Assembly: GCF_004360225.1 (NCBI RefSeq)
Contig: NZ_SNUA01000020.1
Coordinates: forward strand, 1-64,000
Direction of reading: 5' to 3'
DNA length: 64,000 nt
Source of the DNA: Alcanivorax sp. 24
Lineage (GTDB): Bacteria > Pseudomonadota > Gammaproteobacteria > Pseudomonadales > Alcanivoracaceae
Below are positions 1 to 64,000 of this stretch, one piece after another (within the stretch, counting starts at the first letter, position 1; every line of letters begins with the position of its first letter). Position numbers and translations under genes: made by a program. A model generated the notes under the pieces. It had not been told where the DNA came from and ran no database searches. It saw nothing but the letters and a program-made list of their open reading frames with translations.

Positions 1-87
1 TTGGTCATCCTGGCCCGGAAGATCGCCCGCACCGCCTTCGCCCTGATGAAGCAGCAACAAGAATATTGCCCCGCAAAGCTCTTTTAA
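1..87 (+). CDS. C-terminal end of an IS110-family-like transposase (partial)
   Basis: An open frame enters from the left edge and stops at TAA 85-87, giving 28 residues that begin LVILARKIARTAFALMKQQQ. This basic helical tail, with a V-x-L-A-R-K-I-A-R pattern, resembles the C-terminus of IS110/IS116/IS902-family DEDD transposases. Only the tail is visible, so it cannot be said whether the gene is intact. The family assignment rests on recall of that tail motif. Confidence 0.5.
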   Translation: MVILARKIARTAFALMKQQQEYCPAKLF

Positions 88-111
88 GCATTGCAGGGCA
101 CCATAGAATCT

Positions 112-208
112 CCCACAGCGGCTTCGTAGCCCCTTCTGTGCCGGCGGCCGCCGTTGTGGAGCCGCCTCCCCGATGGAGGCCCACATTCCCGTTATTTCGC
201 GATGAACC
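112..208. repeat. Degenerate end of a GGTTCATCGC-family intergenic element with a REP-like arm
   Basis: The segment begins with a TCCCACAGCGGCTTCGTAG stretch that matches the reverse complement of the repeat near 45.8 kb. It ends in GCGATGAACC (199-208) followed by TTTTTTA, the same right end as the elements at 24700-24913 and 45701-46011. The left end is not found in the window. It lies between the transposase tail and the 3' end of metG. Confidence 0.5.
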
Positions 209-238
209 TTTTTTAGCCACCGTCCATGACCGTTTTGT

Positions 239-2272
239 TCAGCCCACTTCCATACCGGGTTCGGCGCCGCTGTCCGGGGACAGCAGGAAAATATCCTCAC
301 CACCGGGGCCGGCGGCCAGAATCATGCCTTCGGAAACACCGAATTTCATCTTGCGTGGCGCCAGGTTGGCCACCAGCACCAGCAAACGGCCGTTCAATTG
401 CTCCGGGCTGTATTTGGCCTTGATGCCGGAAAACACGGTACGTTCGCCGAGCGCGCCAACGTCCAGCCGCAGACACAGCAGTTTATCGGCACCTTCCACA
501 TGGCATGCTTCGATGACCCTGGCGACGCGCAGCTCCACCTTGCCGAAGTCCTTGATGTCAATGTGATCGTTACCCCGGTCCTCCGCTCCGGCCGCTTTGC
601 TGTCTTCCTTTTTGGCTGCCGGCGCCGGTGTGGAGTCCTTGGAATCTTCCAGCATGGCTTCGATGTGGGCCATGTCCACCCGCGCCATCAGAGGGGTGAA
701 CTTGTTGATCGGGTGCTCCTGGAGCAACTTGTCGGTGTCCGCCCAGGTCATCGGGTCGATCGCCAGAAACTGTTCCGCCCGTTCCGCCAGGCCAGGCAGT
801 ACCGGTTTCAGATACAGTGTCAGCAGACGGAATACGTTCAGAGCGGTGGTGCACACGGCCAGCACTTCCTGCTCCCGGCCTTCTTCCTTGGCCAGGGTCC
901 AGGGGGCCTTGTCGGCGATGTAGCCGTTGGCGTGATCGGCCAGCGCCATGATTTCCCGCATTGCCTTGCCGAATTCCCGTTGTTCATAGAATTCGGCGAT
1001 GCGGGGCGCCGCCTCCTGGGCTTCGCGCACCAGCAAAGGATTATCCAACTGGGCACTCAGTGTACCGCCGAATTTCTTGACGAAGTTACCGGTGCGACTG
1101 GCGATGTTCACCACCTTGCCGACCAGATCGGTATTCACGCGCTGGGCGAAGTCGGTCAGGTTGAGATCGAAGTCGTCCACCCGGCTGTTGAGTTTGGCGG
1201 CGAAGTAATAGCGCAGATACTCCGGATCCAGATGTTCCAGATAGGTGCGGGCCTTGATGAAGGTGCCGCGGGACTTGGACATCTTGGCGCCGTTCACGGT
1301 GACGAAGCCATGGCTGTAGATGGCGGAGGGCTTGCGCAGCCCGGCGCCATCCAGCATCGCCGGCCAGAACAAGCCGTGAAAGTTGATGATGTCCTTGCCG
1401 ATGAAATGATACAGCTCGGTCTTGGAGTCCGACTGCCAGTATTCATCGAAATCCAGCCCCTCGCGCTCGCACAGATTCTGGAAGCTGGCCATGTAACCGA
1501 TCGGAGCGTCCAGCCACACATAGAAGAACTTGCCCGGATAGCCGGGAATTTCAAAGCCGAAGTAGGGCGCCTCCCGGGAGATATCCCAGGGCTGCAGATC
1601 TTCCATCCATTCCTGAAGCTTATTGGCCACGCCTTCCTGGAGGGAGCCGGAGCGGGTCCATTCGCGCAGCAACGGTTCGAACTGAGGCAGGTCGAAGAAT
1701 AACTGGGTGACCTCCTTTTCCACCGGAGTGGCGCCGCTGATGGCGGAATAGGGCTCGATCAGCTCCGCCGGCGAGTAGGTGGCGCCACACACCTCGCAGT
1801 TGTCGCCGTACTGATCCGGCGATTTGCATTTCGGGCAGGTGCCGCGGACGAAGCGGTCGGCCAGGAACATGCCCTTTTCCGGGTCGTAGAGCTGGGTGAT
1901 GGTCTTCTCGACGATGTAGCCGGCGTCCTTGTTACGCTGGAACACCATTTCGGAGAGCGCCTTGTTCTCCGGGCTGTGGGTGCTGTAGTAGTTATCGAAG
2001 CGGATCAGAAAGTCGGCGAAATCCCGTTCATGATCGGCTTTCACCTGGGCGATCTGCTGCTCCGGCGTGATGCCGTTTTCCTGCGCCTTGAGCATGATGG
2101 CGGTGCCGTGAGCGTCGTCGGCGCAGACATAAAGGCAGTTGACGTCACGCAATTTCTGGAAGCGCACCCATATGTCGGTCTGAATGTATTCCAGCAGGTG
2201 GCCCAGATGAATCGGGCCATTGGCGTAGGGCAGGGCGCTGGTAACCAGGATCTTACGGGTTTGGTCGCTCAT
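239..2272 (-). CDS. metG: Methionyl-tRNA synthetase
   Basis: This 677-residue cytoplasmic enzyme charges tRNA-Met with methionine for translation. The N-terminus shows the class I signature ([14 protein letters not shown], residues 12-25). Further on are a zinc knuckle with CPKC and CEVCG pairs, the WLDAPIGY active-site strand, and the KMSKSRG loop. The last ~110 residues form the extra tRNA-binding/dimerisation domain ([10 protein letters not shown]...) found in the long MetG form. The length is normal for that form. A linker rich in Ala, Glu and Lys precedes the C-terminal domain. The gene is monocistronic here and is not next to apbC, which adjoins metG in many gammaproteobacteria. Confidence 0.97.
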
Positions 2273-2393
2273 GGAAGACTACATCGTGGACGGAATCGGA
2301 CCGGCTATGATACTGGCCATGGCGGTTATTTTCACGCCTGATTCGGGCGGGGCATCCGGCGGATCGCGGTCCGTGCCCCGGCGTTGACCGATC

Positions 2394-5192
2394 TTACAGG
2401 TTGGCGATGGCGCGGTTGCGCTGCAGCGCTTCCATCACCTGATCCCGCGAAACCGGTTTGCTGAGATAGTCATCCACGCCGGCTTCCCGCGCTTTCTGGA
2501 CATAGTCATTGGTGGCGTGAGCGGAGAGCGCGATGATCCAGCTCGGATCCACTTCCCGGTCCGCCTCGAACTGGCGGATCTCGCGGGTGGCCTGATAGCC
2601 GTCCATGACCGGCATCTCACAGTCCATGAAGATCACGTCCCAGCCTCCCAGGGTTTGCATTACCTGCTCCAGCGCCTGCCCGCCGTGATTGAGCAAAGTG
2701 GCGTGGATGCCCAGGGAGCGCAGAATGGAGTCGATCACCAACTGGTTCACGGCATTGTCTTCCACCACCATGACATTCAATCGGGACAGGGGCGAGCCGC
2801 TGGTCGGACGCGGGCCGGATTCGGGAACGGCTGGCTGCTGCTGCCGCAGCAACTGGCCCAGGGTGTTTTTCAGGCCCCGGGAGGACACCGGTGTTTCCAG
2901 CAGCAGCATGTCTTCCGGCAGTTCACCTTCCAATTGGGCGCCAATGGTTTGCAGGATCATCAAGGGCGGGTTGCCAAAGGCGCGTCGCGCGGCCAACAGG
3001 TCATCGCACGGCCGCAGGTTGTCTTCCGCGGCGATCAGAAGATCCACTTCCAGGTCCGCCGGGCGGGTGTTCAGGGCTTCCCGGGCATCGTTGTTCTCGT
3101 ACACCTGCAGCCCCCAGCGGGTGAGCAACTGGGACAGGCTCAATGACAGAGCCGCGTCCTGGTTGAGCAGCATGACCTTGCGGCCGGCCAGAGGCCGGTC
3201 TTGTCGTGGACCACGTTGAACCCGGGTGGGCAGGGTCAGCCAGAAGGTGGCGCCGCGTCCCAGGGAACTGGATACGCCGATCTCGCCGCCCATCAACTGT
3301 ACCAGGCGCTTGCAGATGGTCAGGCCGAGCCCGGCTCCCTGGGCCTTGTGGCGAGCCCCGTGGGGGCTCTGGTTGAACACCTGGAACAGATTGCGCTGTT
3401 GCGCCTCGTCCAGGCCGATGCCGGTGTCCACCACTTCCATCATCAGCACGCAGTAGCCCTGGTCGTCCGGCGACTGGCGCACCGTCAGGTGCAGCGCCAC
3501 CTGGCCGCGATCGGTGAATTTGAAGGCGTTGCTGAGCAGGTTGGTGAGAATCTGTTTGAGACGGATCGGGTCGGCCTGGATGTACTGCGGCACCCGCGAA
3601 TCAATGTAGGTGTACAGCGGCAGCCGTTTTTCGTTGGCCCGGGCGGTGAATAGCCGCACGCAATCGTCCACCAGGGCCTCCAGGTCCACCTCCTGAAGCT
3701 CCAGTTCCAGCTTGCCGGACTCGATGCGCGAATAATCGAGGATGTCGTTGATCACCGTGACCAGTGATTGGGTGGACTGGTAGATGGTGTCCACATATTG
3801 GCCCTGCTGGTGCGTCAGATCGGTACGCCGCAGCAGGTCGGTCATGCCGATGATGCCGTTCATCGGGGTGCGGATTTCGTGGCTCATGGTGGCCAGGAAT
3901 TCGCTCTTGGCCTGGTTGCGGGCCCCGGCCTTGAACGCTTCCATCTCCGCCACCGCCTTGTCGCGCACGGAATGGGCGTGGGCTTCCTTGAGCCGGGTGA
4001 TGCGCCGGGCCAGTGCCAGGGACAGCAACACCACGTCCAGAAAGACGCCGATTTGCGCCAGATTCTCGGTAAGCGTGGTCCGCGGCAGTACGCCGTATTT
4101 GTTCAGCGCCATGGTGGCGGCGCCGACCATGAAACAGGTCCAGGCCAGGGTGAAAATACGGGCATCGGGATCCCCGGCCAGAGCTCGCGCCACCGCCACC
4201 GCCATGATGGTGATATCCATGGCCAGAATAGCCAGCACGCAGATCGGGATGAGCGTATCGCGGCCGATGAAGGGGGCCGCCAACAGCAGTACCACTCCCA
4301 CCGTCACCAACCCCCTGAGCAGCTGGGCCAGCGGCGGAGCTCGCTCGGCCAGACCGAGGAAGTTGAGGCTGAACAACGACGGCATGATGACGATCAGCGG
4401 CAACAGGTAATGCACCGAGTACTGGCTGATCAAAGCGGAACCCGGCCACAGATACTGCTGGCTGAACCCGTGTAACGTCGCCATGAACAGCGTCACCACC
4501 AGGGACCAGCAGACGTACAGCAGATAAACGCGCTCGCGGATGGTGAAGAACAGCACCAGATTGTAGAGAATCATCACCAGCATGCCGCCGAAGAACAGGC
4601 CTTGCAGCAGGGTCCTGTGCTGCAACTGCTGATGGAAATGCTCGGAACTGAGCAATCGCACGGGCAACTGGATGCTGTGGGCGGAGTCCACCTGCATCAG
4701 CACGGTGCGCGGCTCGCCGGCGGGCAGGTTGAGCGGGAATGCCGGCAGGGCATGGGGATCCGGGCGTGCCCCAAAGGGCAGGTCGATGCCGGCCCGATAC
4801 TCCGAGAGCAGCGCATTTTGCTCGTCCAGCACGTACACTTGGACCCGACCCAGCAGGCCGTAGGGGATTTCCAGATGCCAGTCGGTGCGTGACGGATCCT
4901 GGTTCTCCATCGCCATCCGGAACCAGCAATGGTCCCGGGTGAAGCCCAGATTGGGGGCGTGATCACCGGCTGGCTGCCATGGCCAGCGTTGTGGATCACG
5001 GGTCAGGGTGTCACGGTCGGGCACTCGATTGGGCGGTGCGCAGAAGTAGTCCAGATGAGAATAAGGGGCGAGGTCATCGTCGCCGTCGTTGATGACCACC
5101 TTTTCCACGGCATGCGCGCTTACCGACAACAGTAAGATCAGCAAGCCCGAAAGTGCGAGCCGGATTGAGCGGTTCGGTGCGTCCTTGATCAA
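2394..5192 (-). CDS. Hybrid sensor histidine kinase with 7TMR-DISM sensor and two receiver domains
   Basis: This is a 932-residue inner-membrane sensor kinase. A signal sequence (about 1-28) precedes a 7TMR-DISM extracellular domain (about 35-180) and seven membrane segments (about 195-398). The HisKA domain has phospho-accepting His438 in [13 protein letters not shown]. The HATPase domain shows the N-box ([10 protein letters not shown], ~550), DTGIGL (589-594) and GAGLGL (619-624). A first receiver-like domain (~668-785) has no aspartate at the phosphorylation position (IAAEDN). The second (~804-925) is complete, with Asp857 in [10 protein letters not shown] and Lys912. No HPt domain is present, so the phosphorelay probably needs a separate HPt protein. 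DISM sensors are thought to bind carbohydrate-like ligands; the ligand here is unknown. It is transcribed alone, with no cognate regulator adjacent. Confidence 0.93.
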
Positions 5193-5280
5193 AATCGTTG
5201 TAACCCGATGAGACGATCCATCGGGATAGTATTAATTAAGTATGGCGGCCTTGCCAGCTCGGAATAGGGAGGAAAAAATC

Positions 5281-5346
5281 GCCGGGAGCGATTTTGACGT
5301 CGCCTTGGCGACGGCCCACAGGGTGACCGCCATGGACGGTGGTCAC
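5281..5346 (+). repeat. Dispersed ~65-bp palindromic repeat, copy A
   Basis: The copy runs from GCCGGGAGCGATTTTGACGT to GGTCAC and includes an inverted pair GTGACC/GGTCAC around the CCATGG segment. Copy B (5705-5771) is in the same orientation. Copy C (about 60106-60171) is inverted. The copies differ at scattered positions, so this is an old family rather than a recent duplication. Confidence 0.75.
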
Positions 5347-5704
5347 AAAAAAACGCCGGGAGCGATGGCTGTCCCACCGTTGTGGAGCGGGCCGCTAACA
5401 CGCAACACGCTGGCACGCCAACACGCTTTGAAACCACTCGGGCATCCCGGGGGGAGAGTTCCCTGGTTTAAGACCATTGAACTCCCCCTTCGGGGCGCCC
5501 CGCGGGGCGTCCAAACGGTGCTTTAAGCACCGTTGTGTGACCCGGGTCCGCAGGGCGCATGGTTTCGTGGAAGGAGATGCCGGATCAAGTCCGGCATGAC
5601 GGGGTTACTTTGAATTGGTGTCCCCAAGGCCGGGAAGCGGGCCTTGGGTTTGGCGTGCCGGCGTGTTGCGTGTCAGCGTGCCAGCGGATTGTGGGACACT
5701 AATG

Positions 5705-5771
5705 GCCGGGAGCAATTTTTGACGTCGCCCCGGCGACGGTTCACAGGGTGATCGCCATTGCCAGTGGTCAC
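5705..5771 (+). repeat. Dispersed ~65-bp palindromic repeat, copy B
   Basis: GCCGGGAGCAATTTTTGACG through GTGGTCAC parallels copy A at 5281-5346 with scattered substitutions. It ends only 14 bases before the phosphatase start codon and just upstream of its ribosome-binding site, so it may form part of that gene's leader. Confidence 0.75.
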
Positions 5772-5785
5772 AGTAAGGGGGGAAT

Positions 5786-7198
5786 GTGAGAGTCCACTCA
5801 TTTTCAGTGGGACCCGTGGTCGGAGCGGTAGCGCCACGGCGGGTACGTATTTTGGGCGTGATGCCGACCGCATCGCTGGTGGCCGGGGAAAAAAAGGCGC
5901 TGGGGCGGATTCGCTGGCGTCGTGAAGGGGAAAGCCACTGGCGCGGGCCGAAGCATTTTCGCATCAACGGTAATTTCGACAGCAGCGGCGTGGTGGTGCT
6001 CTCGGAGCTGGAGCCGGGAAGCCGTTACCAGTTCCAGGCCGGCTGGGTCAGTGACAGTGCCGTGGCCGATGCGGCACTGCAATGGGACGGGGCCGACAAC
6101 GGTGCCTTCCGTACCTCGCCGCTGGATGAAAGCGCCCCGGCGCGGTTCCTGTTCGGTTCCTGTTGTTACCGCTTCGTCGGCAGTGACCGGGAAGTGGAGG
6201 ACGCCCGGGCCGACCGGGTGTTCGCCACCATGGCCGGCATCGCCGAGCATGAGCCCACCGATTTCGTCATGTTTGGCGGTGATCAGGTCTATGCCGACGC
6301 CACCTGGCGGCTGGCGGCGGCGTCCACCCAGCAACATTATTTCGACCTGTACCGGCAGAGCTTTGGTCAGCCCAACATCAAGCGGCTGATGTCCCGTTAC
6401 AACCAGCACATGATCCTTGATGACCACGAGATCGAGAATAACTGGCCGGCACGGGCGGACGCCGATCTCTGGACCAGCAAGTATCCGGCGGCGATCAAGG
6501 CCTATCAGATCTATCAGGCCTCGCATTCGCCGGCGGTACCGCTGAACGATGCCGGCACCCGGCTGGATCGTGACCCGGATGCGCTCTGGTACCGTTTCCG
6601 CTGGGGCTGCGCGGACTTCTTCATGATGGACCTGCGTACCGAGCGGGTGCTGAGCCGCTGGCCCTGGCAAAAGCGCATCACCTCCAAGGTGCAGGAACGG
6701 GCGGTGCTGGAGTGGCTCAATACCGAGCCGGACAGGATTAAATGTCTGGTGTCCTCGGTGCCGTTGTTCCCGGAACAGCGCTGGCCGTTCCGTGGCGATG
6801 ATGCCTGGGAAGGGTTCCGGGCCCAGCGACAGCGGCTGCTGGACGGTATCCGCGATGCCGGCTGCCGGCGGGTGCTGGTGCTCAGCGGCGATGTGCATGC
6901 CTCGCTCTACGCGCGCCTGGATGCCCGCGGCCGGGCGCCGGTACATGCCTGGATTTGTTCCGGCCTGTTCTGGCCCACCGCGCTGATGGCGTTCCGCTGG
7001 TACCGCCCGATGATTCGGGATCAGCACCACCTGCGCGGTTTGAGCCGGTTGTCGGTGGGCAAAGTCTCGGTACCCGGTGAAGTGCATAGCCGTGATGCGT
7101 TCTCGCGAATTGTGCTCGATGACAATGGCGCCTCGCTGACCGCCTATGATCGACACGGTGAGCCCCTGCCTCAGGTCGGGCGGGAAATTCAATGGTGA
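5786..7198 (+). CDS. PhoD-like metallophosphatase (alkaline phosphatase D family)
   Basis: This 470-residue protein belongs to the PhoD-like calcineurin-fold phosphatases, which hydrolyse phosphate mono- or diesters using bound metal ions. Visible metal-site motifs are FGSCCYR (123-129), MFGGDQVYAD (162-171), LDDHEIENNW (211-220) and VLSGDVHAS (365-373). A PhoD N-terminal beta domain (~1-110) precedes the catalytic domain. Unlike classic secreted PhoD there is no Tat or Sec signal, so it is probably cytoplasmic. The start is GTG 5786, preceded by AAGGGGGGA at a suitable distance. The substrate is not evident. It stands alone, diverging from the sensor kinase. Confidence 0.88.
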   Translation: MRVHSFSVGPVVGAVAPRRVRILGVMPTASLVAGEKKALGRIRWRREGESHWRGPKHFRINGNFDSSGVVVLSELEPGSRYQFQAGWVSDSAVADAALQWDGADNGAFRTSPLDESAPARFLFGSCCYRFVGSDREVEDARADRVFATMAGIAEHEPTDFVMFGGDQVYADATWRLAAASTQQHYFDLYRQSFGQPNIKRLMSRYNQHMILDDHEIENNWPARADADLWTSKYPAAIKAYQIYQASHSPAVPLNDAGTRLDRDPDALWYRFRWGCADFFMMDLRTERVLSRWPWQKRITSKVQERAVLEWLNTEPDRIKCLVSSVPLFPEQRWPFRGDDAWEGFRAQRQRLLDGIRDAGCRRVLVLSGDVHASLYARLDARGRAPVHAWICSGLFWPTALMAFRWYRPMIRDQHHLRGLSRLSVGKVSVPGEVHSRDAFSRIVLDDNGASLTAYDRHGEPLPQVGREIQW

Positions 7199-7262
7199 TG
7201 GCGGTTTTTCCCCGACCCTCACCTGGGCCATAATGGCGCCCCTTCTTTTGTCCGGAGCCGTC

Positions 7263-7574
7263 ATGACCGAGCCTTCCCCTGGCCAGGTATTGCGAGAAAA
7301 ACTGAACCAGGAAACCGCTCCGATGCGTTGGTCCGAACTGCAGCCTTTTTTTGCCCGGGGGCTGGTGGTGGCGGTGGCGGGGCATCTGGATCTGATCGAT
7401 GTGGCGGCGGCGTTCGCCGAGGATCAGGCGGCACGGATTTCCGTCTGGCGCAAGGACGGCGAGGTGGACCTGGTTCAGGACCAGCAGGCGCAGGGCTGGT
7501 TCGAGACCGATCAGGAGCTGTGGACCCTGGTGGTGAAGCCCTGGGTGCTGGTCCAGCCGATTCCGTTGCACTGA
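7263..7574 (+). CDS. DUF2288 domain-containing protein
   Basis: A 103-residue soluble protein of the DUF2288 family. The pattern MRWSELQPFFARGLVVAV..LDLIDVAAAFAEDQA and the ending VVKPWVLVQPI are typical of that family. Members are small, widespread in Pseudomonas-like bacteria and of unknown function. The ATG at 7263 is preceded by CCGGAG at a normal distance. An in-frame upstream extension would overlap the phosphatase gene and lacks family similarity. It is the only gene between the phosphatase and the SOS-box-controlled radical SAM gene. Confidence 0.88.
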   Translation: MTEPSPGQVLREKLNQETAPMRWSELQPFFARGLVVAVAGHLDLIDVAAAFAEDQAARISVWRKDGEVDLVQDQQAQGWFETDQELWTLVVKPWVLVQPIPLH

Positions 7575-7614
7575 TCTTCCAGTGCGCCCAAAGCGCTTGC
7601 GTTGACTCTGGTCT

Positions 7615-7654
7615 CCCTCAATAATACTGTTCAAATGATCAGTATTATTGAGGG
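7615..7654 (+). promoter_or_regulatory. LexA (SOS) box inside a 15-bp perfect inverted repeat upstream of the radical SAM gene
   Basis: The 20-mer TACTGTTCAAATGATCAGTA at 7625-7644 has both outer half-sites of the gammaproteobacterial LexA consensus (TACTG-N10-CAGTA) without mismatch. It sits inside longer perfect arms, 7615-7629 and 7640-7654. A TTGACT -35-like hexamer at 7602-7607 would place the -10 over the box. The 3' arm also contains the GAGGG ribosome-binding site of the next gene, so the transcript could additionally hide its own RBS in a hairpin. Confidence 0.7.
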
Positions 7655-7660
7655 TGGATC

Positions 7661-8707
7661 ATGGCCAATCAAGCCGGTAACCGGGGTACCCTGAGCGAAT
7701 GTGAGGGACGTTTCGCGGTGACCCGGATAGAGCGGGACGAGCCCCCGGAGGCGCGACCCACCCGTTATCACCGGGAAATCGCCCGCTCCGTTATTACCCA
7801 TAATCGCAGCCCGGATCTGCACTTCGACAGCAGCGTCAATCCCTATCGGGGCTGCGAGCATGGCTGCATTTATTGTTTCGCCCGCCCCAACCACGCCTAT
7901 GTGGACCTGTCGCCGGGGCAGGATTTTGAAAGCGAGATCTTCTGCAAGGACAACGCCGCCGAAGTGTTGCGTGAAACGCTGCGCAAACCAGGCTACCGCT
8001 GCCGTCCTTTGGTGGTCGGCACCGCCACCGATCCCTATCAGCCGGTGGAACGGGAGCGACGCATTACCCGGGAGATCCTGCAGGTGTTGTCCGATTGTGC
8101 CCACCCGTTCAGCCTGATTACCAAAAGCGCCCTGGTACTGAGGGATCTGGATCTGATCGCGCCGATGGCGCGCAACGGGCGAGCCAGCGTGGCGGTGTCC
8201 GTGACCACCCTGGACAACACGCTGAAGAATCAACTGGAACCACGGGCCACCGCCGGCCGTGAGCGGGTACGGGTGGTGAGGGAACTGGCCCGGGCCGGTG
8301 TGCCGGTGACGGTGCTGGTGGCGCCGCTGATTCCGTTCATCAACGATCATGAACTGGAGGACATCGTCGAGCAGGTGGCCGCCGCGGGCGCCCGCAGTGC
8401 AGGTTATGTGGTGCTGCGTTTGCCTCATGAGCTGGGCGCGCTGTGGGAGCAATGGCTGCGGGAGCATTATCCGGATCGCGCCGGGCGGGTGATGTCGACA
8501 CTGCGGGAACTGCACGGCGGGGCCGCCTATGACAGCCGCTGGTTTCATCGACATCAGGGCAAGGGGCCCTGGGCGTCGCTGTTGTCCCAGCGTTTTCGCA
8601 ACGCCTGCCAGCGTCATGGTCTGGCGCCCCGGGAAGGTTTCAAACTGGATATTTCCGGTTTTCGACCGCCGGGCCAGGAAGGCCAGATGAGTTTGTGGGG
8701 GGATTAG
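7661..8707 (+). CDS. PA0069-family radical SAM protein (SplB-like)
   Basis: A 348-residue radical SAM enzyme of the PA0069/Rv2578c group, related in sequence to spore photoproduct lyase (SplB). The [4Fe-4S] cluster motif CxxxCxxC is at Cys65, Cys69 and Cys72 (NPYRGCEHGCIYCFARP). Later segments such as GTATDPYQPVERERRITRE are typical of this family. The reaction in non-sporulating bacteria is not established; the SplB relationship suggests DNA repair. The SOS-type operator immediately upstream, which overlaps its RBS, supports a damage-response role. ATG 7661 follows GAGGGTGGATC. It appears to be monocistronic. Confidence 0.92.
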   Translation: MANQAGNRGTLSECEGRFAVTRIERDEPPEARPTRYHREIARSVITHNRSPDLHFDSSVNPYRGCEHGCIYCFARPNHAYVDLSPGQDFESEIFCKDNAAEVLRETLRKPGYRCRPLVVGTATDPYQPVERERRITREILQVLSDCAHPFSLITKSALVLRDLDLIAPMARNGRASVAVSVTTLDNTLKNQLEPRATAGRERVRVVRELARAGVPVTVLVAPLIPFINDHELEDIVEQVAAAGARSAGYVVLRLPHELGALWEQWLREHYPDRAGRVMSTLRELHGGAAYDSRWFHRHQGKGPWASLLSQRFRNACQRHGLAPREGFKLDISGFRPPGQEGQMSLWGD

Positions 8708-8933
8708 ATGTGGGCCGGATGTCAGACGCTAGACGCTAAAGTCAAAACCCGGGGCCGCGGGTGTTGCGGAAGCAAATAGGTGTTTTGGTTCTTGCCAGGG
8801 TGTTGGGGCTGGTTTTGCATTACCAGCGTCCAGCGCTTTTGCCATCATTGAACAGCCTTTTACGAATCAACACTTAAATATGCAGTGAAAAAAGCGTTAA
8901 CTGACTGGAACTGAACCATCGACGGAGCGGGGT

Positions 8934-9695
8934 ATGGAAGCGGTACTGATCACTGGCGCCAGCGCCGGTATTGGCGATGCTTTCGCCCGGCAATTGGCGG
9001 CGGAAGGGTACAATTTGGTGCTGGCGGCGCGGCGCTTGCCGGCCCTGCGGCAATTGGGTGAGGAACTGGCCGCTTCGTTCAATATCGAAGTGGTGGCGCT
9101 GGAATGCGATCTGTCCAGGGTGGACGCGGTATCGCGCCTGATACACGAGCTGGATACCCGCGCGATTCGTCTGGTGGGGTTGGTCAATAACGCCGGTTTT
9201 GGTGACCGGGGGCTGTTCAAGGATCTGCCGCTGTCACGGCAGATGAACATGATCCAGGTAAACGTCAACGCTTTGGTGGCATTGACCTGGCAGGTGTTGC
9301 CGCAACTGAGCAATGCCCGCGATGCGTTCATCATCAACGTGGCTTCCACCGCGGCCTTCCAGGCCGGGCCGAACATGGCTGTCTACTACGCCACCAAGGC
9401 GTTCGTGCTGTCCTTCAGCGAAGCGTTGCATGAGGAATTGCGCGGCCAGGGCATCAAGGTCAGTGCGCTTTGTCCCGGCGCCACGCGCACTGAATTCGCC
9501 GATCAGGCCAACATGGGCGGGACCAGGCTGTTCAAGGCCGGTACCATGCAGCCCCGAGACGTGGTGCGCCAGTCTCTGGAGCACCGGCGGCGCGCCATCG
9601 TGGTGACGGGCTGGCGTAACCGGTTGCTGGTCTGGCTTGGCAAATTCTCCCCACGCCTGGCGACCCGCCGCATTGCCGCCTGGCTGCAGGCCTGA
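8934..9695 (+). CDS. Short-chain dehydrogenase/reductase
   Basis: A 253-residue classical SDR with a Rossmann fold for NAD(P)(H)-dependent oxidation or reduction of an alcohol/carbonyl. It has the TGASAGIG cofactor loop (7-14), NNAG (85-88), a catalytic Ser near 138 and YYATK with Tyr151/Lys155. An Arg pair (AARR) after the second strand suggests NADPH. It resembles the DltE/YqjQ-like SDR subgroup, so a lipid or acyl substrate is possible but unproven. A 226-base stretch without genes precedes it. The small hydrolase that follows 74 bases on may be co-transcribed. Confidence 0.9.
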   Translation: MEAVLITGASAGIGDAFARQLAAEGYNLVLAARRLPALRQLGEELAASFNIEVVALECDLSRVDAVSRLIHELDTRAIRLVGLVNNAGFGDRGLFKDLPLSRQMNMIQVNVNALVALTWQVLPQLSNARDAFIINVASTAAFQAGPNMAVYYATKAFVLSFSEALHEELRGQGIKVSALCPGATRTEFADQANMGGTRLFKAGTMQPRDVVRQSLEHRRRAIVVTGWRNRLLVWLGKFSPRLATRRIAAWLQA

Positions 9696-9769
9696 CACCG
9701 AAACCCGAAGGGCCAGGCTCACTTTCCTTAGTTGGATGGATCGCAAACAGGCTCTGAGGAGACCGATCA

Positions 9770-10411
9770 TTGTCGTTGTTGTGGAATCGGCCGGAGCGGC
9801 CAAAAGTCACCCTGGTGTTGGCCCATGGCGCCGGGGCGCCGATGGACAGCCCTTTCATGACAAGCATGGCGGAATTGCTGGCGGATCGGGGTATTCAGGT
9901 GGCCCGCTTTGAATTTGAGTATATGGACCGGCGCCGTCGCGAAGGTGTCAAGGCGCCGCCGGATCGGGCCGAGAAGTTGCTGGCGCGATTCGATGCCGTT
10001 GTGGGCGAGGTGCTCAAGGAAAAAGACAGTGGATTGCCACTATGGATTGGTGGCAAATCCATGGGGGGGCGCATGGCGACGCTGCTGGCGGCGGACACCG
10101 GAGCGGACAATCAGCCCTGGGCCGGCGTGGTGGCCCTGGGCTATCCGTTTCATCCCCCGGGCAAACCGGAGCGTACCCGCACCGGCCACCTGCCGTCGTT
10201 GTCACGGCCGACCCTGATCTGTCAGGGAGAGCGCGACCCGTTCGGCAGGCCACCGGAAGTGGCTGGCTATGCATTGGGCGGCCAGGTGACGGTGACCTGG
10301 CTGCCCGATGGGGACCACGACCTGAAGCCGCGAAAATCAGCGCCGGTAAGCCACCAGGATAACCTGCGTCAGGCGGCGGATCGCATCGTCGAATTCATCG
10401 ACGCCTGCTAG
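9770..10411 (+). CDS. Alpha/beta hydrolase of the KANL3/Tex30 (dienelactone hydrolase-like) type
   Basis: A 213-residue small alpha/beta hydrolase. The nucleophile elbow is GGKSMGGRM, with Ser97. An HGAGAPMDS oxyanion-side motif lies near residue 20. The acid and His are in the GERDPFG and PDGDHDLKP segments. The fold and motifs match the KANL3/Tex30 branch, whose bacterial members have no settled substrate. The likely start is TTG 9770, supported by GAGGAGA seven bases upstream; no ATG in frame lies near the family N-terminus. It is soluble, with no signal peptide. Confidence 0.82.
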   Translation: MSLLWNRPERPKVTLVLAHGAGAPMDSPFMTSMAELLADRGIQVARFEFEYMDRRRREGVKAPPDRAEKLLARFDAVVGEVLKEKDSGLPLWIGGKSMGGRMATLLAADTGADNQPWAGVVALGYPFHPPGKPERTRTGHLPSLSRPTLICQGERDPFGRPPEVAGYALGGQVTVTWLPDGDHDLKPRKSAPVSHQDNLRQAADRIVEFIDAC

Positions 10412-10417
10412 CGGATG

Positions 10418-10894
10418 TCAGGCGTCCCGGGCCGGTTTCTCGGTGACCCAGAGGTAGATGGTCCCGGCCACCACCACGGTGCCATCGTCGCGTCGGGCGG
10501 TGACGGTGACCGGCAGGTCCGGACCATTTTCCCAGGCATCGGCGTCCACCTCGGCGGTGGCGACGATATCGCTGTTGGCCTTGGCGGTGTAGCGTACGTC
10601 CATGCCCTTGGGAATCCAGCGCAGGTGTTTGGGAATGGAGGCTTCGGCCATGGCGCCCATGGCGGCTTCCAAGGCATTACAGATGGCAATGACATGAACG
10701 GTGCCGATGTGGTTCTCCACTGCTTTGCGCTTTTTGATGTGAACTTCGCAGTAGTTGGGGCGCAGTTCGGCGATCAACGGTCGGACGGTGCCGAAATAGG
10801 GCGCCTTGCGGCTGAAAATCAGGGAAAACAATTCCCGCCCCTTGGGAATCCGGCGGGTTTTGCGGTACAGATTAAGCAGATAGTTGTCGCTCAT
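10418..10894 (-). CDS. DUF4442 hotdog-fold thioesterase-like protein
   Basis: A 158-residue protein of the DUF4442 hotdog family, related to PaaI/YiiD-type acyl-CoA thioesterases. Segments such as APYFGTVRPLIAELRPNYCEV, the HIGTVHVIAICNALEAAMGAMAE helix and a C-terminal VTVTARRDDGTVVVAGTIYLWV sheet show the hotdog pattern. Family members are proposed to hydrolyse or bind acyl-CoA esters; no activity can be read here. ATG 10894 is preceded by CGGAGAG. A longer in-frame extension upstream reads as Arg-rich low-complexity sequence and is rejected. It is convergent with the hydrolase (6 bases apart) and divergent from the DUF748 gene. Confidence 0.85.
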   Translation of the reverse strand: MSDNYLLNLYRKTRRIPKGRELFSLIFSRKAPYFGTVRPLIAELRPNYCEVHIKKRKAVENHIGTVHVIAICNALEAAMGAMAEASIPKHLRWIPKGMDVRYTAKANSDIVATAEVDADAWENGPDLPVTVTARRDDGTVVVAGTIYLWVTEKPARDA

Positions 10895-11090
10895 GGGGGC
10901 TCTCCGAAAAGGAAGGCCCCGATTGTGCCGGCACTGATTCCCGGCACAATGGCCGTGGAAACCGCGGCGGCGGTCTCGCCGTCGATATTGAGGGCAGGGC
11001 CTCGGCAAGTGGTGTTGGCAAGGGCTGTCTCGGAACAGCGGCTATCTCGGGCGGTAAGACTCTCACGGACGCAAGGAACAGGAGACTGAC

Positions 11091-14000
11091 ATGGACACCC
11101 CATTACAGTGGTGGCGCCGCCAGGGCTGGGGCCGGCGTACGGTGGTGATCTGCCTTTTCCTCTATGTGCTGTATCTGGTGGTGGTGGGGCTGATCCTGCC
11201 CGGCTGGCTGCGCGGCAAGGCGGAACAGGAATTGTCCTCATTGTTGGGCCGGACGGTCACGGTGGAGAAGGTCAGCCTCAATCCCTTCGTTTTATCGGCC
11301 ACGGTGGAAGGGTTCGATATCGCCGACGACCGCACCGAGACCCTGCTCGGGTTTCAGCGTCTGTTCGTCAATGCCCAGTTCTGGTCTTCGTTGTTTCATT
11401 GGCGTCCCTGGGTCAGGGAAATCAGTCTGGATGGACTGGACGCGGGCTTGTGGCGAGGCCAGGGCGGCGAACTGAGTATCGACGATATTCTGGCGCGGCT
11501 CTCACAACCGGCCGCCGGCACGGATGACGCCGGCGCCGATGGCGCCGATACGGATAGCCCGGATACGGATAGCCCAGATACCGTCGCGACTGACGAGCCG
11601 GAGCCGCCGGAACAGGAGCAACCGGAGCAGCAGCAGGAACCGTTGGTGGCGGAGACAACGCCCGCCAGCGAGACCGAAGCGGCGTCACAACAGGAATCAC
11701 AGGTGCCGGCGCTGACCGTGGACGTGCTGCAATTGACCGCCGGGAGAGTGCGCTTCATCGACGCCACGGGTGAGGAGCCGGTGACCCTGACACTGCCGGT
11801 GGAGTTCAAGGTCGAGGACCTCACCACCCGCGCGCCTGAGCAGGAAGACAATCGCTATGCCCTGAACATCGAGGGGCCGGATGGCGGTACGCTGGAATGG
11901 AGCGGCCGCTTTAACTTGCAACCATTGAGCACCGATGGTCGGCTGAGTATGGCCCAGGTGGATCTGGTGTCCTTTGCCCAACTGTTGCGCTCCCAGTTTG
12001 ATTTCCGCATTCCGTCCGGCCATCTGGCGTTGAGCGCGGATTACCGCTTCTCGGCGGAACAGGGGCAGGGCCTGACGGTGCGCAACGGTACGCTGGAACT
12101 GGACAATCTGGTGATTCGTCGTGCCGGCCAGGAGGACGCCAACCTGACGCTACCGCGCATCGCCGTCAATGGCGTAAGTCTGGACACCGTATCCAGGGAA
12201 GTGACGGTGCCGGAGGTGCGGATCAGCGAGGCGGTGGTGAACGCGGAGCTGGATCAGGAAGGGCTTGATCTGGCCACCCTGTTTCTGCCGCGCAATCCGG
12301 CCGAAGAGGAACAGGAAAATGCGGAAGACAGTGCTGTCGAGCCCTGGCGGGTGGCACTTCAAACCCTGGTCTTGGAACAGGCGCAACTGACGTTGCTGGA
12401 CAAAACCGTGAGTCCGGCCACGCCGGTGGCGTTCACCAACACCAATCTGACCGTCACCGACGTCACCGTGGGCGACCAGATCAGTTGGCATTGGCAGGGC
12501 GACGCGGTGCTGGCGGAGAGTGGCCGGCTCAATCACAGCGGCGAAGGCAGCTTGTCGCCGCTGAACATTTCGGCGGCGATCAAGGCGGACGCCGTCCCGT
12601 TGCCGACGTTCGCGCCCTGGGTGAAGCAGGCCGTGCCGATCACCATACGCCGTGGCCAGGCCAGTGCTGACCTAAAAGTGGACGTCGCCGGCGAGGAACC
12701 GGTGGTGACCGTATCCGGCGGTGCTGGACTGAACAACCTGGATCTGCTTGAAGGAAATGGCCAGAGCTTCGCCAAACTGGCGTCGTTGCAGGCCAGCGGT
12801 GTGTCGGTCAACACCGCCGAGCATCGCGCCACGGTGGCCAATATTGATGTCAGTGGCCTGGATCTGATCAATCGGGTGGACGCCCAGGGCCGGGACCTGG
12901 TGTCGCGGCTGAACACTGGCGGTGGTGGCGGTGGTGGCGGTGATGCCGGAGGGCCGGCCTGGCGGGTCGGCCTCAAACAGGTCCGTGTGAAGAATTCCAA
13001 GCTGGCGCACAACGATGCATCGCTGTCGAAACCGTTCGCCATTTCTCTGGAGCAATGGAACAGCACGGTACGCAATTTCGACACTGGCGGGGGCCGTGCC
13101 GCGATTACCCTGAATGGCAAGGTGAATGGCAATGCGCCCTTGAAGGCGGAAGGCTCGGTGTCACCGGATCCGTTATTCCTGGATCTGAAAATGGATTTCC
13201 AGAGCTACGGCATGGAAGGGCTGACGCCTTACACCGGCCGCTTCCTCGGCTACGCGGTGCGCCGTGGCTTGCTGAGCGTGAACTCCACGGTGAAGATCGA
13301 AAACAATCAGTTGGAAAGCCGCTCCACGGTGGCCGCCGACCGCTTTTTCCTGGGTGACCGGGTGCAGAGCGACGAAGCCGTGAATGCGCCGGTTCGGCTG
13401 GGCTTGTCGGTGTTACGTGATTCCTCGGGCATGATCAATTTGCCGTTGAATGTCTCCGGTGACATGAACGATCCCAGTTTCAGCGTCACGGGGCTGATCT
13501 TCACCGTGATCAAGAACGTATTGGTGAAGGCCGCCACCGCGCCATTTTCACTGTTGTCCAGCCTGGCCGGCGGCAAGGATCTGGAGCAGATCGCGTTTCC
13601 CGCCGGTGACGCCCTGCCCGGTGCGGAGACCCGGCAGAATCTGGCGACCTTGAATGATGTGCTCAGCAAACGACCGGGCCTGTCGGTGGTGCTCAGCGGA
13701 CAAACCAATGACGAGGATCGGGCCGCCTTTGCCCGCCAGGCCCTGGGTGAACAGTTGAGCGAAGGCATGTTCCGTGGTGACTGGCCGGGAGAGCAGGCGG
13801 CGTTGGCCGACCATCGCTGGGGCAAACGCATCGTCAAGGAGTTCGAGAAAAGATTCGATGCCGACAGCGCCGAATTGGGCGTGGAAGGTCGCGATGACGC
13901 CGCCGACGCCCGCCGTGCCCGGCTGGCCTGGGAGCGGCTGGTGGAAGCCGCCGCCAAGGACGTCAGCGCACAGACGCTGCGGACCTTGGCGACGCAGCGG

Positions 14001-14123
14001 GCGGAGAACGCGCGCAACGAACTGGTGGAGCAGCATGGATTGGATGCGGGCCGGGTTCGTCTTGGGGATCCGGCCATGGACGGTAAACTGGCGGGCATCC
14101 AACTTGGGCTGGGCAACGATTAA
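11091..14123 (+). CDS. DUF748 (AsmA-like) envelope protein
   Basis: A 1010-residue inner-membrane-anchored protein with one transmembrane segment (about 18-40) and a large periplasmic region. The early segment GWLRGKAEQELSSLLGRTVTVEKVSLNPFVLSATVEGF is the DUF748 hallmark. DUF748 proteins belong to the AsmA/TamB-like superfamily of long beta-rich molecules linked to outer-membrane lipid homeostasis. An acidic, Pro/Glu/Gln-rich linker (about residues 142-204) and a poly-Gly run (about 606-614) interrupt the repeats. The C-terminal ~200 residues are charged and helical. ATG follows ACAGGAGACTGAC. The next gene starts immediately after its stop codon, indicating co-translation. Confidence 0.88.
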   Translation: MDTPLQWWRRQGWGRRTVVICLFLYVLYLVVVGLILPGWLRGKAEQELSSLLGRTVTVEKVSLNPFVLSATVEGFDIADDRTETLLGFQRLFVNAQFWSSLFHWRPWVREISLDGLDAGLWRGQGGELSIDDILARLSQPAAGTDDAGADGADTDSPDTDSPDTVATDEPEPPEQEQPEQQQEPLVAETTPASETEAASQQESQVPALTVDVLQLTAGRVRFIDATGEEPVTLTLPVEFKVEDLTTRAPEQEDNRYALNIEGPDGGTLEWSGRFNLQPLSTDGRLSMAQVDLVSFAQLLRSQFDFRIPSGHLALSADYRFSAEQGQGLTVRNGTLELDNLVIRRAGQEDANLTLPRIAVNGVSLDTVSREVTVPEVRISEAVVNAELDQEGLDLATLFLPRNPAEEEQENAEDSAVEPWRVALQTLVLEQAQLTLLDKTVSPATPVAFTNTNLTVTDVTVGDQISWHWQGDAVLAESGRLNHSGEGSLSPLNISAAIKADAVPLPTFAPWVKQAVPITIRRGQASADLKVDVAGEEPVVTVSGGAGLNNLDLLEGNGQSFAKLASLQASGVSVNTAEHRATVANIDVSGLDLINRVDAQGRDLVSRLNTGGGGGGGGDAGGPAWRVGLKQVRVKNSKLAHNDASLSKPFAISLEQWNSTVRNFDTGGGRAAITLNGKVNGNAPLKAEGSVSPDPLFLDLKMDFQSYGMEGLTPYTGRFLGYAVRRGLLSVNSTVKIENNQLESRSTVAADRFFLGDRVQSDEAVNAPVRLGLSVLRDSSGMINLPLNVSGDMNDPSFSVTGLIFTVIKNVLVKAATAPFSLLSSLAGGKDLEQIAFPAGDALPGAETRQNLATLNDVLSKRPGLSVVLSGQTNDEDRAAFARQALGEQLSEGMFRGDWPGEQAALADHRWGKRIVKEFEKRFDADSAELGVEGRDDAADARRARLAWERLVEAAAKDVSAQTLRTLATQRAENARNELVEQHGLDAGRVRLGDPAMDGKLAGIQLGLGND

Positions 14124-14870
14124 ATGAGTCTGATCTGGGAGCAGCAGCACGACGGGGTGTGTTATCAGGTGCGTCGCCGGCGAACCACTTTGGAGCTGTA
14201 CGCCAATGGGGTGCAGCACTCCGAATTCCACCCCCGCCGTTTGGTCACCGGCAGTGTCTGGGATCTGTTGTGGTTGCCGGCGTTATTGGGAGAACCGGAA
14301 CGGCTGCGGCGGGTGCTGGTGCTGGGTTTGGGAGGCGGCACGCTGATCCCGCCGCTGCGCCGGTTATTGAAACCGGAGTGTCTGGTGGCGGTGGAAATGG
14401 ACCCGTTGCATCTGACCGTGGCGCGGGACGTGTTTCAGGTGATCGACGATGATATGGAAACGGTGGAAGGCGATGCGGTGCAGTGGCTCCGTGATTACCA
14501 GGGGCCGCCATTCGATCTGATCATCGAGGATCTGTTCGCGCCCAGTGACGAATCCGTAACACGGGCGGTGGCGGCGGATCGCGACTGGTGCGACAGTCTG
14601 AGCCGGCATGTCTCCGAACAGGGGGTGCTGGTGATGAACTTCGGCGACTATCGTGAGTTTCGCGACAGCCACGCGGCTGGCTCCGCCGCCATGGCCGGTT
14701 GGGCCAGCCGCTTCCGCCTGTCCTGTGGCGACTGCCACAATGCGGTGGTGGCGTTTTCCCGGTTGTCGGCGCGCAGCGTACACCTGCGGCGCCGGGTGCA
14801 GGCGCATCCGGCGCTGGCTCCGTCAGTGCGTGACGGGCGTCTTAACTACCATATCCGCCAGCTGAACTAG
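14124..14870 (+). CDS. Spermidine synthase-like SAM-dependent protein
   Basis: A 248-residue protein with the spermidine/spermine synthase fold. It has a short beta N-terminal domain (YQVRRRRTTLELYANGVQHSEFHP), then a Rossmann domain with VLGLGGGTLIPPL and VAVEMDPLHLTVA for the aminopropyl or methyl donor. The usual Asp motifs for polyamine binding are only partly present, so it may not make polyamines. The ATG directly follows the TAA of the DUF748 gene (TAAATG), so the two are translationally coupled and probably one operon. Confidence 0.82.
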   Translation: MSLIWEQQHDGVCYQVRRRRTTLELYANGVQHSEFHPRRLVTGSVWDLLWLPALLGEPERLRRVLVLGLGGGTLIPPLRRLLKPECLVAVEMDPLHLTVARDVFQVIDDDMETVEGDAVQWLRDYQGPPFDLIIEDLFAPSDESVTRAVAADRDWCDSLSRHVSEQGVLVMNFGDYREFRDSHAAGSAAMAGWASRFRLSCGDCHNAVVAFSRLSARSVHLRRRVQAHPALAPSVRDGRLNYHIRQLN

Positions 14871-14910
14871 CCCGCGGCCAGTTAATCGGTCTTGGAAACA
14901 TCCATTCACG

Positions 14911-14990
14911 CCGTATTCGCTGGCAAGCCAGCTTCCCACGGAGGGGAACTACGAAGCTGCTGTGGGAAGCTGGCTTGCCAGCGAATACGG
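14911..14990. repeat. REP doublet: perfect 29-bp inverted repeat
   Basis: Arms 14911-14939 and 14962-14990 are perfectly complementary over 29 bases around a 22-base spacer. The core CGCTGGCAAGCCAGCTTCCCAC is a well-known type of REP motif in Pseudomonas-like genomes. It lies between the convergent methyltransferase and slt genes, where it could also act as a bidirectional terminator or mRNA 3'-end stabiliser. Confidence 0.85.
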
Positions 14991-15065
14991 CATGTAGGCG
15001 TGCCAGCCTGTAAGCTGGCGGGTCTACAGCTGTGGGATTCCACGGGTTCGTGGGCCACGATGTCT

Positions 15066-17009
15066 TTACTTCCTCACCAGTGCCTCATCGCTTTGCAAAA
15101 GCGCCTGGGAATAGCCCGCGTTACGCTCCGCCGGGGTAGTCAGACGCACCTTCTCGTCAGGGGCGTGCAAACCCGCCAGCAGTACCCGGTAGGTGAGCAC
15201 CGCCTGCACATACTCGCGGGTTTCACGGAAGGGAATCGATTCAATCCACACGTCCATCGGGCGGGTGTCGCTGCGTTCCGGCAACCACTGGGGAATACGG
15301 CCCGGCCCGGCGTTATAGGCGGCCAGGGCCAGAATCCGGTTATCGTTGAAACGGCCCAACATATCGGACAGGTAGCGGCTGCCCAGATTGATGTTGGTTT
15401 CTGGATCAAACACCTGATCACGGGAGGGGGCCGGCTGCTCTTCATCCATGGCGACCTTGCGCGCGGTACCGGGCATCAGCTGCATCAGGCCCATGGCGCC
15501 GGCATGGGACTGGGCGCGGGGGTTGAAGGCGCTCTCCCGGCGGGAAATCGCCATCGCCAGCCATGGGTCCAGTTTGTGACGGGCGCTGGCGCGGGCGAAT
15601 TCCTTGCTGTAGGCGGCCGGGAAGCGCCAGGCCAGCGTGTCCCAGGCCTTGGCCTGAATGGAAGCCTGCACGGCGAGGTCGTACCACCCTTGCTCCAGCG
15701 CGTACTGGGCCAGACGGTCCTGATGGGGCCGGTCATTGTGCAACATCAGCCAGTGCCATTCTTTCCAGGCGGCGCCGTACTCTCCCATGTCACGCAGCAA
15801 GCGCACGCGGATCACGCCGGGAGGCAGGTTGACATTGGTATCGGGCTGGTAGACTTGCTGATTGAAACTGTAGGTCTGCCCGAGCCGGTCGGCGGCTAGA
15901 AAACCATAGAAATTCCGTTGCTCGGCGGCCTGCCGCCACAGTGGTGTCGCCTGGTTCCGCTGGCCGTTTTCCCAAGCGGCCCGGCCGGCCCAGTAGCGCC
16001 AGCGGCTGTCGCTGGCTTCCTCGCTGGGCAGGCGTTGGATCCAGCGTGCCACGGCGGGCCAGTCCTGCTCAATAACGGCGCGGCGAATGCGTTGGTCCAG
16101 CAGGGCGGTATCGGGGTGGTCCGACAACCACCGGTCGAGCCAGTCCTGATTTCCGCGAATGCCCCGAATAGTGGAATAAAAAGCAATCCGATCACCGGCG
16201 GCGCTATACAGTGCCGGGTCGGTGAGCCCCCAGCGCCTGGCTCTTTGCTCGAAGGCCTGACGGGCACCGGTGGTATTGGTATAGGCCATGCGCTGCAAGG
16301 CCGCGGAGATCAGTTCCTGGCGCCGGGTATCGGCCAGCGTCGCCGGTAAGTCGGCGACCTTGTCCGGGTTGTGATAAAGCTGCTCCAGCCATTCTCCAGC
16401 GGTCTGGTAGGGTTCGTCGAGCATACGTTTGAGATAGCGCATCAGTCCGGTGGCCCGGGCTTCGAACGCCAGTTGCATGCGTTGCCAGATTTGTTCCTGG
16501 CCGATGACGCCGGCGGCCTGGGCGGCTTCGAACAGAGGGTCGCAGGCGGAGGGGCGGGATTGGCCCGCCAGCCAGATTTCACGGGCGTCCTTCAGTGCGG
16601 CATCGCGATCATGGCGCAACTGGGCCCGTTGATAGTAACAGCGCGCTTCAATGGCGGTGGGAGGGCTGTCCATGGCTTTGGCGGCGGCATCCCAGCGCCC
16701 GGCCTTGGCGTAAGCGATCAAGGCCATCTGGCGAATGTCCGCCGGCAACGGGGAACGGGGATAGCGGTTTTGGTAGTCACGCAGACGCGAAGGATTCAGC
16801 TCCGGAAGGTCTCTGCGCAAATGATGGAATTCCAGGTAATCGCGCAGCGGGTAGTCCTGGGCGATGCGTGGTTCCAATTGCGCCAGTGTTTCCCAATCAT
16901 TGTCGCGAGCTGCCCGCAGTGCGTCCTCGAAATTTGTGTTCACGGGTTGTGTGGCGCATGCCAGGGCGCTACAAGCGAAACTGAAAACCAGTACGGCGCG
17001 ACGGATCAT
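15066..17009 (-). CDS. slt: Soluble lytic murein transglycosylase
   Basis: A 647-residue periplasmic enzyme that cleaves glycosidic bonds in peptidoglycan to 1,6-anhydromuropeptides. A signal peptide (about 1-19, ending ALACA) is followed by the long alpha-superhelical U/L domain. The C-terminal catalytic domain carries the Slt motifs: DPWLAMAISRRESAFNPRAQSHAGAMGLMQLMPGTA (catalytic Glu in RRESAF), INLGSRYL, and LALAAYNAGPGRIPQWL. The length matches Slt70. A small gap separates it from divergently transcribed rsmC. Confidence 0.95.
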   Translation of the reverse strand: MIRRAVLVFSFACSALACATQPVNTNFEDALRAARDNDWETLAQLEPRIAQDYPLRDYLEFHHLRRDLPELNPSRLRDYQNRYPRSPLPADIRQMALIAYAKAGRWDAAAKAMDSPPTAIEARCYYQRAQLRHDRDAALKDAREIWLAGQSRPSACDPLFEAAQAAGVIGQEQIWQRMQLAFEARATGLMRYLKRMLDEPYQTAGEWLEQLYHNPDKVADLPATLADTRRQELISAALQRMAYTNTTGARQAFEQRARRWGLTDPALYSAAGDRIAFYSTIRGIRGNQDWLDRWLSDHPDTALLDQRIRRAVIEQDWPAVARWIQRLPSEEASDSRWRYWAGRAAWENGQRNQATPLWRQAAEQRNFYGFLAADRLGQTYSFNQQVYQPDTNVNLPPGVIRVRLLRDMGEYGAAWKEWHWLMLHNDRPHQDRLAQYALEQGWYDLAVQASIQAKAWDTLAWRFPAAYSKEFARASARHKLDPWLAMAISRRESAFNPRAQSHAGAMGLMQLMPGTARKVAMDEEQPAPSRDQVFDPETNINLGSRYLSDMLGRFNDNRILALAAYNAGPGRIPQWLPERSDTRPMDVWIESIPFRETREYVQAVLTYRVLLAGLHAPDEKVRLTTPAERNAGYSQALLQSDEALVRK

Positions 17010-17153
17010 CCTGCCTCCATTCGTAGGGTGATCTCACCATTCTAGCGAGACGCGACCGCCGGGCGTGCGCGGTGAATGTAAAACTTGAGGTGGCGCCGGC
17101 GCCGGGGTTTATACTGTCGCCCCTTTTTTCGCCTGCCCTGACCGGTGACCGTG

Positions 17154-18122
17154 ATGGAAAACAGCACAAAACTTTTGCAACGTCAGGCGTCCGCGCTGGC
17201 GGCTCGCCGGGTCGGGGTGGTGGAGGCCGATGACGCGGCCCTGGCCGATCTGCCGGCGGCCTCCCTGTGGCTGCATGCCGATGATTTTACCGTGTCGGCG
17301 GATCAGTGGCGGCCGTTGCCGGAAGTGGCCGAGGACACCGATTTGTTGATCCTGCCGTTGCCGAAAGCGGCGGACCGCATGACGCTGCTGTTGCGCCATC
17401 TGGCCGGCGTGATCCGCAAGCCGCTGCCGCTGTGGTTGGTGGGGCCGGCCAAGGGCGGGATCCGTGGCGGCGTTACCCGGCTCAAGGGCTTCGCCGATGA
17501 CATCCAACTGCTCGACAGCGCCCGCCACTGCAAACTGTATGAGGCGCAACTGAGACCTGGGCCACCGCTATCCCTGGCGGAGCAGGCCGCGGTGATCGAG
17601 GTGCGCGGTGCACGGGTGACCAGTTACCCCGGTGTGTTCAGCCACGGCCGCCTCGACGAAGGCAGCGACTTGCTGCTGGATGCCCTGGAAGCCGCCGATG
17701 TCGGTGGTGGCAAGGCTTTGGATATTGGTTGCGGTGCCGGTGTGCTGACGGTCTGGCTGGCCCGGGCCGGCTGCCGGGTGCAGGCGTTGGATCCAAGTGC
17801 CACGGCGGTGACCGCAGCCCGCGCCACGCTGGCCGATAACGGTTTGAGCGCCGAGATACAGGGCGGCGATCTGTTTGACGGCATCACTGGTCGCTTTGAT
17901 CTGCTGGTGACCAACCCTCCGTTCCACGATGGCCGTGAGCGTACCACCCAGATCACTCGCCGTTTGATCCGACAGGCGCCAGAGCATCTGCAAGCGGACG
18001 GGGAACTTTGGCTGGTGGCAAACCGGGAATTGCCCTATGCCCAGTGGCTGGACGACGCTTTCCGGCAAGTGACCGTGGTACGGGAAACCAATCGCTTCCG
18101 GGTTTATCGGGCCCGCCGTTGA
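17154..18122 (+). CDS. rsmC: 16S rRNA (guanine-N2) methyltransferase RsmC-type
   Basis: A 322-residue enzyme with the two-domain RsmC/RlmG layout: an N-terminal pseudo-methyltransferase domain (~1-155) and a C-terminal SAM domain. The latter shows ALDIGCGAGVLTVWLAR, ALDPSATAVTAAR and the catalytic NPPFHDG motif of N2-guanine methyltransferases. RsmC methylates G1207 of 16S rRNA; assignment to RsmC rather than RlmG rests on length and the SYPGVFSHGRLDEGSDLLL segment. ATG 17154 is chosen over two in-frame GTG codons just upstream (17145, 17151). Its stop abuts the stop of the convergent epimerase gene. Confidence 0.9.
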   Translation: MENSTKLLQRQASALAARRVGVVEADDAALADLPAASLWLHADDFTVSADQWRPLPEVAEDTDLLILPLPKAADRMTLLLRHLAGVIRKPLPLWLVGPAKGGIRGGVTRLKGFADDIQLLDSARHCKLYEAQLRPGPPLSLAEQAAVIEVRGARVTSYPGVFSHGRLDEGSDLLLDALEAADVGGGKALDIGCGAGVLTVWLARAGCRVQALDPSATAVTAARATLADNGLSAEIQGGDLFDGITGRFDLLVTNPPFHDGRERTTQITRRLIRQAPEHLQADGELWLVANRELPYAQWLDDAFRQVTVVRETNRFRVYRARR

Positions 18123-19112
18123 TCAGGTGACACTCAGCATTCCTTCCGCGCGCATCCAGTCGATGCATCGACGCAGCATGATCTCCAGCGGTACCTGATC
18201 ATCAAAACCCAGCTCCCGTACCGCCTTGGCGCCACTGACCCGGCTGCGCGTGGAAATCAGCGCTACCTTTTCCGGCGTCAGACGTGGCTCGTTACCGGAG
18301 AAACGAGCGGCGATGGGGGACAACTGTCCCAGCAGGCCCAGCGCCCAACGTGGCGTCACTTTGCGGGGCGCTGGCCGGCCCAGCAGCCGCCCGATGGTTT
18401 GCGCCAGTTCCAGAAAACTGGCCTCGACGCCGGCCAGGATATAGTTGTGCCCGTCCCGGCCTGCGTCCCAGGCCGCCAGATGGGCCCGCGCCACTTCCTC
18501 CACCGCGCCGAAATTACCACCACCAGGGGGAACGCCGGGCAGACGGCGCTGATCGATCAGGCTGATCATCTGCGACCAGTTATGCGTATCGCCGGCGCCA
18601 ATGATGGCGCAGGGGTTGAGGATCACCGTGCTCAGGCCCTGACGGGCGCCGTCACGGACTTCTTCTTCCGCCAGATATTTGGTGCGGTTGTAGCCGATCC
18701 AATCGTTGGCGGCGTTGGAGGGGATTTCCTCGTGGATGATGCCATCCTGCTGCCCCCATGCGGAAATCGAAGACGTATGAATCAACCTGCCCGCCTGATT
18801 GCGCAGGGCGGCGGTGACCACCGCCCGGGTGCCCATGACATTGTCCTGATACTGCTGGTCGCGCCGCCGTCGCCAGAGACTGGTATTGCCGGCTACGTGG
18901 AACACGGCGTCCACCGCCGGCGGCATTACCAGAGTGAGTTCGGTGGCGTTGCTCAGCGGGGCATGGACGATTTTCATCCCGGCTTCCCGCAGCGCTTGGC
19001 CGTCGCTGCCGGGGCGCAGCAGGGCGGTGACCTGCCAGCCTTGTTCCACCAGCAGGCGGGCGATGTGGCAACCGAGAAACCCCCGGGCTCCGGTGATAAA
19101 GGCGCTGGGCAT
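18123..19112 (-). CDS. NAD-dependent epimerase/dehydratase family protein (extended SDR)
   Basis: An extended SDR of about 329 residues. The cofactor loop is ITGARGFLGCHIARLL near the N-terminus, and the catalytic pair is in IGYNRTKYLAEE (Tyr/Lys). A SISAWG segment corresponds to the conserved Ser/Thr region. It resembles dihydroflavonol-4-reductase/HpnA-type proteins that act on sterol-, flavonoid- or sugar-like alcohols; the actual substrate is unknown. ATG 19112 has GGGGAG at ideal spacing. An ATG five codons upstream (19127) is the alternative start. Confidence 0.87.
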   Translation of the reverse strand: MPSAFITGARGFLGCHIARLLVEQGWQVTALLRPGSDGQALREAGMKIVHAPLSNATELTLVMPPAVDAVFHVAGNTSLWRRRRDQQYQDNVMGTRAVVTAALRNQAGRLIHTSSISAWGQQDGIIHEEIPSNAANDWIGYNRTKYLAEEEVRDGARQGLSTVILNPCAIIGAGDTHNWSQMISLIDQRRLPGVPPGGGNFGAVEEVARAHLAAWDAGRDGHNYILAGVEASFLELAQTIGRLLGRPAPRKVTPRWALGLLGQLSPIAARFSGNEPRLTPEKVALISTRSRVSGAKAVRELGFDDQVPLEIMLRRCIDWMRAEGMLSVT

Positions 19113-19151
19113 GTTGTCGCTCCCCATTCATGGTTTGTCTCCGGTTATCGC

Positions 19152-20030
19152 CTAGGGCGGGGAGCGTGTAAAGCCCGGGCCTTCTTCGCGCAGGCGCAGA
19201 AAGCTGGCGAACCGGGGCAGGCCATGACGAGTGTGGCCGTGGTATTTGTAGGTGACGACGCTGCCAATGGCCGGAGGGCGAGCCCGCAGCGCATCGCTGA
19301 AACCGGTGCCCAGACGGAAATGACGCCCGCCGGGCGTTTTCACCAGCAGCGCCCCCATCATTCCGGTGTACTTGCCTTCGCCGGGGATCACCGCGACCAC
19401 TTCCGCTTCCGCGTCCAGATAGGGCTTTACCTTGAGCAGATTGTCATTGCGTTCGCCCCGGTAAGGCGCGCCGCCGCGATGCAGCATCAGGCCTTCTCCG
19501 CCCGCCGCCACCACCTGCTCCAGATCGCGCATCAGCGTGGCGTGGTCGTGTCCCCGGCGCTGGTCGACCAGGTACAGGTGGGGCAGGGCGGCATCGTCAA
19601 TCAGTTCGCGCAGTCGCGGCAGCCGCTGGTCGAACGGACCCGCGGACGAGGGCAGATCAAACGCCATGAAATAGATATGTCGCCAGGGTTCCGCGGGTGG
19701 CGTGCGACGGTTGAGTATCCCGACCAACTGACTGAAGGTGCCGCGCCCCATCCATAACTCGCCGTCCAGCGGTTGGTCGGGAAAGCCTTCGGTAAAGCCG
19801 GGCGGGGTATCGATCACATTTCCGTTGCGCGACAAAAACCGCTGCCCATCCCAGTAAGCGCGCACGCCATCCAGCTTCTCGCTGACCCAGTAGTTGCTCA
19901 GATCAATGCCTTCTTCATAAGTATTCGCCAGCATCAGCGCCGGTGCTTTCGCCGCCCGGGCCGCGGCGGCCATTACCAGAGTGGTGGCGATCAGTAACGT
20001 GCCGATGAAGTACAAAATTGGGCGGGACAT
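19152..20030 (-). CDS. ligE: Secreted minimal ATP-dependent DNA ligase (Lig E type)
   Basis: A 292-residue single-subunit ATP-dependent DNA ligase. A cleavable signal peptide (about 1-27, hydrophobic to AAARAAKAP) directs it to the periplasm. The adenylation motif I is EKLDGVR with Lys52. Further motifs include GELWMGRG, FMAFDLP, GGEGLMLHR and LLKVKPY. A small OB domain follows and no DNA-binding insert is present. This is the Lig E arrangement seen in Vibrio, Haemophilus and Neisseria, which seals nicked DNA outside the cytoplasm and has been linked to extracellular DNA or competence. RBS AGGAGGAACAAGG precedes the start. The genome also needs a cytoplasmic NAD+ ligase, not seen here. Confidence 0.88.
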   Translation of the reverse strand: MSRPILYFIGTLLIATTLVMAAAARAAKAPALMLANTYEEGIDLSNYWVSEKLDGVRAYWDGQRFLSRNGNVIDTPPGFTEGFPDQPLDGELWMGRGTFSQLVGILNRRTPPAEPWRHIYFMAFDLPSSAGPFDQRLPRLRELIDDAALPHLYLVDQRRGHDHATLMRDLEQVVAAGGEGLMLHRGGAPYRGERNDNLLKVKPYLDAEAEVVAVIPGEGKYTGMMGALLVKTPGGRHFRLGTGFSDALRARPPAIGSVVTYKYHGHTRHGLPRFASFLRLREEGPGFTRSPP

Positions 20031-20206
20031 CCTTGTTCCTCCTGGTCATCCATTGACGGAGCCAGTGTAGAAGAAGGGGCGGGCCGGGGATGCAGGTCCA
20101 GGCTGAAATACGTGTAGGACTATGGCTGCCTGCCCATGGTGATTGGCTGACAAGGACGCGGAACAGGTGGCCGGGCGCTGGAAAAAATTCTGGGCCCGTA
20201 AGCCTT

Positions 20207-21070
20207 TTAGTCCAGGTGCTTGTGCCCGTTTTGCTCGCTGGGGGGCGGGCTGAACAATCGGGGAGCGCCGCGGCGGGGTTGATGAATCAGGTTCAGCCGG
20301 CTGCTGCGCGCCTGCCGCACGCTCAGCGATGATGGCGCGGACAGACTCACCAGGGTGCCGGCACCGGCGCGCACTGCTTTGTGGATCAATTCCAGACCGC
20401 AACGGCTGGTGATGGCCAAAAAACCGCTGGCCGGATCCAGGCCCGCGCGGACGCAGGCGCCGATCAGCTTATCCAGGGCGTTATGACGGCCGATGTCCTC
20501 GCGGCACAGACGCGTTTTACCGGCGCCATCCACATAAACCGCCGCGTGCATGGCGCCGCTGTCGCGGGCGAGAACTTGTGTCGCCTGGAAGCGTTCACGT
20601 AATCCCGTCAGGTGGACCAGTGGTGGCAGTGGCGCGGCGTCCCGCTCGGGCAACCGGGGTAAGGCTTGATCCAGGGCCTCCACCCCGCACAGGCCGCAGC
20701 CGCCGCTGCCCGCCCGGTTGCGGCGCTGGTGTTTGAAGGCGCTTAAGGCTCGGCTGCTTAAAGTCACTTCAACCTGGATCGCGTCTTCCAGTGGTGTCGG
20801 ATCGATGTCGCGGATCGCCAGGGGGCTATCCACCACGCCCTCGGTCAGCGTGAAGCCGGTAACAAAATCCTCCACATCGTTCGGGGTCGCCATCATTACC
20901 GCGTGATTGATGCCGTTATAGCTGATCGCCACCGCCACTTCGGCGGCAAGCGGCTGATCGCCGGACACTGCGTGGGGGCTGTATTCCAGATAATCGTAAC
21001 GGGGGGACGGATCCACCAGAGCAGAATCTTCATCGGAGGAACGCCCGGCACCGGGCCGGGAAGACGTCAT
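20207..21070 (-). CDS. fdhD: Formate dehydrogenase accessory sulfurtransferase FdhD
   Basis: A 287-residue cytoplasmic protein. FdhD passes sulfur from IscS to the molybdenum cofactor of formate dehydrogenases, making them active. The catalytic loop is GSGGCGLCG with Cys125 and Cys128. Other family segments are FVTGFTLTEGVVD, SGAMHAAVYV, REDIGRHNALDKL and ITSRCGLELIHKA. The N-terminal ~20 residues and the Pro/Arg-rich C-terminal ~25 residues extend beyond the core. No formate dehydrogenase or molybdopterin gene is present in the window, so its client enzyme is encoded elsewhere. Confidence 0.94.
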   Translation of the reverse strand: MTSSRPGAGRSSDEDSALVDPSPRYDYLEYSPHAVSGDQPLAAEVAVAISYNGINHAVMMATPNDVEDFVTGFTLTEGVVDSPLAIRDIDPTPLEDAIQVEVTLSSRALSAFKHQRRNRAGSGGCGLCGVEALDQALPRLPERDAAPLPPLVHLTGLRERFQATQVLARDSGAMHAAVYVDGAGKTRLCREDIGRHNALDKLIGACVRAGLDPASGFLAITSRCGLELIHKAVRAGAGTLVSLSAPSSLSVRQARSSRLNLIHQPRRGAPRLFSPPPSEQNGHKHLD

Positions 21071-21437
21071 GGTCGTTACCTCATGGGTTCAGGACGTGTC
21101 CTGCGTTGTTCTGTCATCCAGGCTCTTAGGATAGGGCGATTCGGGCCCCGGGTCCAAAATGTCAGAGGCTTTATTCAGGTTCATCGCGGAATAGCGGGAA
21201 TATGGGTTTCCATCGGGAGCCCGGGTGGCCTTCCGAGGTCCCTGATGGAAGGTAAGATCGGCCCCCACTAATCTACGATGAACCCAAAAAAGGGGTTGAT
21301 TTTTGATCGCCGCTCCCTGATGTTGGATCAAGTCTGTTTACGGATCGGGGAAGGCCGGGAGCTACAAACCGGAGTGCCACCCCCCGTGGAGAGCGGCACC
21401 GAAACCGATACTATTCGATAACAAAAGGTAGAGGCTA
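21071..21437. other. 367-bp intergenic region with a repeat relic
   Basis: No convincing gene is present. The fdhD promoter should lie at the left side, and the promoter of the small membrane protein at the right side. The centre is occupied by the short GGTTCATCGC-family element at 21178-21284. An 80-codon open frame on the minus strand (21089-21331) runs through the repeat and is not supported. Confidence 0.6.
21178..21284. repeat. Short GGTTCATCGC-family element (107 bp)
   Basis: The segment starts GGTTCATCGCGG (21178-21189) and ends ACGATGAACC (21275-21284), so it has the same inverted ends as the elements at 24700-24913 and 45701-46011. Inside, GTCCCTGATGGAAGG (21238-21252) is the reverse complement of the internal block in those elements. 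It looks like a shortened copy. No clear target-site duplication is seen. Confidence 0.6.
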
Positions 21438-21659
21438 ATGATGGATATCAGTACCACCCTGCTGGGGCAGATGGCGATCGCCTGGGCTGTGCTCTGTGCA
21501 GTGATTTCCTATTTTCTGGCACGCAAGAAAGTTCGCGCGCCGATTCTTGCCGCCGTGCTGGGCCTGTTCATGTCCCTGGTGCCGCCGTTCGCTTTGGTGT
21601 ACATGGCGGTGCTGGCGTTCCTGCGGCCGGAACCGCGGCATAGCCAGGTTTCCGCCTGA
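21438..21659 (+). CDS. Small two-helix membrane protein, unknown function
   Basis: A 73-residue protein with two predicted membrane helices (about 8-27 and 34-63) separated by a basic turn, ARKKVRAP. It ends in a short polar tail. A GGTAGAGG ribosome-binding stretch precedes ATG 21438; a second ATG follows directly. It belongs to no family that can be named with confidence. The neighbouring genes do not suggest a role. Confidence 0.6.
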   Translation: MMDISTTLLGQMAIAWAVLCAVISYFLARKKVRAPILAAVLGLFMSLVPPFALVYMAVLAFLRPEPRHSQVSA

Positions 21660-21824
21660 CCTCCTTGTCTCCGGTCTGCTCCGGTCCCGGGCTTCCGACA
21701 GGGCCTGTCGTGCCCTGTCCTGAGCTGTCGGTGCGGTTTAAAGGCGCCTGTCCACGCTGGTCTGTTGCATCCGTCTCCCACGGCAAGCATGCTGACCCTG
21801 GCATGGATTCCATGGGAATGTGGT

Positions 21825-22067
21825 ATGTACCATCGATTCGCTATTGCTCTGATATTTCCCCTGAGCGCTTGTATGTCCAACACCACGGAACAGGATGACT
21901 CGGCTGGGCCCACCGGTATGGCTAATCCTGCTTCGCAATACTGTGAGCAAGTGGGAGGCGAACTGGAAATCCGCGACGAGCAGAATGGCCAGGTTGGCTA
22001 CTGCCATCTGCCGGATGGTCGTGTCGTCGAGGAATGGGCGCTGTATCGCTCCTCCATCCAGAATTGA
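21825..22067 (+). CDS. DUF333 domain-containing lipoprotein
   Basis: An 80-residue small lipoprotein. The signal ends in a lipobox (FPLSAC, Cys15). The mature part carries the DUF333 motif PASQYCEQVGGELEIRDEQNGQVGYCHLPDGRVVEEWALYR, in which the two cysteines are conserved. DUF333 proteins include the small putative hemolysin and YoaF-like lipoproteins; their function is unsettled. ATG 21825 is chosen because it starts the signal peptide. The RBS is weak. Confidence 0.82.
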   Translation: MYHRFAIALIFPLSACMSNTTEQDDSAGPTGMANPASQYCEQVGGELEIRDEQNGQVGYCHLPDGRVVEEWALYRSSIQN

Positions 22068-22139
22068 TGACGCCGTACGAAAATGCCGCGGGACAGTGGA
22101 CATGGCATAAGGCGTTAACTATATTGCCGTTTCACGGAA

Positions 22140-22213
22140 GCGGGTGTAGCTCAATGGTAGAGCAGAAGCTTCCCAAGCTTACGACGAGGGTTCGATTCCC
22201 TTCACCCGCTCCA
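22140..22213 (+). tRNA. tRNA-Gly (anticodon CCC)
   Basis: The acceptor stem GCGGGTG (22140-22146) pairs with CACCCGC (22203-22209), followed by a discriminator T and an encoded CCA (22211-22213). The anticodon loop reads TTCCCAA, giving anticodon CCC. The T arm GAGGGTTCGATTCCCTT is intact. The sequence closely resembles the known E. coli tRNA-Gly(CCC). It stands alone rather than in a cluster. Confidence 0.95.
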
Positions 22214-22337
22214 AACCTCCTTCTCCCGCCGCGAATACCCCCTCCCGCCACCGATAGGATGGAACGAGCCGTGTCAGGATGCGGTATCCTTTCTTTCTGG
22301 AATGCGACTCATGAAACCAACGGATAAAGGGCGCGAT

Positions 22338-22559
22338 ATGAGGAAGTGGTTCTGGGGAGTAGCGGTGCTCTTCTTGCTCGCCGGTTGTGGCGGTAATGAT
22401 CTGAGCGCGGTCACGCTGGACAAGTTCACGGTGATGTTGATCGACGGTAAGGAGAGGAAAGCCGCGATCTGCCTGAGGAAGCTCAATGCCCAGGGCGATG
22501 GGATGATTGCGGGTTGTGGTGAGTGGACGCCGGTCGACGTGGTGCATAAGACGCTTTAG
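22338..22559 (+). CDS. Small hypothetical lipoprotein
   Basis: A 73-residue protein with a lipoprotein signal: MRKWFW, a hydrophobic core, then a lipobox LLAGC. The mature part (~55 residues) has two further cysteines (AICLRK and IAGCGEW). No known family is recognised. ATG 22338 is chosen over an in-frame upstream ATG because it begins the signal peptide and follows AAAGGG. It lies between tRNA-Gly and the methyltransferase gene. Confidence 0.62.
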   Translation: MRKWFWGVAVLFLLAGCGGNDLSAVTLDKFTVMLIDGKERKAAICLRKLNAQGDGMIAGCGEWTPVDVVHKTL

Positions 22560-22660
22560 TTGCACGTCTGGCGGTTCTGGCCGAACTGCTGCGCCTTATT
22601 CTCTCTTTTCCATGTTTGCCTTCCTTATAGTAACAATTGAAGTTACGATAAGGCGAAACG

Positions 22661-23353
22661 GTGGCAATGGAATCTCCTGTGTCCTCTTTTTCCAATCCCG
22701 GTTCCGTTGCCCGGTACGCTGATGGCCCGGTCAGGCAGGTGCCGGGTTTCCTCGCGCTGCAGAAAATGGCGGAGTTGCTGCTGGCGGAGCGTGTTCCCGA
22801 ACAGGGGCATGTTCTGGTGTTGGGCGCCGGTGGCGGCCTGGAATTGAAGGCATTCGCGCAATCCCGGTCCGGATGGCGCTTTCTGGGCGTTGATCCCTCG
22901 GCGCGGATGCTGGAGCTGGCGTCGGATACGCTGGGCCCGCTTGCGGACCGCGTGGAGCTTCTCGAAGGTTACATCGACCAGGCGCCGGACCTGGCCTTCG
23001 ACGGCGCCACCTGCTTGTTGACGCTGCACTTTCTATCGATGGAGCAGCGCCGCCACACGCTCGGAGCGCTGCGGCGCCGCTTGAAACCCGGCGCGCCGTT
23101 GGTGGTGGCCCATCACAGTTTTCCCCAGGACGAGGATGAGAAACGGCGTTGGCTGAAGCGTTACGCTGCGTTCGCGGCGTCGTCCGGGGTAGCCGGAGCC
23201 GACGCCGAAAGAGCCATCGAAGCCATTGGCGTCCGGTTGCCCTTGCTTGCTCCAGAGCAGGAAGAGGCGCTCCTCAGGGAAGCAGGTTTCAAAGGAACCG
23301 AGCTGTTCTACGCCGGGTTTACCTTCAAGGGCTGGGTTGCTTACGCTCCCTGA
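22661..23353 (+). CDS. Class I SAM-dependent methyltransferase (CmoA-like)
   Basis: A 230-residue protein with a Rossmann-type methyltransferase domain. Motif I is VLVLGAGGGLELKAF, followed by FLGVDPSARMLELA and the motif IV-like LTLHFLSMEQRR. The shape resembles the CmoA-like methyltransferases, but real CmoA features are not complete, so the substrate is unknown. The start is GTG 22661 or the ATG two codons later (22667). It is convergent with the SMI1/KNR4-like gene. Confidence 0.8.
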   Translation: MAMESPVSSFSNPGSVARYADGPVRQVPGFLALQKMAELLLAERVPEQGHVLVLGAGGGLELKAFAQSRSGWRFLGVDPSARMLELASDTLGPLADRVELLEGYIDQAPDLAFDGATCLLTLHFLSMEQRRHTLGALRRRLKPGAPLVVAHHSFPQDEDEKRRWLKRYAAFAASSGVAGADAERAIEAIGVRLPLLAPEQEEALLREAGFKGTELFYAGFTFKGWVAYAP

Positions 23354-23359
23354 CGCTGG

Positions 23360-24604
23360 TCAAAGCCGGAAGGCCCCCAGCCGCTTGATTTGCAGGCGCA
23401 GCCCGTCTTCACCCAGGTAGTGCGCGAGTTTGCCCTGTCTCACCTTTTCCAAACTCGTGCGCAATGACGCCAACAGTGTTTGTTTTTGTTCCGGCAGGGT
23501 GGCGCGCTGCTGTACGGACAGCTGTTCCGTTATGCAGTGGGCACTGTCGGGGACTCCATGCAGGACGCAGCGTAGCGCTGCCTGTACCGAGGCCTGATCC
23601 GGGTGGGTCAGCACACGGGCCACCAACGCCCTGGGAACAGGACCATTTACGTCGTCCAGCAGCCGTTCGGGGAGCGGCGGATCACGGTCAAGCAGGGCCT
23701 GAAAGGCTGACCAGGCATTGTTGATGACAGCCAGGGAGAGCGGGCTCATATCGCCGCGAAGCGGGATATCCGCCGTGATGCCGCCGTCGAGTAATTGCGT
23801 GAGCAGGGCGGCATCGTCCTGTTGAATGGCGTGACTCAGAGCCAGTGTGGCAAGAAGAGGATTGTTGCTCAGGGTGCCGGCTTCGAGCGCGCCCCGCCAA
23901 TCCAGCACGGCTTGCCGGTAAAAGTCGACTATCTTGTCGGCCAGAGCGTCGGGCAGGCCGTGATCCTGCCTGCGGCAGTCCAGATACTCCAAGAATTCCA
24001 GACCGGTATCGGCGCTGTCGTCGGAGACCGGATCTTTTTCCAGTCCGAGGCATTGGAAAGCCTCCCGCAGAGTCGGTGCGATGGTGGCCAGTCCGTCCTC
24101 GTGCATGGCGTGGCGCCAGGCTGGCGGCAAGCCCATTTTCCAAGCCAGAGCGTGGCCGTAATCTAGGGCGTGCTGGTCGGTGACCACATAGATGCGGTCG
24201 CAGTATTCGAAGCCGCCGATGGGCAGAGCGCCGATTTTGCCGTCCCAATCACGCCCACCAGCCTCGCAGGCTTCTTCCGCGAGCGCCTGTTCATGCTCGA
24301 TCCAGCCGGGTAGATCACGATAGCCATCGCTGTCGTGGTAGAACAGCTCGGTCCAGGAAATCGCTTCCTGATTGCCGTGCATGGTCAAGCGCAGGTCGTA
24401 GTCCAGACGGCCGCCGGCGGTGAGTCGCCAGAGCGACAGCAGAGCGTCGGGCAGGGTGCCGCGGATTCGCTGGCGGATATCCCGCAACGCATCCTCACTA
24501 ACGGGGGGCTGCGCTTCGAAGATGACGCGGTCGGCCCAGATCACGATATCGTGATCGCGCAGTTGCTGAAGTTCATCCCGGGTGAAAGTGTCGGAGAGAT
24601 CCAT
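23360..24604 (-). CDS. SMI1/KNR4 (SUKH)-like protein with ankyrin-like C-terminal part
   Basis: A 414-residue cytoplasmic protein. The first ~190 residues look like a SMI1/KNR4-type domain: PPVSEDALRDIRQRIRGTLPDALLSLWRLTAGG, then GALPIGGFEYCDRIYVVTD. From about 240 to 320 there is an alpha-helical stretch with ankyrin-like spacing (NNPLLATLALSHAIQQDDAALLTQLLDGG, MSPLSLAVINNAWSAFQALLDRD). SUKH proteins include immunity proteins for contact-dependent toxins and regulatory proteins; no toxin gene is adjacent. The domain call is by recall of patterns and is moderate. Confidence 0.6.
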   Translation of the reverse strand: MDLSDTFTRDELQQLRDHDIVIWADRVIFEAQPPVSEDALRDIRQRIRGTLPDALLSLWRLTAGGRLDYDLRLTMHGNQEAISWTELFYHDSDGYRDLPGWIEHEQALAEEACEAGGRDWDGKIGALPIGGFEYCDRIYVVTDQHALDYGHALAWKMGLPPAWRHAMHEDGLATIAPTLREAFQCLGLEKDPVSDDSADTGLEFLEYLDCRRQDHGLPDALADKIVDFYRQAVLDWRGALEAGTLSNNPLLATLALSHAIQQDDAALLTQLLDGGITADIPLRGDMSPLSLAVINNAWSAFQALLDRDPPLPERLLDDVNGPVPRALVARVLTHPDQASVQAALRCVLHGVPDSAHCITEQLSVQQRATLPEQKQTLLASLRTSLEKVRQGKLAHYLGEDGLRLQIKRLGAFRL

Positions 24605-24699
24605 TCTGGTCTGGTGCCGTGCCCACTGAGAAAGTCAGCTTACCATGGTGAGGGCCAGGGTTTGTTGATCATGGCGGGGGATTACAAGCCCATTAAAAA

Positions 24700-24913
24700 G
24701 GTTCATCGCGGTTTGGCGGGATTTGGAAATGCCCTCCATCAGGGACAGCGTAGCCGTGTTACGCCTTTGCGGGAACGTCGTGAAGCAGGTTCCGCAAAGG
24801 CGTAACACAGCTCCGCTTCGAGGTGAGGGGCTGGCGCCAGCGCTTTTCCGGTCGCTGGCATGGAAGGGCTTTGATGTCGCTGTGGGAGCCAGCCTGCTGG
24901 CGGGCGATGAACC
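24700..24913. repeat. GGTTCATCGC-family element, 214 bp, with target-like direct repeats
   Basis: The element is bounded by GGTTCATCGC (24700-24709) and its inverse GCGATGAACC (24904-24913). An 11-base direct repeat, CCATTAAAAAG, overlaps each edge (24690-24700 and 24912-24922); its ATTAAAAA part lies just outside both ends, like a target-site duplication. Internal blocks CATCAGGGACAGCGTA and CGCTTCGAGGTGAGGGGCTGG recur in the element at 45701-46011. A REP half-site (CGCTGTGGGAGCC) lies near its right end. It sits directly in the T-tract of the peroxiredoxin terminator. No coding capacity is visible. Confidence 0.7.
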
Positions 24914-24953
24914 ATTAAAAAGCCGAAGCCCGTATTTTTCGCGGACTTCGGCT
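24914..24953 (-). terminator. Rho-independent terminator of the peroxiredoxin gene
   Basis: Read on the minus strand, 24953-24942 and 24932-24921 form a stem of 11-12 bp with one mismatch (AGCCGAAGTCCG against CGGGCTTCGGCT) around a 9-base loop. A run of five Ts and then AAT follows. It lies about 35 bases after the peroxiredoxin stop codon. Confidence 0.8.
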
Positions 24954-24988
24954 GTGCAGGCCGCCGCTCTGACAGAGGGCGGAACGGT

Positions 24989-25627
24989 TCAACTGGTTTT
25001 CGGTTGCTTGACCATCCGCAGGTAGGGTTTCTTCTCATCCCAGCCTTCGGGGAACAGCTTTTGCGCGTCCTCGTTGCTGAGTGAGGGAACGATGATGACG
25101 TCATCGCCGTCGTTCCAGTTCACCGGGGTCGCCACTTTGTAGCCGTCGGTGAGCTGCAGACTGTCGATGACCCGCAGAATCTCGTCGAAATTACGGCCGG
25201 TGCTGGCCGGGTAGGTGATGGTGAGACGGATCTTCTTGTTCGGGTCGATGACGAACACGCTACGCACGGTCAGGGTGTCGTTGGCGTTGGGGTGGATCAT
25301 GCCATACAGGTCGGCGACCTTACGGTCGGCGTCGGCCAGCAGCGGGAAGTTCAGGGCCTGCCCCTGGGTTTCCTCGATGTCACCGCACCAGGCGTTGTGA
25401 TCGTCGAGCGGGTCCACGGACAGACCGATGACCTTGGCGTTGCGTTTCTCGAATTCCGGCTTCAGCCGGGCCACTTCCCCCAGCTCGGTGGTGCACACCG
25501 GGGTGAAATCCTTGGGATGGGAAAACAGTACCACCCAGTTGTCCCCGGCCCATTGATGGAAGGAAATCGGACCGTCGGTGGAGTCCTGCTGAAAATCCGG
25601 TGCGATGTCACCTAATTGCAATGCCAT
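24989..25627 (-). CDS. 1-Cys peroxiredoxin (Prx6/LsfA-like)
   Basis: A 212-residue thiol peroxidase that reduces peroxides in the cytoplasm. The peroxidatic motif PKDFTPVCTTE has Thr42 and Cys45. The long C-terminal extension (TDGYKVATPVNWNDGDDVIIVPSLSNEDAQKLFPEGW) is the mark of the Prx6 group, which includes LsfA of Pseudomonas. A second cysteine (DHNAWCGD) is not at the 2-Cys resolving position. The start has a perfect AAGGAGG. It is monocistronic with its own terminator. Confidence 0.94.
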   Translation of the reverse strand: MALQLGDIAPDFQQDSTDGPISFHQWAGDNWVVLFSHPKDFTPVCTTELGEVARLKPEFEKRNAKVIGLSVDPLDDHNAWCGDIEETQGQALNFPLLADADRKVADLYGMIHPNANDTLTVRSVFVIDPNKKIRLTITYPASTGRNFDEILRVIDSLQLTDGYKVATPVNWNDGDDVIIVPSLSNEDAQKLFPEGWDEKKPYLRMVKQPKTS

Positions 25628-25787
25628 GCTACGCCTCCTTGTTATATTGGCGGATAGTGATAGGGCTGAAAGCTAAGCTCGCTTATAACTCCAGAGAACA
25701 TAGAGGTTCACGATGACGCTTTAAAGGGGGGCGGCAAGACGGAATTGCGCTAAGCATCTTCTCCACGCTTATTAGTGTGAACCGGCG

Positions 25788-27296
25788 CTAGTGCGACAGA
25801 TCGCTGGCGGCGGCGCGGCGGTGCTCCGGATCGTCGGGAGAGTATGCCACCTGCAGCCGGTTGAGCGTGCGTTCCTCCAGTTGGTCCAGCCGCTGTCGGC
25901 AGGCCAGGAAGGTCCGGCTGATGCGGGTGGAGTTGTTGATCATGTCCAGCTTCGGCCAACTGGTGCGTTCGCCCAGGCTGATGAAATTGCGCACGTCGTC
26001 CATGCTGGGATTACGCAGTATGCGCAGCAGATTCAGCGGCTGACGCGGCGGAATCAGGTTGATGTCGCCGATGTAGCGTTGCTTGACCACATTCTGTGCT
26101 TTGCTGATTAGCAGTCCCAGATCGTTGGAACGCACCCGCCGCTGCGCCAGTTCCAATGCGTAATTCAGGTTCATGGACAGATTGCGCACGCCCCAATCGG
26201 CCAGGGTGCTGAAGCTGGAGTCGGTGCTCTCGCTGCGCGACAGGAACGGTACCACGTGGGGATTGGTCTGGCTGACGATGGAATGATTGACGCCGAACAG
26301 GCGGGCCAGACGCCGCACCGGCAGGTCATCCTGGATCGAGCCGTCAACGAATTTGCGCCCGGGGATATAAGGCACGCGCTCACCATCGATGTTCTTGGCC
26401 CACAGGCTCACCGGGGGATAAATGCCGGGGATCGCGCAACTGGCCAGGGATGCCTTGCGAATCAGGACATTGGGCGAGGTGCGCCAGTTCAGCAGCCGAC
26501 TGTGCTGGTTACGGTCATAGGGGCTGACGGTGATGTTGATCTCGCGTCCGGTCTTGCGGTAGGCCTCCTCGAAGGTGAGGTCGGGAATGTTCTCTTCCAG
26601 ACAGGCTTCCAGGTGATCACCATCCAGTACCGGGGTGCCGCGTACCAGGCCCTTCCAGCCGGCGGCGCGGAACGCCTCCAGGTAGAGATTTTCCGGGCGC
26701 AGTTTTTCCGCCAACTCGTCATTGCTGTGGGTACCGGCCACCGCCGCCACGATACTGCCGGCGCTGGAGCCGGAGATCACGCACGGTAACAGGCCCTGTT
26801 CCCACAGGCTTTTCACCACGCCCACATGGAACAGTCCGAGGGCGGCGCCGCCGGACAGCATCAGGCCGCTTTGGCCGAACGCCTGGCCGGTGGTTTCGAA
26901 GAAATCCAGTTTCTGCTTCAGGCCGAATTGCTCGAAGGACTCGTCGCACAGATAGTTCAGCGCGGCGCAGACTTCGTCCAGGTAACGCTCGATCAGATGT
27001 TTGGTGCCAACCCGGCTGTGGCGATACAGCGCCGGGTTGGAAATGTTGCCGAGGTTGCCGTGCAGGCCTTCGTGGAGATGGAATACCAGTTTGTTGACAT
27101 TGTGCCGCTCGCGGGCCTGGCGGATCTGCCAGAGCCGGTTTCGGATCAGTTCGTAATCGTAGTGAGGGGAGCGGTCGATACCCTTCCATTCGTCGGCACC
27201 GGATATCCGGTCGTGTTCCAGACTGGCTTCCATCCACGCCTGATAGGAGGTGGCGTGGGCGATGTCGCGCTCGAGCTGCTTGAGCGTCCGATTCAT
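25788..27296 (-). CDS. Patatin-like phospholipase with DUF3336 N-terminal domain
   Basis: A 502-residue lipolytic acyl hydrolase. The first ~140 residues form the DUF3336 domain, which occurs ahead of patatin domains in bacterial and yeast TGL-type lipases. The patatin domain has the oxyanion motif SGGAALG (~148-154), the nucleophile GSSAGS with Ser178, and the catalytic Asp in FVDGSIQDDLP (~330). No signal peptide is present, so it acts inside the cell, possibly on phospholipids or storage lipids (triacylglycerol or wax esters in Alcanivorax-like bacteria). GGGAG precedes the start. Confidence 0.92.
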   Translation of the reverse strand: MNRTLKQLERDIAHATSYQAWMEASLEHDRISGADEWKGIDRSPHYDYELIRNRLWQIRQARERHNVNKLVFHLHEGLHGNLGNISNPALYRHSRVGTKHLIERYLDEVCAALNYLCDESFEQFGLKQKLDFFETTGQAFGQSGLMLSGGAALGLFHVGVVKSLWEQGLLPCVISGSSAGSIVAAVAGTHSNDELAEKLRPENLYLEAFRAAGWKGLVRGTPVLDGDHLEACLEENIPDLTFEEAYRKTGREINITVSPYDRNQHSRLLNWRTSPNVLIRKASLASCAIPGIYPPVSLWAKNIDGERVPYIPGRKFVDGSIQDDLPVRRLARLFGVNHSIVSQTNPHVVPFLSRSESTDSSFSTLADWGVRNLSMNLNYALELAQRRVRSNDLGLLISKAQNVVKQRYIGDINLIPPRQPLNLLRILRNPSMDDVRNFISLGERTSWPKLDMINNSTRISRTFLACRQRLDQLEERTLNRLQVAYSPDDPEHRRAAASDLSH

Positions 27297-27580
27297 GCGG
27301 ATCTCCCTGGCTGACGACCGGCCCGAGGTTGGGCCGCCGATCTTGCTACCGGCCCATCGGCGGGCCGGAAATGTTTATTGTTGGGCGTTTTCGCGGTTAC
27401 GCCAATTCAGCATTAGCACAACCGGATTGCGATTCAGTGTAGCCGTCTCTTCCGGCGCCATTGGTTCCGGATTGTCGGACAATAGCGTAAAAAGTGACAT
27501 TGACCGATGGCATGGTGTTTCGCGGCGCGGCGGCCTGGCGGGCAGCCCCTGACCGTGCTCCGGTGGCGCCGGTGAGGGCT

Positions 27581-28471
27581 CTATTCCTGGGCCAGGATCA
27601 GCGTCATGATGCGCCGGGCCATGGGGGACGGTGTGCGATCGCGCAGGGCGACGATACCGAATGAAGCCTGCATCGCGGGGGCGTCTCTTACTTGCAGCGG
27701 AACCAGGGTCCCGTCCCGCAGGTCCTCGGCAACGGCCGCCTCGGTGGCGATGAGCACCGTGTCGGTGGCCAGGGTGATCGATCGCAGCACCGCGAAGTCG
27801 TCGCATTCCAGGGCCAGGGCGGGACTTTGCCCGGCCTGCGGCGGCAGTTGTTCAAGGAAGCGGGCGCGGGTTTGCGATGAGACACTGACGGAGCCGAGCC
27901 CATATCGCCACACATCGGAGAGGGGATTGTCCCTGTTCGCCAGAGGGTGACCGGAACGGACATAGAAGCGAACATCGCGGTGGGGCAGGGGGGTTATCTC
28001 AAGGGATGGCCCCGCTCTCAGATGGCTGATATCGGCGATGAAGAATTCAATCTCCTCGCCCTGCAAATGGGTCAGTAACTGGGTGGTGTGACTTTGTTCG
28101 ATGCGGAATGTCGCCAGAGGGTGGCCGCGCCGCAATTCGCTCAGGACCGGTGCCAGCATGGTGGCCGAAACCATCGCCCCCACGCCGAAAGCGGTATCCC
28201 CCAACTGACTATCCCGGTAGAGAGCCACCTCCCATTGCAGACTGCGTGCGTCAAACAGCAGTTTACGCGCCCTCTCGATAACCAACCGCCCGGCCGGAGT
28301 AACCCGAACACCGTCCGTGTCCCGATCGAACAGTCGCAGGCCAAGTTCCTGTTCCACCGCCTGAATGCTGCGGCTGAAAGCGGATTGGCTCAAATGCGCA
28401 CGGGCCGAGGCACGGGCGAAGTGCAGCTCGTCGGCCAGGGCGACCACATGGGAAAGTCGGCGCAGATTCAT
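27581..28471 (-). CDS. LysR-family transcriptional regulator
   Basis: A 296-residue DNA-binding regulator. The N-terminal winged helix-turn-helix is LSHVVALADELHFARASARAHLSQSAFSRSIQAVEQELGLRLFDR. The rest is the two-lobed effector-binding domain. ATG 28471 fits the family N-terminus better than the TTG five codons upstream. It is divergent from the TauD-type dioxygenase gene with a shared 163-base promoter region, so it probably controls that gene. Confidence 0.92.
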   Translation of the reverse strand: MNLRRLSHVVALADELHFARASARAHLSQSAFSRSIQAVEQELGLRLFDRDTDGVRVTPAGRLVIERARKLLFDARSLQWEVALYRDSQLGDTAFGVGAMVSATMLAPVLSELRRGHPLATFRIEQSHTTQLLTHLQGEEIEFFIADISHLRAGPSLEITPLPHRDVRFYVRSGHPLANRDNPLSDVWRYGLGSVSVSSQTRARFLEQLPPQAGQSPALALECDDFAVLRSITLATDTVLIATEAAVAEDLRDGTLVPLQVRDAPAMQASFGIVALRDRTPSPMARRIMTLILAQE

Positions 28472-28492
28472 GGCCCTGATTCTCAAGGGTGT

Positions 28493-28529
28493 ATTGCATA
28501 AAACACAATGATGAAACGCATATTATGCA
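28493..28529. promoter_or_regulatory. Candidate LysR operator between lysR-type gene and dioxygenase
   Basis: Two nested dyads occur in the divergent promoter region: ATTG-N9-CAAT at 28493-28509, which fits the T-N11-A rule for LysR sites, and TGCATA (28495-28500) with TATGCA (28524-28529). The local sequence is AT-rich compared with its surroundings. No promoter hexamers are clear. Confidence 0.45.
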
Positions 28530-28634
28530 TTGGACGCATTGGGAGGCCAGTCAATACATTGAATTTGAGAGCCGGGCTCCGCCATTGGCGGCTTCCGGCC
28601 GGCATTCACGCGGAGATCGTCAAGGAGACCGTCC

Positions 28635-29546
28635 ATGAGCCTTTCAACGGCAGCCCCCGGGGTTGGAATGGGGGAAGAGACACCCGAACAAGAACATCCG
28701 CCGTTTCGAATCAAACCGCTGTCCCCCACCATCGGTGTCGAGATCGAGGGCATCGACTTGCGGCAACCACTGGATGATGGCACCTGCAAAGCAATGCGGG
28801 CGGCGCTGATCCGTCATAAATTACTGGTGTTTCGCGACCAGGACATCACGCCGGCGCAACACGTGCGGTTGGCGGGTCGCTTCGGCGAACTGGAAGTGCA
28901 CCCGGTGTTTAATCATCACCCTGACCATCCTGAATTGGTGCTGCTTGGCGGTGACCAGCAGGTCCGGGCCCGGGAGAACATTTTTCACACCGACGTGTCC
29001 TGGCGGGAATGTCCTTCGATGGGCTCGATGCTGCGGTGTATTGAATGCCCTGAAGTGGGGGGTGATACCCTGTGGGTGAACATGGCCGCCGCTTATGACA
29101 ATTTACCGGAGGATGTGAAGGAAAGGTTGGTCGCACTGTACGCGGTACATGACGTGATGCCGGCATTCGGCGCGCGAATGACGCCGCAAGAGCGTGAAAT
29201 AAACCGCCATAAGTTCCCGCCGGCAACGCACCCGGTAGTCAGAACCCATCCGGAAAGCGGCGAAAAGATTCTTTACGTTAACGAGGCGTTCGTTACTCAT
29301 CTGGCCAATTACAACCAGGTGGCGGAGATGCGGATGGGGTTTGATTTCCGGCTCGGAGAGATGGACCTGCTGCAGTACCTGTATCGACAGGCGGCGGCCC
29401 CGGAATATCAGATTCGCCTGCGCTGGCGGCCGAATACCATTGCGTTCTGGGATAACCGTTCAACCCAGCACTACGCTATTCAGGACTATTTCCCGGCGGT
29501 GCGTCGCATGATGCGGGCCACTATCATCGGTGACCGGCCGCGCTGA
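28635..29546 (+). CDS. TauD/TfdA-family Fe(II)/2-oxoglutarate-dependent dioxygenase
   Basis: A 303-residue enzyme that couples 2-oxoglutarate decarboxylation to substrate hydroxylation. The iron ligands are His118 and Asp120 (FHTDVSW) and the distal His279 (NRSTQHYAIQDY). The Arg that holds 2-oxoglutarate lies in RRMMRATI near 290. TauD, TfdA and the alkylsulfatase AtsK belong to this family, and the motif pattern alone does not choose between them. The adjacent divergent LysR regulator suggests induction by its substrate or a sulfur-starvation signal. Confidence 0.9.
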   Translation: MSLSTAAPGVGMGEETPEQEHPPFRIKPLSPTIGVEIEGIDLRQPLDDGTCKAMRAALIRHKLLVFRDQDITPAQHVRLAGRFGELEVHPVFNHHPDHPELVLLGGDQQVRARENIFHTDVSWRECPSMGSMLRCIECPEVGGDTLWVNMAAAYDNLPEDVKERLVALYAVHDVMPAFGARMTPQEREINRHKFPPATHPVVRTHPESGEKILYVNEAFVTHLANYNQVAEMRMGFDFRLGEMDLLQYLYRQAAAPEYQIRLRWRPNTIAFWDNRSTQHYAIQDYFPAVRRMMRATIIGDRPR

Positions 29547-29568
29547 TCGGCATGGTCGCGGGGAATTG

Positions 29569-29600
29569 CGCCAACGCCACCTTGCGGGGCGGCGTTGGCG
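29569..29600. terminator. Hairpin between convergent dioxygenase and SIMPL genes
   Basis: CGCCAACGCC (29569-29578) and GGCGTTGGCG (29591-29600) form a perfect 10-bp GC-rich stem with a 12-base loop, between two convergent genes. No T-tract follows on either strand, so factor-independent termination is uncertain. Confidence 0.4.
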
Positions 29601-29615
29601 TCGGTGGGGTATCGA

Positions 29616-30314
29616 TCAGCGCAGTTGGAAGGTGACCATCACCTGAGCACTCAGCTCCTGCTCACCGGGGCGATAGCTCTCCTGCACCGCGCCCTTGGCC
29701 ATGGCGGCACGCATCATCGGTGCCGGATGGCTCTGGCCCTGCACATTGATGGTAATCGCCGGACCCAGCTTGCGGTCCGCCGCCTTGGCGACAATCTCGG
29801 CCTTGGCGCGGGCGTCTTCCACCGCCGTTTCCAGTGCCTGCTGGTTCAGCTCGGCGGCGTTGCTGATATCGGTGCCGGCCGGGGAAATGTCCTTCAGTCC
29901 CAGTTTGGTCAGGCCGTCGGCCAGTTCCGCATAGACTTCGATGCCGTTGACCTGGAAGCGCACTTCCCGCGCCACTTCATGGCCAATCAGCTTGCGTTCC
30001 GGCTGGTACTGCCACTGCGGCGTGACGCGAATATCGGTGGCGGTGACGTCCTTCTCATCAATATCCAGGGAATCGGCCAGATCCAGCATGGCCTTGACCT
30101 GATCGTCCACGCGATCCTTCATGGTGGCGATGTCATCGCCAGTCTCCCGGGCGGTGGCCTGCAGATTGAAAATATCCGGCTGACCGCTGACCTTGCCCTC
30201 GCCGGACACCGTGATGGTGTCGCGCTCTCCGTTGGTGGTGCCGCTGTCCGTGCCGCAGGCGCTCAACCCCAGCACGGCCAGAGCGACGACAAAAAGAGCC
30301 GGTTTGTTGCGCAT
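29616..30314 (-). CDS. SIMPL (DUF541) domain lipoprotein
   Basis: A 232-residue envelope protein with a lipoprotein signal ending GLSAC (Cys20). The mature part is the SIMPL/DUF541 domain: DTITVSGEGKVSGQPDIFNLQATARE, then VTATDIRVTPQW and KLGPAITINVQGQS. Bacterial relatives (YggE, BP26) form periplasmic rings or are linked to oxidative stress; the role here is unknown. AAGGGAG precedes the start. It is divergent from apbC. Confidence 0.9.
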   Translation of the reverse strand: MRNKPALFVVALAVLGLSACGTDSGTTNGERDTITVSGEGKVSGQPDIFNLQATARETGDDIATMKDRVDDQVKAMLDLADSLDIDEKDVTATDIRVTPQWQYQPERKLIGHEVAREVRFQVNGIEVYAELADGLTKLGLKDISPAGTDISNAAELNQQALETAVEDARAKAEIVAKAADRKLGPAITINVQGQSHPAPMMRAAMAKGAVQESYRPGEQELSAQVMVTFQLR

Positions 30315-30416
30315 TGTGATACTCCCTTATTCATTGGTTATGAGGTAATTCCGGTTGCGACCTTGGTTGTGTTGCCGGGGAACTTTATCATTCCTGATTC
30401 ATCAGCAGGAGGTCCC

Positions 30417-31505
30417 ATGGCGGAAGTCGAACAGGCGGTTAGACAGGTTCTTGGCGATTTGATCCCGGACGATTTGCAAACCGACCTGATCAGCGCCGGC
30501 ACCCTGTCGGCGATACAGGTGGATCAGGATCAGGTGCGGCTGGAGATTACCCTGGGCTATCCCTGTGCCTCGGCGCTGCCGGCGCTGCGCGAGCGTATTC
30601 GTACCGCGGTGGCAGCGGTGATCGAAGGCCGTCGTTTGCTGCTGGCGGTGACCGTGGCGATCAAGCCGCACCGCGCCCAAGGCGGCATGCCGGCCATGGC
30701 TCAGGTGACCAATGTGATCGCGGTGGCGTCCGGCAAGGGCGGGGTGGGCAAATCCACCACCGCGGTGAATCTGGCTCTGGCGCTGAGCCGGGAAGGCGCC
30801 CGGGTGGGCATTCTCGACGCCGATATCTTCGGTCCCAGCCAGCCGCTGATGCTGGGGTTGCCGGAGGGCACGCGGCCACAGGTTCGCGATGGCAATCGCT
30901 TCGTGCCGGTGGAGGCCCTCGGCCTGCAAAGCATGTCCATGGGCTACCTGATCACCGAGCAGACGCCGGTGGTGTGGCGTGGTCCCAAGGCCAGCGGCGC
31001 GCTGACGCAAATGATGCAGCAGACACTGTGGCACCAACTGGATTATCTGATTGTCGATCTGCCGCCGGGCACCGGTGATATTGTGCTGACGCTGGCCCAG
31101 AAAGTGCCGGTGGCCGGCGCCGTGGTGGTGACCACTCCCCAGGACATTGCCTTGCTGGACGCCACCAAGGGGGTGGAGATGTTCCGTAAGGTGGACGTGC
31201 GGGTATTGGGTATCATCGAGAACATGGCGGTGCATGTGTGCAGTCAGTGCGGCCACCAGGAGCATGTGTTCGGTGAAGGCGGCGCGCGCCGGCTGGCGGA
31301 CCGTTACCACACCGAGGTGCTGGGAGCGTTGCCGTTGTCACTGAAGATCCGCGAGCAGGCCGACGCCGGCCGGCCCACCGTGGCGGCGGAACCGGACAGC
31401 CCGGAGGCCGCGCTGTACCGGGCGGCGGCCCGGCGCCTGGCGGCGCGGTTGTCGCTCACCGAGGAAGGCAAACGCGGGTTTCCGAAAGTCGTCACCCAGC
31501 ATTAG
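30417..31505 (+). CDS. apbC: Iron-sulfur cluster carrier protein ApbC/Mrp
   Basis: A 362-residue P-loop ATPase that carries [4Fe-4S] clusters to target apoproteins. An N-terminal MIP18/DUF59-like domain (~1-85) is followed by the ParA-type ATPase with deviant Walker A GKGGVGKS (106-113), LDADIFGPSQP and DLPPGTGD. The cluster-binding CxxC is Cys275/Cys278 (VCSQCG). ATG 30417 follows CAGGAGG; a much longer in-frame upstream extension overlaps the SIMPL gene and is rejected. dcd lies 78 bases downstream, a pairing also seen in Pseudomonas. Confidence 0.95.
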   Translation: MAEVEQAVRQVLGDLIPDDLQTDLISAGTLSAIQVDQDQVRLEITLGYPCASALPALRERIRTAVAAVIEGRRLLLAVTVAIKPHRAQGGMPAMAQVTNVIAVASGKGGVGKSTTAVNLALALSREGARVGILDADIFGPSQPLMLGLPEGTRPQVRDGNRFVPVEALGLQSMSMGYLITEQTPVVWRGPKASGALTQMMQQTLWHQLDYLIVDLPPGTGDIVLTLAQKVPVAGAVVVTTPQDIALLDATKGVEMFRKVDVRVLGIIENMAVHVCSQCGHQEHVFGEGGARRLADRYHTEVLGALPLSLKIREQADAGRPTVAAEPDSPEAALYRAAARRLAARLSLTEEGKRGFPKVVTQH

Positions 31506-31583
31506 TGGTTACCCGGCATTGAGGCCGGAGGGACTCCTTCTGTACCATTGGTCGATTCACCCTATCACTGGACAAGGCTTGTC

Positions 31584-32153
31584 ATGAGTATTAAATCCGA
31601 TCGCTGGATCTCCCGCATGGCCCGCGAGCAGGGCATGATCGAACCGTTCGAGGCCGAGCAGGTGCGCGTCGACGGCGAGGGCAACAAGCTGATTTCCTAT
31701 GGCGTGTCCAGTTATGGCTACGACGTGCGCTGCGCCGACGAATTCAAGGTTTTCACCAACATCCATTCGGCCACGGTGGACCCCAAGCATTTCGATGAGA
31801 AGAGCTTCGTCGACATCAAGGGCGACTACTGCATCATTCCGCCCAACTCCTTTGCTCTGGCCCGCACCGTGGAGTATTTCCGCATTCCCCGTAATGTGCT
31901 GACCATCTGCCTGGGCAAATCCACCTACGCCCGCTGCGGCATCATCGTCAACGTGACGCCACTGGAACCGGAATGGGAAGGGCACGTGACGCTGGAGTTT
32001 TCCAACACCACCACCTTGCCGGCGAGAATCTACGCCAACGAAGGCGTGGCGCAGATGCTGTTCCTGGAGTCCGATGAAGAGTGCGCGGTGTCCTACATGG
32101 ATCGTGGTGGCAAATACCAGGGCCAGCGAGGGGTGACGCTGCCGAAGGCCTGA
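31584..32153 (+). CDS. dcd: dCTP deaminase
   Basis: A 189-residue enzyme that deaminates dCTP to dUTP, feeding thymidylate synthesis. The characteristic segments are MSIKSDRWI at the start, [18 protein letters not shown], the catalytic [34 protein letters not shown] region with its Glu, and the C-terminal [12 protein letters not shown] lid. ATG 31584 matches the usual N-terminus. The length is normal. It probably shares a transcript with apbC. Confidence 0.97.
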
Positions 32154-32257
32154 TAGGAGTATCGTGGCCGTTCGACTACTGGTGTCCCTCGGATTCTGAT
32201 GGCGCTGAATCCATGGCCGTGGCCAGTCCATGGGGCCTGGAGACATGAAGAGGCGTT

Positions 32258-32330
32258 GTATTCGCTGGCAAGCCAGCTTCCCACGGAGGGAGCTACGGAG
32301 CCGCTGTGGGAGACTGCCTTGGCAGCGAAT
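32258..32330. repeat. REP doublet between dcd and the DUF3108 gene
   Basis: The left arm GTATTCGCTGGCAAGCCAGC continues to TTCCCAC, and the right arm GTGGGAGACTGCCTTGGCAGCGAAT is its imperfect inverse. The left arm is identical over more than 25 bases to that of the doublet at 14911. It sits between convergent genes. Confidence 0.8.
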
Positions 32331-32348
32331 CAGTGTGCGGCATGCCGT

Positions 32349-33047
32349 TCAATTCCCGTAGTCGATCATGATCAGCTCGCCGCGCAGTAGCGTGCTTTCA
32401 ATGTGGCGGGCTTTCACCACCATGTAGTCCTTGGCCGGCGCCACCCAGAACAGGGTGCGGCGTTTTTTCTTGCGGTCGCCTTTGCGGCGTTTTTCCACGA
32501 TCAGCGTATCCAGTTCGCCCATGGGGGTGTCCAGGGTTTCCCGGTCGATGACGATGAAATGATGCTGGCGGATCCGGTCACCGTAAACGCTGGTGGCGGT
32601 GTATTCCTTGTCACCGGTGGCGAACACGCAACGGGCCCGCAGCAACATGGTCAACTCGTCCAGGGCATCGGCCGGGATGTCGAAACTCTCCTTGCCTTCC
32701 TTGTTGTCGCTGTTGACCACCCTGGGTGGTGACCAGGAGAAGTCGGTGTGGTGGTAGCGGTGTTTGCCGAACCCCTGGAACTCATGCACGTAACGCTCGG
32801 TGCGCGGTTTGCAGTCGTTCCATTCGAACCGGCTCTCCTCGGTGTTGGTGAGCATGAACGAGTCCGCCTCGAACAGCATGCGGTACTGGTCCGCGCCCGG
32901 CGCGGGTTCCAACACCAGGGTCGCCTTGATCGGCGTGGGAATCTTGTTGACGTGAATGCGATATTCGGCGGCGAACGGTGCCAGCGGCTCGGCCAGAGCG
33001 GCGCCGCCAGGTAATGCCAGAGCCAGTGCCAGGAGCGCGGCACGCAT
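32349..33047 (-). CDS. DUF3108 domain-containing periplasmic protein (downstream paralogue)
   Basis: A 232-residue protein with a signal peptide (MRAALLALALALPGGAALA) and a DUF3108 domain: FAAEYRIHVNKIPTPIKATLVL, SRFEWNDCKPRTERYVH and DTPMGELDTLIVEKRR. DUF3108 proteins are periplasmic beta-rich proteins of unknown role. The ATG overlaps the stop of the upstream paralogue (TGATG), so the two are coupled; a GTG one codon earlier is possible. It is the last gene of the purM-purN-DUF3108-DUF3108 run. Confidence 0.85.
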   Translation of the reverse strand: MRAALLALALALPGGAALAEPLAPFAAEYRIHVNKIPTPIKATLVLEPAPGADQYRMLFEADSFMLTNTEESRFEWNDCKPRTERYVHEFQGFGKHRYHHTDFSWSPPRVVNSDNKEGKESFDIPADALDELTMLLRARCVFATGDKEYTATSVYGDRIRQHHFIVIDRETLDTPMGELDTLIVEKRRKGDRKKKRRTLFWVAPAKDYMVVKARHIESTLLRGELIMIDYGN

Positions 33048-33787
33048 CACGGTAGCGCTCCCTGCAGGGTCATCACGTGGCGGCCGTCCTCGTTTTCCTG
33101 CACCAGTTGCACCAGCGTATAGCCGTACTCCGGTGCGAACCAGAGCCAGGTCTGGCGCGGGCTGTTGCCGCTGCGGTCGCGGCGTACCTTGACCGTGGTG
33201 ATCGGGTTGCCATTGATGCTCAGGGTTTCCTCACCCTCGACCAGATAATGCTGGCTTTCCAGTTCCCGTTCATCGGCCACATGCAAGGTCAGATCCCGCT
33301 CGCCCCGGGCCAGCCGGCATTGCAGAGCCAGGGTCAGGGAAATCTTGTCGGTCACCGCGTCGGACGGCACCGGGTATTGGCGATCCGCCTTGCCGCTGCG
33401 TTTGGCGGTGGCGGTGGCGCCACCGGCCGGGATCCGCACTTCCGCTTCCTTGAGCTGGCCAAGACCCTTGCGCCGGTACCCGTAATAGCGACTCACCGGA
33501 GTGCAGCCGCTCCAGGTGAAACGGGAGGTCTCGCGGATTTCGCCGAGTACGTTGCTGGCCACCACTTCCATTTGCCATTGCCCGTCACCGAGCGCTTTCA
33601 GCGTCCGGTTGGCGGTGACCGCGAAAGGAATGCCCTGGGCCTTGAGCCGGTATTGCAGTTGGAACGGGGTGATCGGTGATTCGGTGGCGATGGCCGGGGC
33701 CGTCGCCAGGATCAGCAGCGCCAGCAGGGCGCTAGTGAGAAACCGCCGGCGCCCATTGCCGGCCTTGTGGGGGTAGGATTTCGCCAT
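33047..33787 (-). CDS. DUF3108 domain-containing periplasmic protein (upstream paralogue)
   Basis: A 246-residue exported protein. The N-terminus has a basic region with RRRFLTS before the hydrophobic core, then a cut near APAIATES. That motif resembles a twin-arginine signal but a Sec signal is equally possible. The DUF3108 domain shows ITPFQLQYRLKAQGIPFAV and SRFTWSGCTPVSRYYGYRRKG, parallel to its downstream neighbour but clearly diverged. Its start lies inside purN (56-base overlap), so translation depends on the purM-purN transcript. Function is unknown. Confidence 0.82.
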   Translation of the reverse strand: MAKSYPHKAGNGRRRFLTSALLALLILATAPAIATESPITPFQLQYRLKAQGIPFAVTANRTLKALGDGQWQMEVVASNVLGEIRETSRFTWSGCTPVSRYYGYRRKGLGQLKEAEVRIPAGGATATAKRSGKADRQYPVPSDAVTDKISLTLALQCRLARGERDLTLHVADERELESQHYLVEGEETLSINGNPITTVKVRRDRSGNSPRQTWLWFAPEYGYTLVQLVQENEDGRHVMTLQGALP

Positions 33788-34388
33788 CCAGTGCCACTCC
33801 CTGTGTGGTCAGACGCAGACGCCCGGCGGCCCGCCATCGCAGCACCTCCGGATACAGTCCGTGCTCGCATTCCTGTACCCGTTTGGACAGGGTTTCCGGG
33901 GTATCGTTCGCCAGTATCGGTAAGCGCGCCTGAGCAATCAACGGGCCTCCATCCAGTTCCTCGGTGACGAAGTGGATCGAACAGCCGTGCTCGCGGTCAC
34001 CGGCCTCCAGCGCCCGGGCGTGAGTGTGCAGCCCACGGTGCAGCGGCAACAGTGACGGGTGGATGTTGATCAGGCGGCCGTCATAGTGCCGCACGAAGTC
34101 ACTGGAGAGGATCCGCATGAAACCGGCGAGCACCACCGTGTCCGCGCCATGGGCGTCAAGTTCGCGGATCATGGCGCGGTCGAAAGAGGGCCGGTCCGGA
34201 TAATCGCGATGATCAATCACCGCCGTGTCGACGCCGGCCCGGCTCGCCCGCCGCAGGCCGTCGGCATCGGCCCGGTTACTCAGCACCAGAGTAACGCGGG
34301 CGTCCAGGGATCCGTCGTCGATGGCATCAAGAATGGCTTGCAGGTTGGTGCCCGAACCGCTGATCAGCACCGCCAGACGGTGGGTCAC
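33732..34388 (-). CDS. purN: Phosphoribosylglycinamide formyltransferase
   Basis: A 218-residue enzyme that formylates GAR with 10-formyl-THF, the third step of purine synthesis. Typical segments are [33 protein letters not shown], and the catalytic INIHPSLLP (Asn, His) with [20 protein letters not shown] (Asp). The start is GTG 34388, whose bases overlap the purM stop (GTGA, 4-base overlap). Its 3' end overlaps the start of the next gene by 56 bases. Confidence 0.95.
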
Positions 34389-35428
34389 GGAGTGAGCCCC
34401 TCCATCACCACTTCCGGGGTGCCGTCGTGAGAACGGATGTCGCCGATCAGGATGGGCTGCTCGCCGGCGGCTTCCAGCTCGGCCACCGCCTGATCCACGT
34501 GCTCGGCGGGCACCACCACCACCATGCCAATGCCGCAGTTGAAGGTGCGGTACATCTCCATTTCCGGCACTTGGCCCTGTTCCCGCAGCCACTGGAATAC
34601 CGGCGGCCAGGTCCAGGTCTTGGTGTCGACCACCGCGCGGGTGCCGTCCGGCAGCACCCGTGGCAGGTTCTCCGGCAGACCACCGCCGGTGATGTGCGCC
34701 AGGGCGTGCACCGGCACGGACTTGATCAGAGCCAGCAGGCTCTTCACGTAAATGCGGGTGGGTTCCAGCAGATGCTCGATCACCGGTTTACCGTCCAGAT
34801 CGGCGTTGGCGTCGCCTTGCTCGAGAATGCGGCGCACCAGGGAGTAGCCGTTGGAATGAGGGCCGGAGCTGGCCAGACCGATCAACTTGTCGCCGGCCTG
34901 GACGCGGCTGCCGTCGATGACACCGTCGCGTTCCACCACGCCGACGCAGAAGCCGGCCAGATCGTAATCCTCGCCCTGGTACATGCCGGGCATTTCCGCG
35001 GTTTCGCCACCCACCAGGGCGCAACCGGCTTGCACGCAGCCTTCGCCGATGCCTTCCACCACCCGCGCGGCGGTCTCCACATCGAGCTTGCCGGTGGCGT
35101 AGTAGTCAAGGAACATCAGCGGTTCAGCGCCGCCCACCACCAGGTCATTCACGCACATCGCCACCAGGTCGATGCCGACGCGGTCATGGCGGTCGTGATC
35201 CATGGCCAGCCGCAGTTTGGTGCCGACGCCGTCGGTGCCGGCCACCAGCACCGGGTTCCGGTACCCTTCAGGCAGAGCGCAGAGAGCGCCGAAGCCTCCC
35301 AGACCGCCCATCACTTCGGGCCGGCCGGTGCGCCTGGCCACCGGTTTGATTCGTTTTACCAGCTCATTGCCGGCATCGATGTCCACGCCGGCGTCGCGGT
35401 AGGTCAGCGGCCGTTTCTGTTCGCTCAT
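34385..35428 (-). CDS. purM: Phosphoribosylformylglycinamidine cyclo-ligase
   Basis: A 347-residue enzyme that closes the imidazole ring to form AIR, using ATP. The family landmarks are the N-terminal [29 protein letters not shown] (ATP-binding), [33 protein letters not shown] and the [13 protein letters not shown] motif. The length and start (after GGAG) are normal. It opens the purM-purN-DUF3108-DUF3108 operon and diverges from DUF2066-hda, as in Pseudomonas. Confidence 0.97.
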
Positions 35429-35564
35429 GGGGCACTCCAGATGGTGAAGGCGCGTATTCTAGCAATCGCGGACCAGGAGTGGAAACGGGCCGATGGACGG
35501 TTCGCCAGCGGCGTTCGGATAGGGGATAATAGCGCGCCCAATCGAGGCCCGCTGGACCGAACTG

Positions 35565-36671
35565 ATGACCCGATTATTGTGCTGCGTACTGATATTGCTG
35601 GCCCTGGCGCCGGGCGCGGGGGCCGATACCCTGGGGCAGGTGTCGCTGCCCGCGACGCAAGGGGCCGGCGGCGAGGCGCCCGGCGAAGAGGCGCTTCGTG
35701 ACGGGTTGGAAAGATTGACCCGCCGCCTGACCGGCCAGGCCGAGGTAGCCGACCTGCCCGGCGTGGCCGCGGCTCTGGAAGCGCCGGATCGTTGGCTGCA
35801 GGCCTATCGCTATCAGCAGGATGGCGATGCCACCCGGCTGGAACTGGAATTCGACGGCGCCGCCCTGCGCCGCTACCTGGCCAATCAGGGGGCGCCGGTG
35901 TGGCGGGGAGAGCCACCCACGGTGTTGGTGTGGATGGTGGCGGGAAGCGGGCGCGGCAGTGTGGTCGGCGCCGGCGATGATCTGGCTGATGCGATGACGG
36001 ATGTGGCGGCACAACGCGGCGTGACGCTGCGTTTCCCGGCCTGGGATGAACAAGACCGCGAGGGGCTCACGGTGGCGGACATTCGCGGCCGTTTCGATGA
36101 ACCGGTGCTGGCGGCGTCGCGCCGCTACGGCAGCGACTGGGTGGCCACGGCGGTGCTGTACGACGGCCGCCAAGAGACCCTCAACTGGCGTTTGATGGAA
36201 GGCCGTGAAACCGTGACGCAGGATCGTGACAGTGGTGAGCGGGGCGCCTTGCTCTCCGGCATGGTGACGGCGATGGCCGATACTCTCACGGAGCGCTATG
36301 GCGATGAGGTCCGCGCCGCCGCAGGCGGACAGGCGAACCCGCCAGCCTCCCCGCCGACGTCTTCGCCCGCCACGCCCGCGGACGGTGGGCCGATGGTGGC
36401 CGGCGCTCCGGTGACGCCCACCGGCCCGGACAGCTTTGACGACATGACGTTGCTGGCGGTGCGCGGCATCGGCTCCCTGCGAGACCTGACCGCTTTGCGC
36501 CAGGCGCTGTCCCAGGCGCCCGGCGTGGCCTCGGTGGAGGTGCGCTCGCTCGACGGCGATCAGGTGTTGGTTCAAGTGAGCCCCGCGGGGCTGACGCTGG
36601 CCCGCGATGTGGCTGGTCTCAGCGAATGCGGGGAAAGTCAGGGGCGCTCCCTGTATTGCTGGCAACCATGA
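35565..36671 (+). CDS. DUF2066 domain-containing periplasmic protein
   Basis: A 368-residue exported protein with signal peptide (about 1-20, CVLILLALAPGAGA). The DUF2066 region shows ALRDGLERLTRRLTGQAE, APDRWLQAYRYQQDG and PTVLVWMVA. A Pro/Ser/Thr-rich linker (~252-285) leads to a C-terminal domain. This gene sits between purM and hda in many gammaproteobacteria; its function is unknown. Its stop overlaps the hda start (ATGA). Confidence 0.88.
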   Translation: MTRLLCCVLILLALAPGAGADTLGQVSLPATQGAGGEAPGEEALRDGLERLTRRLTGQAEVADLPGVAAALEAPDRWLQAYRYQQDGDATRLELEFDGAALRRYLANQGAPVWRGEPPTVLVWMVAGSGRGSVVGAGDDLADAMTDVAAQRGVTLRFPAWDEQDREGLTVADIRGRFDEPVLAASRRYGSDWVATAVLYDGRQETLNWRLMEGRETVTQDRDSGERGALLSGMVTAMADTLTERYGDEVRAAAGGQANPPASPPTSSPATPADGGPMVAGAPVTPTGPDSFDDMTLLAVRGIGSLRDLTALRQALSQAPGVASVEVRSLDGDQVLVQVSPAGLTLARDVAGLSECGESQGRSLYCWQP

Positions 36672-37357
36672 GCAACCAGTTACCCCTGGCCCTGCAGTTG
36701 CGTGAAGGGCACGATCTCGACAATTTCCAAGCCGGTGACAATGGCCTTGCCCTGGCCTCGGTGAAAGCCGCGGCTCAAGGCGAGGAGCGGCAGGTATTGC
36801 TGTGGGGCGGTGAGGGGCAGGGCAAGAGCCATCTGTTGGAAGGCGCGGTGCGCCACGCCCAGACGTTGGGCCGCCCCGCCTGTTTGCTGCCGGCCACGGA
36901 GCTGTTGCCGCTGGTTCCCGACGTCCTTGATGGCATGGAGCAGTTCGCTCTGCTGGCGTTGGACGATGTCGACCGTTTCGCCAGCCAGCCGCGCTGGGAA
37001 GAAGCGCTGTTCCATCTCTACAACCGCGTCATGGCCGGCGGCGGCGCGCTGCTGTTTACCGCGTCCGCCTCACCGGCGGCAACCGCCTGGCAACTGCCGG
37101 ATCTGGCCACGCGGCTGGCGGCGGGGCCGGTGATCCGGCTGCAGCCCCTGGATGAGCAGGCGCTTACGGAATTGGTGGTGCGACGCGCCGGTGAACGCGG
37201 CTTGCGCATCAATGGTGAGGCAGCCCGTTATCTGGCCATGCGCAGCGAGCGCTCGCCGGCGGCACTGCTGGAGCGATTGGCCACGCTGGATCATATGGCG
37301 CTGGCCCGTCAGCGCGCCCTGACCATCCCGTTCATCAAGGATGTTTTTGATTGGTGA
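36668..37357 (+). CDS. hda: DnaA inactivator Hda
   Basis: A 229-residue AAA+ protein related to the DnaA ATPase domain. With the DNA-loaded sliding clamp it stimulates hydrolysis of DnaA-bound ATP and prevents over-initiation. The N-terminal QLPLALQLRE segment contains the clamp-binding Q-L-x-L-x-L motif. Walker A is degenerate (GGEGQGKSHLL), Walker B is LLALDDVDR, and sensor regions follow. ATG 36668 overlaps the DUF2066 stop, so translation is coupled. Confidence 0.93.
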   Translation: MSNQLPLALQLREGHDLDNFQAGDNGLALASVKAAAQGEERQVLLWGGEGQGKSHLLEGAVRHAQTLGRPACLLPATELLPLVPDVLDGMEQFALLALDDVDRFASQPRWEEALFHLYNRVMAGGGALLFTASASPAATAWQLPDLATRLAAGPVIRLQPLDEQALTELVVRRAGERGLRINGEAARYLAMRSERSPAALLERLATLDHMALARQRALTIPFIKDVFDW

Positions 37358-37453
37358 CCCGGCGGGGATCCGTCTTTTTTCCTATACTACCGAAACAACA
37401 CCGAACACCCTCGCGTGATCTCGCGATCACCACCAAGTCGATAAGGAGACGCT

Positions 37454-38854
37454 ATGGATATCAGTTCCGGTTGGGATCTAGTCATCATCGGCAGTGGACC
37501 GGCGGGGGAGGCGGCGGCGATGCAGGCGGCCAAGGGCGGTTTGCGCGTTGCCATGATCGAGAGCCAGAACCGGGTCGGCGGTAACTGCACCCATTGGGGC
37601 ACGATCCCCTCCAAGGCGCTGCGTCACCAGGTGCGTCAGGTGATCCGTTCGCAACGCAATCCGTTGCTGCGCGGTCTGATCAATCCGCGCCAGGTGCAAT
37701 GGCAGGATCTGATCCGCCGCAGCGGGGAAGTGATCGACTCCCAGGTGCAGGTGCGTACCGACTTCTATATCCGTAACCGGGTACGTTTATTCTCCGGGCT
37801 CGGCTATATTCAGGGGCCGGGGGACGTCCGCGTGGACGATCCGGTGGGCCGCCAGTGGCTGTTGCGTACCCGCAATATTCTCATCGCCACCGGCTCGCGG
37901 CCCTATCATCCGGCGGACGTGGACTTCGATCATCCACGCATCTACGACTCCGACACCATCCTCAACATGGCGCATACGCCGCGCAACATCATCGTCTACG
38001 GCGCCGGGGTGATCGGTTGCGAGTACGCCTGCATGTTCACCGGCTTGGGCATGCGGGTGGATCTGGTCAATAACCGGCAGCATTTGCTGGATTTCCTCGA
38101 CACGGAAATTTCCGATGCGCTCAGCTATCACCTGCGTGACCAGGGCGCCACCATCCGTCACAGCGAGGAATACTCGCGGATCATCGCCGACGATGAAGGC
38201 GTGACGCTGGAGTTGCAGTCCGGCAAACGACTGCGCGCCGACGCGCTGCTGTGGTGCAACGGCCGTTCCGGTAACACCCAGGATCTGGGTATCGAGAATC
38301 TGGGGCTGGAAGCCAACAGTCGCGGTCAGTTGAGCGTGGATGAGCGCTACTGCACGGCGGCGGAGAACGTTTACGCGGTGGGGGACGTGGTGGGCTGGCC
38401 GTCCCTGGCCAGCGCCTCCTACGACCAGGGCCGCTTCTGTGCCGAAGGGATCGTCACCGGTGGACCGGTGAAGCAGGTGGAGAATGTTCCCACCGGTATT
38501 TACACCATCCCCGGCATCAGTTCGGTGGGGCAAACCGAACAGGAACTGACCGAATCAAAGGTGCCCTACGAAGTGGGGCAGGCGTTCTTCAAGAATCTGG
38601 CCCGGGCGCAGATCACTGGTGAGCGGGTTGGCATGCTGAAAATTCTGTTCCACCGCGAGACCCTGGCGGTGCTGGGAATTCATTGCTTCGGTTATCAGGC
38701 GATGGAAATAGTACACGTCGGGCAGGCGGTGATGCGTCAACCGGCGCCCAACAACACGCTGCATTATTTCGTTGACACCACTTTTAACTACCCCACCATG
38801 GCGGAAGCCTATCGGGTAGCGGCGATCAACGGGGTCAACCGGGTTAGGCGGTGA
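37454..38854 (+). CDS. sthA: Soluble pyridine nucleotide transhydrogenase
   Basis: A 466-residue FAD enzyme that exchanges reducing equivalents between NADPH and NAD+. The FAD motif is [15 protein letters not shown]. The redox-site region reads [17 protein letters not shown] and lacks the second redox cysteine of the related lipoamide dehydrogenases, which is the SthA signature. The second dinucleotide motif ([15 protein letters not shown]) and the dimerisation domain follow. RBS TAAGGAGA precedes the start. It is convergent with smrA. Confidence 0.95.
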
Positions 38855-38894
38855 AACAGACCGGGCCTTCTTCTGGAGGGACATAAATTCGGAA

Positions 38895-38996
38895 GCCACT
38901 ACAAAGCCGCCGTGGGAAGCGGCCTTGGCCGCGAATGCCCCCGGGCCGTCGGCCATTCGCTTGCAAGCAAGCTTCCCACGGCGGCTTTGTAGCGGC
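38895..38996. repeat. REP-type inverted repeat between sthA and smrA
   Basis: Arms 38895-38920 and 38971-38996 match in inverted orientation at 25 of 26 positions (CTACAAAGCCGCCGTGGGAAGC type). The spacer contains the REP core CCATTCGCTTGCAAGC. The right arm touches the last base of the smrA stop codon. It may end both convergent transcripts. Confidence 0.8.
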
Positions 38997-39589
38997 TACC
39001 TCTGCGCGCGGCTGCGCTCGTAAAAAAACTCCCGGTTTTTCTGCCGCGCGTCGCCACTTTTTTTCAACAGCGCCAGGGTGACGCCAGCGCCGCCCTGATT
39101 CTGCGGGGCGCTGTGGAAGGCCAACACTTCCGGGTACTCGGCCAGCCAGTGCAGCACGTAGCTTTTCAGCAGCCCGGGGCGCTCGCTGTGCTGGCCCTTG
39201 CCATGGCTGATTTGCACGGTGCGTAACCCCTGGGTCTGAGCCTCCTGGAGAAAGCGGAATACCTGTTCGCGGGCATCGAGCAGACGAACCCGGTGCAGAT
39301 CCAGACGGGCCTGGGTTTCGTACTTGCCCAAACGCAATTTCCGGAACACCCCTTCCTGCACGCCGTTTTTCTTCTGGCCGACGATGTCGTGGGGGCCGGC
39401 CTCGGGAACATGTTCCGGCAAGGACAAGGGATTGCCGTCCTGGGCGGGGCGGGCGGTGGCGGCGGCGCGACGTTGCTGCTGGGCCAGGCTGGGGGGGTGA
39501 GGGCGGCTCAGGTGCACGCGGCCATCGTCCTTGAGCGGTGCCACACCGGTCATTTCTTTGCGAAACAGATCGTCGTCATGGTCGTTCAT
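38996..39589 (-). CDS. smrA: Smr-domain DNA endonuclease (SmrA-like)
   Basis: A 197-residue protein with a C-terminal Smr (small MutS-related) domain. LDLHRVRLLDAREQVFRFLQEAQ carries the LDLHG-like motif, and VQISHGKGQHS is the H-G-x-G motif with the nicking-endonuclease residues. The N-terminal ~90 residues are charged and low-complexity (HPPSLAQQQRRAAATARPAQ). SmrA proteins are nicking endonucleases or RNA-interacting factors. ATG 39589 follows CCGGAGGG. Confidence 0.88.
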   Translation of the reverse strand: MNDHDDDLFRKEMTGVAPLKDDGRVHLSRPHPPSLAQQQRRAAATARPAQDGNPLSLPEHVPEAGPHDIVGQKKNGVQEGVFRKLRLGKYETQARLDLHRVRLLDAREQVFRFLQEAQTQGLRTVQISHGKGQHSERPGLLKSYVLHWLAEYPEVLAFHSAPQNQGGAGVTLALLKKSGDARQKNREFFYERSRAQR

Positions 39590-39708
39590 GGCACCCTCCG
39601 GACACGGCACTTTATTGGGATAGTACACAAAGTATGAGGGGCATGGCAGCGGCCCGATGGTCGTCAATACCGGGGCGCGGAGGGGGAACTCGGAAAAAAG
39701 CACCACAG

Positions 39709-39728
39709 GGGGTATGCGAGCATACCCC
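39709..39728 (-). terminator. Hairpin after the small basic protein gene
   Basis: GGGGTATG and CATACCCC (8 bp) flank a 4-base loop just downstream (minus strand) of the small gene ending at 39753. A TTTTTT tract lies 12 bases beyond the stem, so this is a weak or imperfect terminator. Confidence 0.4.
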
Positions 39729-39752
39729 TTGAGGACCGGGAGAAAAGGTCGA

Positions 39753-39920
39753 TCAGTGCGAGGGACGCGGCGGTCGGGGGCGACCGGGGGCTTCCGCGGC
39801 CTCGTCATCGGTTTGATGACGATGCTTCTTGGCGTCCCGCTTGCGACGTTCCTTCGCTACCCGACTATGCTCTTCTTGCCATTCTTTGGCGTCGTAGTCA
39901 TCAAAGTGGCGACGACTCAT
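39753..39920 (-). CDS. Small highly charged hypothetical protein
   Basis: A 55-residue hydrophilic protein, MSRRHFDDYDAKEWQEEHSR onward, with a Lys/Arg/Glu-rich helix and a Pro/Arg-rich tail. ATG 39920 has a GAGAG stretch upstream. No family is recognised. The composition is unlike a random antisense reading and resembles small charged proteins in Pseudomonas-type genomes, but coding status is not certain. Confidence 0.5.
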   Translation of the reverse strand: MSRRHFDDYDAKEWQEEHSRVAKERRKRDAKKHRHQTDDEAAEAPGRPRPPRPSH

Positions 39921-40065
39921 GTTCTGTACTCTCAAAAAAGATCCGTAATACAAAAGGCGCGTGATAACAGGCGCGACCAGCTCGCATTCCCTGTGTATCA
40001 ACGACTATATATCACTGAACCCGGCGGCGGAGAAGAGGCGCAACGCAATATTCATACGATCCTGT

Positions 40066-40845
40066 TCATACCGCCCGGGGAGCGGTATCGGGTTCCTGGT
40101 AGGCGTAATCCAGGTATTCCAGGATCGAAGCCGATTCATAACGCTCCTCGCCAGTATTCGGGTCCACCAGATAGGGAATCGCCACCATATCGGTGATGGT
40201 GATCAGACGTTGGCGGTTGCGCTGGCTGGGCCGGTAATTCAGGTTCAAACGGTCACGTACCGCCGGCAGCACCCAGTCCATCCACTGGTCCCGGCCGCAC
40301 TGCCGGATCAGATACGGCAGTTGCATCTCGCACAGCCGTTCCCGCACCAGGCGGGCGAACGGGCTGGCCTCGAAGGAATACAGTTCCAGAGGCCGTTCCG
40401 CCAGGCCCGCGGGGCGGGCGCGCAGCCCTCGGCGGCCACGGGGCACCGACGCGGTGAACGATGACACCAGCCGCAAGCGGGAAGCCAGTCCGCGGCCGGG
40501 GGGCAGGCGGTCGCCATATTCCCGGTGCAGGTAATCGATAATGTCCCCGGATTCATAGAGCGCCGCTCCTGTGTTCGGATCCATCAGGAACGGGAAGCGG
40601 GTCTGTCCACCGAGATTTTCCACTAGAGGCCGGTAACGGCTGCCGCCCTTGGGGCAAGGGAAAATCAGCACATCCAGATCCAGCTCGGTAAGCGTTTCAC
40701 GCACCAACCGGCAATAGGGGCAGGCTTCGATGTCGTACAATTCCAAAGGCTCTTCCGGCTGCCTGTCACGCGGGCGGGTGGCGATGCCCCGGCCATTTTG
40801 CGCGGCGCTGGAAGCCAGTGAGCGGGCGATATCCAGATATGACAT
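40066..40845 (-). CDS. Tandem glutathione S-transferase N-terminal (thioredoxin-fold) domain protein
   Basis: A 259-residue protein made of two GST-N/glutaredoxin-like domains. The first (about 33-112) has a redox motif ACPYC (Cys42, Cys45). The second (about 150-250) has the same layout but reads SPFA (161-164), so its cysteines are gone. Both contain the cis-Pro region (RFPFLMDPNTG and AIPYLVDPNTG) and a D-I-I/S-I-L-E-Y-L helix. No GST C-terminal helical domain is present. It probably handles glutathione or thiols in the cytoplasm. Strong RBS AAGGAGGAG. It follows sodA on the same strand, with a hairpin between. Confidence 0.85.
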   Translation of the reverse strand: MSYLDIARSLASSAAQNGRGIATRPRDRQPEEPLELYDIEACPYCRLVRETLTELDLDVLIFPCPKGGSRYRPLVENLGGQTRFPFLMDPNTGAALYESGDIIDYLHREYGDRLPPGRGLASRLRLVSSFTASVPRGRRGLRARPAGLAERPLELYSFEASPFARLVRERLCEMQLPYLIRQCGRDQWMDWVLPAVRDRLNLNYRPSQRNRQRLITITDMVAIPYLVDPNTGEERYESASILEYLDYAYQEPDTAPRAV

Positions 40846-40900
40846 AAGGCTCCTCCTTGTTCCGCTCTACCTTGACCATGGCGCCGTGCCGGAACAATGG

Positions 40901-40944
40901 CCCTGGCGCCGGTAAGATCATGAACCGGCTCCAAGGCGCCAGGG
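40901..40944 (-). terminator. Inverted repeat between sodA and the GST-N gene
   Basis: CCCTGGCGCC (40901-40910) and GGCGCCAGGG (40935-40944) are perfect 10-bp arms with a 24-base spacer, immediately after the sodA stop on the minus strand. No T-tract follows. It could be an attenuator or mRNA-stabilising hairpin. Confidence 0.4.
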
Positions 40945-40956
40945 GCGATGCCGCCG

Positions 40957-41592
40957 TCAGGCCGACTTTTGCCGCGATACTTGCGCCAGCGCATCTTCGT
41001 ACAGGCGGTTCACGTAGGGCCAGTTGACCACCTTCCACCAGGCGTCGATGTAGTCCGGGCGCTTGTTCATGTAGGTGAGATAGTAAGCGTGCTCCCACAC
41101 GTCGCAACCCAGAATCGGCGTGCCGCGCACCTCGGCGGTGTCCATCAGCGGATTGTCCTGGTTACCGGTGGAGCTGATCGCCAGATCGCCGTTCGCGGTA
41201 ACCGAGAGCCAGGCGAAACCGGAGCCGAACTGGGTGATGCCGGCGTTGGCGAAAGCCGTCTTGAATTCATCGAAGGAACCGTACTTGGCCAGCAGAGCGT
41301 CCGCCAGCGGACCCACCGGATCGCCGCCGCCATCCGGCGACATCACGTTCCAATACAGGGTGTGGTTGTAATAGCCGCCGCCGTTGTTGCGCACCGCCGG
41401 CGCGTGCCGGGAGATGTGGGCGAAAATGGTCTCCATCGGCTGCTGTTCCAGATCGGTGCCGCTGATGGCGGTGATGAACTTGTCGTAGTAAGTGCGATGG
41501 TGCCGGGTATGGTGTACGCGCATGGTGGTCTCGTCGATCACCGGTTCCAAGGCGTCGTAAGCGTACGGTAAGTCCGAAAACTCATGAATCAT
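40957..41592 (-). CDS. sodA: Superoxide dismutase (Mn/Fe family, SodA-like)
   Basis: A 211-residue cytoplasmic enzyme that converts superoxide to hydrogen peroxide and oxygen. The metal ligands are His27, His77 (GGGYYNHTLYW), Asp164 and His168 (DVWEHAYY). The glycine-rich GGG before the second His is more like Mn-type than Fe-type enzymes, but metal choice cannot be fixed from sequence. The start lies inside the last codons of the upstream gene (11-base overlap), as in the iron-regulated fumC-orfX-sodA cluster of Pseudomonas. Confidence 0.95.
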   Translation of the reverse strand: MIHEFSDLPYAYDALEPVIDETTMRVHHTRHHRTYYDKFITAISGTDLEQQPMETIFAHISRHAPAVRNNGGGYYNHTLYWNVMSPDGGGDPVGPLADALLAKYGSFDEFKTAFANAGITQFGSGFAWLSVTANGDLAISSTGNQDNPLMDTAEVRGTPILGCDVWEHAYYLTYMNKRPDYIDAWWKVVNWPYVNRLYEDALAQVSRQKSA

Positions 41593-42016
41593 GGTAACTA
41601 TCCTCTAACGTTAAAAGACGTGTGGCGTCCTCCAGTGCCCGCCGCTGATGTGGCTCGAGCAATCCGACGCCGGATTGGTGCAAAGCCAGTAACCGCATTC
41701 TCAGCCGGCCGAACTCGCCCAGCGCGCAGCCGCCGGCACCTCGCGACATCTGATCGTTCACCCAGACCGCCAGATTCAAGCAGCCCTCCAGCAGAACATC
41801 CCGGATCCGCTCCGGTTGTTCGCGCCGGGCGTGGGTATCGGCGAGGTTCTGAATGGCGATGGAATACAAGATCAGGGCGTCGGTGTCGGCGGGGCGCCGG
41901 CATTGAAGGGCGGTTGCCAGAGCGCTGATGGCCTGGCGGTAGCGGTCCTGAGCTTCGGCGTAGCGTTGCGTGGCGAAGGCTTCGTTACCTAGCCGGAGCA
42001 GGGCTTTGCTGTCCAT
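41582..42016 (-). CDS. OrfX-like protein upstream of sodA
   Basis: A 144-residue alpha-helical protein with a TPR-like N-terminus (ALLRLGNEAFATQRYAEAQDRYRQAISAL). In position and character it corresponds to the orfX gene that precedes sodA in Pseudomonas aeruginosa; the function is not known. Its end overlaps sodA. A Fur-like box lies 4 bases upstream of the ATG, so the pair should be induced in iron starvation. fumC, the usual third member, is not present here. Confidence 0.78.
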   Translation of the reverse strand: MDSKALLRLGNEAFATQRYAEAQDRYRQAISALATALQCRRPADTDALILYSIAIQNLADTHARREQPERIRDVLLEGCLNLAVWVNDQMSRGAGGCALGEFGRLRMRLLALHQSGVGLLEPHQRRALEDATRLLTLEDSYHDS

Positions 42017-42019
42017 TGC

Positions 42020-42038
42020 GATAATCGTAATGCGAATT
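42020..42038 (-). promoter_or_regulatory. Fur-box-like site upstream of orfX-sodA
   Basis: GATAATCGTAATGCGAATT agrees with the 19-base Fur consensus GATAATGATAATCATTATC at 12 positions, including the full left hexamer. It lies just ahead of the orfX start codon, in an AT-rich stretch, and fits iron repression of an Mn-type SOD operon. Confidence 0.6.
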
Positions 42039-42161
42039 ACTTTTATTTAAAAGAAGGAAAAGAATCAGAATGCTGTCTTTTTCGCTCAGTATCCGTGATC
42101 GCTCCCGTCATTGTGGCCATTCCGGCCCTCGGGCACTCTGTTGGCCTCAATATCTGTTCAC

Positions 42162-42180
42162 CTCAATAATTATCGTTACC
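42162..42180. promoter_or_regulatory. Second Fur-like site upstream of the thiolase gene
   Basis: Read on the minus strand, GGTAACGATAATTATTGAG matches the Fur consensus at 13 of 19 positions, including the GATAAT core. It lies 48 bases ahead of the thiolase start and 146 bases from orfX. It could serve either divergent gene or be fortuitous. Confidence 0.4.
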
Positions 42181-42228
42181 CCGGAACGCCGAGCCTGCTC
42201 AGGCCGCGAGGGCGAGAGGAACGCTTAC

Positions 42229-43440
42229 ATGACCGAAGCCTATATTTACGATGCCATCCGCACCCCCCGTGGGCGTGGCAAGAAGGATGGCTCCCTGCAT
42301 ACCGTCAAACCTCTGGATCTGGTGGTGGGGTTGATTGGTGAATTGCGCGATCGTTTCCCCAATATGGACGTCAACCGCATCGACGATGTGTTGCTCGGCG
42401 TGGTCTCGCCGGTGGGGGATCAGGGAGCCTGTATCGCCAAGACCGCGGCCCTGGCCGCCGGTCTGCCGGAAACGGTGGCGGGCTATCAACTGAACCGGTT
42501 TTGTGCGTCCGGCCTGGAAGCGGTCAACACGGCGGCCCAGAAAGTGGCGTCCGGTTGGGATGATCTGGTTCTGGCCGGCGGTGTTGAAGCGATGAGCCGG
42601 GTGCCGATGGGCTCCGATGGCGGTGCCTGGGCCATGGACCCGATCACCAACTACGAAACCGGTTTCGTGCCTCAGGGCATCGGCGCCGATCTGATCGCCA
42701 CCATCGAAGGCTTCTCCCGCCGCGATGTGGACGAATTCGCCGCCGAGTCCCAGGCCCGTGCCGCCAATGCCTGGGAAAAAGGCTATTTCCGGCGCTCCGT
42801 GGTGCCGGTGAAGGACCGCAACGGCCTGGTGGTGTTGGATCGGGACGAGCACGTGCGCGCCGGCACCACCGCCGATGTGCTTGGCAACTTGAATCCGTCG
42901 TTTGCCGTCATGGGCGAAATGGGCGGCTTCGACGCCGTGGCGCTGCAGAAATACCACTGGGTCGAGAAGATCGATCACGTGCACACCGGGGGCAACTCCT
43001 CCGGCATTGTCGATGGCGCTTCCCTGGTGGCCATCGGTAACGCCCAGGTGGGCAAGGACTGCGGCATGACGCCGCGGGGGAGGGTGGTGGCCACCGCCAT
43101 CAGCGGCGCTGATCCCACCATCATGCTCACCGGTCCGGCGCCGGCCTGCCGCAAGGTGCTGAAGAAAGCCGGCATGACCATCGACCAGATCGACCTGGTG
43201 GAAATCAACGAGGCCTTCGCTTCCGTGGCCATGCGTTTCATGAAGGACATGGGCCTCAGCCATGACAAAGTGAACGTCAACGGCGGCGCCATTGCCATGG
43301 GTCACCCGCTGGGCGCCACCGGCGCCATGATTCTGGGCACCGTGCTGGATGAGCTGGAACGCCGTGACCAGAAATACGGACTGTGCACCCTCTGCGTGGG
43401 CGGTGGCATGGGGATCGCCACCATCATCGAGCGCCTGTGA
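42229..43440 (+). CDS. Acetyl-CoA C-acyltransferase (thiolase) of a fatty-acid oxidation pair
   Basis: A 403-residue thiolase that cleaves 3-ketoacyl-CoA with CoA. The nucleophilic Cys92 is in [10 protein letters not shown]. The second-domain motifs are [26 protein letters not shown] (His) and [10 protein letters not shown] (second Cys). ATG 42229 follows GAGAGGA; an in-frame extension of 53 codons upstream lacks family sequence. The FadB-like gene starts 22 bases downstream, so the two probably form a beta-oxidation operon (FadI/FadJ- or FadA/FadB-like, in reverse order to E. coli fadBA). Confidence 0.94.
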
Positions 43441-43462
43441 GCCGGACGGGGAGAAACGAATC

Positions 43463-45643
43463 ATGAATGAGAAAGCTGTTAGCGATAAAGAAAGCACCAT
43501 CCGCTGGGAACAGGACGCCGACAATATCGTCACCCTGGTCCTGGACGATCCCAAGCAATCCGCCAATACCATGAACGAGCGCTACATGCGCTCCATGGCG
43601 GCCACCGTGGAACGGCTGGAAAAAGAAAAGGACAACATTGCCGGGGTGATCATTACCTCGGCCAAGAGCACCTTCTTTGCCGGCGGCGACCTTAACGACC
43701 TGATCCAGGTAACGCCGGAGCGGGCGGCGGAATTCTCCGCCGGTGTGGAAACCGCCAAGGCGCAGCTGCGCACCCTGGAAACCCTGGGAATTCCGGTGGT
43801 GGCCGCGTTGAACGGCACCGCCCTGGGCGGCGGTCTGGAAATCGCTCTGTCCTGTCATCGCCGTATCGCGCTGAACAATCCGAAAGCGGTGTTCGGTCTG
43901 CCGGAAGTCACCCTTGGGCTGTTGCCCGGTGGCGGCGGTGTGGTACGCACCGTGCGCATGCTGGGGATTCAGAACGCTCTGATGCAGGTCCTGCTGCAAG
44001 GCCAGCGCCACAAGGTGGACAAAGCCAAGGCGCTGGGTCTTGTCGACGAAGTCGTGGATACCCCGGAAGCGATGCTGGAACAGGCCCGTGCCTGGATCAA
44101 AGCCAACCCCAAGGCCAAACAGCCCTGGGACGAGAAGGGCTACAAGATTCCCGGCGGTTCGCCGAGCCACCCCGGTTTCGCGCAGAACCTGCCGGCGTTC
44201 CCGGCTAATCTGCGCAAACAGCTCAAAGGGGCCAATTATCCGGCGCCGCGCAATATTCTGGCGGCGGCGGTGGAAGGGGCCCAGGTGGACTTCGACAACG
44301 CCATCAAGATCGAGGGCCGCTACTTCGTCGAGCTGGCCTGTGGTCAGGTGGCGAAGAACATGACCACCGCTTTCTTCTTCAATCTGCAGGCGATCAACGC
44401 CGGCGCCAGCCGTCCCAAGGACGTGCCGAAATACAAAGCCCGGAAAGTGGCGGTGCTCGGCGCCGGCATGATGGGCGCGGGGATCGCCTACGTCACTGCC
44501 CGCTCCGGTGCCGAGGTGGTGCTCAAGGACGTCTCCCTGGAGAACGCGGAGAAAGGCAAGGCGTACTCCGGGAAGCTGCTGGACAAGGCGGTATCCAAGG
44601 GCCGGATGAGCAAGGAAAAGAAAGAGGAGATTCTTGCCCGTATCACCCCCTCCGCCAATGTTGACGATCTGCAAGGCGTGGACTTCGTCGTCGAAGCCGT
44701 GTTTGAAAACACCGACCTGAAGCACAAGGTGTTCCAGGAGATCGAGGACGTGGTCAACGCGGACGCGGTACTGGGCTCCAACACCTCAACGCTGCCGATC
44801 ACCGGCCTGGCGGAAGGCGTGAAGAAACAGGACAACTTTATCGGCATCCATTTCTTCAGCCCGGTGGACAAAATGCCGCTGGTGGAAATCATCCGTGGTG
44901 AGAACACCAGTGATGAAGTGCTGGCGAAGGTGTTCGACTACACATTGCAAATCAACAAGACGCCGATCGTGGTCAATGATTCCCGTGGTTTCTTCACCAG
45001 CCGGGTGATCGGCACCTTCATCAACGAGGCCATCGCCATGGTGGGTGAAGGGCAGAACGCCAACTCCATCGAGCAGGCCGCTACTCAGGCCGGCTATCCG
45101 GTGGGCGCGCTCAAACTGATCGATGAGATCAACATGAAGCTGTCCCTGAAGATCGCCGGTGAGTACAAGCAGGCCACCGAAGCCCAGGGTAACAGCCCGC
45201 AAGCCCATCCCGCGCTGGCGGTGATGGAAAAAATGGTCAACCAACTGGAACGCCCCGGCAAGCTGGATGGCAAGGGCTTTTACGATTATCCGGAAAATGG
45301 CAAGGCGCGCCTCTGGGCAGGCCTGAAGGAACAGTTCCCGGCCCGTGAAGCAATTCCATTCAAGGATATGCAGGAGCGGATGCTGTTCGCCGAAGCCCTG
45401 GAAACGGTCAAGTGCTTCCAGGAAGGGGTGATCGAGTCCGTTGGCGATACCAACATTGGTTCCATCTTCGGTATCGGTTTCCCGGCCTGGTCCGGCGGTG
45501 TGGTGCAGTATATGAACCAGTACGAGGGTGGCCTGCGCGGCTTCGTGGCCCGTGCCGAGGAACTGGCCGACCGCTACGGGGAGCGTTTCAATCCGCCGCC
45601 GCTGCTGGTGGAAAAAGCAGAGAAAGGCGAGATTTTCAAATAG
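43463..45643 (+). CDS. Multifunctional enoyl-CoA hydratase / 3-hydroxyacyl-CoA dehydrogenase
   Basis: A 726-residue fatty-acid oxidation protein. The N-terminal crotonase domain (~1-300) has the oxyanion loop FFAGGDLNDL, NGTALGGGLEIALSCHRR and FGLPEVTLGLLPGGGG. The dehydrogenase part starts near residue 325 with KVAVLGAGMMGAGIAYVTA and FFSPVDKMPLVEIIRG. The length and order match FadB/FadJ-type alpha subunits. A strong terminator follows. Together with the thiolase it completes the hydration, dehydrogenation and cleavage steps of beta-oxidation. Confidence 0.94.
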   Translation: MNEKAVSDKESTIRWEQDADNIVTLVLDDPKQSANTMNERYMRSMAATVERLEKEKDNIAGVIITSAKSTFFAGGDLNDLIQVTPERAAEFSAGVETAKAQLRTLETLGIPVVAALNGTALGGGLEIALSCHRRIALNNPKAVFGLPEVTLGLLPGGGGVVRTVRMLGIQNALMQVLLQGQRHKVDKAKALGLVDEVVDTPEAMLEQARAWIKANPKAKQPWDEKGYKIPGGSPSHPGFAQNLPAFPANLRKQLKGANYPAPRNILAAAVEGAQVDFDNAIKIEGRYFVELACGQVAKNMTTAFFFNLQAINAGASRPKDVPKYKARKVAVLGAGMMGAGIAYVTARSGAEVVLKDVSLENAEKGKAYSGKLLDKAVSKGRMSKEKKEEILARITPSANVDDLQGVDFVVEAVFENTDLKHKVFQEIEDVVNADAVLGSNTSTLPITGLAEGVKKQDNFIGIHFFSPVDKMPLVEIIRGENTSDEVLAKVFDYTLQINKTPIVVNDSRGFFTSRVIGTFINEAIAMVGEGQNANSIEQAATQAGYPVGALKLIDEINMKLSLKIAGEYKQATEAQGNSPQAHPALAVMEKMVNQLERPGKLDGKGFYDYPENGKARLWAGLKEQFPAREAIPFKDMQERMLFAEALETVKCFQEGVIESVGDTNIGSIFGIGFPAWSGGVVQYMNQYEGGLRGFVARAEELADRYGERFNPPPLLVEKAEKGEIFK

Positions 45644-45668
45644 CCAGCGGCTTTCGTTGGAACCGCCG

Positions 45669-45698
45669 AAGCCCGGGCCGTTTGGCCCGGGCTTTTTT
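45669..45698 (+). terminator. Rho-independent terminator of the thiolase/FadB-like operon
   Basis: AAGCCCGGGCC (45669-45679) pairs perfectly with GGCCCGGGCTT (45684-45694) around a GTTT loop and leads into a run of six Ts. It lies 26 bases after the stop codon. Confidence 0.92.
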
Positions 45699-45700
45699 AT

Positions 45701-46011
45701 GGTTCATCGCGGTTTGGAGGGAAACCGTATTGCCTTCCATCAGGGACAGCGTAACACGGCTACGCTTCGAGGTGAGGGGCTGGCATGCAAGGGCCACGAA
45801 GCCGCTGTGGGAAGCTTGCTGGCAAGCGAATGGGCTCCTGGAAAGAGATTCGCTTGCCAGCAATCTCCCACAGTGGCGCTGTAGTCACCTCCGAGTTTGG
45901 GTCTCCAAGGCCAGCAAAGGCATAACACACCTTCGCTATGGGTTCCTGGGTCCCCTCTTGGCCCGTGGCGCCCCGGCTGAAGCGAGACTTCCCGCTAAAG
46001 TGCGATGAACC
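45701..46011. repeat. GGTTCATCGC-family element, 311 bp, inserted at a terminator T-tract
   Basis: The ends are GGTTCATCGC (45701-45710) and GCGATGAACC (46002-46011). The flanks TTTTTTAT (45693-45700) and TTTTTCAT (46012-46019) match at 7 of 8 bases, like a duplicated target. Blocks CATCAGGGACAGCGTA and CGCTTCGAGGTGAGGGGCTGG are shared with the 214-bp element at 24700. It also contains a REP doublet. No reading frame of interest is present, so it would be non-autonomous. Confidence 0.7.
45798..45885. repeat. REP doublet nested in the TIR-bounded element
   Basis: The left arm GAAGCCGCTGTGGGAAGCTT runs on to GCTGGCAAGCGAAT. The right arm ATTCGCTTGCCAGC continues to TCCCACAGTGGCGCTGTAG, its imperfect inverse. 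It is the same family as the doublets near 14.9, 32.3 and 63.4 kb. Confidence 0.75.
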
Positions 46012-46211
46012 TTTTTCATTGAGGCGCTGGCACGCAACACGCTTGCACGCGCCAGCATTCGATAACCATTCTGGTTGCGATTCGTTTCTCTGCTACCTGT
46101 AACCTAACCCATTGAATTAAATGATAAAATCTTCGCCGGGGCTGGCGCGTCACAACAGGGCGCGTCATACTGTGCGCGTGTTCCATTTATCTGTAATTCG
46201 AGGAGTTATCC

Positions 46212-46679
46212 ATGAAAGGCCATCCTGATGTGATCAAGTGTCTGCAGGAGCTGCTGCGCGGTGAACTGGCTGCCCGTGACCAGTATTTTCTGCATTCACG
46301 CCAGTACGAGGATCAAGGGTATGGCCGCCTCTACGAGCGCATCAATCACGAAATGCAGGAAGAGACCGAACACGCGGATGCCATTCTGCGGCGGCTGTTG
46401 TTCCTGGAAGGGGTTCCGGATATGACGCCCCACGCCATGTCTCCGGGCCGTACCGTCATGGAGATGTTGGAAGCGGATCTGCGCCTCGAATATAAAGTGC
46501 GGGAGGATCTGGCCAAAGCCATGGCATTGTGTGAGTCGGTGGGGGATTACGTGACCCGGGAAATGCTGCGTCAGCAATTACAGGACACGGAAGAGGATCA
46601 CACCCACTGGCTGGAGCAACAGCTCCGTTTGATCAAGCACATCGGCGAGGAAAACTACCGCCAGTCCCAGATGTCCTGA
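46212..46679 (+). CDS. Bacterial ferritin (BfrA/FtnA type)
   Basis: A 155-residue iron-storage protein with the bacterioferritin four-helix fold. Ferroxidase ligands are Glu18, Glu51, His54, a Glu near 94 and the E-D-H group near 127-130. At position 52, where heme-binding bacterioferritins have Met, this protein has Thr (EETEHAD). It therefore corresponds to the P. aeruginosa BfrA/FtnA-like form without its own heme ligand, or to the non-heme partner of a mixed shell. RBS GAGGAG precedes the ATG. It is monocistronic. Confidence 0.9.
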
Positions 46680-46808
46680 TCCGGCGTCATTGGATCGCCG
46701 GGCGGTGCCACGGCGATTACTCGGTTCTTCATATTTGCACAAAGTCGGCACAGTGTTTGCGCATTACCGGCGCATCCTGGTTCCATCAGGACGAAACAGG
46801 AGCCGACC

Positions 46809-47156
46809 ATGAAAAGCCGAAAAACTCTCGCTCTCGCCCTTGGTGGCAGCCTGCTGCTGTCGTCTTCTCTGGCCTGGTCACAGCCGGCTAGAGGACCGGA
46901 TCAGAGCAATCACGGGCCGGCTCAGCAGGCCCATCAAGGTCCCTCCCATGGTGATGGGCATCGTCCGCACCATGCCGACTGGAAGGGAAAGCCGTTGCCC
47001 AAGCGTTATCAGGAACCGCGTTACGTGGTGAAGGAGTACGGTCGTTATGGGCTGCCGGCACCGAAGCCGGGTCACCACTGGGTAAAAGTGGATAATGACT
47101 TTCTGCTCACCGCCATCGCTACCGGCGTCATTGTCTCGATCATTGCCGGCTCATAG
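46809..47156 (+). CDS. RcnB-family periplasmic protein
   Basis: A 115-residue exported protein. A signal peptide (about 1-24, ending AWSQ) is followed by a His/Gln-rich stretch (NHGPAQQAHQGPSHGDGHRPHH) that could bind metal. The RcnB domain follows: W-KGKPLPKRYQEPRYVVKEYGRYGLPAPKPGHHWVKVDNDFLLTAIATGVI. E. coli RcnB modulates Ni/Co efflux from the periplasm. No RcnA gene is nearby, so the metal role is inferred. RBS ACAGGAG. Confidence 0.85.
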   Translation: MKSRKTLALALGGSLLLSSSLAWSQPARGPDQSNHGPAQQAHQGPSHGDGHRPHHADWKGKPLPKRYQEPRYVVKEYGRYGLPAPKPGHHWVKVDNDFLLTAIATGVIVSIIAGS

Positions 47157-47180
47157 GGGCCGGTTTGTCACCACTCCCCT

Positions 47181-47214
47181 GTTAATGGAATGATGTTAGT
47201 ATTGTTCCATTAAC
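47181..47214. promoter_or_regulatory. Perfect inverted repeat, candidate operator of the TetR gene
   Basis: GTTAATGGAA (47181-47190) and TTCCATTAAC (47205-47214) are perfect 10-bp arms with a 14-base spacer. The repeat ends 20 bases before the TetR start codon and overlaps the likely promoter. This is the normal position for autoregulation by a TetR protein. No second copy was found by eye near the TRAP genes. Confidence 0.65.
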
Positions 47215-47234
47215 TTTGTTGAGGGTGGAAAAGG

Positions 47235-48011
47235 ATGGCGGCAGCAAGGAAACCCACGCGTCGTAAAAAGAGCAAGGCGGAAGAGATTTCCGGAACCAAG
47301 TTGGAGTTGACGCTGGCGGCGGAGAAGGTTTTCGCCATGAATGGGGTGCAGGGGGCGTCCCTGCGTCAGATTCGTGAGGAGGCCGGACAAAAGAACGAAT
47401 CGGCGATTCACTATTACTTTGGTTCCCGGGAAGCGATCATCGAGTCCATTCTGGCGATGCGCTCCAAACCGATAGACGCGGACCGCCATGCCATGTTCGA
47501 GGAGGCCCGCCGGCAGGCGGGTGGCAAGCCTCTGTCCACGGAACAGATTATGCGCTGCGGGATGATGCCCCTGGCCCGTTATCTGTTTGGTACACAGGAG
47601 CCCGGATATTACCTGCGTTTTTTGGTGCAATTGCGTATGGAGCGCGGTACCTGGCTGCACTTCAACGCGATGTACGGTGCGGGCATGGAAAAGTGTCTGG
47701 AAGCGCTGCGGGAGGCAAAACCGTATTTGCCCAAGGCGATTATCGAGCAGCGTTTCCTCAGTATGTTGTTCATGCACACCAACGGGATGGCGACGATCGA
47801 GCGGATTCAGTCGGAAAAAGGTCAGAGTTTCCGTCGTGAAGAGGCCTGGATTCGAGTCGAGGATATTATTGGTTGCAGCGTTGCCATGTACGACGCGCCG
47901 TTATCGCCGGAGACGCTGGAAGCGATTCATCAGGCGTCCACGTTGTATGACCTGCCCTCCTATACGGAAACCTCCATACTCAAGAGCGCCGGCACCGGCG
48001 GCGGCGAATGA
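47235..48011 (+). CDS. TetR/AcrR-family transcriptional regulator
   Basis: A 258-residue regulator. A basic N-terminal arm (RKPTRRKKSKAEE) precedes the helix-turn-helix: TLAAEKVFAMNGVQGASLRQIREEAGQKNESAIHYYFGSREAIIESIL. The rest is an alpha-helical ligand-binding domain. Its position next to the alkylsulfatase-like gene, and the palindrome in its own promoter, suggest it controls itself and perhaps the TRAP/CoA cluster that follows. Its ligand could be a CoA ester or the imported substrate; this is inference. Confidence 0.92.
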   Translation: MAAARKPTRRKKSKAEEISGTKLELTLAAEKVFAMNGVQGASLRQIREEAGQKNESAIHYYFGSREAIIESILAMRSKPIDADRHAMFEEARRQAGGKPLSTEQIMRCGMMPLARYLFGTQEPGYYLRFLVQLRMERGTWLHFNAMYGAGMEKCLEALREAKPYLPKAIIEQRFLSMLFMHTNGMATIERIQSEKGQSFRREEAWIRVEDIIGCSVAMYDAPLSPETLEAIHQASTLYDLPSYTETSILKSAGTGGGE

Positions 48012-48033
48012 TGCCGCCGGTGCCGGCGTCTCC

Positions 48034-49350
48034 TCAACCAATGCCAACCCGGCGGCCGGGATAACCCGGGTCACCGTCATCACCCAGCGCTTTCAACGAG
48101 GCGTTGGCGGCGTCGGTGAAAATGCCTCTGGCCATTAATGAGGTTTCGGCTTTGGCCCGCGCCTGGTTCACCGCTACGCGCACCCGGTGAGCTTCCTGAT
48201 TGCCGGGCTCCGCGCTGATCGCCATTTCGCTGAGGTGTCCGGCCAGGCGTAAGTCGCCTTGCTCCAGATACCCGCTGGCGGCCTGTGCCAGAATGGTCGC
48301 GCCGCCGCACAGTTCCGCCAGGGCGCTGCTCAGCGCATCAGGGTGTGCCGGTTTCAACTGGGCGGGATTGCCGTCGTACCAGCCACCGTACAACCGCCAG
48401 ACATTTCGGATCAGAAACTCAGGGTCATCGTAAGAGGGGTGCAGGTAGGGCCGGTCAAGCAAGCCTTCAGGCAGCGTTACCTGTTGCACGATGTCCGCCA
48501 GGGGCAACCCCTGATTCATGCCCGCCAAGGTTTGGTCATGGATGGTTTCCAGGAAAGTGGCGGTGTCGTCCAGCAGGGTGGCGACGCGGTCGGCACCAAA
48601 CACCGCCGGCCCGTGGCCGGGCACCAATACTTCCGGTTTCTTCCGGGCCATGGCCCGCAGCGCCTCCGCCCATTGCAAGGCGAAGCGCTGGACCTTCTGC
48701 GGGTTACCGGCATTGGGGGCCGCCCAGATAATGAAGTCCCCGGTGATAACGGTGCGGTCCTCCGCGATCCAGCTCCAGGTATGGTCGTCGGTTTCGCCCA
48801 TGCCGTGATTGAGTTCCACCTGACTGTCACCGCACTGCAGAATCATCTGTTCTTCATAGAAGCGGTCGGGATAACGGTATTCAGCGGGCCAGTGGAATCC
48901 GGCGACTTTGAATTGCCGGCTATTGATATGAGCGTTCCAGTTGGCGCTGGCCTGATAGCGTTGGAAGCGCCGGCGAATATTCGCCTGGCCGATAACTTCC
49001 GGTTTCGGATCGCCGGCCTGTTGTGCTTCCTGATCGAACAGGGGGGTGCCGAAGGCGTGGTCAAGATGGCCATGGGTATAGATGACGTGCCGGATCGGCT
49101 GATCCGACCAGGAACGAATAGCCTGATGAATATTGGCGGCGGTATTGCGGCTGCCACTGTCGAATACCACCAGACCTTCCCCGGTGCTGAGCACGGTGAC
49201 ATTGCCCACCACGCCTTTGGAAGCGATGTAGACCAGATGGTCGTTGATCGGTATGACCTGGCTGCCATGCAGGTGGCGATTCCAGTCACGGCCGAAATCA
49301 AACCGCTCCCAACAGGCGTCGCCAATAGCTCTGAGTTCTTCGTTGATCAT
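48034..49350 (-). CDS. Metallo-beta-lactamase-fold alkylsulfatase-like hydrolase
   Basis: A 438-residue MBL-fold protein with an alkyl-sulfatase-type helical dimerisation domain. The metal motif is complete: THGHLDH with His93, His95, Asp97, His98; GETDDH with Glu186 and His190; Asp205 in VITGDF; and His246 in VPGHGP. From about 290 on (DDPEFLIRNVWRLYGGWYDGNPAQLKPAHP) it matches the domain of SdsA1-type alkylsulfatases. Unlike the secreted SdsA1, it has no signal peptide, and it is shorter. It could hydrolyse a sulfate ester or another ester intracellularly. RBS GGAGGAG. It is convergent with the TetR gene and divergent from the TRAP operon. Confidence 0.88.
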   Translation of the reverse strand: MINEELRAIGDACWERFDFGRDWNRHLHGSQVIPINDHLVYIASKGVVGNVTVLSTGEGLVVFDSGSRNTAANIHQAIRSWSDQPIRHVIYTHGHLDHAFGTPLFDQEAQQAGDPKPEVIGQANIRRRFQRYQASANWNAHINSRQFKVAGFHWPAEYRYPDRFYEEQMILQCGDSQVELNHGMGETDDHTWSWIAEDRTVITGDFIIWAAPNAGNPQKVQRFALQWAEALRAMARKKPEVLVPGHGPAVFGADRVATLLDDTATFLETIHDQTLAGMNQGLPLADIVQQVTLPEGLLDRPYLHPSYDDPEFLIRNVWRLYGGWYDGNPAQLKPAHPDALSSALAELCGGATILAQAASGYLEQGDLRLAGHLSEMAISAEPGNQEAHRVRVAVNQARAKAETSLMARGIFTDAANASLKALGDDGDPGYPGRRVGIG

Positions 49351-49399
49351 TCAGGGTCTCCTCCGAGGGTGAGAATCAGGAACAGAGTGTTACCTAAAG

Positions 49400-49415
49400 T
49401 AATGTCATGACATTA
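49400..49415. promoter_or_regulatory. Perfect 16-bp palindrome upstream of the alkylsulfatase-like gene
   Basis: TAATGTCATGACATTA is a perfect palindrome 50 bases from the start codon of the MBL gene. It has the size and symmetry of an operator for a dimeric HTH regulator. It differs from the inverted repeat in front of the TetR gene, so another regulator or a second binding mode may be involved. Confidence 0.5.
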
Positions 49416-49700
49416 GAAAAGATAGGTGAAATTCATGTTGTGGCATTACTTATGCTCAAATCCGCCTCTCTTGCGAGGAAAGAGGGGTGGGCATTCCGGG
49501 TTGCCGGATAGGCATGTTGAGTGTCGACAGGTGTGTTCAACGATGTCCGGTTTAAGATAAAAAATACTTTTATAACAATGTCTTGTAATTTGAGGACGGC
49601 AAAATTCCGTGTCTTGAACGAATGTTCACTTCCGCCGGGGATAATGAGGCATGCCAATGAATAAATTGTCACTGAGGTGAGGGAGGTTGCAGTAATCTAA

Positions 49701-49730
49701 TTGACAGACATTAATTCGGCATGATCTGAT
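49701..49730 (+). promoter_or_regulatory. Candidate sigma-70 promoter of the TRAP operon
   Basis: TTGACA (49701-49706) and TCTGAT (49725-49730) are 18 bases apart. Transcription would begin near 49737, just inside the longest possible reading frame, which favours the later GTG start (49781) for the TRAP permease. Confidence 0.4.
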
Positions 49731-49732
49731 GA

Positions 49733-51685
49733 GTGCACAAAAAAACCAAGGCGGACTTCGATGTCCGCGGGAGAGGGAGAGTGCTCACAGATTCAAGCCG
49801 CCGGCTTGGCCTGGCGATTGCCGTGGTGCTGGCCGCCATCAGTATTTATACGTCTCTTTTCGGGATCTTTGATCCCAGCTATCAGCGTCCATTGACGTTC
49901 GCTGCCTGTATTCTTGTCGCCGTACTGGTCAAGCCTCTGGTGATGGTGAATCCGCCGCGCACCGCATCATTCCGCGCTCTGTTCTGGCTCATCGATCTGG
50001 TGCTGGTCGGCGCCATCCTGTTGGCCGTCGGCCGCTTCCTCGTCTTCGCCGGCGATATGGAAAACATGTTGGTCGACTATAGCCGCACGGATCAACTGAT
50101 CGCGCTGGCTGGTGTGGTGGCGGTTATCGAGCTGACCCGCAGGGAGTTTGGCCTCGGACTGTCCCTGTTCGCCGGCGTGACATTGCTGTATTGCCTGTGG
50201 GGAGATCTGTTGCCCGACGTCGTTCGCCATGCTGGGTTCTCTCTGGACCAGATCATGCAGGGCATGTGGTACGGCTTCAGTGGCGTATTCGGTACGCCGG
50301 TAGCGGTGATGATCGAGTTGTTGTTCATCTACATTATCTTCGGCGTCATGCTTGAAGCCACCGGCGCCGGCCCGGCTCTGGTCCGCATGTCGATTCGCGT
50401 CACCGGCCGTCTGCCGGGTGGGCCGGCTCACGCCGCGATCTTCGCCAGCATGCTGTTTGGCACTATGTCGGGCAGTGTTACCGCCAACGTGGCGGGGACC
50501 GGTGCCTTCACTATTCCCATGATCAAGAAGCGCGGCTTCAGCCCCGCTTTCGCCGGTGCCGTTGAAGCCGCCGCATCCACCGGGGGGCAGGTGATTCCTC
50601 CGGTGATGGGAGCAGCCGCATTCATGATGGCGCAACTGACCGGCACCCCCTATCTGTTGATCTGCGTGGCGGCATTATTGCCGGCGGCTTTTTATGTGAT
50701 CGCGCTGTTCGCGGCGGTCTACTACGAGGCTCGGCGGCTTGGCATCAAGCCTACCCCCGAGCATGAACTGCCAGTGCTGACCAAAGATGACTGGTTGCGC
50801 TCGCTGATGTTCGTGGCACCGGTGTTAACGGTGATCCTGGTCCTGGCCACCGGCCGTTCACCGGCCATGGCCGGGGTATGGGCGACGCTGGTGGCAATGG
50901 CCTTTGGTTTCCTCAATCCTGAAATTCGCCGTCGGCCCTGGGCGCTGATCGGTGCTCTGGCAAAAGGCGGAGTGGCAGGATCGCGCATCATGATCGCGGT
51001 GGGGGCTATTGGTATTGTCATTGCCGGTATGGATCTGACCGGTCTGGGATTGAGTTTCGCGCAAGCCGTTGCCGGCCTCGGCGAGCACAGTTTGCTGTTG
51101 AGTCTGGTGTTAACCGCGTTGGGTTGTCTGATTCTGGGCATGGGCATGCCGACCCTGCCCGCCTATCTGATCATTGTGTTGGTCATGGGGCCGGCCCTGA
51201 CCAGCTTCGATGTGCCGTTGCTTTCCGTGCACCTGTTTGTCCTCTACTTCGGTGTGCTGTCCGCCATTACTCCGCCGGTGGCGTTGGCGGCTTTCGCCGC
51301 GGCGCCATTGGCCGAGGCTAACCCGATGAAAGTGGCGATGCTCTCCGTGCGTCTGACTCTGGTCGGGTTTCTGGTGCCCTTCCTGTTCGTGTTCAACCCA
51401 TCGCTACTGTTGATCGTGGAGGGCTTCGATCCAATGGATCTGGCCTGGGGGGTGGTGCGCCTGACTCTGGTGGTATGGGCAGTGACCACGGGATTCGCGG
51501 GGTTTGGCGGCGAGCGGTTGAGCATGTTGGCACGGGTTCTGAGGCTGGCGGTGGCGGCGCTGCTGATGGCGCGCGGCACCTCGGTGGAGCTGGTCGGCCT
51601 GGCCCTGGCGCTACTGATCCTGCTGTTTGATTTCATGCCGCACCACAGGCCGCGTTGGCTTGGTTGTGCGCCGGCGGACAAGTGA
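49733..51685 (+). CDS. TRAP transporter fused permease (DctQM-type, TAXI class)
   Basis: A 650-residue inner-membrane protein with about 16-18 hydrophobic segments. The N-terminal ~180 residues form the DctQ-like part, and the remainder the DctM-like transport core: FASMLFGTMSGSVTANVAGTGAFTIPMIKKRGF, EAAASTGGQVIPPVMGAAAFMMA and GMGMPTLPAYLIIV. It imports an organic acid captured by a TAXI binding protein, driven by an ion gradient. The start is uncertain: GTG 49733 has no RBS, whereas GTG 49781 follows GAGAGGGAGA and suits the promoter. It heads the run of catabolic genes. Confidence 0.93.
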   Translation: MHKKTKADFDVRGRGRVLTDSSRRLGLAIAVVLAAISIYTSLFGIFDPSYQRPLTFAACILVAVLVKPLVMVNPPRTASFRALFWLIDLVLVGAILLAVGRFLVFAGDMENMLVDYSRTDQLIALAGVVAVIELTRREFGLGLSLFAGVTLLYCLWGDLLPDVVRHAGFSLDQIMQGMWYGFSGVFGTPVAVMIELLFIYIIFGVMLEATGAGPALVRMSIRVTGRLPGGPAHAAIFASMLFGTMSGSVTANVAGTGAFTIPMIKKRGFSPAFAGAVEAAASTGGQVIPPVMGAAAFMMAQLTGTPYLLICVAALLPAAFYVIALFAAVYYEARRLGIKPTPEHELPVLTKDDWLRSLMFVAPVLTVILVLATGRSPAMAGVWATLVAMAFGFLNPEIRRRPWALIGALAKGGVAGSRIMIAVGAIGIVIAGMDLTGLGLSFAQAVAGLGEHSLLLSLVLTALGCLILGMGMPTLPAYLIIVLVMGPALTSFDVPLLSVHLFVLYFGVLSAITPPVALAAFAAAPLAEANPMKVAMLSVRLTLVGFLVPFLFVFNPSLLLIVEGFDPMDLAWGVVRLTLVVWAVTTGFAGFGGERLSMLARVLRLAVAALLMARGTSVELVGLALALLILLFDFMPHHRPRWLGCAPADK

Positions 51686-51762
51686 ACGCCGGAATAAAAA
51701 ACGAAAAAAGGCCGGGAGGCCTGGCAGTAAGAGGCTCGCACGAGCCCCAAAAGGAGAATGGA

Positions 51763-52794
51763 ATGTTTGGACTGAAAACGATTAAGTGGGTGGTCTGTGT
51801 GATGACCGTCGCTTTGGCGCTGGGGCAGGTCGCGCAGGCGCAAGAAACTCATCTGCGAATGCAGACCGCCACTCCCGGATCGGGATACTACGTTTTTTCC
51901 GTGACCTTGCAGTCGGTTCTGCAGAAGAAACTGCCGGTGAAGATCAACATGACAGCCGGTGTCACAGGCCCTCGTTCGCCACTGGACGCGGCACGGGGCC
52001 AGACCGACCTTTTTATCAGCAGTCCGTCCATCAATCATTTCATGCGAACCGGTACGGGGATGTTCGCCAAAATGGAGGCGGCACCGGAGTTGTACCAGAA
52101 CGTCAGGCAGATCATGACGTTCCCGGCTGGCCCCTATCATATCGTGGTGCATGAAAAGTCCGGCATTCGTTCCCTCGAGGACATCAAAGGGCGTCGTATC
52201 TTTCTCGGCGCGCCGGGTGGCGCGGCTACTCTGGTGGCCATCTCCATTGTCGAAGGCGCCACCGGCTATGAGGCCGGCACGGACTATGAGCTGGCAAAAC
52301 TGGATTGGAACTCTGGTCTGCAGGCTTTCCAGGATGGACATGTGGACATGTTGGTAATGCCAACGCAGCTACCGTCCGCTTCGATGGAGCAGATGACATT
52401 GCTTGAGAAAGTCCGTTTCCTGGGGATTCCCGATGACGCGTTCGAATCCGACCAGATGAAGAAAATCATGGCCCTTCCCGGGCGGACCCGGGCCACCATC
52501 CCCGCCGGTATTTACGGTGCAAATCAAACCAACGAGACGGACGTAAGAACCATCGGTTCCTGGGCTGGCCTGGGTACCCGCAAGGATCTGGATGAAGAGC
52601 TGGTGTACCAGATCACCAAAACCTTGTTCGAGAACCTGTCTGCTTTCCATGGCGCCGCGAAGTTCATGGAAGAGATCACCCTGGAGAATGCTCTGACGGA
52701 GATGAGAACCCCGTTGCACGCCGGCGCGGTTCGTTATTACCGGGAGGCCGGCGTTGACCTTCCGGATCACTTGATTCCACCGGAGGCGCGTTAA
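51763..52794 (+). CDS. TAXI-family TRAP solute-binding protein 1
   Basis: A 343-residue periplasmic binding protein. The signal peptide (about 1-26, ending AQAQ) is followed by the TAXI-type fold: LRMQTATPGSGYYVFSVTLQSVLQKKLPVKINMT, GQTDLFISSPSINHFM, and the HEKSGIRSLEDIKGRRIFLGAPGGAATL segment. It delivers the ligand to the fused TRAP permease encoded 77 bases upstream. TAXI proteins studied so far bind carboxylates such as glutamate or 2-oxoglutarate; the ligand here is open. RBS AAAGGAG. Its stop overlaps the next start by one base (TAATG). Confidence 0.93.
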   Translation: MFGLKTIKWVVCVMTVALALGQVAQAQETHLRMQTATPGSGYYVFSVTLQSVLQKKLPVKINMTAGVTGPRSPLDAARGQTDLFISSPSINHFMRTGTGMFAKMEAAPELYQNVRQIMTFPAGPYHIVVHEKSGIRSLEDIKGRRIFLGAPGGAATLVAISIVEGATGYEAGTDYELAKLDWNSGLQAFQDGHVDMLVMPTQLPSASMEQMTLLEKVRFLGIPDDAFESDQMKKIMALPGRTRATIPAGIYGANQTNETDVRTIGSWAGLGTRKDLDEELVYQITKTLFENLSAFHGAAKFMEEITLENALTEMRTPLHAGAVRYYREAGVDLPDHLIPPEAR

Positions 52795-54899
52795 TGAGCG
52801 CAGTATCAGAACACACTATCGAAGATCTGGATCGTCTGTTCCGGCCCCGCTCCGTGGCGGTCATTGGTGCCAGCGCCACGCCGACGAAAATCGGCGGCCT
52901 GCCGATCGCGTTCCTGCTTGCCCAAGGCTTCCAAGGGCCAATCTTTCCGATCAACCCGAAGGCCTCTGAAGTGCAGGGGCTCAAAGCCTACACCCGCATC
53001 GGCGAGGTAGCGGGACAAGTGGACCTGGCTATCGTCGCGGTGCCGGCCGCGCTGGTCGATCAAGCCGTGGATGACGCCATCGCCGCGGACGTCAAGGGTA
53101 TTGTGCTGTTTTCATCCGGTTTCGCGGAGATCAGTGAGGAAGGGCGTCTGGCACAGGATGCGCTGATGGCCCGCGCCCGCGCGGCCGGTGTCCGTATTCT
53201 CGGGCCCAACTGTCTTGGTTTCATGAACCTTTCCGAAAAAGTGTTTGCGACTTTCTCGCCGGTGGTGGGACAAGGCGTGACGCCGAAAGGGCGCATTGGC
53301 CTGATCAGCCAGAGCGGTGCCTATGGTGCCTATGCGTTTACGCTGGCGCGGCAGCGTGGTCTGGGGCTGAGCTACTGGATCACCACGGGCAACGAAGGCA
53401 ACGTGGATTTCGCCGATTGTCTGAGCTGGCTGGCGCGGGATCCGGACACCGATGTGATCCTCGGTTACATGGAAGGCTGCCGTGATGGCCGCAAGCTGGA
53501 AGCCGCTCTGGCCGCCGCCCGCGCCGCCGGCAAGCCGGTGGTGATGACCAAAGTCGGTCGCACCGATATCGGCGCCCAGGCCGCTGCGTCTCATACCGCC
53601 GCGCTGGCCGGCGAGGACGCGGTCTTTGATGCGGTATTCCGCCAGTACGGCGTGTATCGCGCCTATTCCATCGAGGAATTTTTCGATGTGGGTTATGCCT
53701 TTTCCGTGGCGGGCATCCCGTCCGGAGAAAACCTCGGTGTGTTTACTGTGTCTGGCGGTGCTGGTGTGTTGATGGCGGATGCCGCCGCTGATGAAGGACT
53801 GGCGCTGCCGGAGCTTAATCAACAGGCCCAGGACCGCATCCGGGAGTTGGTTCCGTTCGCCGCACCGCGCAATCCGGTGGACATCACCGGACAGATCACC
53901 AACGACATCGGTCTGTTCGAGACCAGCCTCGACATCATGCTCGAGCAGGGTGATTACCACCTGGTCGCCGCTTTTCTGGCCGCCGCCGGTCAGGGGCCCA
54001 TGGGCGAGCACATCGCCGAGCAGATCGGCCGTGTACGTGAGCGTTATCCGGATCGCGTGTTCTGCGCGGTATCGGTGTTCAAGGAGCCGGTGCGTACCTT
54101 GCTGGAGTGTAATCGCTGTCTCGCCTTCGAGGACCCCACTCGTGCCATTCGTGCGCTGTCCGCCCTGGCCTGGTTTGCCCGGCAACGGCAAAAACCAGCG
54201 GTGCCGGTGGCGTCGCGCGGCGCCGGCGTAACGTTGCGCACTGGCAGTTATTCGGAGGCGGACAGCTTCCAACTGCTGGCTGACTTCGGAGTGCCGGTGC
54301 CGGAGTCCCATCTGGTCGCCGACGGTGCCGAGGCCCGGGCCCGGGTGGCGCAAGACTCTCGCGCCTGGGTGGCGAAGATCGCGTCCCCCGACATTCCGCA
54401 CAAATCCGACATTGGCGGTGTACGGCTGAACCTGCGTGGTGCCGAGGCTGTTGGCCAGGCCAGTGATGAGGTGCTCGCCGCGGCCCGCCGCGCCTGCCCG
54501 GAGGCGCGCGTCGATGGCGTGCTGCTCTCGCCAATGGAAGAACAGGGCGTTGAATGCATCGTCGGTGTGCAGAGGGATCCTGCCTTTGGCCCAGTGGTGA
54601 TGCTGGGATTGGGTGGCGTATTGGTGGAGGTGCTCAAGGACGTCAGCTTCCGCAGCGCGCCACTGAACCGGGATATGGCCATGGACATGATCAACGAGCT
54701 GCGCGGCAGAGCGATTCTTGACGGTGTCCGCGGGCAGCCGCCGGCGGACATCGGTGCCCTGGCCGATCTGCTGGTGAAAGTGTCGCACTTCGCCGTGGCC
54801 GCCGGGGACAGTCTGGAAAGTCTGGACATCAATCCGGTGCGCGTGCGCGCCGGGGGGCAGGGCGTGGTGGCATTGGATGCCCTGGTCATCGGGCGCTGA
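52794..54899 (+). CDS. ADP-forming acyl-CoA synthetase (acetate-CoA ligase type)
   Basis: A 701-residue fused ADP-forming acyl-CoA synthetase, which makes an acyl-CoA from acid, CoA and ATP through a phosphohistidine. A CoA-binding domain (RPRSVAVIGASATPTKIGG, ~18-35) is followed by two succinyl-CoA-ligase-like domains with His267 in SHTAALAGEDAVFDA. The C-terminal ATP-grasp domain (~470-701; VPESHLVADGAEARA, KIASPDIPHKSDIGGVRLNL) completes it. The substrate is unknown; its place between two TRAP binding proteins suggests it activates the imported acid. It is translationally coupled to binding protein 1. Confidence 0.92.
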   Translation: MSAVSEHTIEDLDRLFRPRSVAVIGASATPTKIGGLPIAFLLAQGFQGPIFPINPKASEVQGLKAYTRIGEVAGQVDLAIVAVPAALVDQAVDDAIAADVKGIVLFSSGFAEISEEGRLAQDALMARARAAGVRILGPNCLGFMNLSEKVFATFSPVVGQGVTPKGRIGLISQSGAYGAYAFTLARQRGLGLSYWITTGNEGNVDFADCLSWLARDPDTDVILGYMEGCRDGRKLEAALAAARAAGKPVVMTKVGRTDIGAQAAASHTAALAGEDAVFDAVFRQYGVYRAYSIEEFFDVGYAFSVAGIPSGENLGVFTVSGGAGVLMADAAADEGLALPELNQQAQDRIRELVPFAAPRNPVDITGQITNDIGLFETSLDIMLEQGDYHLVAAFLAAAGQGPMGEHIAEQIGRVRERYPDRVFCAVSVFKEPVRTLLECNRCLAFEDPTRAIRALSALAWFARQRQKPAVPVASRGAGVTLRTGSYSEADSFQLLADFGVPVPESHLVADGAEARARVAQDSRAWVAKIASPDIPHKSDIGGVRLNLRGAEAVGQASDEVLAAARRACPEARVDGVLLSPMEEQGVECIVGVQRDPAFGPVVMLGLGGVLVEVLKDVSFRSAPLNRDMAMDMINELRGRAILDGVRGQPPADIGALADLLVKVSHFAVAAGDSLESLDINPVRVRAGGQGVVALDALVIGR

Positions 54900-54957
54900 T
54901 ATCGGGCGCCCCGGAATCAAGCAATAGCCAGATAAAACAACAAATCGGGAGATTGGA

Positions 54958-55992
54958 ATGAAACTGAAACACCCTTTTATCCGCTGGGCGAGTGGTCTGG
55001 TGCTCCTGGCAACCGTATCGCTGGCCAGCTACGCCAATGCTGATGCCAATCTGCGGATGCATACCGCTCAGCCAGGGTCGTCCCCTTATGTGTTTTCGGT
55101 GACGCTGCAGTCGGTGCTGCAAAAGCACTTGCCGGTTCGCATCAACATGACGTCCAGTATGGCGTCCACCCGTTCCACTCTGGACGCCGCCAAGGGGCAG
55201 GTGGATCTGTACATTGGCAGTCAATCGATCAATCACTTCATGAGCACCGGCACGGGCATGTTCAGCAAAATGTCCAGCGCGCCGGAGCTGTTCAAGAACA
55301 TCCGCACCATCATGAGCTTCCCGCTCGGACCGTACCACATCATGGTGCACGAGAAATCGGGTATCCGTTCGCTCAAGGACATCAAGGATCGCCGTGTCTT
55401 CATTGGACCGCCAGGTGGGGCCGCGACCCTGGTTGCCTTGTCCATCATCGAAGGGGCCACCGGCTACAAGGCGGGTGAGGATTATGAGATGGCGAAGCTG
55501 GACTGGAACTCCGGGCAGCAGGCCTTCCAGGACGGTCAGGTGGATATGTATATCGGTCCGACCCAGTTGCCGTCGGCCTCCATCGAGCAAGTAGTGCTGC
55601 TGCAAAAGGTCCGTTTCCTGGGGATTCCCGAGGAGGCCTTCGATAGCGAGCCGATGAAGCAAGTGATGTCGTTGCCCGGCCGGACCATTGCGGAAATTCC
55701 CGCCGGTATCTATGGCGAGAACCAGACCAACGAAGGTCCGGTGAAAACCGTCGGTACCTGGGTCACCCTGGGTACACAGAAGGATTTGGACCCCGAACTG
55801 GGATATCAGATCACCAAAACCATCTTCGAGAATCTTCAGACGTTCCACGACGCCGCCAAGTTCATGGATTCCATAACGCTGGAGAACGCGCTCAATCAGG
55901 TGAACACGCCACTGCAGGCCGGGGCCTTGCGGTACTACCGGGAAATTGGCCTGGTAGTGCCGGATGCGATGGTGCCGCCGGAAGCCCGTTGA
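54958..55992 (+). CDS. TAXI-family TRAP solute-binding protein 2
   Basis: A 344-residue periplasmic protein, closely similar along its whole length to binding protein 1 (most positions identical by eye, from LRMHTAQPGSSPYVFSVTLQ to PPEAR at the C-terminus). Signal peptide about 1-29 (ASYANADA). Differences concentrate in the early ligand-lobe region (SSMASTRSTLDAAKGQVDLYIGSQS) and mid-domain. It has no permease of its own here, so both binding proteins probably feed the one fused permease, perhaps with different ligands. It lies 58 bases after the synthetase. Confidence 0.93.
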   Translation: MKLKHPFIRWASGLVLLATVSLASYANADANLRMHTAQPGSSPYVFSVTLQSVLQKHLPVRINMTSSMASTRSTLDAAKGQVDLYIGSQSINHFMSTGTGMFSKMSSAPELFKNIRTIMSFPLGPYHIMVHEKSGIRSLKDIKDRRVFIGPPGGAATLVALSIIEGATGYKAGEDYEMAKLDWNSGQQAFQDGQVDMYIGPTQLPSASIEQVVLLQKVRFLGIPEEAFDSEPMKQVMSLPGRTIAEIPAGIYGENQTNEGPVKTVGTWVTLGTQKDLDPELGYQITKTIFENLQTFHDAAKFMDSITLENALNQVNTPLQAGALRYYREIGLVVPDAMVPPEAR

Positions 55993-56109
55993 CGGGTGGT
56001 GGAAAAGGCACACCGGCGAAACGACCTGGGTGTTACCCCAAGACCTTGGCACCGGCATTGAGCGCGGGTGCCCGGGGGCATCCTTTGAAGAAGAGAAAGA
56101 GGAACTAAC

Positions 56110-57390
56110 ATGAGTAATGAATTTGCTTCGGTGTCTCCCGCTGAACTGAAGTCCGCCGCCAAGCGCGCGTACATTTACACGGTTCCACTGGTGATCATGG
56201 AGACCACCCGTAAATGGCGCATGGGCGCCGGGGCCAACGTCTTCAATCATGCACGCAAGTTGTTGACGCACCGCAGCCGCTGGGTGACCACGCCGAACAA
56301 TGACACCCTGTACTCCGATGCCTGGCTGGATCTGTCAAAAGGGCCGGTAAAGATCACCGTGCCGGCCACTGGCGAGCGCTATTTTTCGCTGGCCTTCATG
56401 GACATGTACACCAACAACTTCGACATTCTCGGCACTCGTACCACGGGGAATAACGGCGGTGTTTATACCGTGGTTGGTCCGCATCAGGCGGTGCCGGAGG
56501 ATGCCACCAATGTGGTCCGTGCACCGACGCCAAGAGTCTGGGCGCTGGCGCGTATTCTGGTGGACGGCCCCGACGACCTGCCGGCGGCCTGCGCCGTGCA
56601 GGATGGATTGTTCGTCCATGAAGGGGCGGATCCTGAAGACGTGGCACCGGGTGATCCGGTACAGCGCTCCGCCAGCTGGCGTGAGTATCTGGCCACCGCC
56701 AATCGCTTGTTGCGCCGCGAACCGCCGCCGGTCACCGACGGCCTGATTCTGGAACAGATTCGTGCCCTGAATATCGGCCCGGATCAGGTGTTCGACGCGG
56801 ATGCGTTCGATCAGGAGCAGGCGGAAGCGATTGAACGGGGCGTGGAGGAGGCCAGGAACTGGCTGGTCCAGATTCAGCGTGCGCGCCGCAGCGCCATTGA
56901 CGGCTGGACCTATCCCAGCATGCGCAATGGTGATTATGGTCAGAACTACACCCTGCGAGCGGTGGTGTCGGTGGGTGGTCTGGGTGCCTTGCCGTTGGAA
57001 GAAGCGATCTATATGCGTGCCGAAGGGGATGCCGAAGAAGGTCTGTTCGACGGCAACCAGAACTACCGGCTGCATTTCCCCGCTGGCGCCATGCCGCCGT
57101 TGAATTCGTTCTGGTCCCTGACACTTTACGAAGCCATGGACGACGGGCAGTTCTTCTTCGCCGATACCCCGTTGCGCCGTTACGCCGTGGGGGATCGCAG
57201 TCCCGGTCTGCAGTACAACGAGGACGGATCCCTGGATCTCTGGATCGGTGCACGCAGTCCCGGCGCGGATCGCGAGAGCAACTGGTTGCCCGCCAACGAG
57301 GGGCCCTTCGCCCTGTTTTTCCGAGGTTATATGCCTAAGGCTGATCTGATGGAAGGCCGTTACAGGCTGCCGCGCGTCGAGCGTCTGTAA
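56110..57390 (+). CDS. DUF1254/DUF1214 domain protein
   Basis: A 426-residue protein with an N-terminal DUF1254 domain (AAKRAYIYTVPLVIMETTRKWR, TTPNNDTLYSDAWLDLSKGPVKITVPATGERYFSLAFMDMYTNNFD) and a C-terminal DUF1214 domain (GNQNYRLHFPAGAMPPLNSFWSLTLYEAMDDGQFFF, then RSPGADRESNWLPA). The pair is common in bacteria, and no enzymatic role is established. Many relatives are exported, but no signal peptide is visible here. RBS GAGGAAC. Its place inside the TRAP/CoA cluster suggests a role in processing the imported compound. Confidence 0.9.
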   Translation: MSNEFASVSPAELKSAAKRAYIYTVPLVIMETTRKWRMGAGANVFNHARKLLTHRSRWVTTPNNDTLYSDAWLDLSKGPVKITVPATGERYFSLAFMDMYTNNFDILGTRTTGNNGGVYTVVGPHQAVPEDATNVVRAPTPRVWALARILVDGPDDLPAACAVQDGLFVHEGADPEDVAPGDPVQRSASWREYLATANRLLRREPPPVTDGLILEQIRALNIGPDQVFDADAFDQEQAEAIERGVEEARNWLVQIQRARRSAIDGWTYPSMRNGDYGQNYTLRAVVSVGGLGALPLEEAIYMRAEGDAEEGLFDGNQNYRLHFPAGAMPPLNSFWSLTLYEAMDDGQFFFADTPLRRYAVGDRSPGLQYNEDGSLDLWIGARSPGADRESNWLPANEGPFALFFRGYMPKADLMEGRYRLPRVERL

Positions 57391-57489
57391 ACACGGAATC
57401 ACCCGTTTTCCCTTCTTTCCAACGGCACCACCGGTGGCCGTTACGGGCGCCCCTGTGCCCGCCACCGGTGACAAAGCAGGAGCTATGTC

Positions 57490-58737
57490 ATGACAGGCAA
57501 CAGCAACAAGCAGGAATCGCCGATCCTTGGCGAATTCCTGCTCGCCAACAAGGACCTCAAGACCATCGCCCCGGGTGTCCATCTGCTCGGAGGGCAGGGC
57601 AACAGTGTGGTGGTGGAAACCGACAACGGCGTGGTAATCACTGACTCCGGTCCGGGCGGCAAGATCACCCGGGCAATGATCGAACACATTCGCCAACTGA
57701 CCGATAAACCGGTGCTGGCCATCGTCTACAGCCACGGCCATTTGGGTTACAACCACGGTGCCCACAGCTGGCTGGCGGACGCCGCCGAGCGCGGTCATCC
57801 GCGCCCGAAAATAGTGGCTCAGGCCAACCTGCCGCGTCGCTATGACCGCTACCAGGAGACATGGGGATTGCAGGCGCATCTCAACGGGCTGCAGTTCAAT
57901 TCCCAATTCCCGGAAAGCGCGCCGGAAAAATGGTTCGCCTATCCGGATGTCACCTTCCGTGAACGCTATGTTATCGAGGGTGGGGATCGTCAGGTGGAGA
58001 TACTGGAAGCGCCTTCGGAAACCGATGACGCCATGGCGTTGTGGTTGCCGGAGGAGAAGATCCTTTATGCCGGCCCGGCCTTCATCAAATCCATTCCCAA
58101 TATCGGCACGCCTTTGCGCACGCTGCGTGATCCGGTGCGCTGGGCGGAAACCATGGAAAAGCTGTTGGGGCTGGAGCCGGAAATGCTGATTCCTGAATTC
58201 GGCAAGCCGATTGAAGGCCGGGAAGCCGTTCGTGAAGCCATGACTCTGACCATCAAGGCCCTGCGTTATCTGCGTGAGGAAACGGTGAAGCGGATGAATC
58301 GCGGTATGACCGAGGCGGAGATTCTGCATGACATGGTCTACCCGGAAGAGATCTTTGGTCATCCGTTGATGAAGCCCAGCTACGGCATGCCGGAGTACAT
58401 CGTGCGCGATATCTGGCGTTCGGAGAACGGCTGGTGGGACCGCAATGCCACGCAGCTGCATCCGGGGCCGCCGGATGCGGTGACGGCCGCGCTACGCGAG
58501 GCCATCAGTGATCCCGAAAAGGTATTGGGGGTGGCACGGCGAAAGCGGGAGGAAGGCCAGCCGCAACTGGCTTTGCATGTGCTGGATCTGCTTTCCCCTG
58601 AAAGCAGCCAGGACCGGATCGGAGCCAGTGCCCGTGCCCTGAAGGCGGAAATTCTGGAGCAACTGGCGGAGGCCTCTCCGTCTTTTGTCTCCGCGCAAAT
58701 CTATCGTTCGGTGGCGGCACGACTGAACGAGAGATAA
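57490..58737 (+). CDS. MBL-fold alkylsulfatase-like protein with degenerate metal site
   Basis: A 415-residue paralogue of the MBL protein at 48034-49350, with the same MBL core and alkylsulfatase dimerisation domain (MPEYIVRDIWRSENGWWDRNATQLHPGPPDAV). The metal motif HGHLDH has become HGHLGY (His82, His84, Gly86, Tyr87). The later ligands are also changed: His to Ala181 (SETDDAM), Asp to Pro196 (YAGPAF) and His to Phe237 (IPEFGK). It cannot bind two metals in the usual way, so it may be a regulatory or structural partner, or use a different chemistry. RBS AGGAG. It lies between the DUF1254 gene and the porin gene. Confidence 0.85.
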   Translation: MTGNSNKQESPILGEFLLANKDLKTIAPGVHLLGGQGNSVVVETDNGVVITDSGPGGKITRAMIEHIRQLTDKPVLAIVYSHGHLGYNHGAHSWLADAAERGHPRPKIVAQANLPRRYDRYQETWGLQAHLNGLQFNSQFPESAPEKWFAYPDVTFRERYVIEGGDRQVEILEAPSETDDAMALWLPEEKILYAGPAFIKSIPNIGTPLRTLRDPVRWAETMEKLLGLEPEMLIPEFGKPIEGREAVREAMTLTIKALRYLREETVKRMNRGMTEAEILHDMVYPEEIFGHPLMKPSYGMPEYIVRDIWRSENGWWDRNATQLHPGPPDAVTAALREAISDPEKVLGVARRKREEGQPQLALHVLDLLSPESSQDRIGASARALKAEILEQLAEASPSFVSAQIYRSVAARLNER

Positions 58738-58790
58738 CCCCGGGTTATGACCCGTATCAATTAGATAAAAAAAAATTCGAGGAGAAGCTA

Positions 58791-59927
58791 ATGAAAACCC
58801 GTCCTCTTTTGACCGCGGCAGGCTCCGGTCTGCTGATGGCTTTGCTGCCACTGTCCGTCCAGGCCGCGGATATTCAGGTTCTGGAAGATGTTATTCACCC
58901 GGAACAGGCGATTAAGAAGAAGATGGAACTGTATGGGGCGCTGCGCATGTCGGTGGACTATGTGGACTCCGATGTCACGGATGCGCAGGCGGACACCTCG
59001 CCCTTGCTTTCCGATGGTGGGATCGGTGTTTCCAGTAATACCACGATGATAGGTTTTCGGGGAGAAGTCCCTTACAGCGAGGATTTTAAGTTCCTGTGGC
59101 AATACGAACAGCAGGTTGACATGGATGATACCGACGGTAATGACGTCTGGACCACCCGTGACAGCTTTCTTGGCCTGGGTACACCTATCGGTACTTTCCT
59201 GGTGGGACGTATCAACACGCCTTTCAAGAACATGGGTGTGTCGTATCTCGGCTACTTCAATACCACGGTGGCTGATACCCACGCCATTCTTGGCGCGCCC
59301 TCGGCAGGTGCTGGTGGACGGCTGGATTTGTTTGGCTCCAACAGCTTGAACTGGAAGTTCCGTCTGGCCGGTGTCAACGTCGCTCTGCAGTACGCGGCGG
59401 ATCAGGCTGGTTCAGTCAATAGTGCTGACGATAATGATCGTGACAGTTCAAGTATCTGGCTGGATTGGAAGCGAGGCGGGCTGCAATTGAGCAGTGCCTA
59501 TATTCATTATTCCGATTTCGCCACTACCGGCAGCCTGGATGCCTGGCGGGTTTTCGCCAAGTATAAATTTTCTGTTTTCACCCTTGGTGCCATTTACGAG
59601 GACATCAGTCCGGACAATTTTGCCTCCCTCGACCGCGAGGCCTATGGGTTGCAGGCTCTGTATACGGTGGCGCCGCGCTGGAACCTGGCGGCGCAATGGA
59701 ACCACGCGGAAGAATCGGAAGTGGGTGACGATGAAGCCGACCAGTACAGCGTTGGTGTATTCCATTCCCTTAGTGACTCGGTATTGCTGCATGCCATGTA
59801 CACGGTGACGCAAAACGGCGACAACGCCGCCTATCGTGGCGTTGATTATGCCCATGGCGACAAAGTGGGCACGCTGGCCGGTAATGACCCGTGGGCCCTG
59901 TCGGTCGGTGCCCAGCTGAAGTTCTGA
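58791..59927 (+). CDS. Outer-membrane porin (Gram-negative general porin type)
   Basis: A 378-residue outer-membrane beta-barrel. The signal peptide (about 1-25, ending SVQAA) is followed by barrel strands: MELYGALRMSVDYVD, NTTMIGFRGEVPYSEDFKFLWQYEQQVD and DSFLGLGTPIGTFLVGRINTPFKNMG, typical of porin_4/OmpC-like trimeric porins. It ends in LKF, with the terminal Phe needed for outer-membrane assembly. An acidic external loop (NSADDNDRDSSS) is visible. RBS GAGGAG. A terminator follows 153 bases downstream. It probably admits the TRAP substrate into the periplasm. Confidence 0.92.
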   Translation: MKTRPLLTAAGSGLLMALLPLSVQAADIQVLEDVIHPEQAIKKKMELYGALRMSVDYVDSDVTDAQADTSPLLSDGGIGVSSNTTMIGFRGEVPYSEDFKFLWQYEQQVDMDDTDGNDVWTTRDSFLGLGTPIGTFLVGRINTPFKNMGVSYLGYFNTTVADTHAILGAPSAGAGGRLDLFGSNSLNWKFRLAGVNVALQYAADQAGSVNSADDNDRDSSSIWLDWKRGGLQLSSAYIHYSDFATTGSLDAWRVFAKYKFSVFTLGAIYEDISPDNFASLDREAYGLQALYTVAPRWNLAAQWNHAEESEVGDDEADQYSVGVFHSLSDSVLLHAMYTVTQNGDNAAYRGVDYAHGDKVGTLAGNDPWALSVGAQLKF

Positions 59928-60079
59928 ATGCCGTTGTCCACTGGATACGGTGTGTTCTCCGGACATCCTCCACGTTGTCCGGGCGGTGTCGAGACTCTCC
60001 GGGGCGAATGCTCTCCCCATCGCCGGAGTGGTGTCGAATGTAGTGTCGATGATGACGCCGCCTGCCGTGTCCTTTTTCG

Positions 60080-60105
60080 CGCCGGCCGATGGCCGGCGTT
60101 TTTTT
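60080..60105 (+). terminator. Rho-independent terminator after the porin gene
   Basis: CGCCGGCC (60080-60087) and GGCCGGCG (60091-60098) form an 8-bp GC stem with a 3-base loop, followed by TTTTTTT (60099-60105). It ends the TRAP-to-porin transcript and separates it from the dehydrogenase genes. Confidence 0.9.
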
Positions 60106-60171
60106 ATGACCACTGCCCGTGGCGGTCACCCTTCGGGCCATCGCGGAGCGACGTTCAAAATTACCGGGAGC
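60106..60171 (-). repeat. Dispersed ~65-bp palindromic repeat, copy C (inverted)
   Basis: ATGACCACTGCCCGTGGCGG through GCGACGTTCAAAATTACCGGG is the reverse complement of copies A (5281-5346) and B (5705-5771), with scattered changes. In copy A, as in copy C, a GGCGTTTTTTT stretch stands next to the repeat, so the terminator-like T-run may belong to the family. Confidence 0.7.
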
Positions 60172-60250
60172 AATTTTTTAATTCTCCAGGGCAGATGGGA
60201 GCAGTTCAGTGGCCCTGAAACCAGTAAACCATCAACAGGAGTGTTTGAAG

Positions 60251-61444
60251 ATGACGGATCTGAGCCGATCGGAGGAAATCCGGTTCCGACAGGAGATTCG
60301 CGAGTTCGTGGTCAGTGAAGTGCCGGAGTCCATTCGCCTGAAAGTGGCGCAGGGCAGGGACGTCAGCCGTGACGAGACGATTGCCTGGCAACGCAAGCTG
60401 GTTGCCCGGGGCTGGGGGGCGGTGCATTGGCCGAAGCGATGGGGTGGTACCGACTGGAGTCTGCAAAAGCGATTTGTCTTTGAGGAGGAAATGGCACTGG
60501 CTGGCGCGCCATCCATACCGCCTTTCAATACCCGCATGCTGGGGCCGATCCTGTTGGAATACGGTACCGAGGAGCAGAAGGCGCGTTTTCTGCCCGGTGC
60601 TCTGAACATGGATCAATGGTGGTGTCAGGGCTATTCGGAACCTTCCGCCGGGTCGGATCTGGCGGCACTGCGGACCCGGGCGGTTCGTGAAGGGGATTAC
60701 TACCACGTCAACGGCGGCAAGATCTGGACCAGCTATGCCCACTACGCCGACTGGATGTTCTGCCTGGTTCGCACCGATCCCGAAGCCAAGAAGCAGAAAG
60801 GTATTTCCTTCCTGCTGCTGGATATGCGCAGCGAAGGGGTCAGTGTCGAGCCGATTCATCATTTCTATGGCGCGCACTTGCTCAATCAGGTGTTGCTCGA
60901 AGATGTAAAAGTGCCAGTGGAGCAACGTATCGGCGAGGAGAACACCGGGTGGACCACGGCGAAAGCGCTGCTGGAACACGAGCGGCTGGCCACCTCCCGC
61001 CACGCCGAGGCACGGCGCAAACTGGGCCGTCTTCTGGTGCTGGCGAAAACCAACAGGGACGCGTCGGGAGCGCTTTATCAAAGGGCTGATCTCAAAGCGC
61101 GCATCGCCGAGGTGGCGGTACAGGTGAAGGCTCTGGAATTCGCCACCCGCCGCGGGTTGGAGATGCTGATTCGCGATGGCCGCATCGGGGTCTTCGCCTC
61201 ATCGCTCAATCTCAAGGGCGTGGCCATCAATCAGGCAGTGGATGAGGCGATCATGGACATCGCCGGCGTCGATGCGCTTGCCGCCGATGCCGCCTATGAC
61301 GGCTTGCCCGGGGACCTGTTGAATGATGGCGGTGATGCCCGCTATGTGGCGGAGTCCCGCTACTACCTGCGAGGGCCGGCCATCGCCGCCGGCTCCAATG
61401 AAGTGCAGCGCAATATCATCGCCAAGCACGTGCTTGATCTGTGA
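60251..61444 (+). CDS. Acyl-CoA dehydrogenase (subunit 1)
   Basis: A 397-residue FAD-dependent acyl-CoA dehydrogenase. The flavin/substrate segment is WCQGYSEPSAGSDLAALRTRA, followed by GKIWTSYAHYADWMFCLVRT. The C-terminal helix RGPAIAAGSNEVQRNIIAKHVL is typical. It introduces a double bond next to the thioester carbonyl. ATG 60251 has AGGAG 9 bases upstream; a GTG 14 codons earlier is unlikely. The next gene, a second dehydrogenase lacking the SEP-SAGSD signature, starts 9 bases after this stop, which suggests a heteromeric enzyme. Confidence 0.93.
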   Translation: MTDLSRSEEIRFRQEIREFVVSEVPESIRLKVAQGRDVSRDETIAWQRKLVARGWGAVHWPKRWGGTDWSLQKRFVFEEEMALAGAPSIPPFNTRMLGPILLEYGTEEQKARFLPGALNMDQWWCQGYSEPSAGSDLAALRTRAVREGDYYHVNGGKIWTSYAHYADWMFCLVRTDPEAKKQKGISFLLLDMRSEGVSVEPIHHFYGAHLLNQVLLEDVKVPVEQRIGEENTGWTTAKALLEHERLATSRHAEARRKLGRLLVLAKTNRDASGALYQRADLKARIAEVAVQVKALEFATRRGLEMLIRDGRIGVFASSLNLKGVAINQAVDEAIMDIAGVDALAADAAYDGLPGDLLNDGGDARYVAESRYYLRGPAIAAGSNEVQRNIIAKHVLDL

Positions 61445-61452
61445 GGTATCCC

Positions 61453-62562
61453 ATGGAGTTTATGTTGACCGAAGAGCAGCAACTCATCGAAGACACGGTG
61501 GCCCGGTTGCTGGACAAACAATGGGACCCGCGCCGGGACCAGGCGCTGTTGTCCGCCGACGTGGCCCGTATGCCCTTGTGGCGTGAGCTGGCCGAGTTGG
61601 GTCTGTTGGGGATCGCGTTGCCCGAGGAGCACGGCGGTGGCGGCATGGGTCCGGTGGAGCTGACGGTGTTGTGCCGTCGCTTTGGCCGGGACCAACTGCG
61701 CTCGCCTTTTCTCTCGTCGTTGATTCTGGCCGGCACCGCGTTGACGTTCTCGCCGCGGGGAGCCTTGCGGGATCAATGGCTGCGACAGTTGGCCGCCGGC
61801 GAGGCAACTCTGACACTGGCCACATTGGAGGATCGGGCCGGGTATGACCACCATCACACGGCAATAGAGGGGCAGCGATACCAGTCGGGCTATATGTTGA
61901 ATGGCCGAAAAAGAGCGGTGATGGATGCCGCTGGTGCCGACGCGTTCATCGTCTCCTGCCGGTTGGATGGTGAGCTCGCGCTGGTGCTGCTGGCGCCGGA
62001 GACGGAGGGAATGGCGGTGGCGTCTTACGCGGCCTTTGACGGCAGCAGCCTGGCGACGCTCACCTTTAATGACGCTTTGTTACCGGAAGAAGTGGTGTTG
62101 GCCCGCGGGGCGGAGGCGCGGGCGGCGCTGGAAGCGGCGCTGGCGCAGGGTGCCCTGGCCGCGGCGGCGGAAACTCTGGGCGCGTGCGAAGGCGCCCTGG
62201 AACGTACTCTGGACTATCTGCGATTACGCGAACAGTTCGGAACCAAACTAGCCCGCTTTCAGGCTTTGCAACATCGTGCCAGCGATCTGCATGCGGATCT
62301 GGAAATGCTGCGCTCGCTGGTGTCCGGTGCGGCACAAAGCCTGCTCCACGAACCGGCCCATGCCGACGCCTTCGCGGCAATGGCGCTGGCGGTACCGGTG
62401 GGTGACCGTGTATGCAGGGAGGCGATTCAGATGCACGGTGGCATCGGCATGACCCTGGAGTTGGGGATCGGACGTTATCTGTTGCGCGTGAACGCATTGA
62501 GCCGGCTGCTCGGTGACGCCACGCATAACGGGCAGCTTTATCTCGAACGTATGGAGGCCTGA
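61453..62562 (+). CDS. Acyl-CoA dehydrogenase (subunit 2, atypical)
   Basis: A 369-residue protein with the acyl-CoA dehydrogenase fold: MLTEEQQLIEDTVARLL, LGLLGIALPEEHGGGGMGPVE and the late motif REAIQMHGGIGMTLELGIGRYL. The middle segment that normally contacts flavin and CoA (SEP-x-x-GSD) is replaced by LATLEDRAGYDHHH. Such short partners occur in alpha/beta-type dehydrogenases for bulky acyl groups, such as FadE pairs in steroid or cyclic-acid degradation. ATG 61453 has GAGG upstream. It is co-transcribed with its neighbours. Confidence 0.9.
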   Translation: MEFMLTEEQQLIEDTVARLLDKQWDPRRDQALLSADVARMPLWRELAELGLLGIALPEEHGGGGMGPVELTVLCRRFGRDQLRSPFLSSLILAGTALTFSPRGALRDQWLRQLAAGEATLTLATLEDRAGYDHHHTAIEGQRYQSGYMLNGRKRAVMDAAGADAFIVSCRLDGELALVLLAPETEGMAVASYAAFDGSSLATLTFNDALLPEEVVLARGAEARAALEAALAQGALAAAAETLGACEGALERTLDYLRLREQFGTKLARFQALQHRASDLHADLEMLRSLVSGAAQSLLHEPAHADAFAAMALAVPVGDRVCREAIQMHGGIGMTLELGIGRYLLRVNALSRLLGDATHNGQLYLERMEA

Positions 62563-62566
62563 GACA

Positions 62567-63349
62567 ATGACGGAACAAGCGGTATTGATGGAAATCCAGG
62601 AGGCGGTAGCGGTGGTCACTATCAACGCCTACGCCATGCGAAACTCCATGGGCGCGCCCGGGGTGCGTGAAGGGCTGCTGGAGGCCTTGGAGCACTTTGA
62701 AAATGATGATGACCTGCGTGTCATGGTATTGACCGGAGCGGGCGGTGTGTTCTCCGCTGGCGGCAATCTGGATGCGTTGCGCCGTATTCGTGACGTGGAA
62801 AAAATCCGCCAGCGTCTGGAAGCGGGCGGCCCTTTGCTGCAACGCATCTTGACGTCGGAAAAGCTGTACATAGCAGCGGTGGAAGGTCCCGCTTTCGGTG
62901 CCGGTCTGGGGCTGGCCGCCTGTTGTGATTTGATGGTGGCCGCGGAGGGGGCCCGCTTTTGTGCCGCGCAAATCCGTGTCGGCGCGGCGCCGGATGGCGC
63001 CCTTTGGTGGGCACTGCCTTTTCGCGTTGGCGCTGGTCGGGCGCGGAGGATTCTGCTCACCGGTGAGGAAGTGTCACTGGAAGAGGCCCTTCATATCGGT
63101 CTTGCTGACGTGCGCACGGAGCAGGGTGGGGCTCTGGAAACCGCGCTGAAACACGCCCGCCGTCTCGCCGCCGGACCGCCGTTGGCTCAGGCCACGATCA
63201 AGAGGCTGTTCACCGCGTTGCCGGCGGATCTGGTGGAGCGTTTGCGGGTGGAGCGGGAAACCGCCGCGGAGACGTTCGCCTCCGAGGACTTCGTCGAAGG
63301 CGCCAGCGCCTTTCTGGAAAAACGCCGCGCCCACTTTAAAGGATGCTGA
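62567..63349 (+). CDS. Enoyl-CoA hydratase/isomerase family protein
   Basis: A 260-residue crotonase-fold enzyme. The oxyanion-hole motifs are FSAGGNLDAL and EGPAFGAGLGLAACCDLMVAA. The region for the two catalytic Glu of hydratases reads QIRVGAAPDGALWWALP, with an Asp and no obvious Glu pair, so an isomerase, hydrolase or lyase activity is as likely as hydration. ATG 62567 follows GGAGGCCTGAGACA and lies 5 bases after the previous stop. It is the last gene of the dehydrogenase operon. Confidence 0.9.
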   Translation: MTEQAVLMEIQEAVAVVTINAYAMRNSMGAPGVREGLLEALEHFENDDDLRVMVLTGAGGVFSAGGNLDALRRIRDVEKIRQRLEAGGPLLQRILTSEKLYIAAVEGPAFGAGLGLAACCDLMVAAEGARFCAAQIRVGAAPDGALWWALPFRVGAGRARRILLTGEEVSLEEALHIGLADVRTEQGGALETALKHARRLAAGPPLAQATIKRLFTALPADLVERLRVERETAAETFASEDFVEGASAFLEKRRAHFKGC

Positions 63350-63405
63350 GCAACCGGAAGTGAAAGCATCACGACCCTAATGGGGGGCTTCGGTGTTTGC
63401 GCGCT

Positions 63406-63478
63406 GCATTCGCTGGCAAGCCAGCTTCCCACGGCAGCTCCGTAGCTCCCGTTGTGGCAAGCTGGCTTGGCGGCGAAT
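63406..63478. repeat. REP doublet after the crotonase gene
   Basis: GCATTCGCTGGCAAGCCAGC runs on to TTCCCAC, and GTGGCAAGCTGGCTTGGCGGCGAAT is its imperfect inverse. The left arm is identical to that of the doublets at 14911 and 32258 over more than 20 bases. Confidence 0.8.
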
Positions 63479-63613
63479 CGGCGAGCAAGCGGCTTGCTGC
63501 GCTGCCCTGAAAAGAAAAACCAGGCCTCCAGCCGGGGCGTGGCCGTTACCTTGCTTTGGGGCAGTGTCCCGTCTTTGACCCAGACGTTCGCCAAACAACC
63601 AAGGACCTTCGAC

Positions 63614-63645
63614 TTGACCTTTATAGCAATTGAGAATTATTCTCA
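63614..63645 (+). promoter_or_regulatory. Fur box overlapping a sigma-70-type promoter of the FecI-like gene
   Basis: TGAGAATTATTCTCA (63631-63645) is a perfect 7-1-7 palindrome of the Fur type. TTGACC (63614-63619) and TATTCT (63638-63643), 18 bases apart, make a promoter whose -10 lies in the Fur box. Iron-loaded Fur should therefore repress the sigma-factor gene. Confidence 0.8.
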
Positions 63646-63703
63646 TATTCTAAATTGGCTATAGCGTACCAACGACGGAATCCCGCAGGGGAGGGGCGAA
63701 CGG

Positions 63704-64000
63704 ATGGGGGCGACGAGCTACCTGAAACGCGATCTGGTGGCGGTGCTGTACAGCGATCACCACGGCTGGCTGCTGGGTTGGTTGAGAAAGAAGCTGGGCT
63801 GTTCACAGCGCGCGGCGGACATGGCCCATGACACCTTCGTAAGAGTGCTGACCTCCTCCTCGGATCTGCAGGGGGTGCGTGAGCCTCGGGCCTTTCTTAC
63901 CACCATCGCCGGCCGTCTGATCATCGACGATGCCCGGCGCAAAAAGGTGGAGCAGGCGTACCTGGAAACCTGGATGGCGCTGTATGGGGATTGCGCCGCG
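63704..64000 (+). CDS. FecI-type ECF RNA polymerase sigma factor (partial)
   Basis: The first 99 residues of an extracytoplasmic-function sigma factor; the gene runs off the right edge. The sigma region 2 pattern is visible: LYSDHHGWLLGWLRKKLGCSQRAADMAHDTFVRVL, then EPRAFLTTIAGRLIIDDARRK, as in the FecI/PvdS iron-starvation group. RBS GGGGAGGGG precedes ATG 63704. The strong Fur box upstream fits control of a TonB-dependent siderophore or heme receptor, with an anti-sigma FecR gene expected beyond the window. Confidence 0.92.
   Translation, partial: MGATSYLKRDLVAVLYSDHHGWLLGWLRKKLGCSQRAADMAHDTFVRVLTSSSDLQGVREPRAFLTTIAGRLIIDDARRKKVEQAYLETWMALYGDCAA

Follow-up and report, generated by a model that had tools for sequence, protein, structure and literature searches.

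What are twelve genes in a 64,000-nucleotide stretch of the Alcanivorax sp. 24 genome (hereafter, the window) for, and what do two alkylsulfatase-fold MBL proteins and a DUF1254 protein do among them? An earlier note, made from the sequence alone, had read these genes as one route from uptake to breakdown through CoA thioesters, with two oxidation steps, and had guessed at a sulfated, branched or cyclic carboxylic acid as the substrate. That interpretation holds in part, in that our analysis supports one block, uptake, and CoA activation, but neither two oxidation steps nor a pair of plain alkylsulfatases. Taken as a whole, the locus is best explained, with a probability of about 0.5, as a regulated catabolic cassette for an organosulfate-derived acid.

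A colinear gene block with changing flanks

Profile searches recovered all twelve genes where they had been read, and in the families named for them (Table 1). The MBL1 gene lies on the minus strand, facing tetR and pointing away from the permease gene.

Table 1. Genes and sequence elements of the locus, with positions in the window
Feature	Position	Strand	Basis or remark
tetR-promoter dyad, TAATG and CATTA half-sites 20 bases apart	47182..47213		in-window arms and genome comparison
tetR, TetR-family regulator	47235..48011	+	TetR_N; TetR_C_30 below cut-off
MBL1, alkylsulfatase-fold MBL	48034..49350	-	full binuclear ligand set HHDH-E-D-H; without SCP-2 domain
site A, TAATG-N6-CATTA, 49 bp before MBL1 start	49400..49415		cassette comparison
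site B, TAATTGACAGNCATTA, which includes the TTGACA of the probable permease promoter	49698..49713		cassette comparison
fused DctQM-type TRAP permease	49733..51685	+	TIGR02123, 511.3 bits (cut-off 320.65)
TAXI solute-binding protein 1	51763..52794	+	TIGR02122
ADP-forming acyl-CoA synthetase, fused alpha-beta	52794..54899	+	domain content
TAXI solute-binding protein 2	54958..55992	+	TIGR02122
DUF1254 + DUF1214 protein	56110..57390	+	both Pfam domains
MBL2, alkylsulfatase-fold MBL, half metal site	57490..58737	+	alignments, domain search
Gram-negative porin	58791..59927	+	domain search
terminator-like stem-loop with T-run, 3' of porin gene	60079..60099	+	stem-loop scan
acad1, catalytic (alpha) subunit type, PimC / ChsE4-like	60251..61444	+	profile and structure-sequence matches
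acad2, beta subunit type, PimD / ChsE5-like	61453..62562	+	profile and structure-sequence matches
ech, crotonase-family enoyl-CoA hydratase/isomerase	62567..63349	+	profile search

The host groups with Alloalcanivorax. Gene order from tetR through the crotonase gene is colinear in 7 of the 13 genomes compared for this genus, which are all seven that carry MBL2; MBL1 was not found in two of these seven cassettes. Since the flanks differ, with four or more distinct settings on the left side among the seven genomes, the conserved order is more than chance, and the block appears to be a movable cassette. The proposal of a single block kept independently of its surroundings thus stands, and the genes were not scattered in relatives, the outcome that had been named as its refutation.

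The last three genes probably form a second transcription unit, since a terminator-like element precedes acad1-acad2-ech, and at this place the seven genomes share, by eye, an aligned G+C-rich segment with a T-run at its end. Overall, the scan for terminator-like stem-loops returned 20 sites versus 15.4 in shuffled sequence.

Predicted uptake and CoA activation, and a probable single dehydrogenase

The earlier note's claim of transport across both membranes is borne out by the porin together with a TAXI-TRAP transporter, whose fused DctQM permease and TAXI binding proteins all score above their cut-offs. TAXI proteins 1 and 2, which are 69% identical to each other, reach 163.8 and 137.7 bits against TIGR02122 (cut-off 84.35). 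Passages of two papers tie TAXI-TRAP and Bug proteins to carboxylates (PMC5812351, PMC13040137), and the porin and permease would import such an acid. Among the closest described arrangements are TAXI-TRAP uptake systems such as one proposed for o-phthalate, where, as here, a fused DctQM protein, a TAXI protein, and a porin are encoded near catabolic genes (PMC6362003, PMC13040137); unlike in those systems, the catabolic genes here point to a CoA-thioester route and not to aromatic ring dioxygenation.

CoA activation, as proposed, is supported by the synthetase, which combines CoA-binding, Succ_CoA_lig, and ATP-grasp_5 domains in a single chain, as expected of the ADP-forming type, and has 8wzu as its closest solved structure (E = 6.9e-106). 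It would convert the acid into its CoA thioester.

The two acyl-CoA dehydrogenase genes had been taken for two oxidation steps. This is not supported: the adjacent genes match two different subunits of alpha2beta2 enzymes (background on such pairs is given in passages of PMC11153573 and PMC6678751), and their products appear to make up a single enzyme of this kind. The best solved match of acad1 is chain A of 4x28 (ChsE4-ChsE5), followed by the Tcur3483 chains of 6wy8/6wy9, and the Glu at ChsE4 position 247 has an aligned counterpart in acad1, placing the catalytic Glu in the alpha subunit. For acad2, chain D of 4x28 is the fourth-best match and Tcur3481 of 6wy8/6wy9 the eleventh, whereas its three best solved matches are not of the alpha2beta2 kind by name. 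The best NCBIfam models for acad1 and acad2 are the large and small subunits of pimeloyl-CoA dehydrogenase, with scores of 349.6 and 170.6 bits, both below the cut-off. In the order of steps that we infer, this single alpha2beta2 dehydrogenase would introduce a double bond that the crotonase would hydrate, and general beta-oxidation would complete the breakdown.

MBL2, its metal site, and DUF1254

Both MBL proteins contain Lactamase_B and Alkyl_sulf_dimr domains only and end shortly beyond them, and the domain search found no SCP-2 domain in either. By eye, their N-termini do not resemble signal peptides. The two domains are shared with the type III alkylsulfatases Pisa1, SdsA1, SdsAP, and YjcS, for which the binuclear zinc ligands are given, in a passage on SdsAP, as HxHxDH...E...E/D...H (PMC5426288). 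MBL1 retains every one of these ligands (HHDHEDH in the alignment). MBL2, judged likewise from alignments, keeps H82, H84, and E177; G86, Y87, P196, and F237 occupy the positions of the second metal site and the bridging carboxylate. Among 122 alkylsulfatase-fold sequences compared, 92 have the MBL2-type site, 30 the canonical one, and none a site between the two. In all 92, the Asp-His-His of type III alkylsulfatases and the bridging carboxylate are replaced. The substitutes in MBL2 proteins are Gly-Tyr-Phe for the former and, for the latter, Ala, Pro, Asn, Cys, or Ser. These alignments put MBL2 in a separate clade of the alkylsulfatase fold, one with the His-x-His...Glu ligands and without the other metal site. 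The family tree is a quick one calculated without bootstrap, with warnings for a long branch (L115) and for joined long branches among the canonical sequences.

It is improbable that the two MBL proteins act as type III alkylsulfatases and free sulfate from the imported acid. The four enzymes named above are the nearest structures by sequence for both proteins and by fold for MBL2, whose AlphaFold2 model (built from 63 sequences, pLDDT 90.6; a poor model from 7 sequences, pLDDT 59.8, was discarded) aligns with Pisa1 (4av7, a double mutant) at a TM-score of 0.83 over the query. However, MBL2 is missing one metal site, and in both proteins a Pro takes the place of the histidine in the M-H-N motif of Pisa1. 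The sulfate-protonating histidine is presumably His317 of Pisa1. In the type III enzyme, a passage of PMC3920027 describes a histidine that protonates the leaving sulfate. Both proteins also are without the SCP-2 domain, and a natural relative that likewise has none showed no SDS activity, as reported in part of PMC6107682. The pair are therefore not plain alkylsulfatases.

A pseudoenzyme is a serious alternative for MBL2, to which we give less than even odds: binding no metal, it would use its Alkyl_sulf_dimr domain to pair with, or to scaffold, either MBL1 or another protein of the MBL2 type. The replacement of Asp, His, His, and the bridging carboxylate throughout the clade is consistent with this, as are the 10 listed loci that carry two MBL2-type genes. 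On the other hand, H82, H84, and E177 are invariant in the 63-sequence alignment, the other 70 of the 80 listed loci compared carry a single MBL2-type gene, and MBL2 persists in the two cassettes where MBL1 was not found. The idea that MBL2 has no metal ligand at all was dropped once the family alignment showed the HxH...E site to be retained. Under the metal-enzyme reading, MBL2 may bind one metal ion through its two His and one Glu, and may act on the substrate as a hydrolase or lyase.

The DUF1254/DUF1214 protein carries both Pfam domains (150.5 and 107.4 bits), which Pfam lists as those of proteins of unknown function, and matches the solved proteins VPA0106 and VPA0735 over most of its length (E = 1.4e-21 and 2.7e-9). 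To look at its company, we compared 79 MBL2 loci, obtained by a pattern scan fixing AIVYSHGH or SENGWWD from which the best 80 matches were taken and related species were counted singly; with these patterns fixed, relatives with intermediate sites may be missed. Neighbors were counted by a six-frame profile search, and the gene caller overlooks genes in the high-GC loci. With profiles built partly from the counted loci and score thresholds chosen by us, DUF1254 was found at 48, the synthetase at 46, and both at 43 of the 79 listed loci, versus 0 of 20 for each in control windows that were hand-placed in four genomes and not random; an earlier tblastn count gave 48 for the synthetase and 47 for DUF1254. 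The same comparison yielded Bug proteins at 51 loci (3 of 20 controls), a porin at 42 (0), acad1 at 21 and acad2 at 18 (acad, 0), a crotonase at 24 (1), and a type III CoA-transferase at 15 (1). Neither DUF1254 nor the synthetase was detected at 28 of the 79 loci in the six-frame search.

The core that recurs outside the genus is thus the ADP-forming synthetase, DUF1254, and MBL2, accompanied by a porin and Bug proteins. Profiles for TAXI and fused TRAP proteins match only five listed loci, all of Alloalcanivorax, so that the order permease-TAXI-synthetase-TAXI-DUF1254-MBL, which had been suggested as a block to search for across genomes, is confined to that genus among the 79. Four Cupriavidus loci (L102-L104 and L106) combine the same functions in another gene order, with Bug instead of TAXI proteins. 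For the Cupriavidus CoA-transferase, the closest match is succinate-glutarate CoA-transferase, at 259.2 bits and thus below the cut-off of 750.

In 18 genomes chosen for carrying MBL2, the DUF1254 and alkylsulfatase-fold (PF14863) families lie within 15 kb of each other in 12 (hand count), compared with a mean of 0.76 and a maximum of 5 in 20,000 runs of random placement. A link of DUF1254 to alkylsulfatase-fold proteins in general was rejected by an unselected sample of the class, where PF14863 occurs in 6 of 24 other DUF1254 genomes and the two stand side by side (~2 kb) in one (G269). As 33 of the 43 listed loci with MBL2, DUF1254, and the synthetase have no acad1 homologue in the examined stretch, we place the step of MBL2 and DUF1254 at the activation stage, where it would be cytosolic. 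A tentative proposal, which we consider rather unlikely as it stands, is that MBL2 represents a new family of metal enzymes with a mononuclear site (two His and one Glu, with zinc or iron) and acts with DUF1254 in a hitherto undescribed step of organosulfate-derived acid breakdown.

Operator-like sites and a remote sulfatase

Three operator-like elements accompany the cassette. The dyad at the tetR promoter, with 10-nt perfect arms in the window (GTTAATGGAA/TTCCATTAAC), has both half-sites in six of the seven genomes and one remaining in the seventh (L037). Site A is present in all seven cassettes with a different spacer in each, and site B occurs exactly once per genome in all seven, always at the cassette; the two lie 298 bp apart in five genomes, 297 in one, and 333 in one. 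A perfect 16-bp palindrome in the window proved to be one variant of this 5+6+5 dyad with its varying spacer. Because TAATG-N6-CATTA was spotted by eye and counted afterwards, its expectation of 0.02 is an after-the-fact figure. In one genome (G023; C12 and C44), two more exact sites fall within open reading frames and are attributed to chance, and no TAATG-N6-CATTA site was found upstream of the acad1-acad2-ech unit.

The cassette is probably regulated by its own TetR. A less likely reader is a genus-wide regulator, for example a LysR-type protein of sulfur metabolism. The dyad has T-N11-A spacing, which is a feature of LysR-type sites, and a near-copy (at most one mismatch) precedes a SulP permease gene in 12 of the 13 genomes, i.e., all seven with the cassette and five of the six without it. 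Another protein may therefore read the motif, and the idea that the SulP permease belongs to the regulon of the cassette itself is weakened. Nevertheless, half-sites also stand at the tetR promoter, and the related TetR genes beside MBL2 in two other loci (L085 and L061) are preceded by a 16-bp TAAT-N8-ATTA dyad (by eye). No such dyad was evident in L088, the third of the three TetR gaps examined.

An exact TAATG-N6-CATTA site also precedes a sulfatase gene remote from the cassette. Three of three orthologues have it, at distances of 28, 47, and 65 bases upstream of the start codon and with differing spacers. This sulfatase was found in three of the seven cassette genomes, including that of the host, and PF00884 genes of other kinds occur in all 13. 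Type I sulfatases are recognized by the modification motif C-x-[PA]-x-R, and the remote protein (PF00884, 212.1 bits) has CSATR and is thus of this type. Its best solved match is the P. aeruginosa arylsulfatase (1hdh, E = 1.8e-73); it has 757 residues versus 536, and its C-terminal part lies outside the match. A homologue 65% identical to it is found in the DUF1254/MBL cluster of a comamonad (L085), flanked by DUF1254-DUF1254-synthetase on one side and by TetR-MBL2-Bug on the other. Genes for a second sulfatase, an FGE, and a TauD-type dioxygenase lie within 10 kb. The gap between TetR and the 65% identical sulfatase holds two TAATTC-N4-GAATTA dyads of the same 16-bp TAAT...ATTA frame (by eye). 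Sulfatase-family genes lie near an MBL2-type gene in 5 of the 79 listed loci, one of them a weak match (L105, 25% identity).

The earlier guess of a sulfated acid thereby gains support from the site-sharing type I sulfatase and these five loci. Since the same site precedes a type I sulfatase in three genomes, an organosulfate-derived acid is the most likely substrate, and in those genomes the separate sulfatase would remove the sulfate. Sulfate cannot be essential to the module itself, given sulfatases at so few listed loci and a site-bearing one in a minority of cassette genomes.

Our literature search found nothing on the substrate of the cassette. A plausible competitor, which we hold short of an even chance, is catabolism of a carboxylate (probably a dicarboxylate or other complex acid) without a sulfate ester, in which the sulfatase merely shares the site of a broader regulator. 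It would fit the four cassette genomes in which the site-bearing sulfatase was not found, the 74 listed MBL2 neighborhoods without a detected sulfatase-family gene, and the nearest, sub-threshold models of the dehydrogenase subunits and the Cupriavidus CoA-transferase. Several di- and tricarboxylates are, moreover, among the known TAXI and Bug ligands named in a passage of PMC5812351. Against it are the exact site retained before all three sulfatase orthologues while the spacers diverged and, in another family, the comamonad cluster with its closely related sulfatase and its FGE and TauD genes. We favor the organosulfate link, as the pattern of genes and sites suggests.

The MBL2 family, which occurs in records labelled as five phyla, is widespread and little studied; it is related to sulfate-removing enzymes, and by the alignments half of the metal site is gone. 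The tie of DUF1254 to one synthetase and one half-site MBL clade offers a testable context and, if the mononuclear reading of MBL2 and DUF1254 is true, would give DUF1254 proteins their first function. Through the operator-like sites, the inducer can be approached directly. Should the organosulfate reading hold, the cassette would give marine oil degraders and soil Burkholderiales a route for using sulfated acids.

Conservation of the block and its flanks

The twelve genes that an earlier note had read as one pathway were all confirmed in the window, in the families it named: a TetR regulator, two metallo-beta-lactamase (MBL) proteins of the alkylsulfatase fold (MBL1 and MBL2), a fused TRAP permease, two TAXI binding proteins, an ADP-forming acyl-CoA synthetase, a DUF1254/1214 protein, a porin, two acyl-CoA dehydrogenases (acad1 and acad2), and a crotonase. 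The unit is the stretch from tetR to crotonase. A family-wide search of 46 genomes revealed MBL2 orthologues (72-95% identity) in 7 of the 13 that belong to the host's genus, the host being one of the seven, and in 0 of the 33 from other genera; in a class sample of 369 genomes, the host was the sole match at E <= 1e-55.

The order TetR - TRAP - TAXI/synthetase - DUF1254 - MBL2 - porin - acad1 - acad2 - crotonase is kept in all seven cassette genomes, and the left flanks of tetR (2.5 kb; 1.8 kb in L032) are of four kinds with no mutual similarity. The block is thus conserved apart from its surroundings, as the earlier note had proposed to check, and constitutes a cassette. MBL1 was not found in two of the seven (L035 and L036). 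L036 and L037 each yielded a single TAXI gene, which in L037 lies 5' of the synthetase gene. On the right, sequence is common only to the window, L032, and L034, the stretches being short in several loci (282 bases in L033). Upstream, the window encodes a thiolase, a FadB-like multifunctional protein, and a ferritin-like protein; of the six relatives, just L032 and L034 showed the FadB-like gene beside the cassette.

Features located in the window and elsewhere in the host
Feature	Position	Strand	Remark
Twelve-gene cassette, tetR to crotonase	window 47235-63349		
MBL1	between tetR and permease	minus	
Thiolase and FadB-like multifunctional gene pair	window 42070-45643		immediately 5' of cassette
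Apparent start of ECF-type (FecI-like) sigma factor gene	window 63700-64000		DNA judged by eye
Third alkylsulfatase-fold protein of host (L038)	G000:C1:399810-400994		574-aa frame; canonical metal site

A clade of MBL proteins with a degenerate metal site

The cassette enzymes are of known kinds, MBL2 excepted. MBL1 and MBL2 are 31% identical, each with an MBL domain and an alkylsulfatase dimerisation domain. A deep-alignment model of MBL2 (pLDDT 90.6) had the sec-alkylsulfatase Pisa1 (4av7) as its best Foldseek match (TM-score 0.83 over the query). In SdsAP, His192, His194, Glu303, and Glu322 coordinate one zinc, and Asp196, His197, His367, and Glu322 the second (PMC5426288, in part). In the alignment, MBL2 retains the equivalents of His192, His194, and Glu303, whereas the Asp, His, His, and bridging Glu are replaced by Gly, Tyr, Phe, and Pro. 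Among 122 aligned sequences, near-copies left in, 92 showed this degenerate pattern, 30 the canonical one (full binuclear ligand set), and none an intermediate; within the 92, one has Arg for Gly, and the bridging position is Ala, Pro, Asn, Cys, or Ser. In a quick tree, with the seven site columns removed and rows thinned to 67, the 53 degenerate rows formed one side of a branch (SH-aLRT 97). Record labels of clade members span Pseudomonadota, Myxococcota, Actinomycetota, Acidobacteriota, and Chloroflexota, every record outside Pseudomonadota being titled a metagenome bin. By this pattern split, branch, and spread of records, the MBL2 type is a coherent clade and not a decayed gene. Among the literature matches listed, we found no description of it; the part of PMC7785958 consulted goes no further than an unspecified clade near the alkylsulfatases whose function is given as unknown.

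The fold does not fix the chemistry of MBL1 and MBL2, since both lack the histidine of the M-H-N motif of Pisa1, a domain search found SCP-2 in neither, and a natural relative without SCP-2 is inactive on SDS (PMC6107682, in part). Two different MBL2-type genes, both degenerate, occur per locus in L045, L046, L047, L048, L049, L052, L060, L094, L108, and L119; such pairs perhaps form heterodimers. The pair is followed by an alpha/beta hydrolase gene in L047 and L119 and by an IclR regulator gene in L048 and L119. L119, on Cupriavidus necator N-1 plasmid pBB2, is a plasmid-borne version with a synthetase, three Bug proteins, two MBL2-type genes, the hydrolase, and IclR.

Neighbours of MBL2 and the oxidation step

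Using profiles of the cassette proteins in six-frame searches, we surveyed 79 MBL2 loci (from the best 80 matches of a pattern scan fixing AIVYSHGH or SENGWWD) and 20 control windows of 20 kb, hand-placed in four of the same genomes. DUF1254 was found in 48 loci and the synthetase in 46 (both in 43), versus no controls. Likewise, the porin (42), acad1 (21), and acad2 (18) were absent from the controls, whereas Bug-type binding proteins occurred in 51 loci versus 3 controls, crotonase in 24 versus 1, and type III CoA-transferase in 15 versus 1. The association is not universal: 28 loci, some of them short, have neither DUF1254 nor synthetase. Comamonas, Variovorax, and Delftia frequently have the order porin - synthetase - Bug - DUF1254 - DUF1254 - MBL2 - Bug; in Cupriavidus (L102-L104, L106), a porin, Bug, acad2, acad1, crotonase, and CoA-transferase set faces MBL2, with DUF1254 and synthetase on its far side. 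The same functions thus co-occur under two gene orders, each with its own kind of transporter, which is an argument for MBL2 and DUF1254 sharing the substrate of the synthetase; the substrate and chemistry of both are inferred. In a second kind of pairing, DUF1254 and a different protein of the alkylsulfatase fold are encoded ~2 kb apart, in G414 (contig 21, near 379-382 kb; L180, canonical HFHADH motif) and in G269:C1 (near 1.777-1.779 Mb).

The two oxidation steps proposed earlier were not borne out. The best solved relative of acad1 is 4x28 chain A, then Tcur3483 (6wy9/6wy8); for acad2, 4x28 chain D ranks fourth and Tcur3481 (6wy8/6wy9) eleventh (E <= 3e-25 throughout). In NCBIfam, both come closest to pimeloyl-CoA dehydrogenase, acad1 to the large subunit and acad2 to the small one, with scores below cut-off. 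A Glu of acad1 aligns with Glu 247 of the ChsE4 chain, which we take to be catalytic. Because acad1 and acad2 match the two different subunits of alpha2beta2 enzymes, a single oxidation step is likelier than two. ChsE4-ChsE5 is such an enzyme (PMC11153573 and PMC6678751, in part).

Operator-like sites and a possible sulfate link

The MBL1-permease gap contains two 16-bp operator-like sites of the form TAAT[G/T]-N6-CATTA, a motif spotted by eye first and counted afterwards (2 in the window versus 0.02 expected in shuffles). Each of the seven cassette genomes has one and only one copy of TAATTGACAGNCATTA, every time in this gap, and GTAATG-N6-CATTA is found at all seven cassettes, each with its own spacer. 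The two gap sites are 298 bp apart in five genomes, 297 in one, and 333 in one; in six of the seven, the tetR promoter region carries the same half-sites with 20 bases between.

Genome-wide, exact TAATG-N6-CATTA occurs at 14 places across the cassette genomes (7 cassette, 3 type I sulfatase, 2 SulP permease, 2 within open frames) and nowhere in the six cassette-less genomes of the genus. The SulP site is weaker evidence, since with up to one mismatch it was found in all seven cassette genomes and also in five of the six without the cassette. A TAAC/T...CATTA dyad upstream of the SulP gene is conserved across the genus with or without the cassette (13 genomes, L248-L260).

The exact site lies 28, 47, and 65 bases 5' of the start of the remote type I sulfatase gene in all three genomes where that gene was found, 30 of 44 sulfatase-family matches having loci and being compared. 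This sulfatase (757 residues, CSATR motif) has the P. aeruginosa arylsulfatase as its nearest solved protein. It has a homologue with 65% identity in L085, from a genome of the Comamonadaceae. There the gene is flanked by a DUF1254 pair and synthetase on one side and by TetR, MBL2, and Bug genes on the other; the surrounding 10 kb also include another sulfatase, a formylglycine-generating-enzyme gene, and a TauD-type dioxygenase. The TetR-sulfatase gap there holds two apparent 16-bp dyads, TAATTC-N4-GAATTA, seen by eye. Sulfatase-family genes were found near MBL2 in 5 of the 79 loci (L085, L094, L105, on a weak match only, L108, and L115) versus 0 of 20 controls. These findings support a sulfated acid as the putative substrate, as guessed earlier, but most loci have no sulfatase close by.

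The finding of the earlier note is real and goes further than it described: the cassette is portable, its core recurs elsewhere, and its operator-like sites are conserved.
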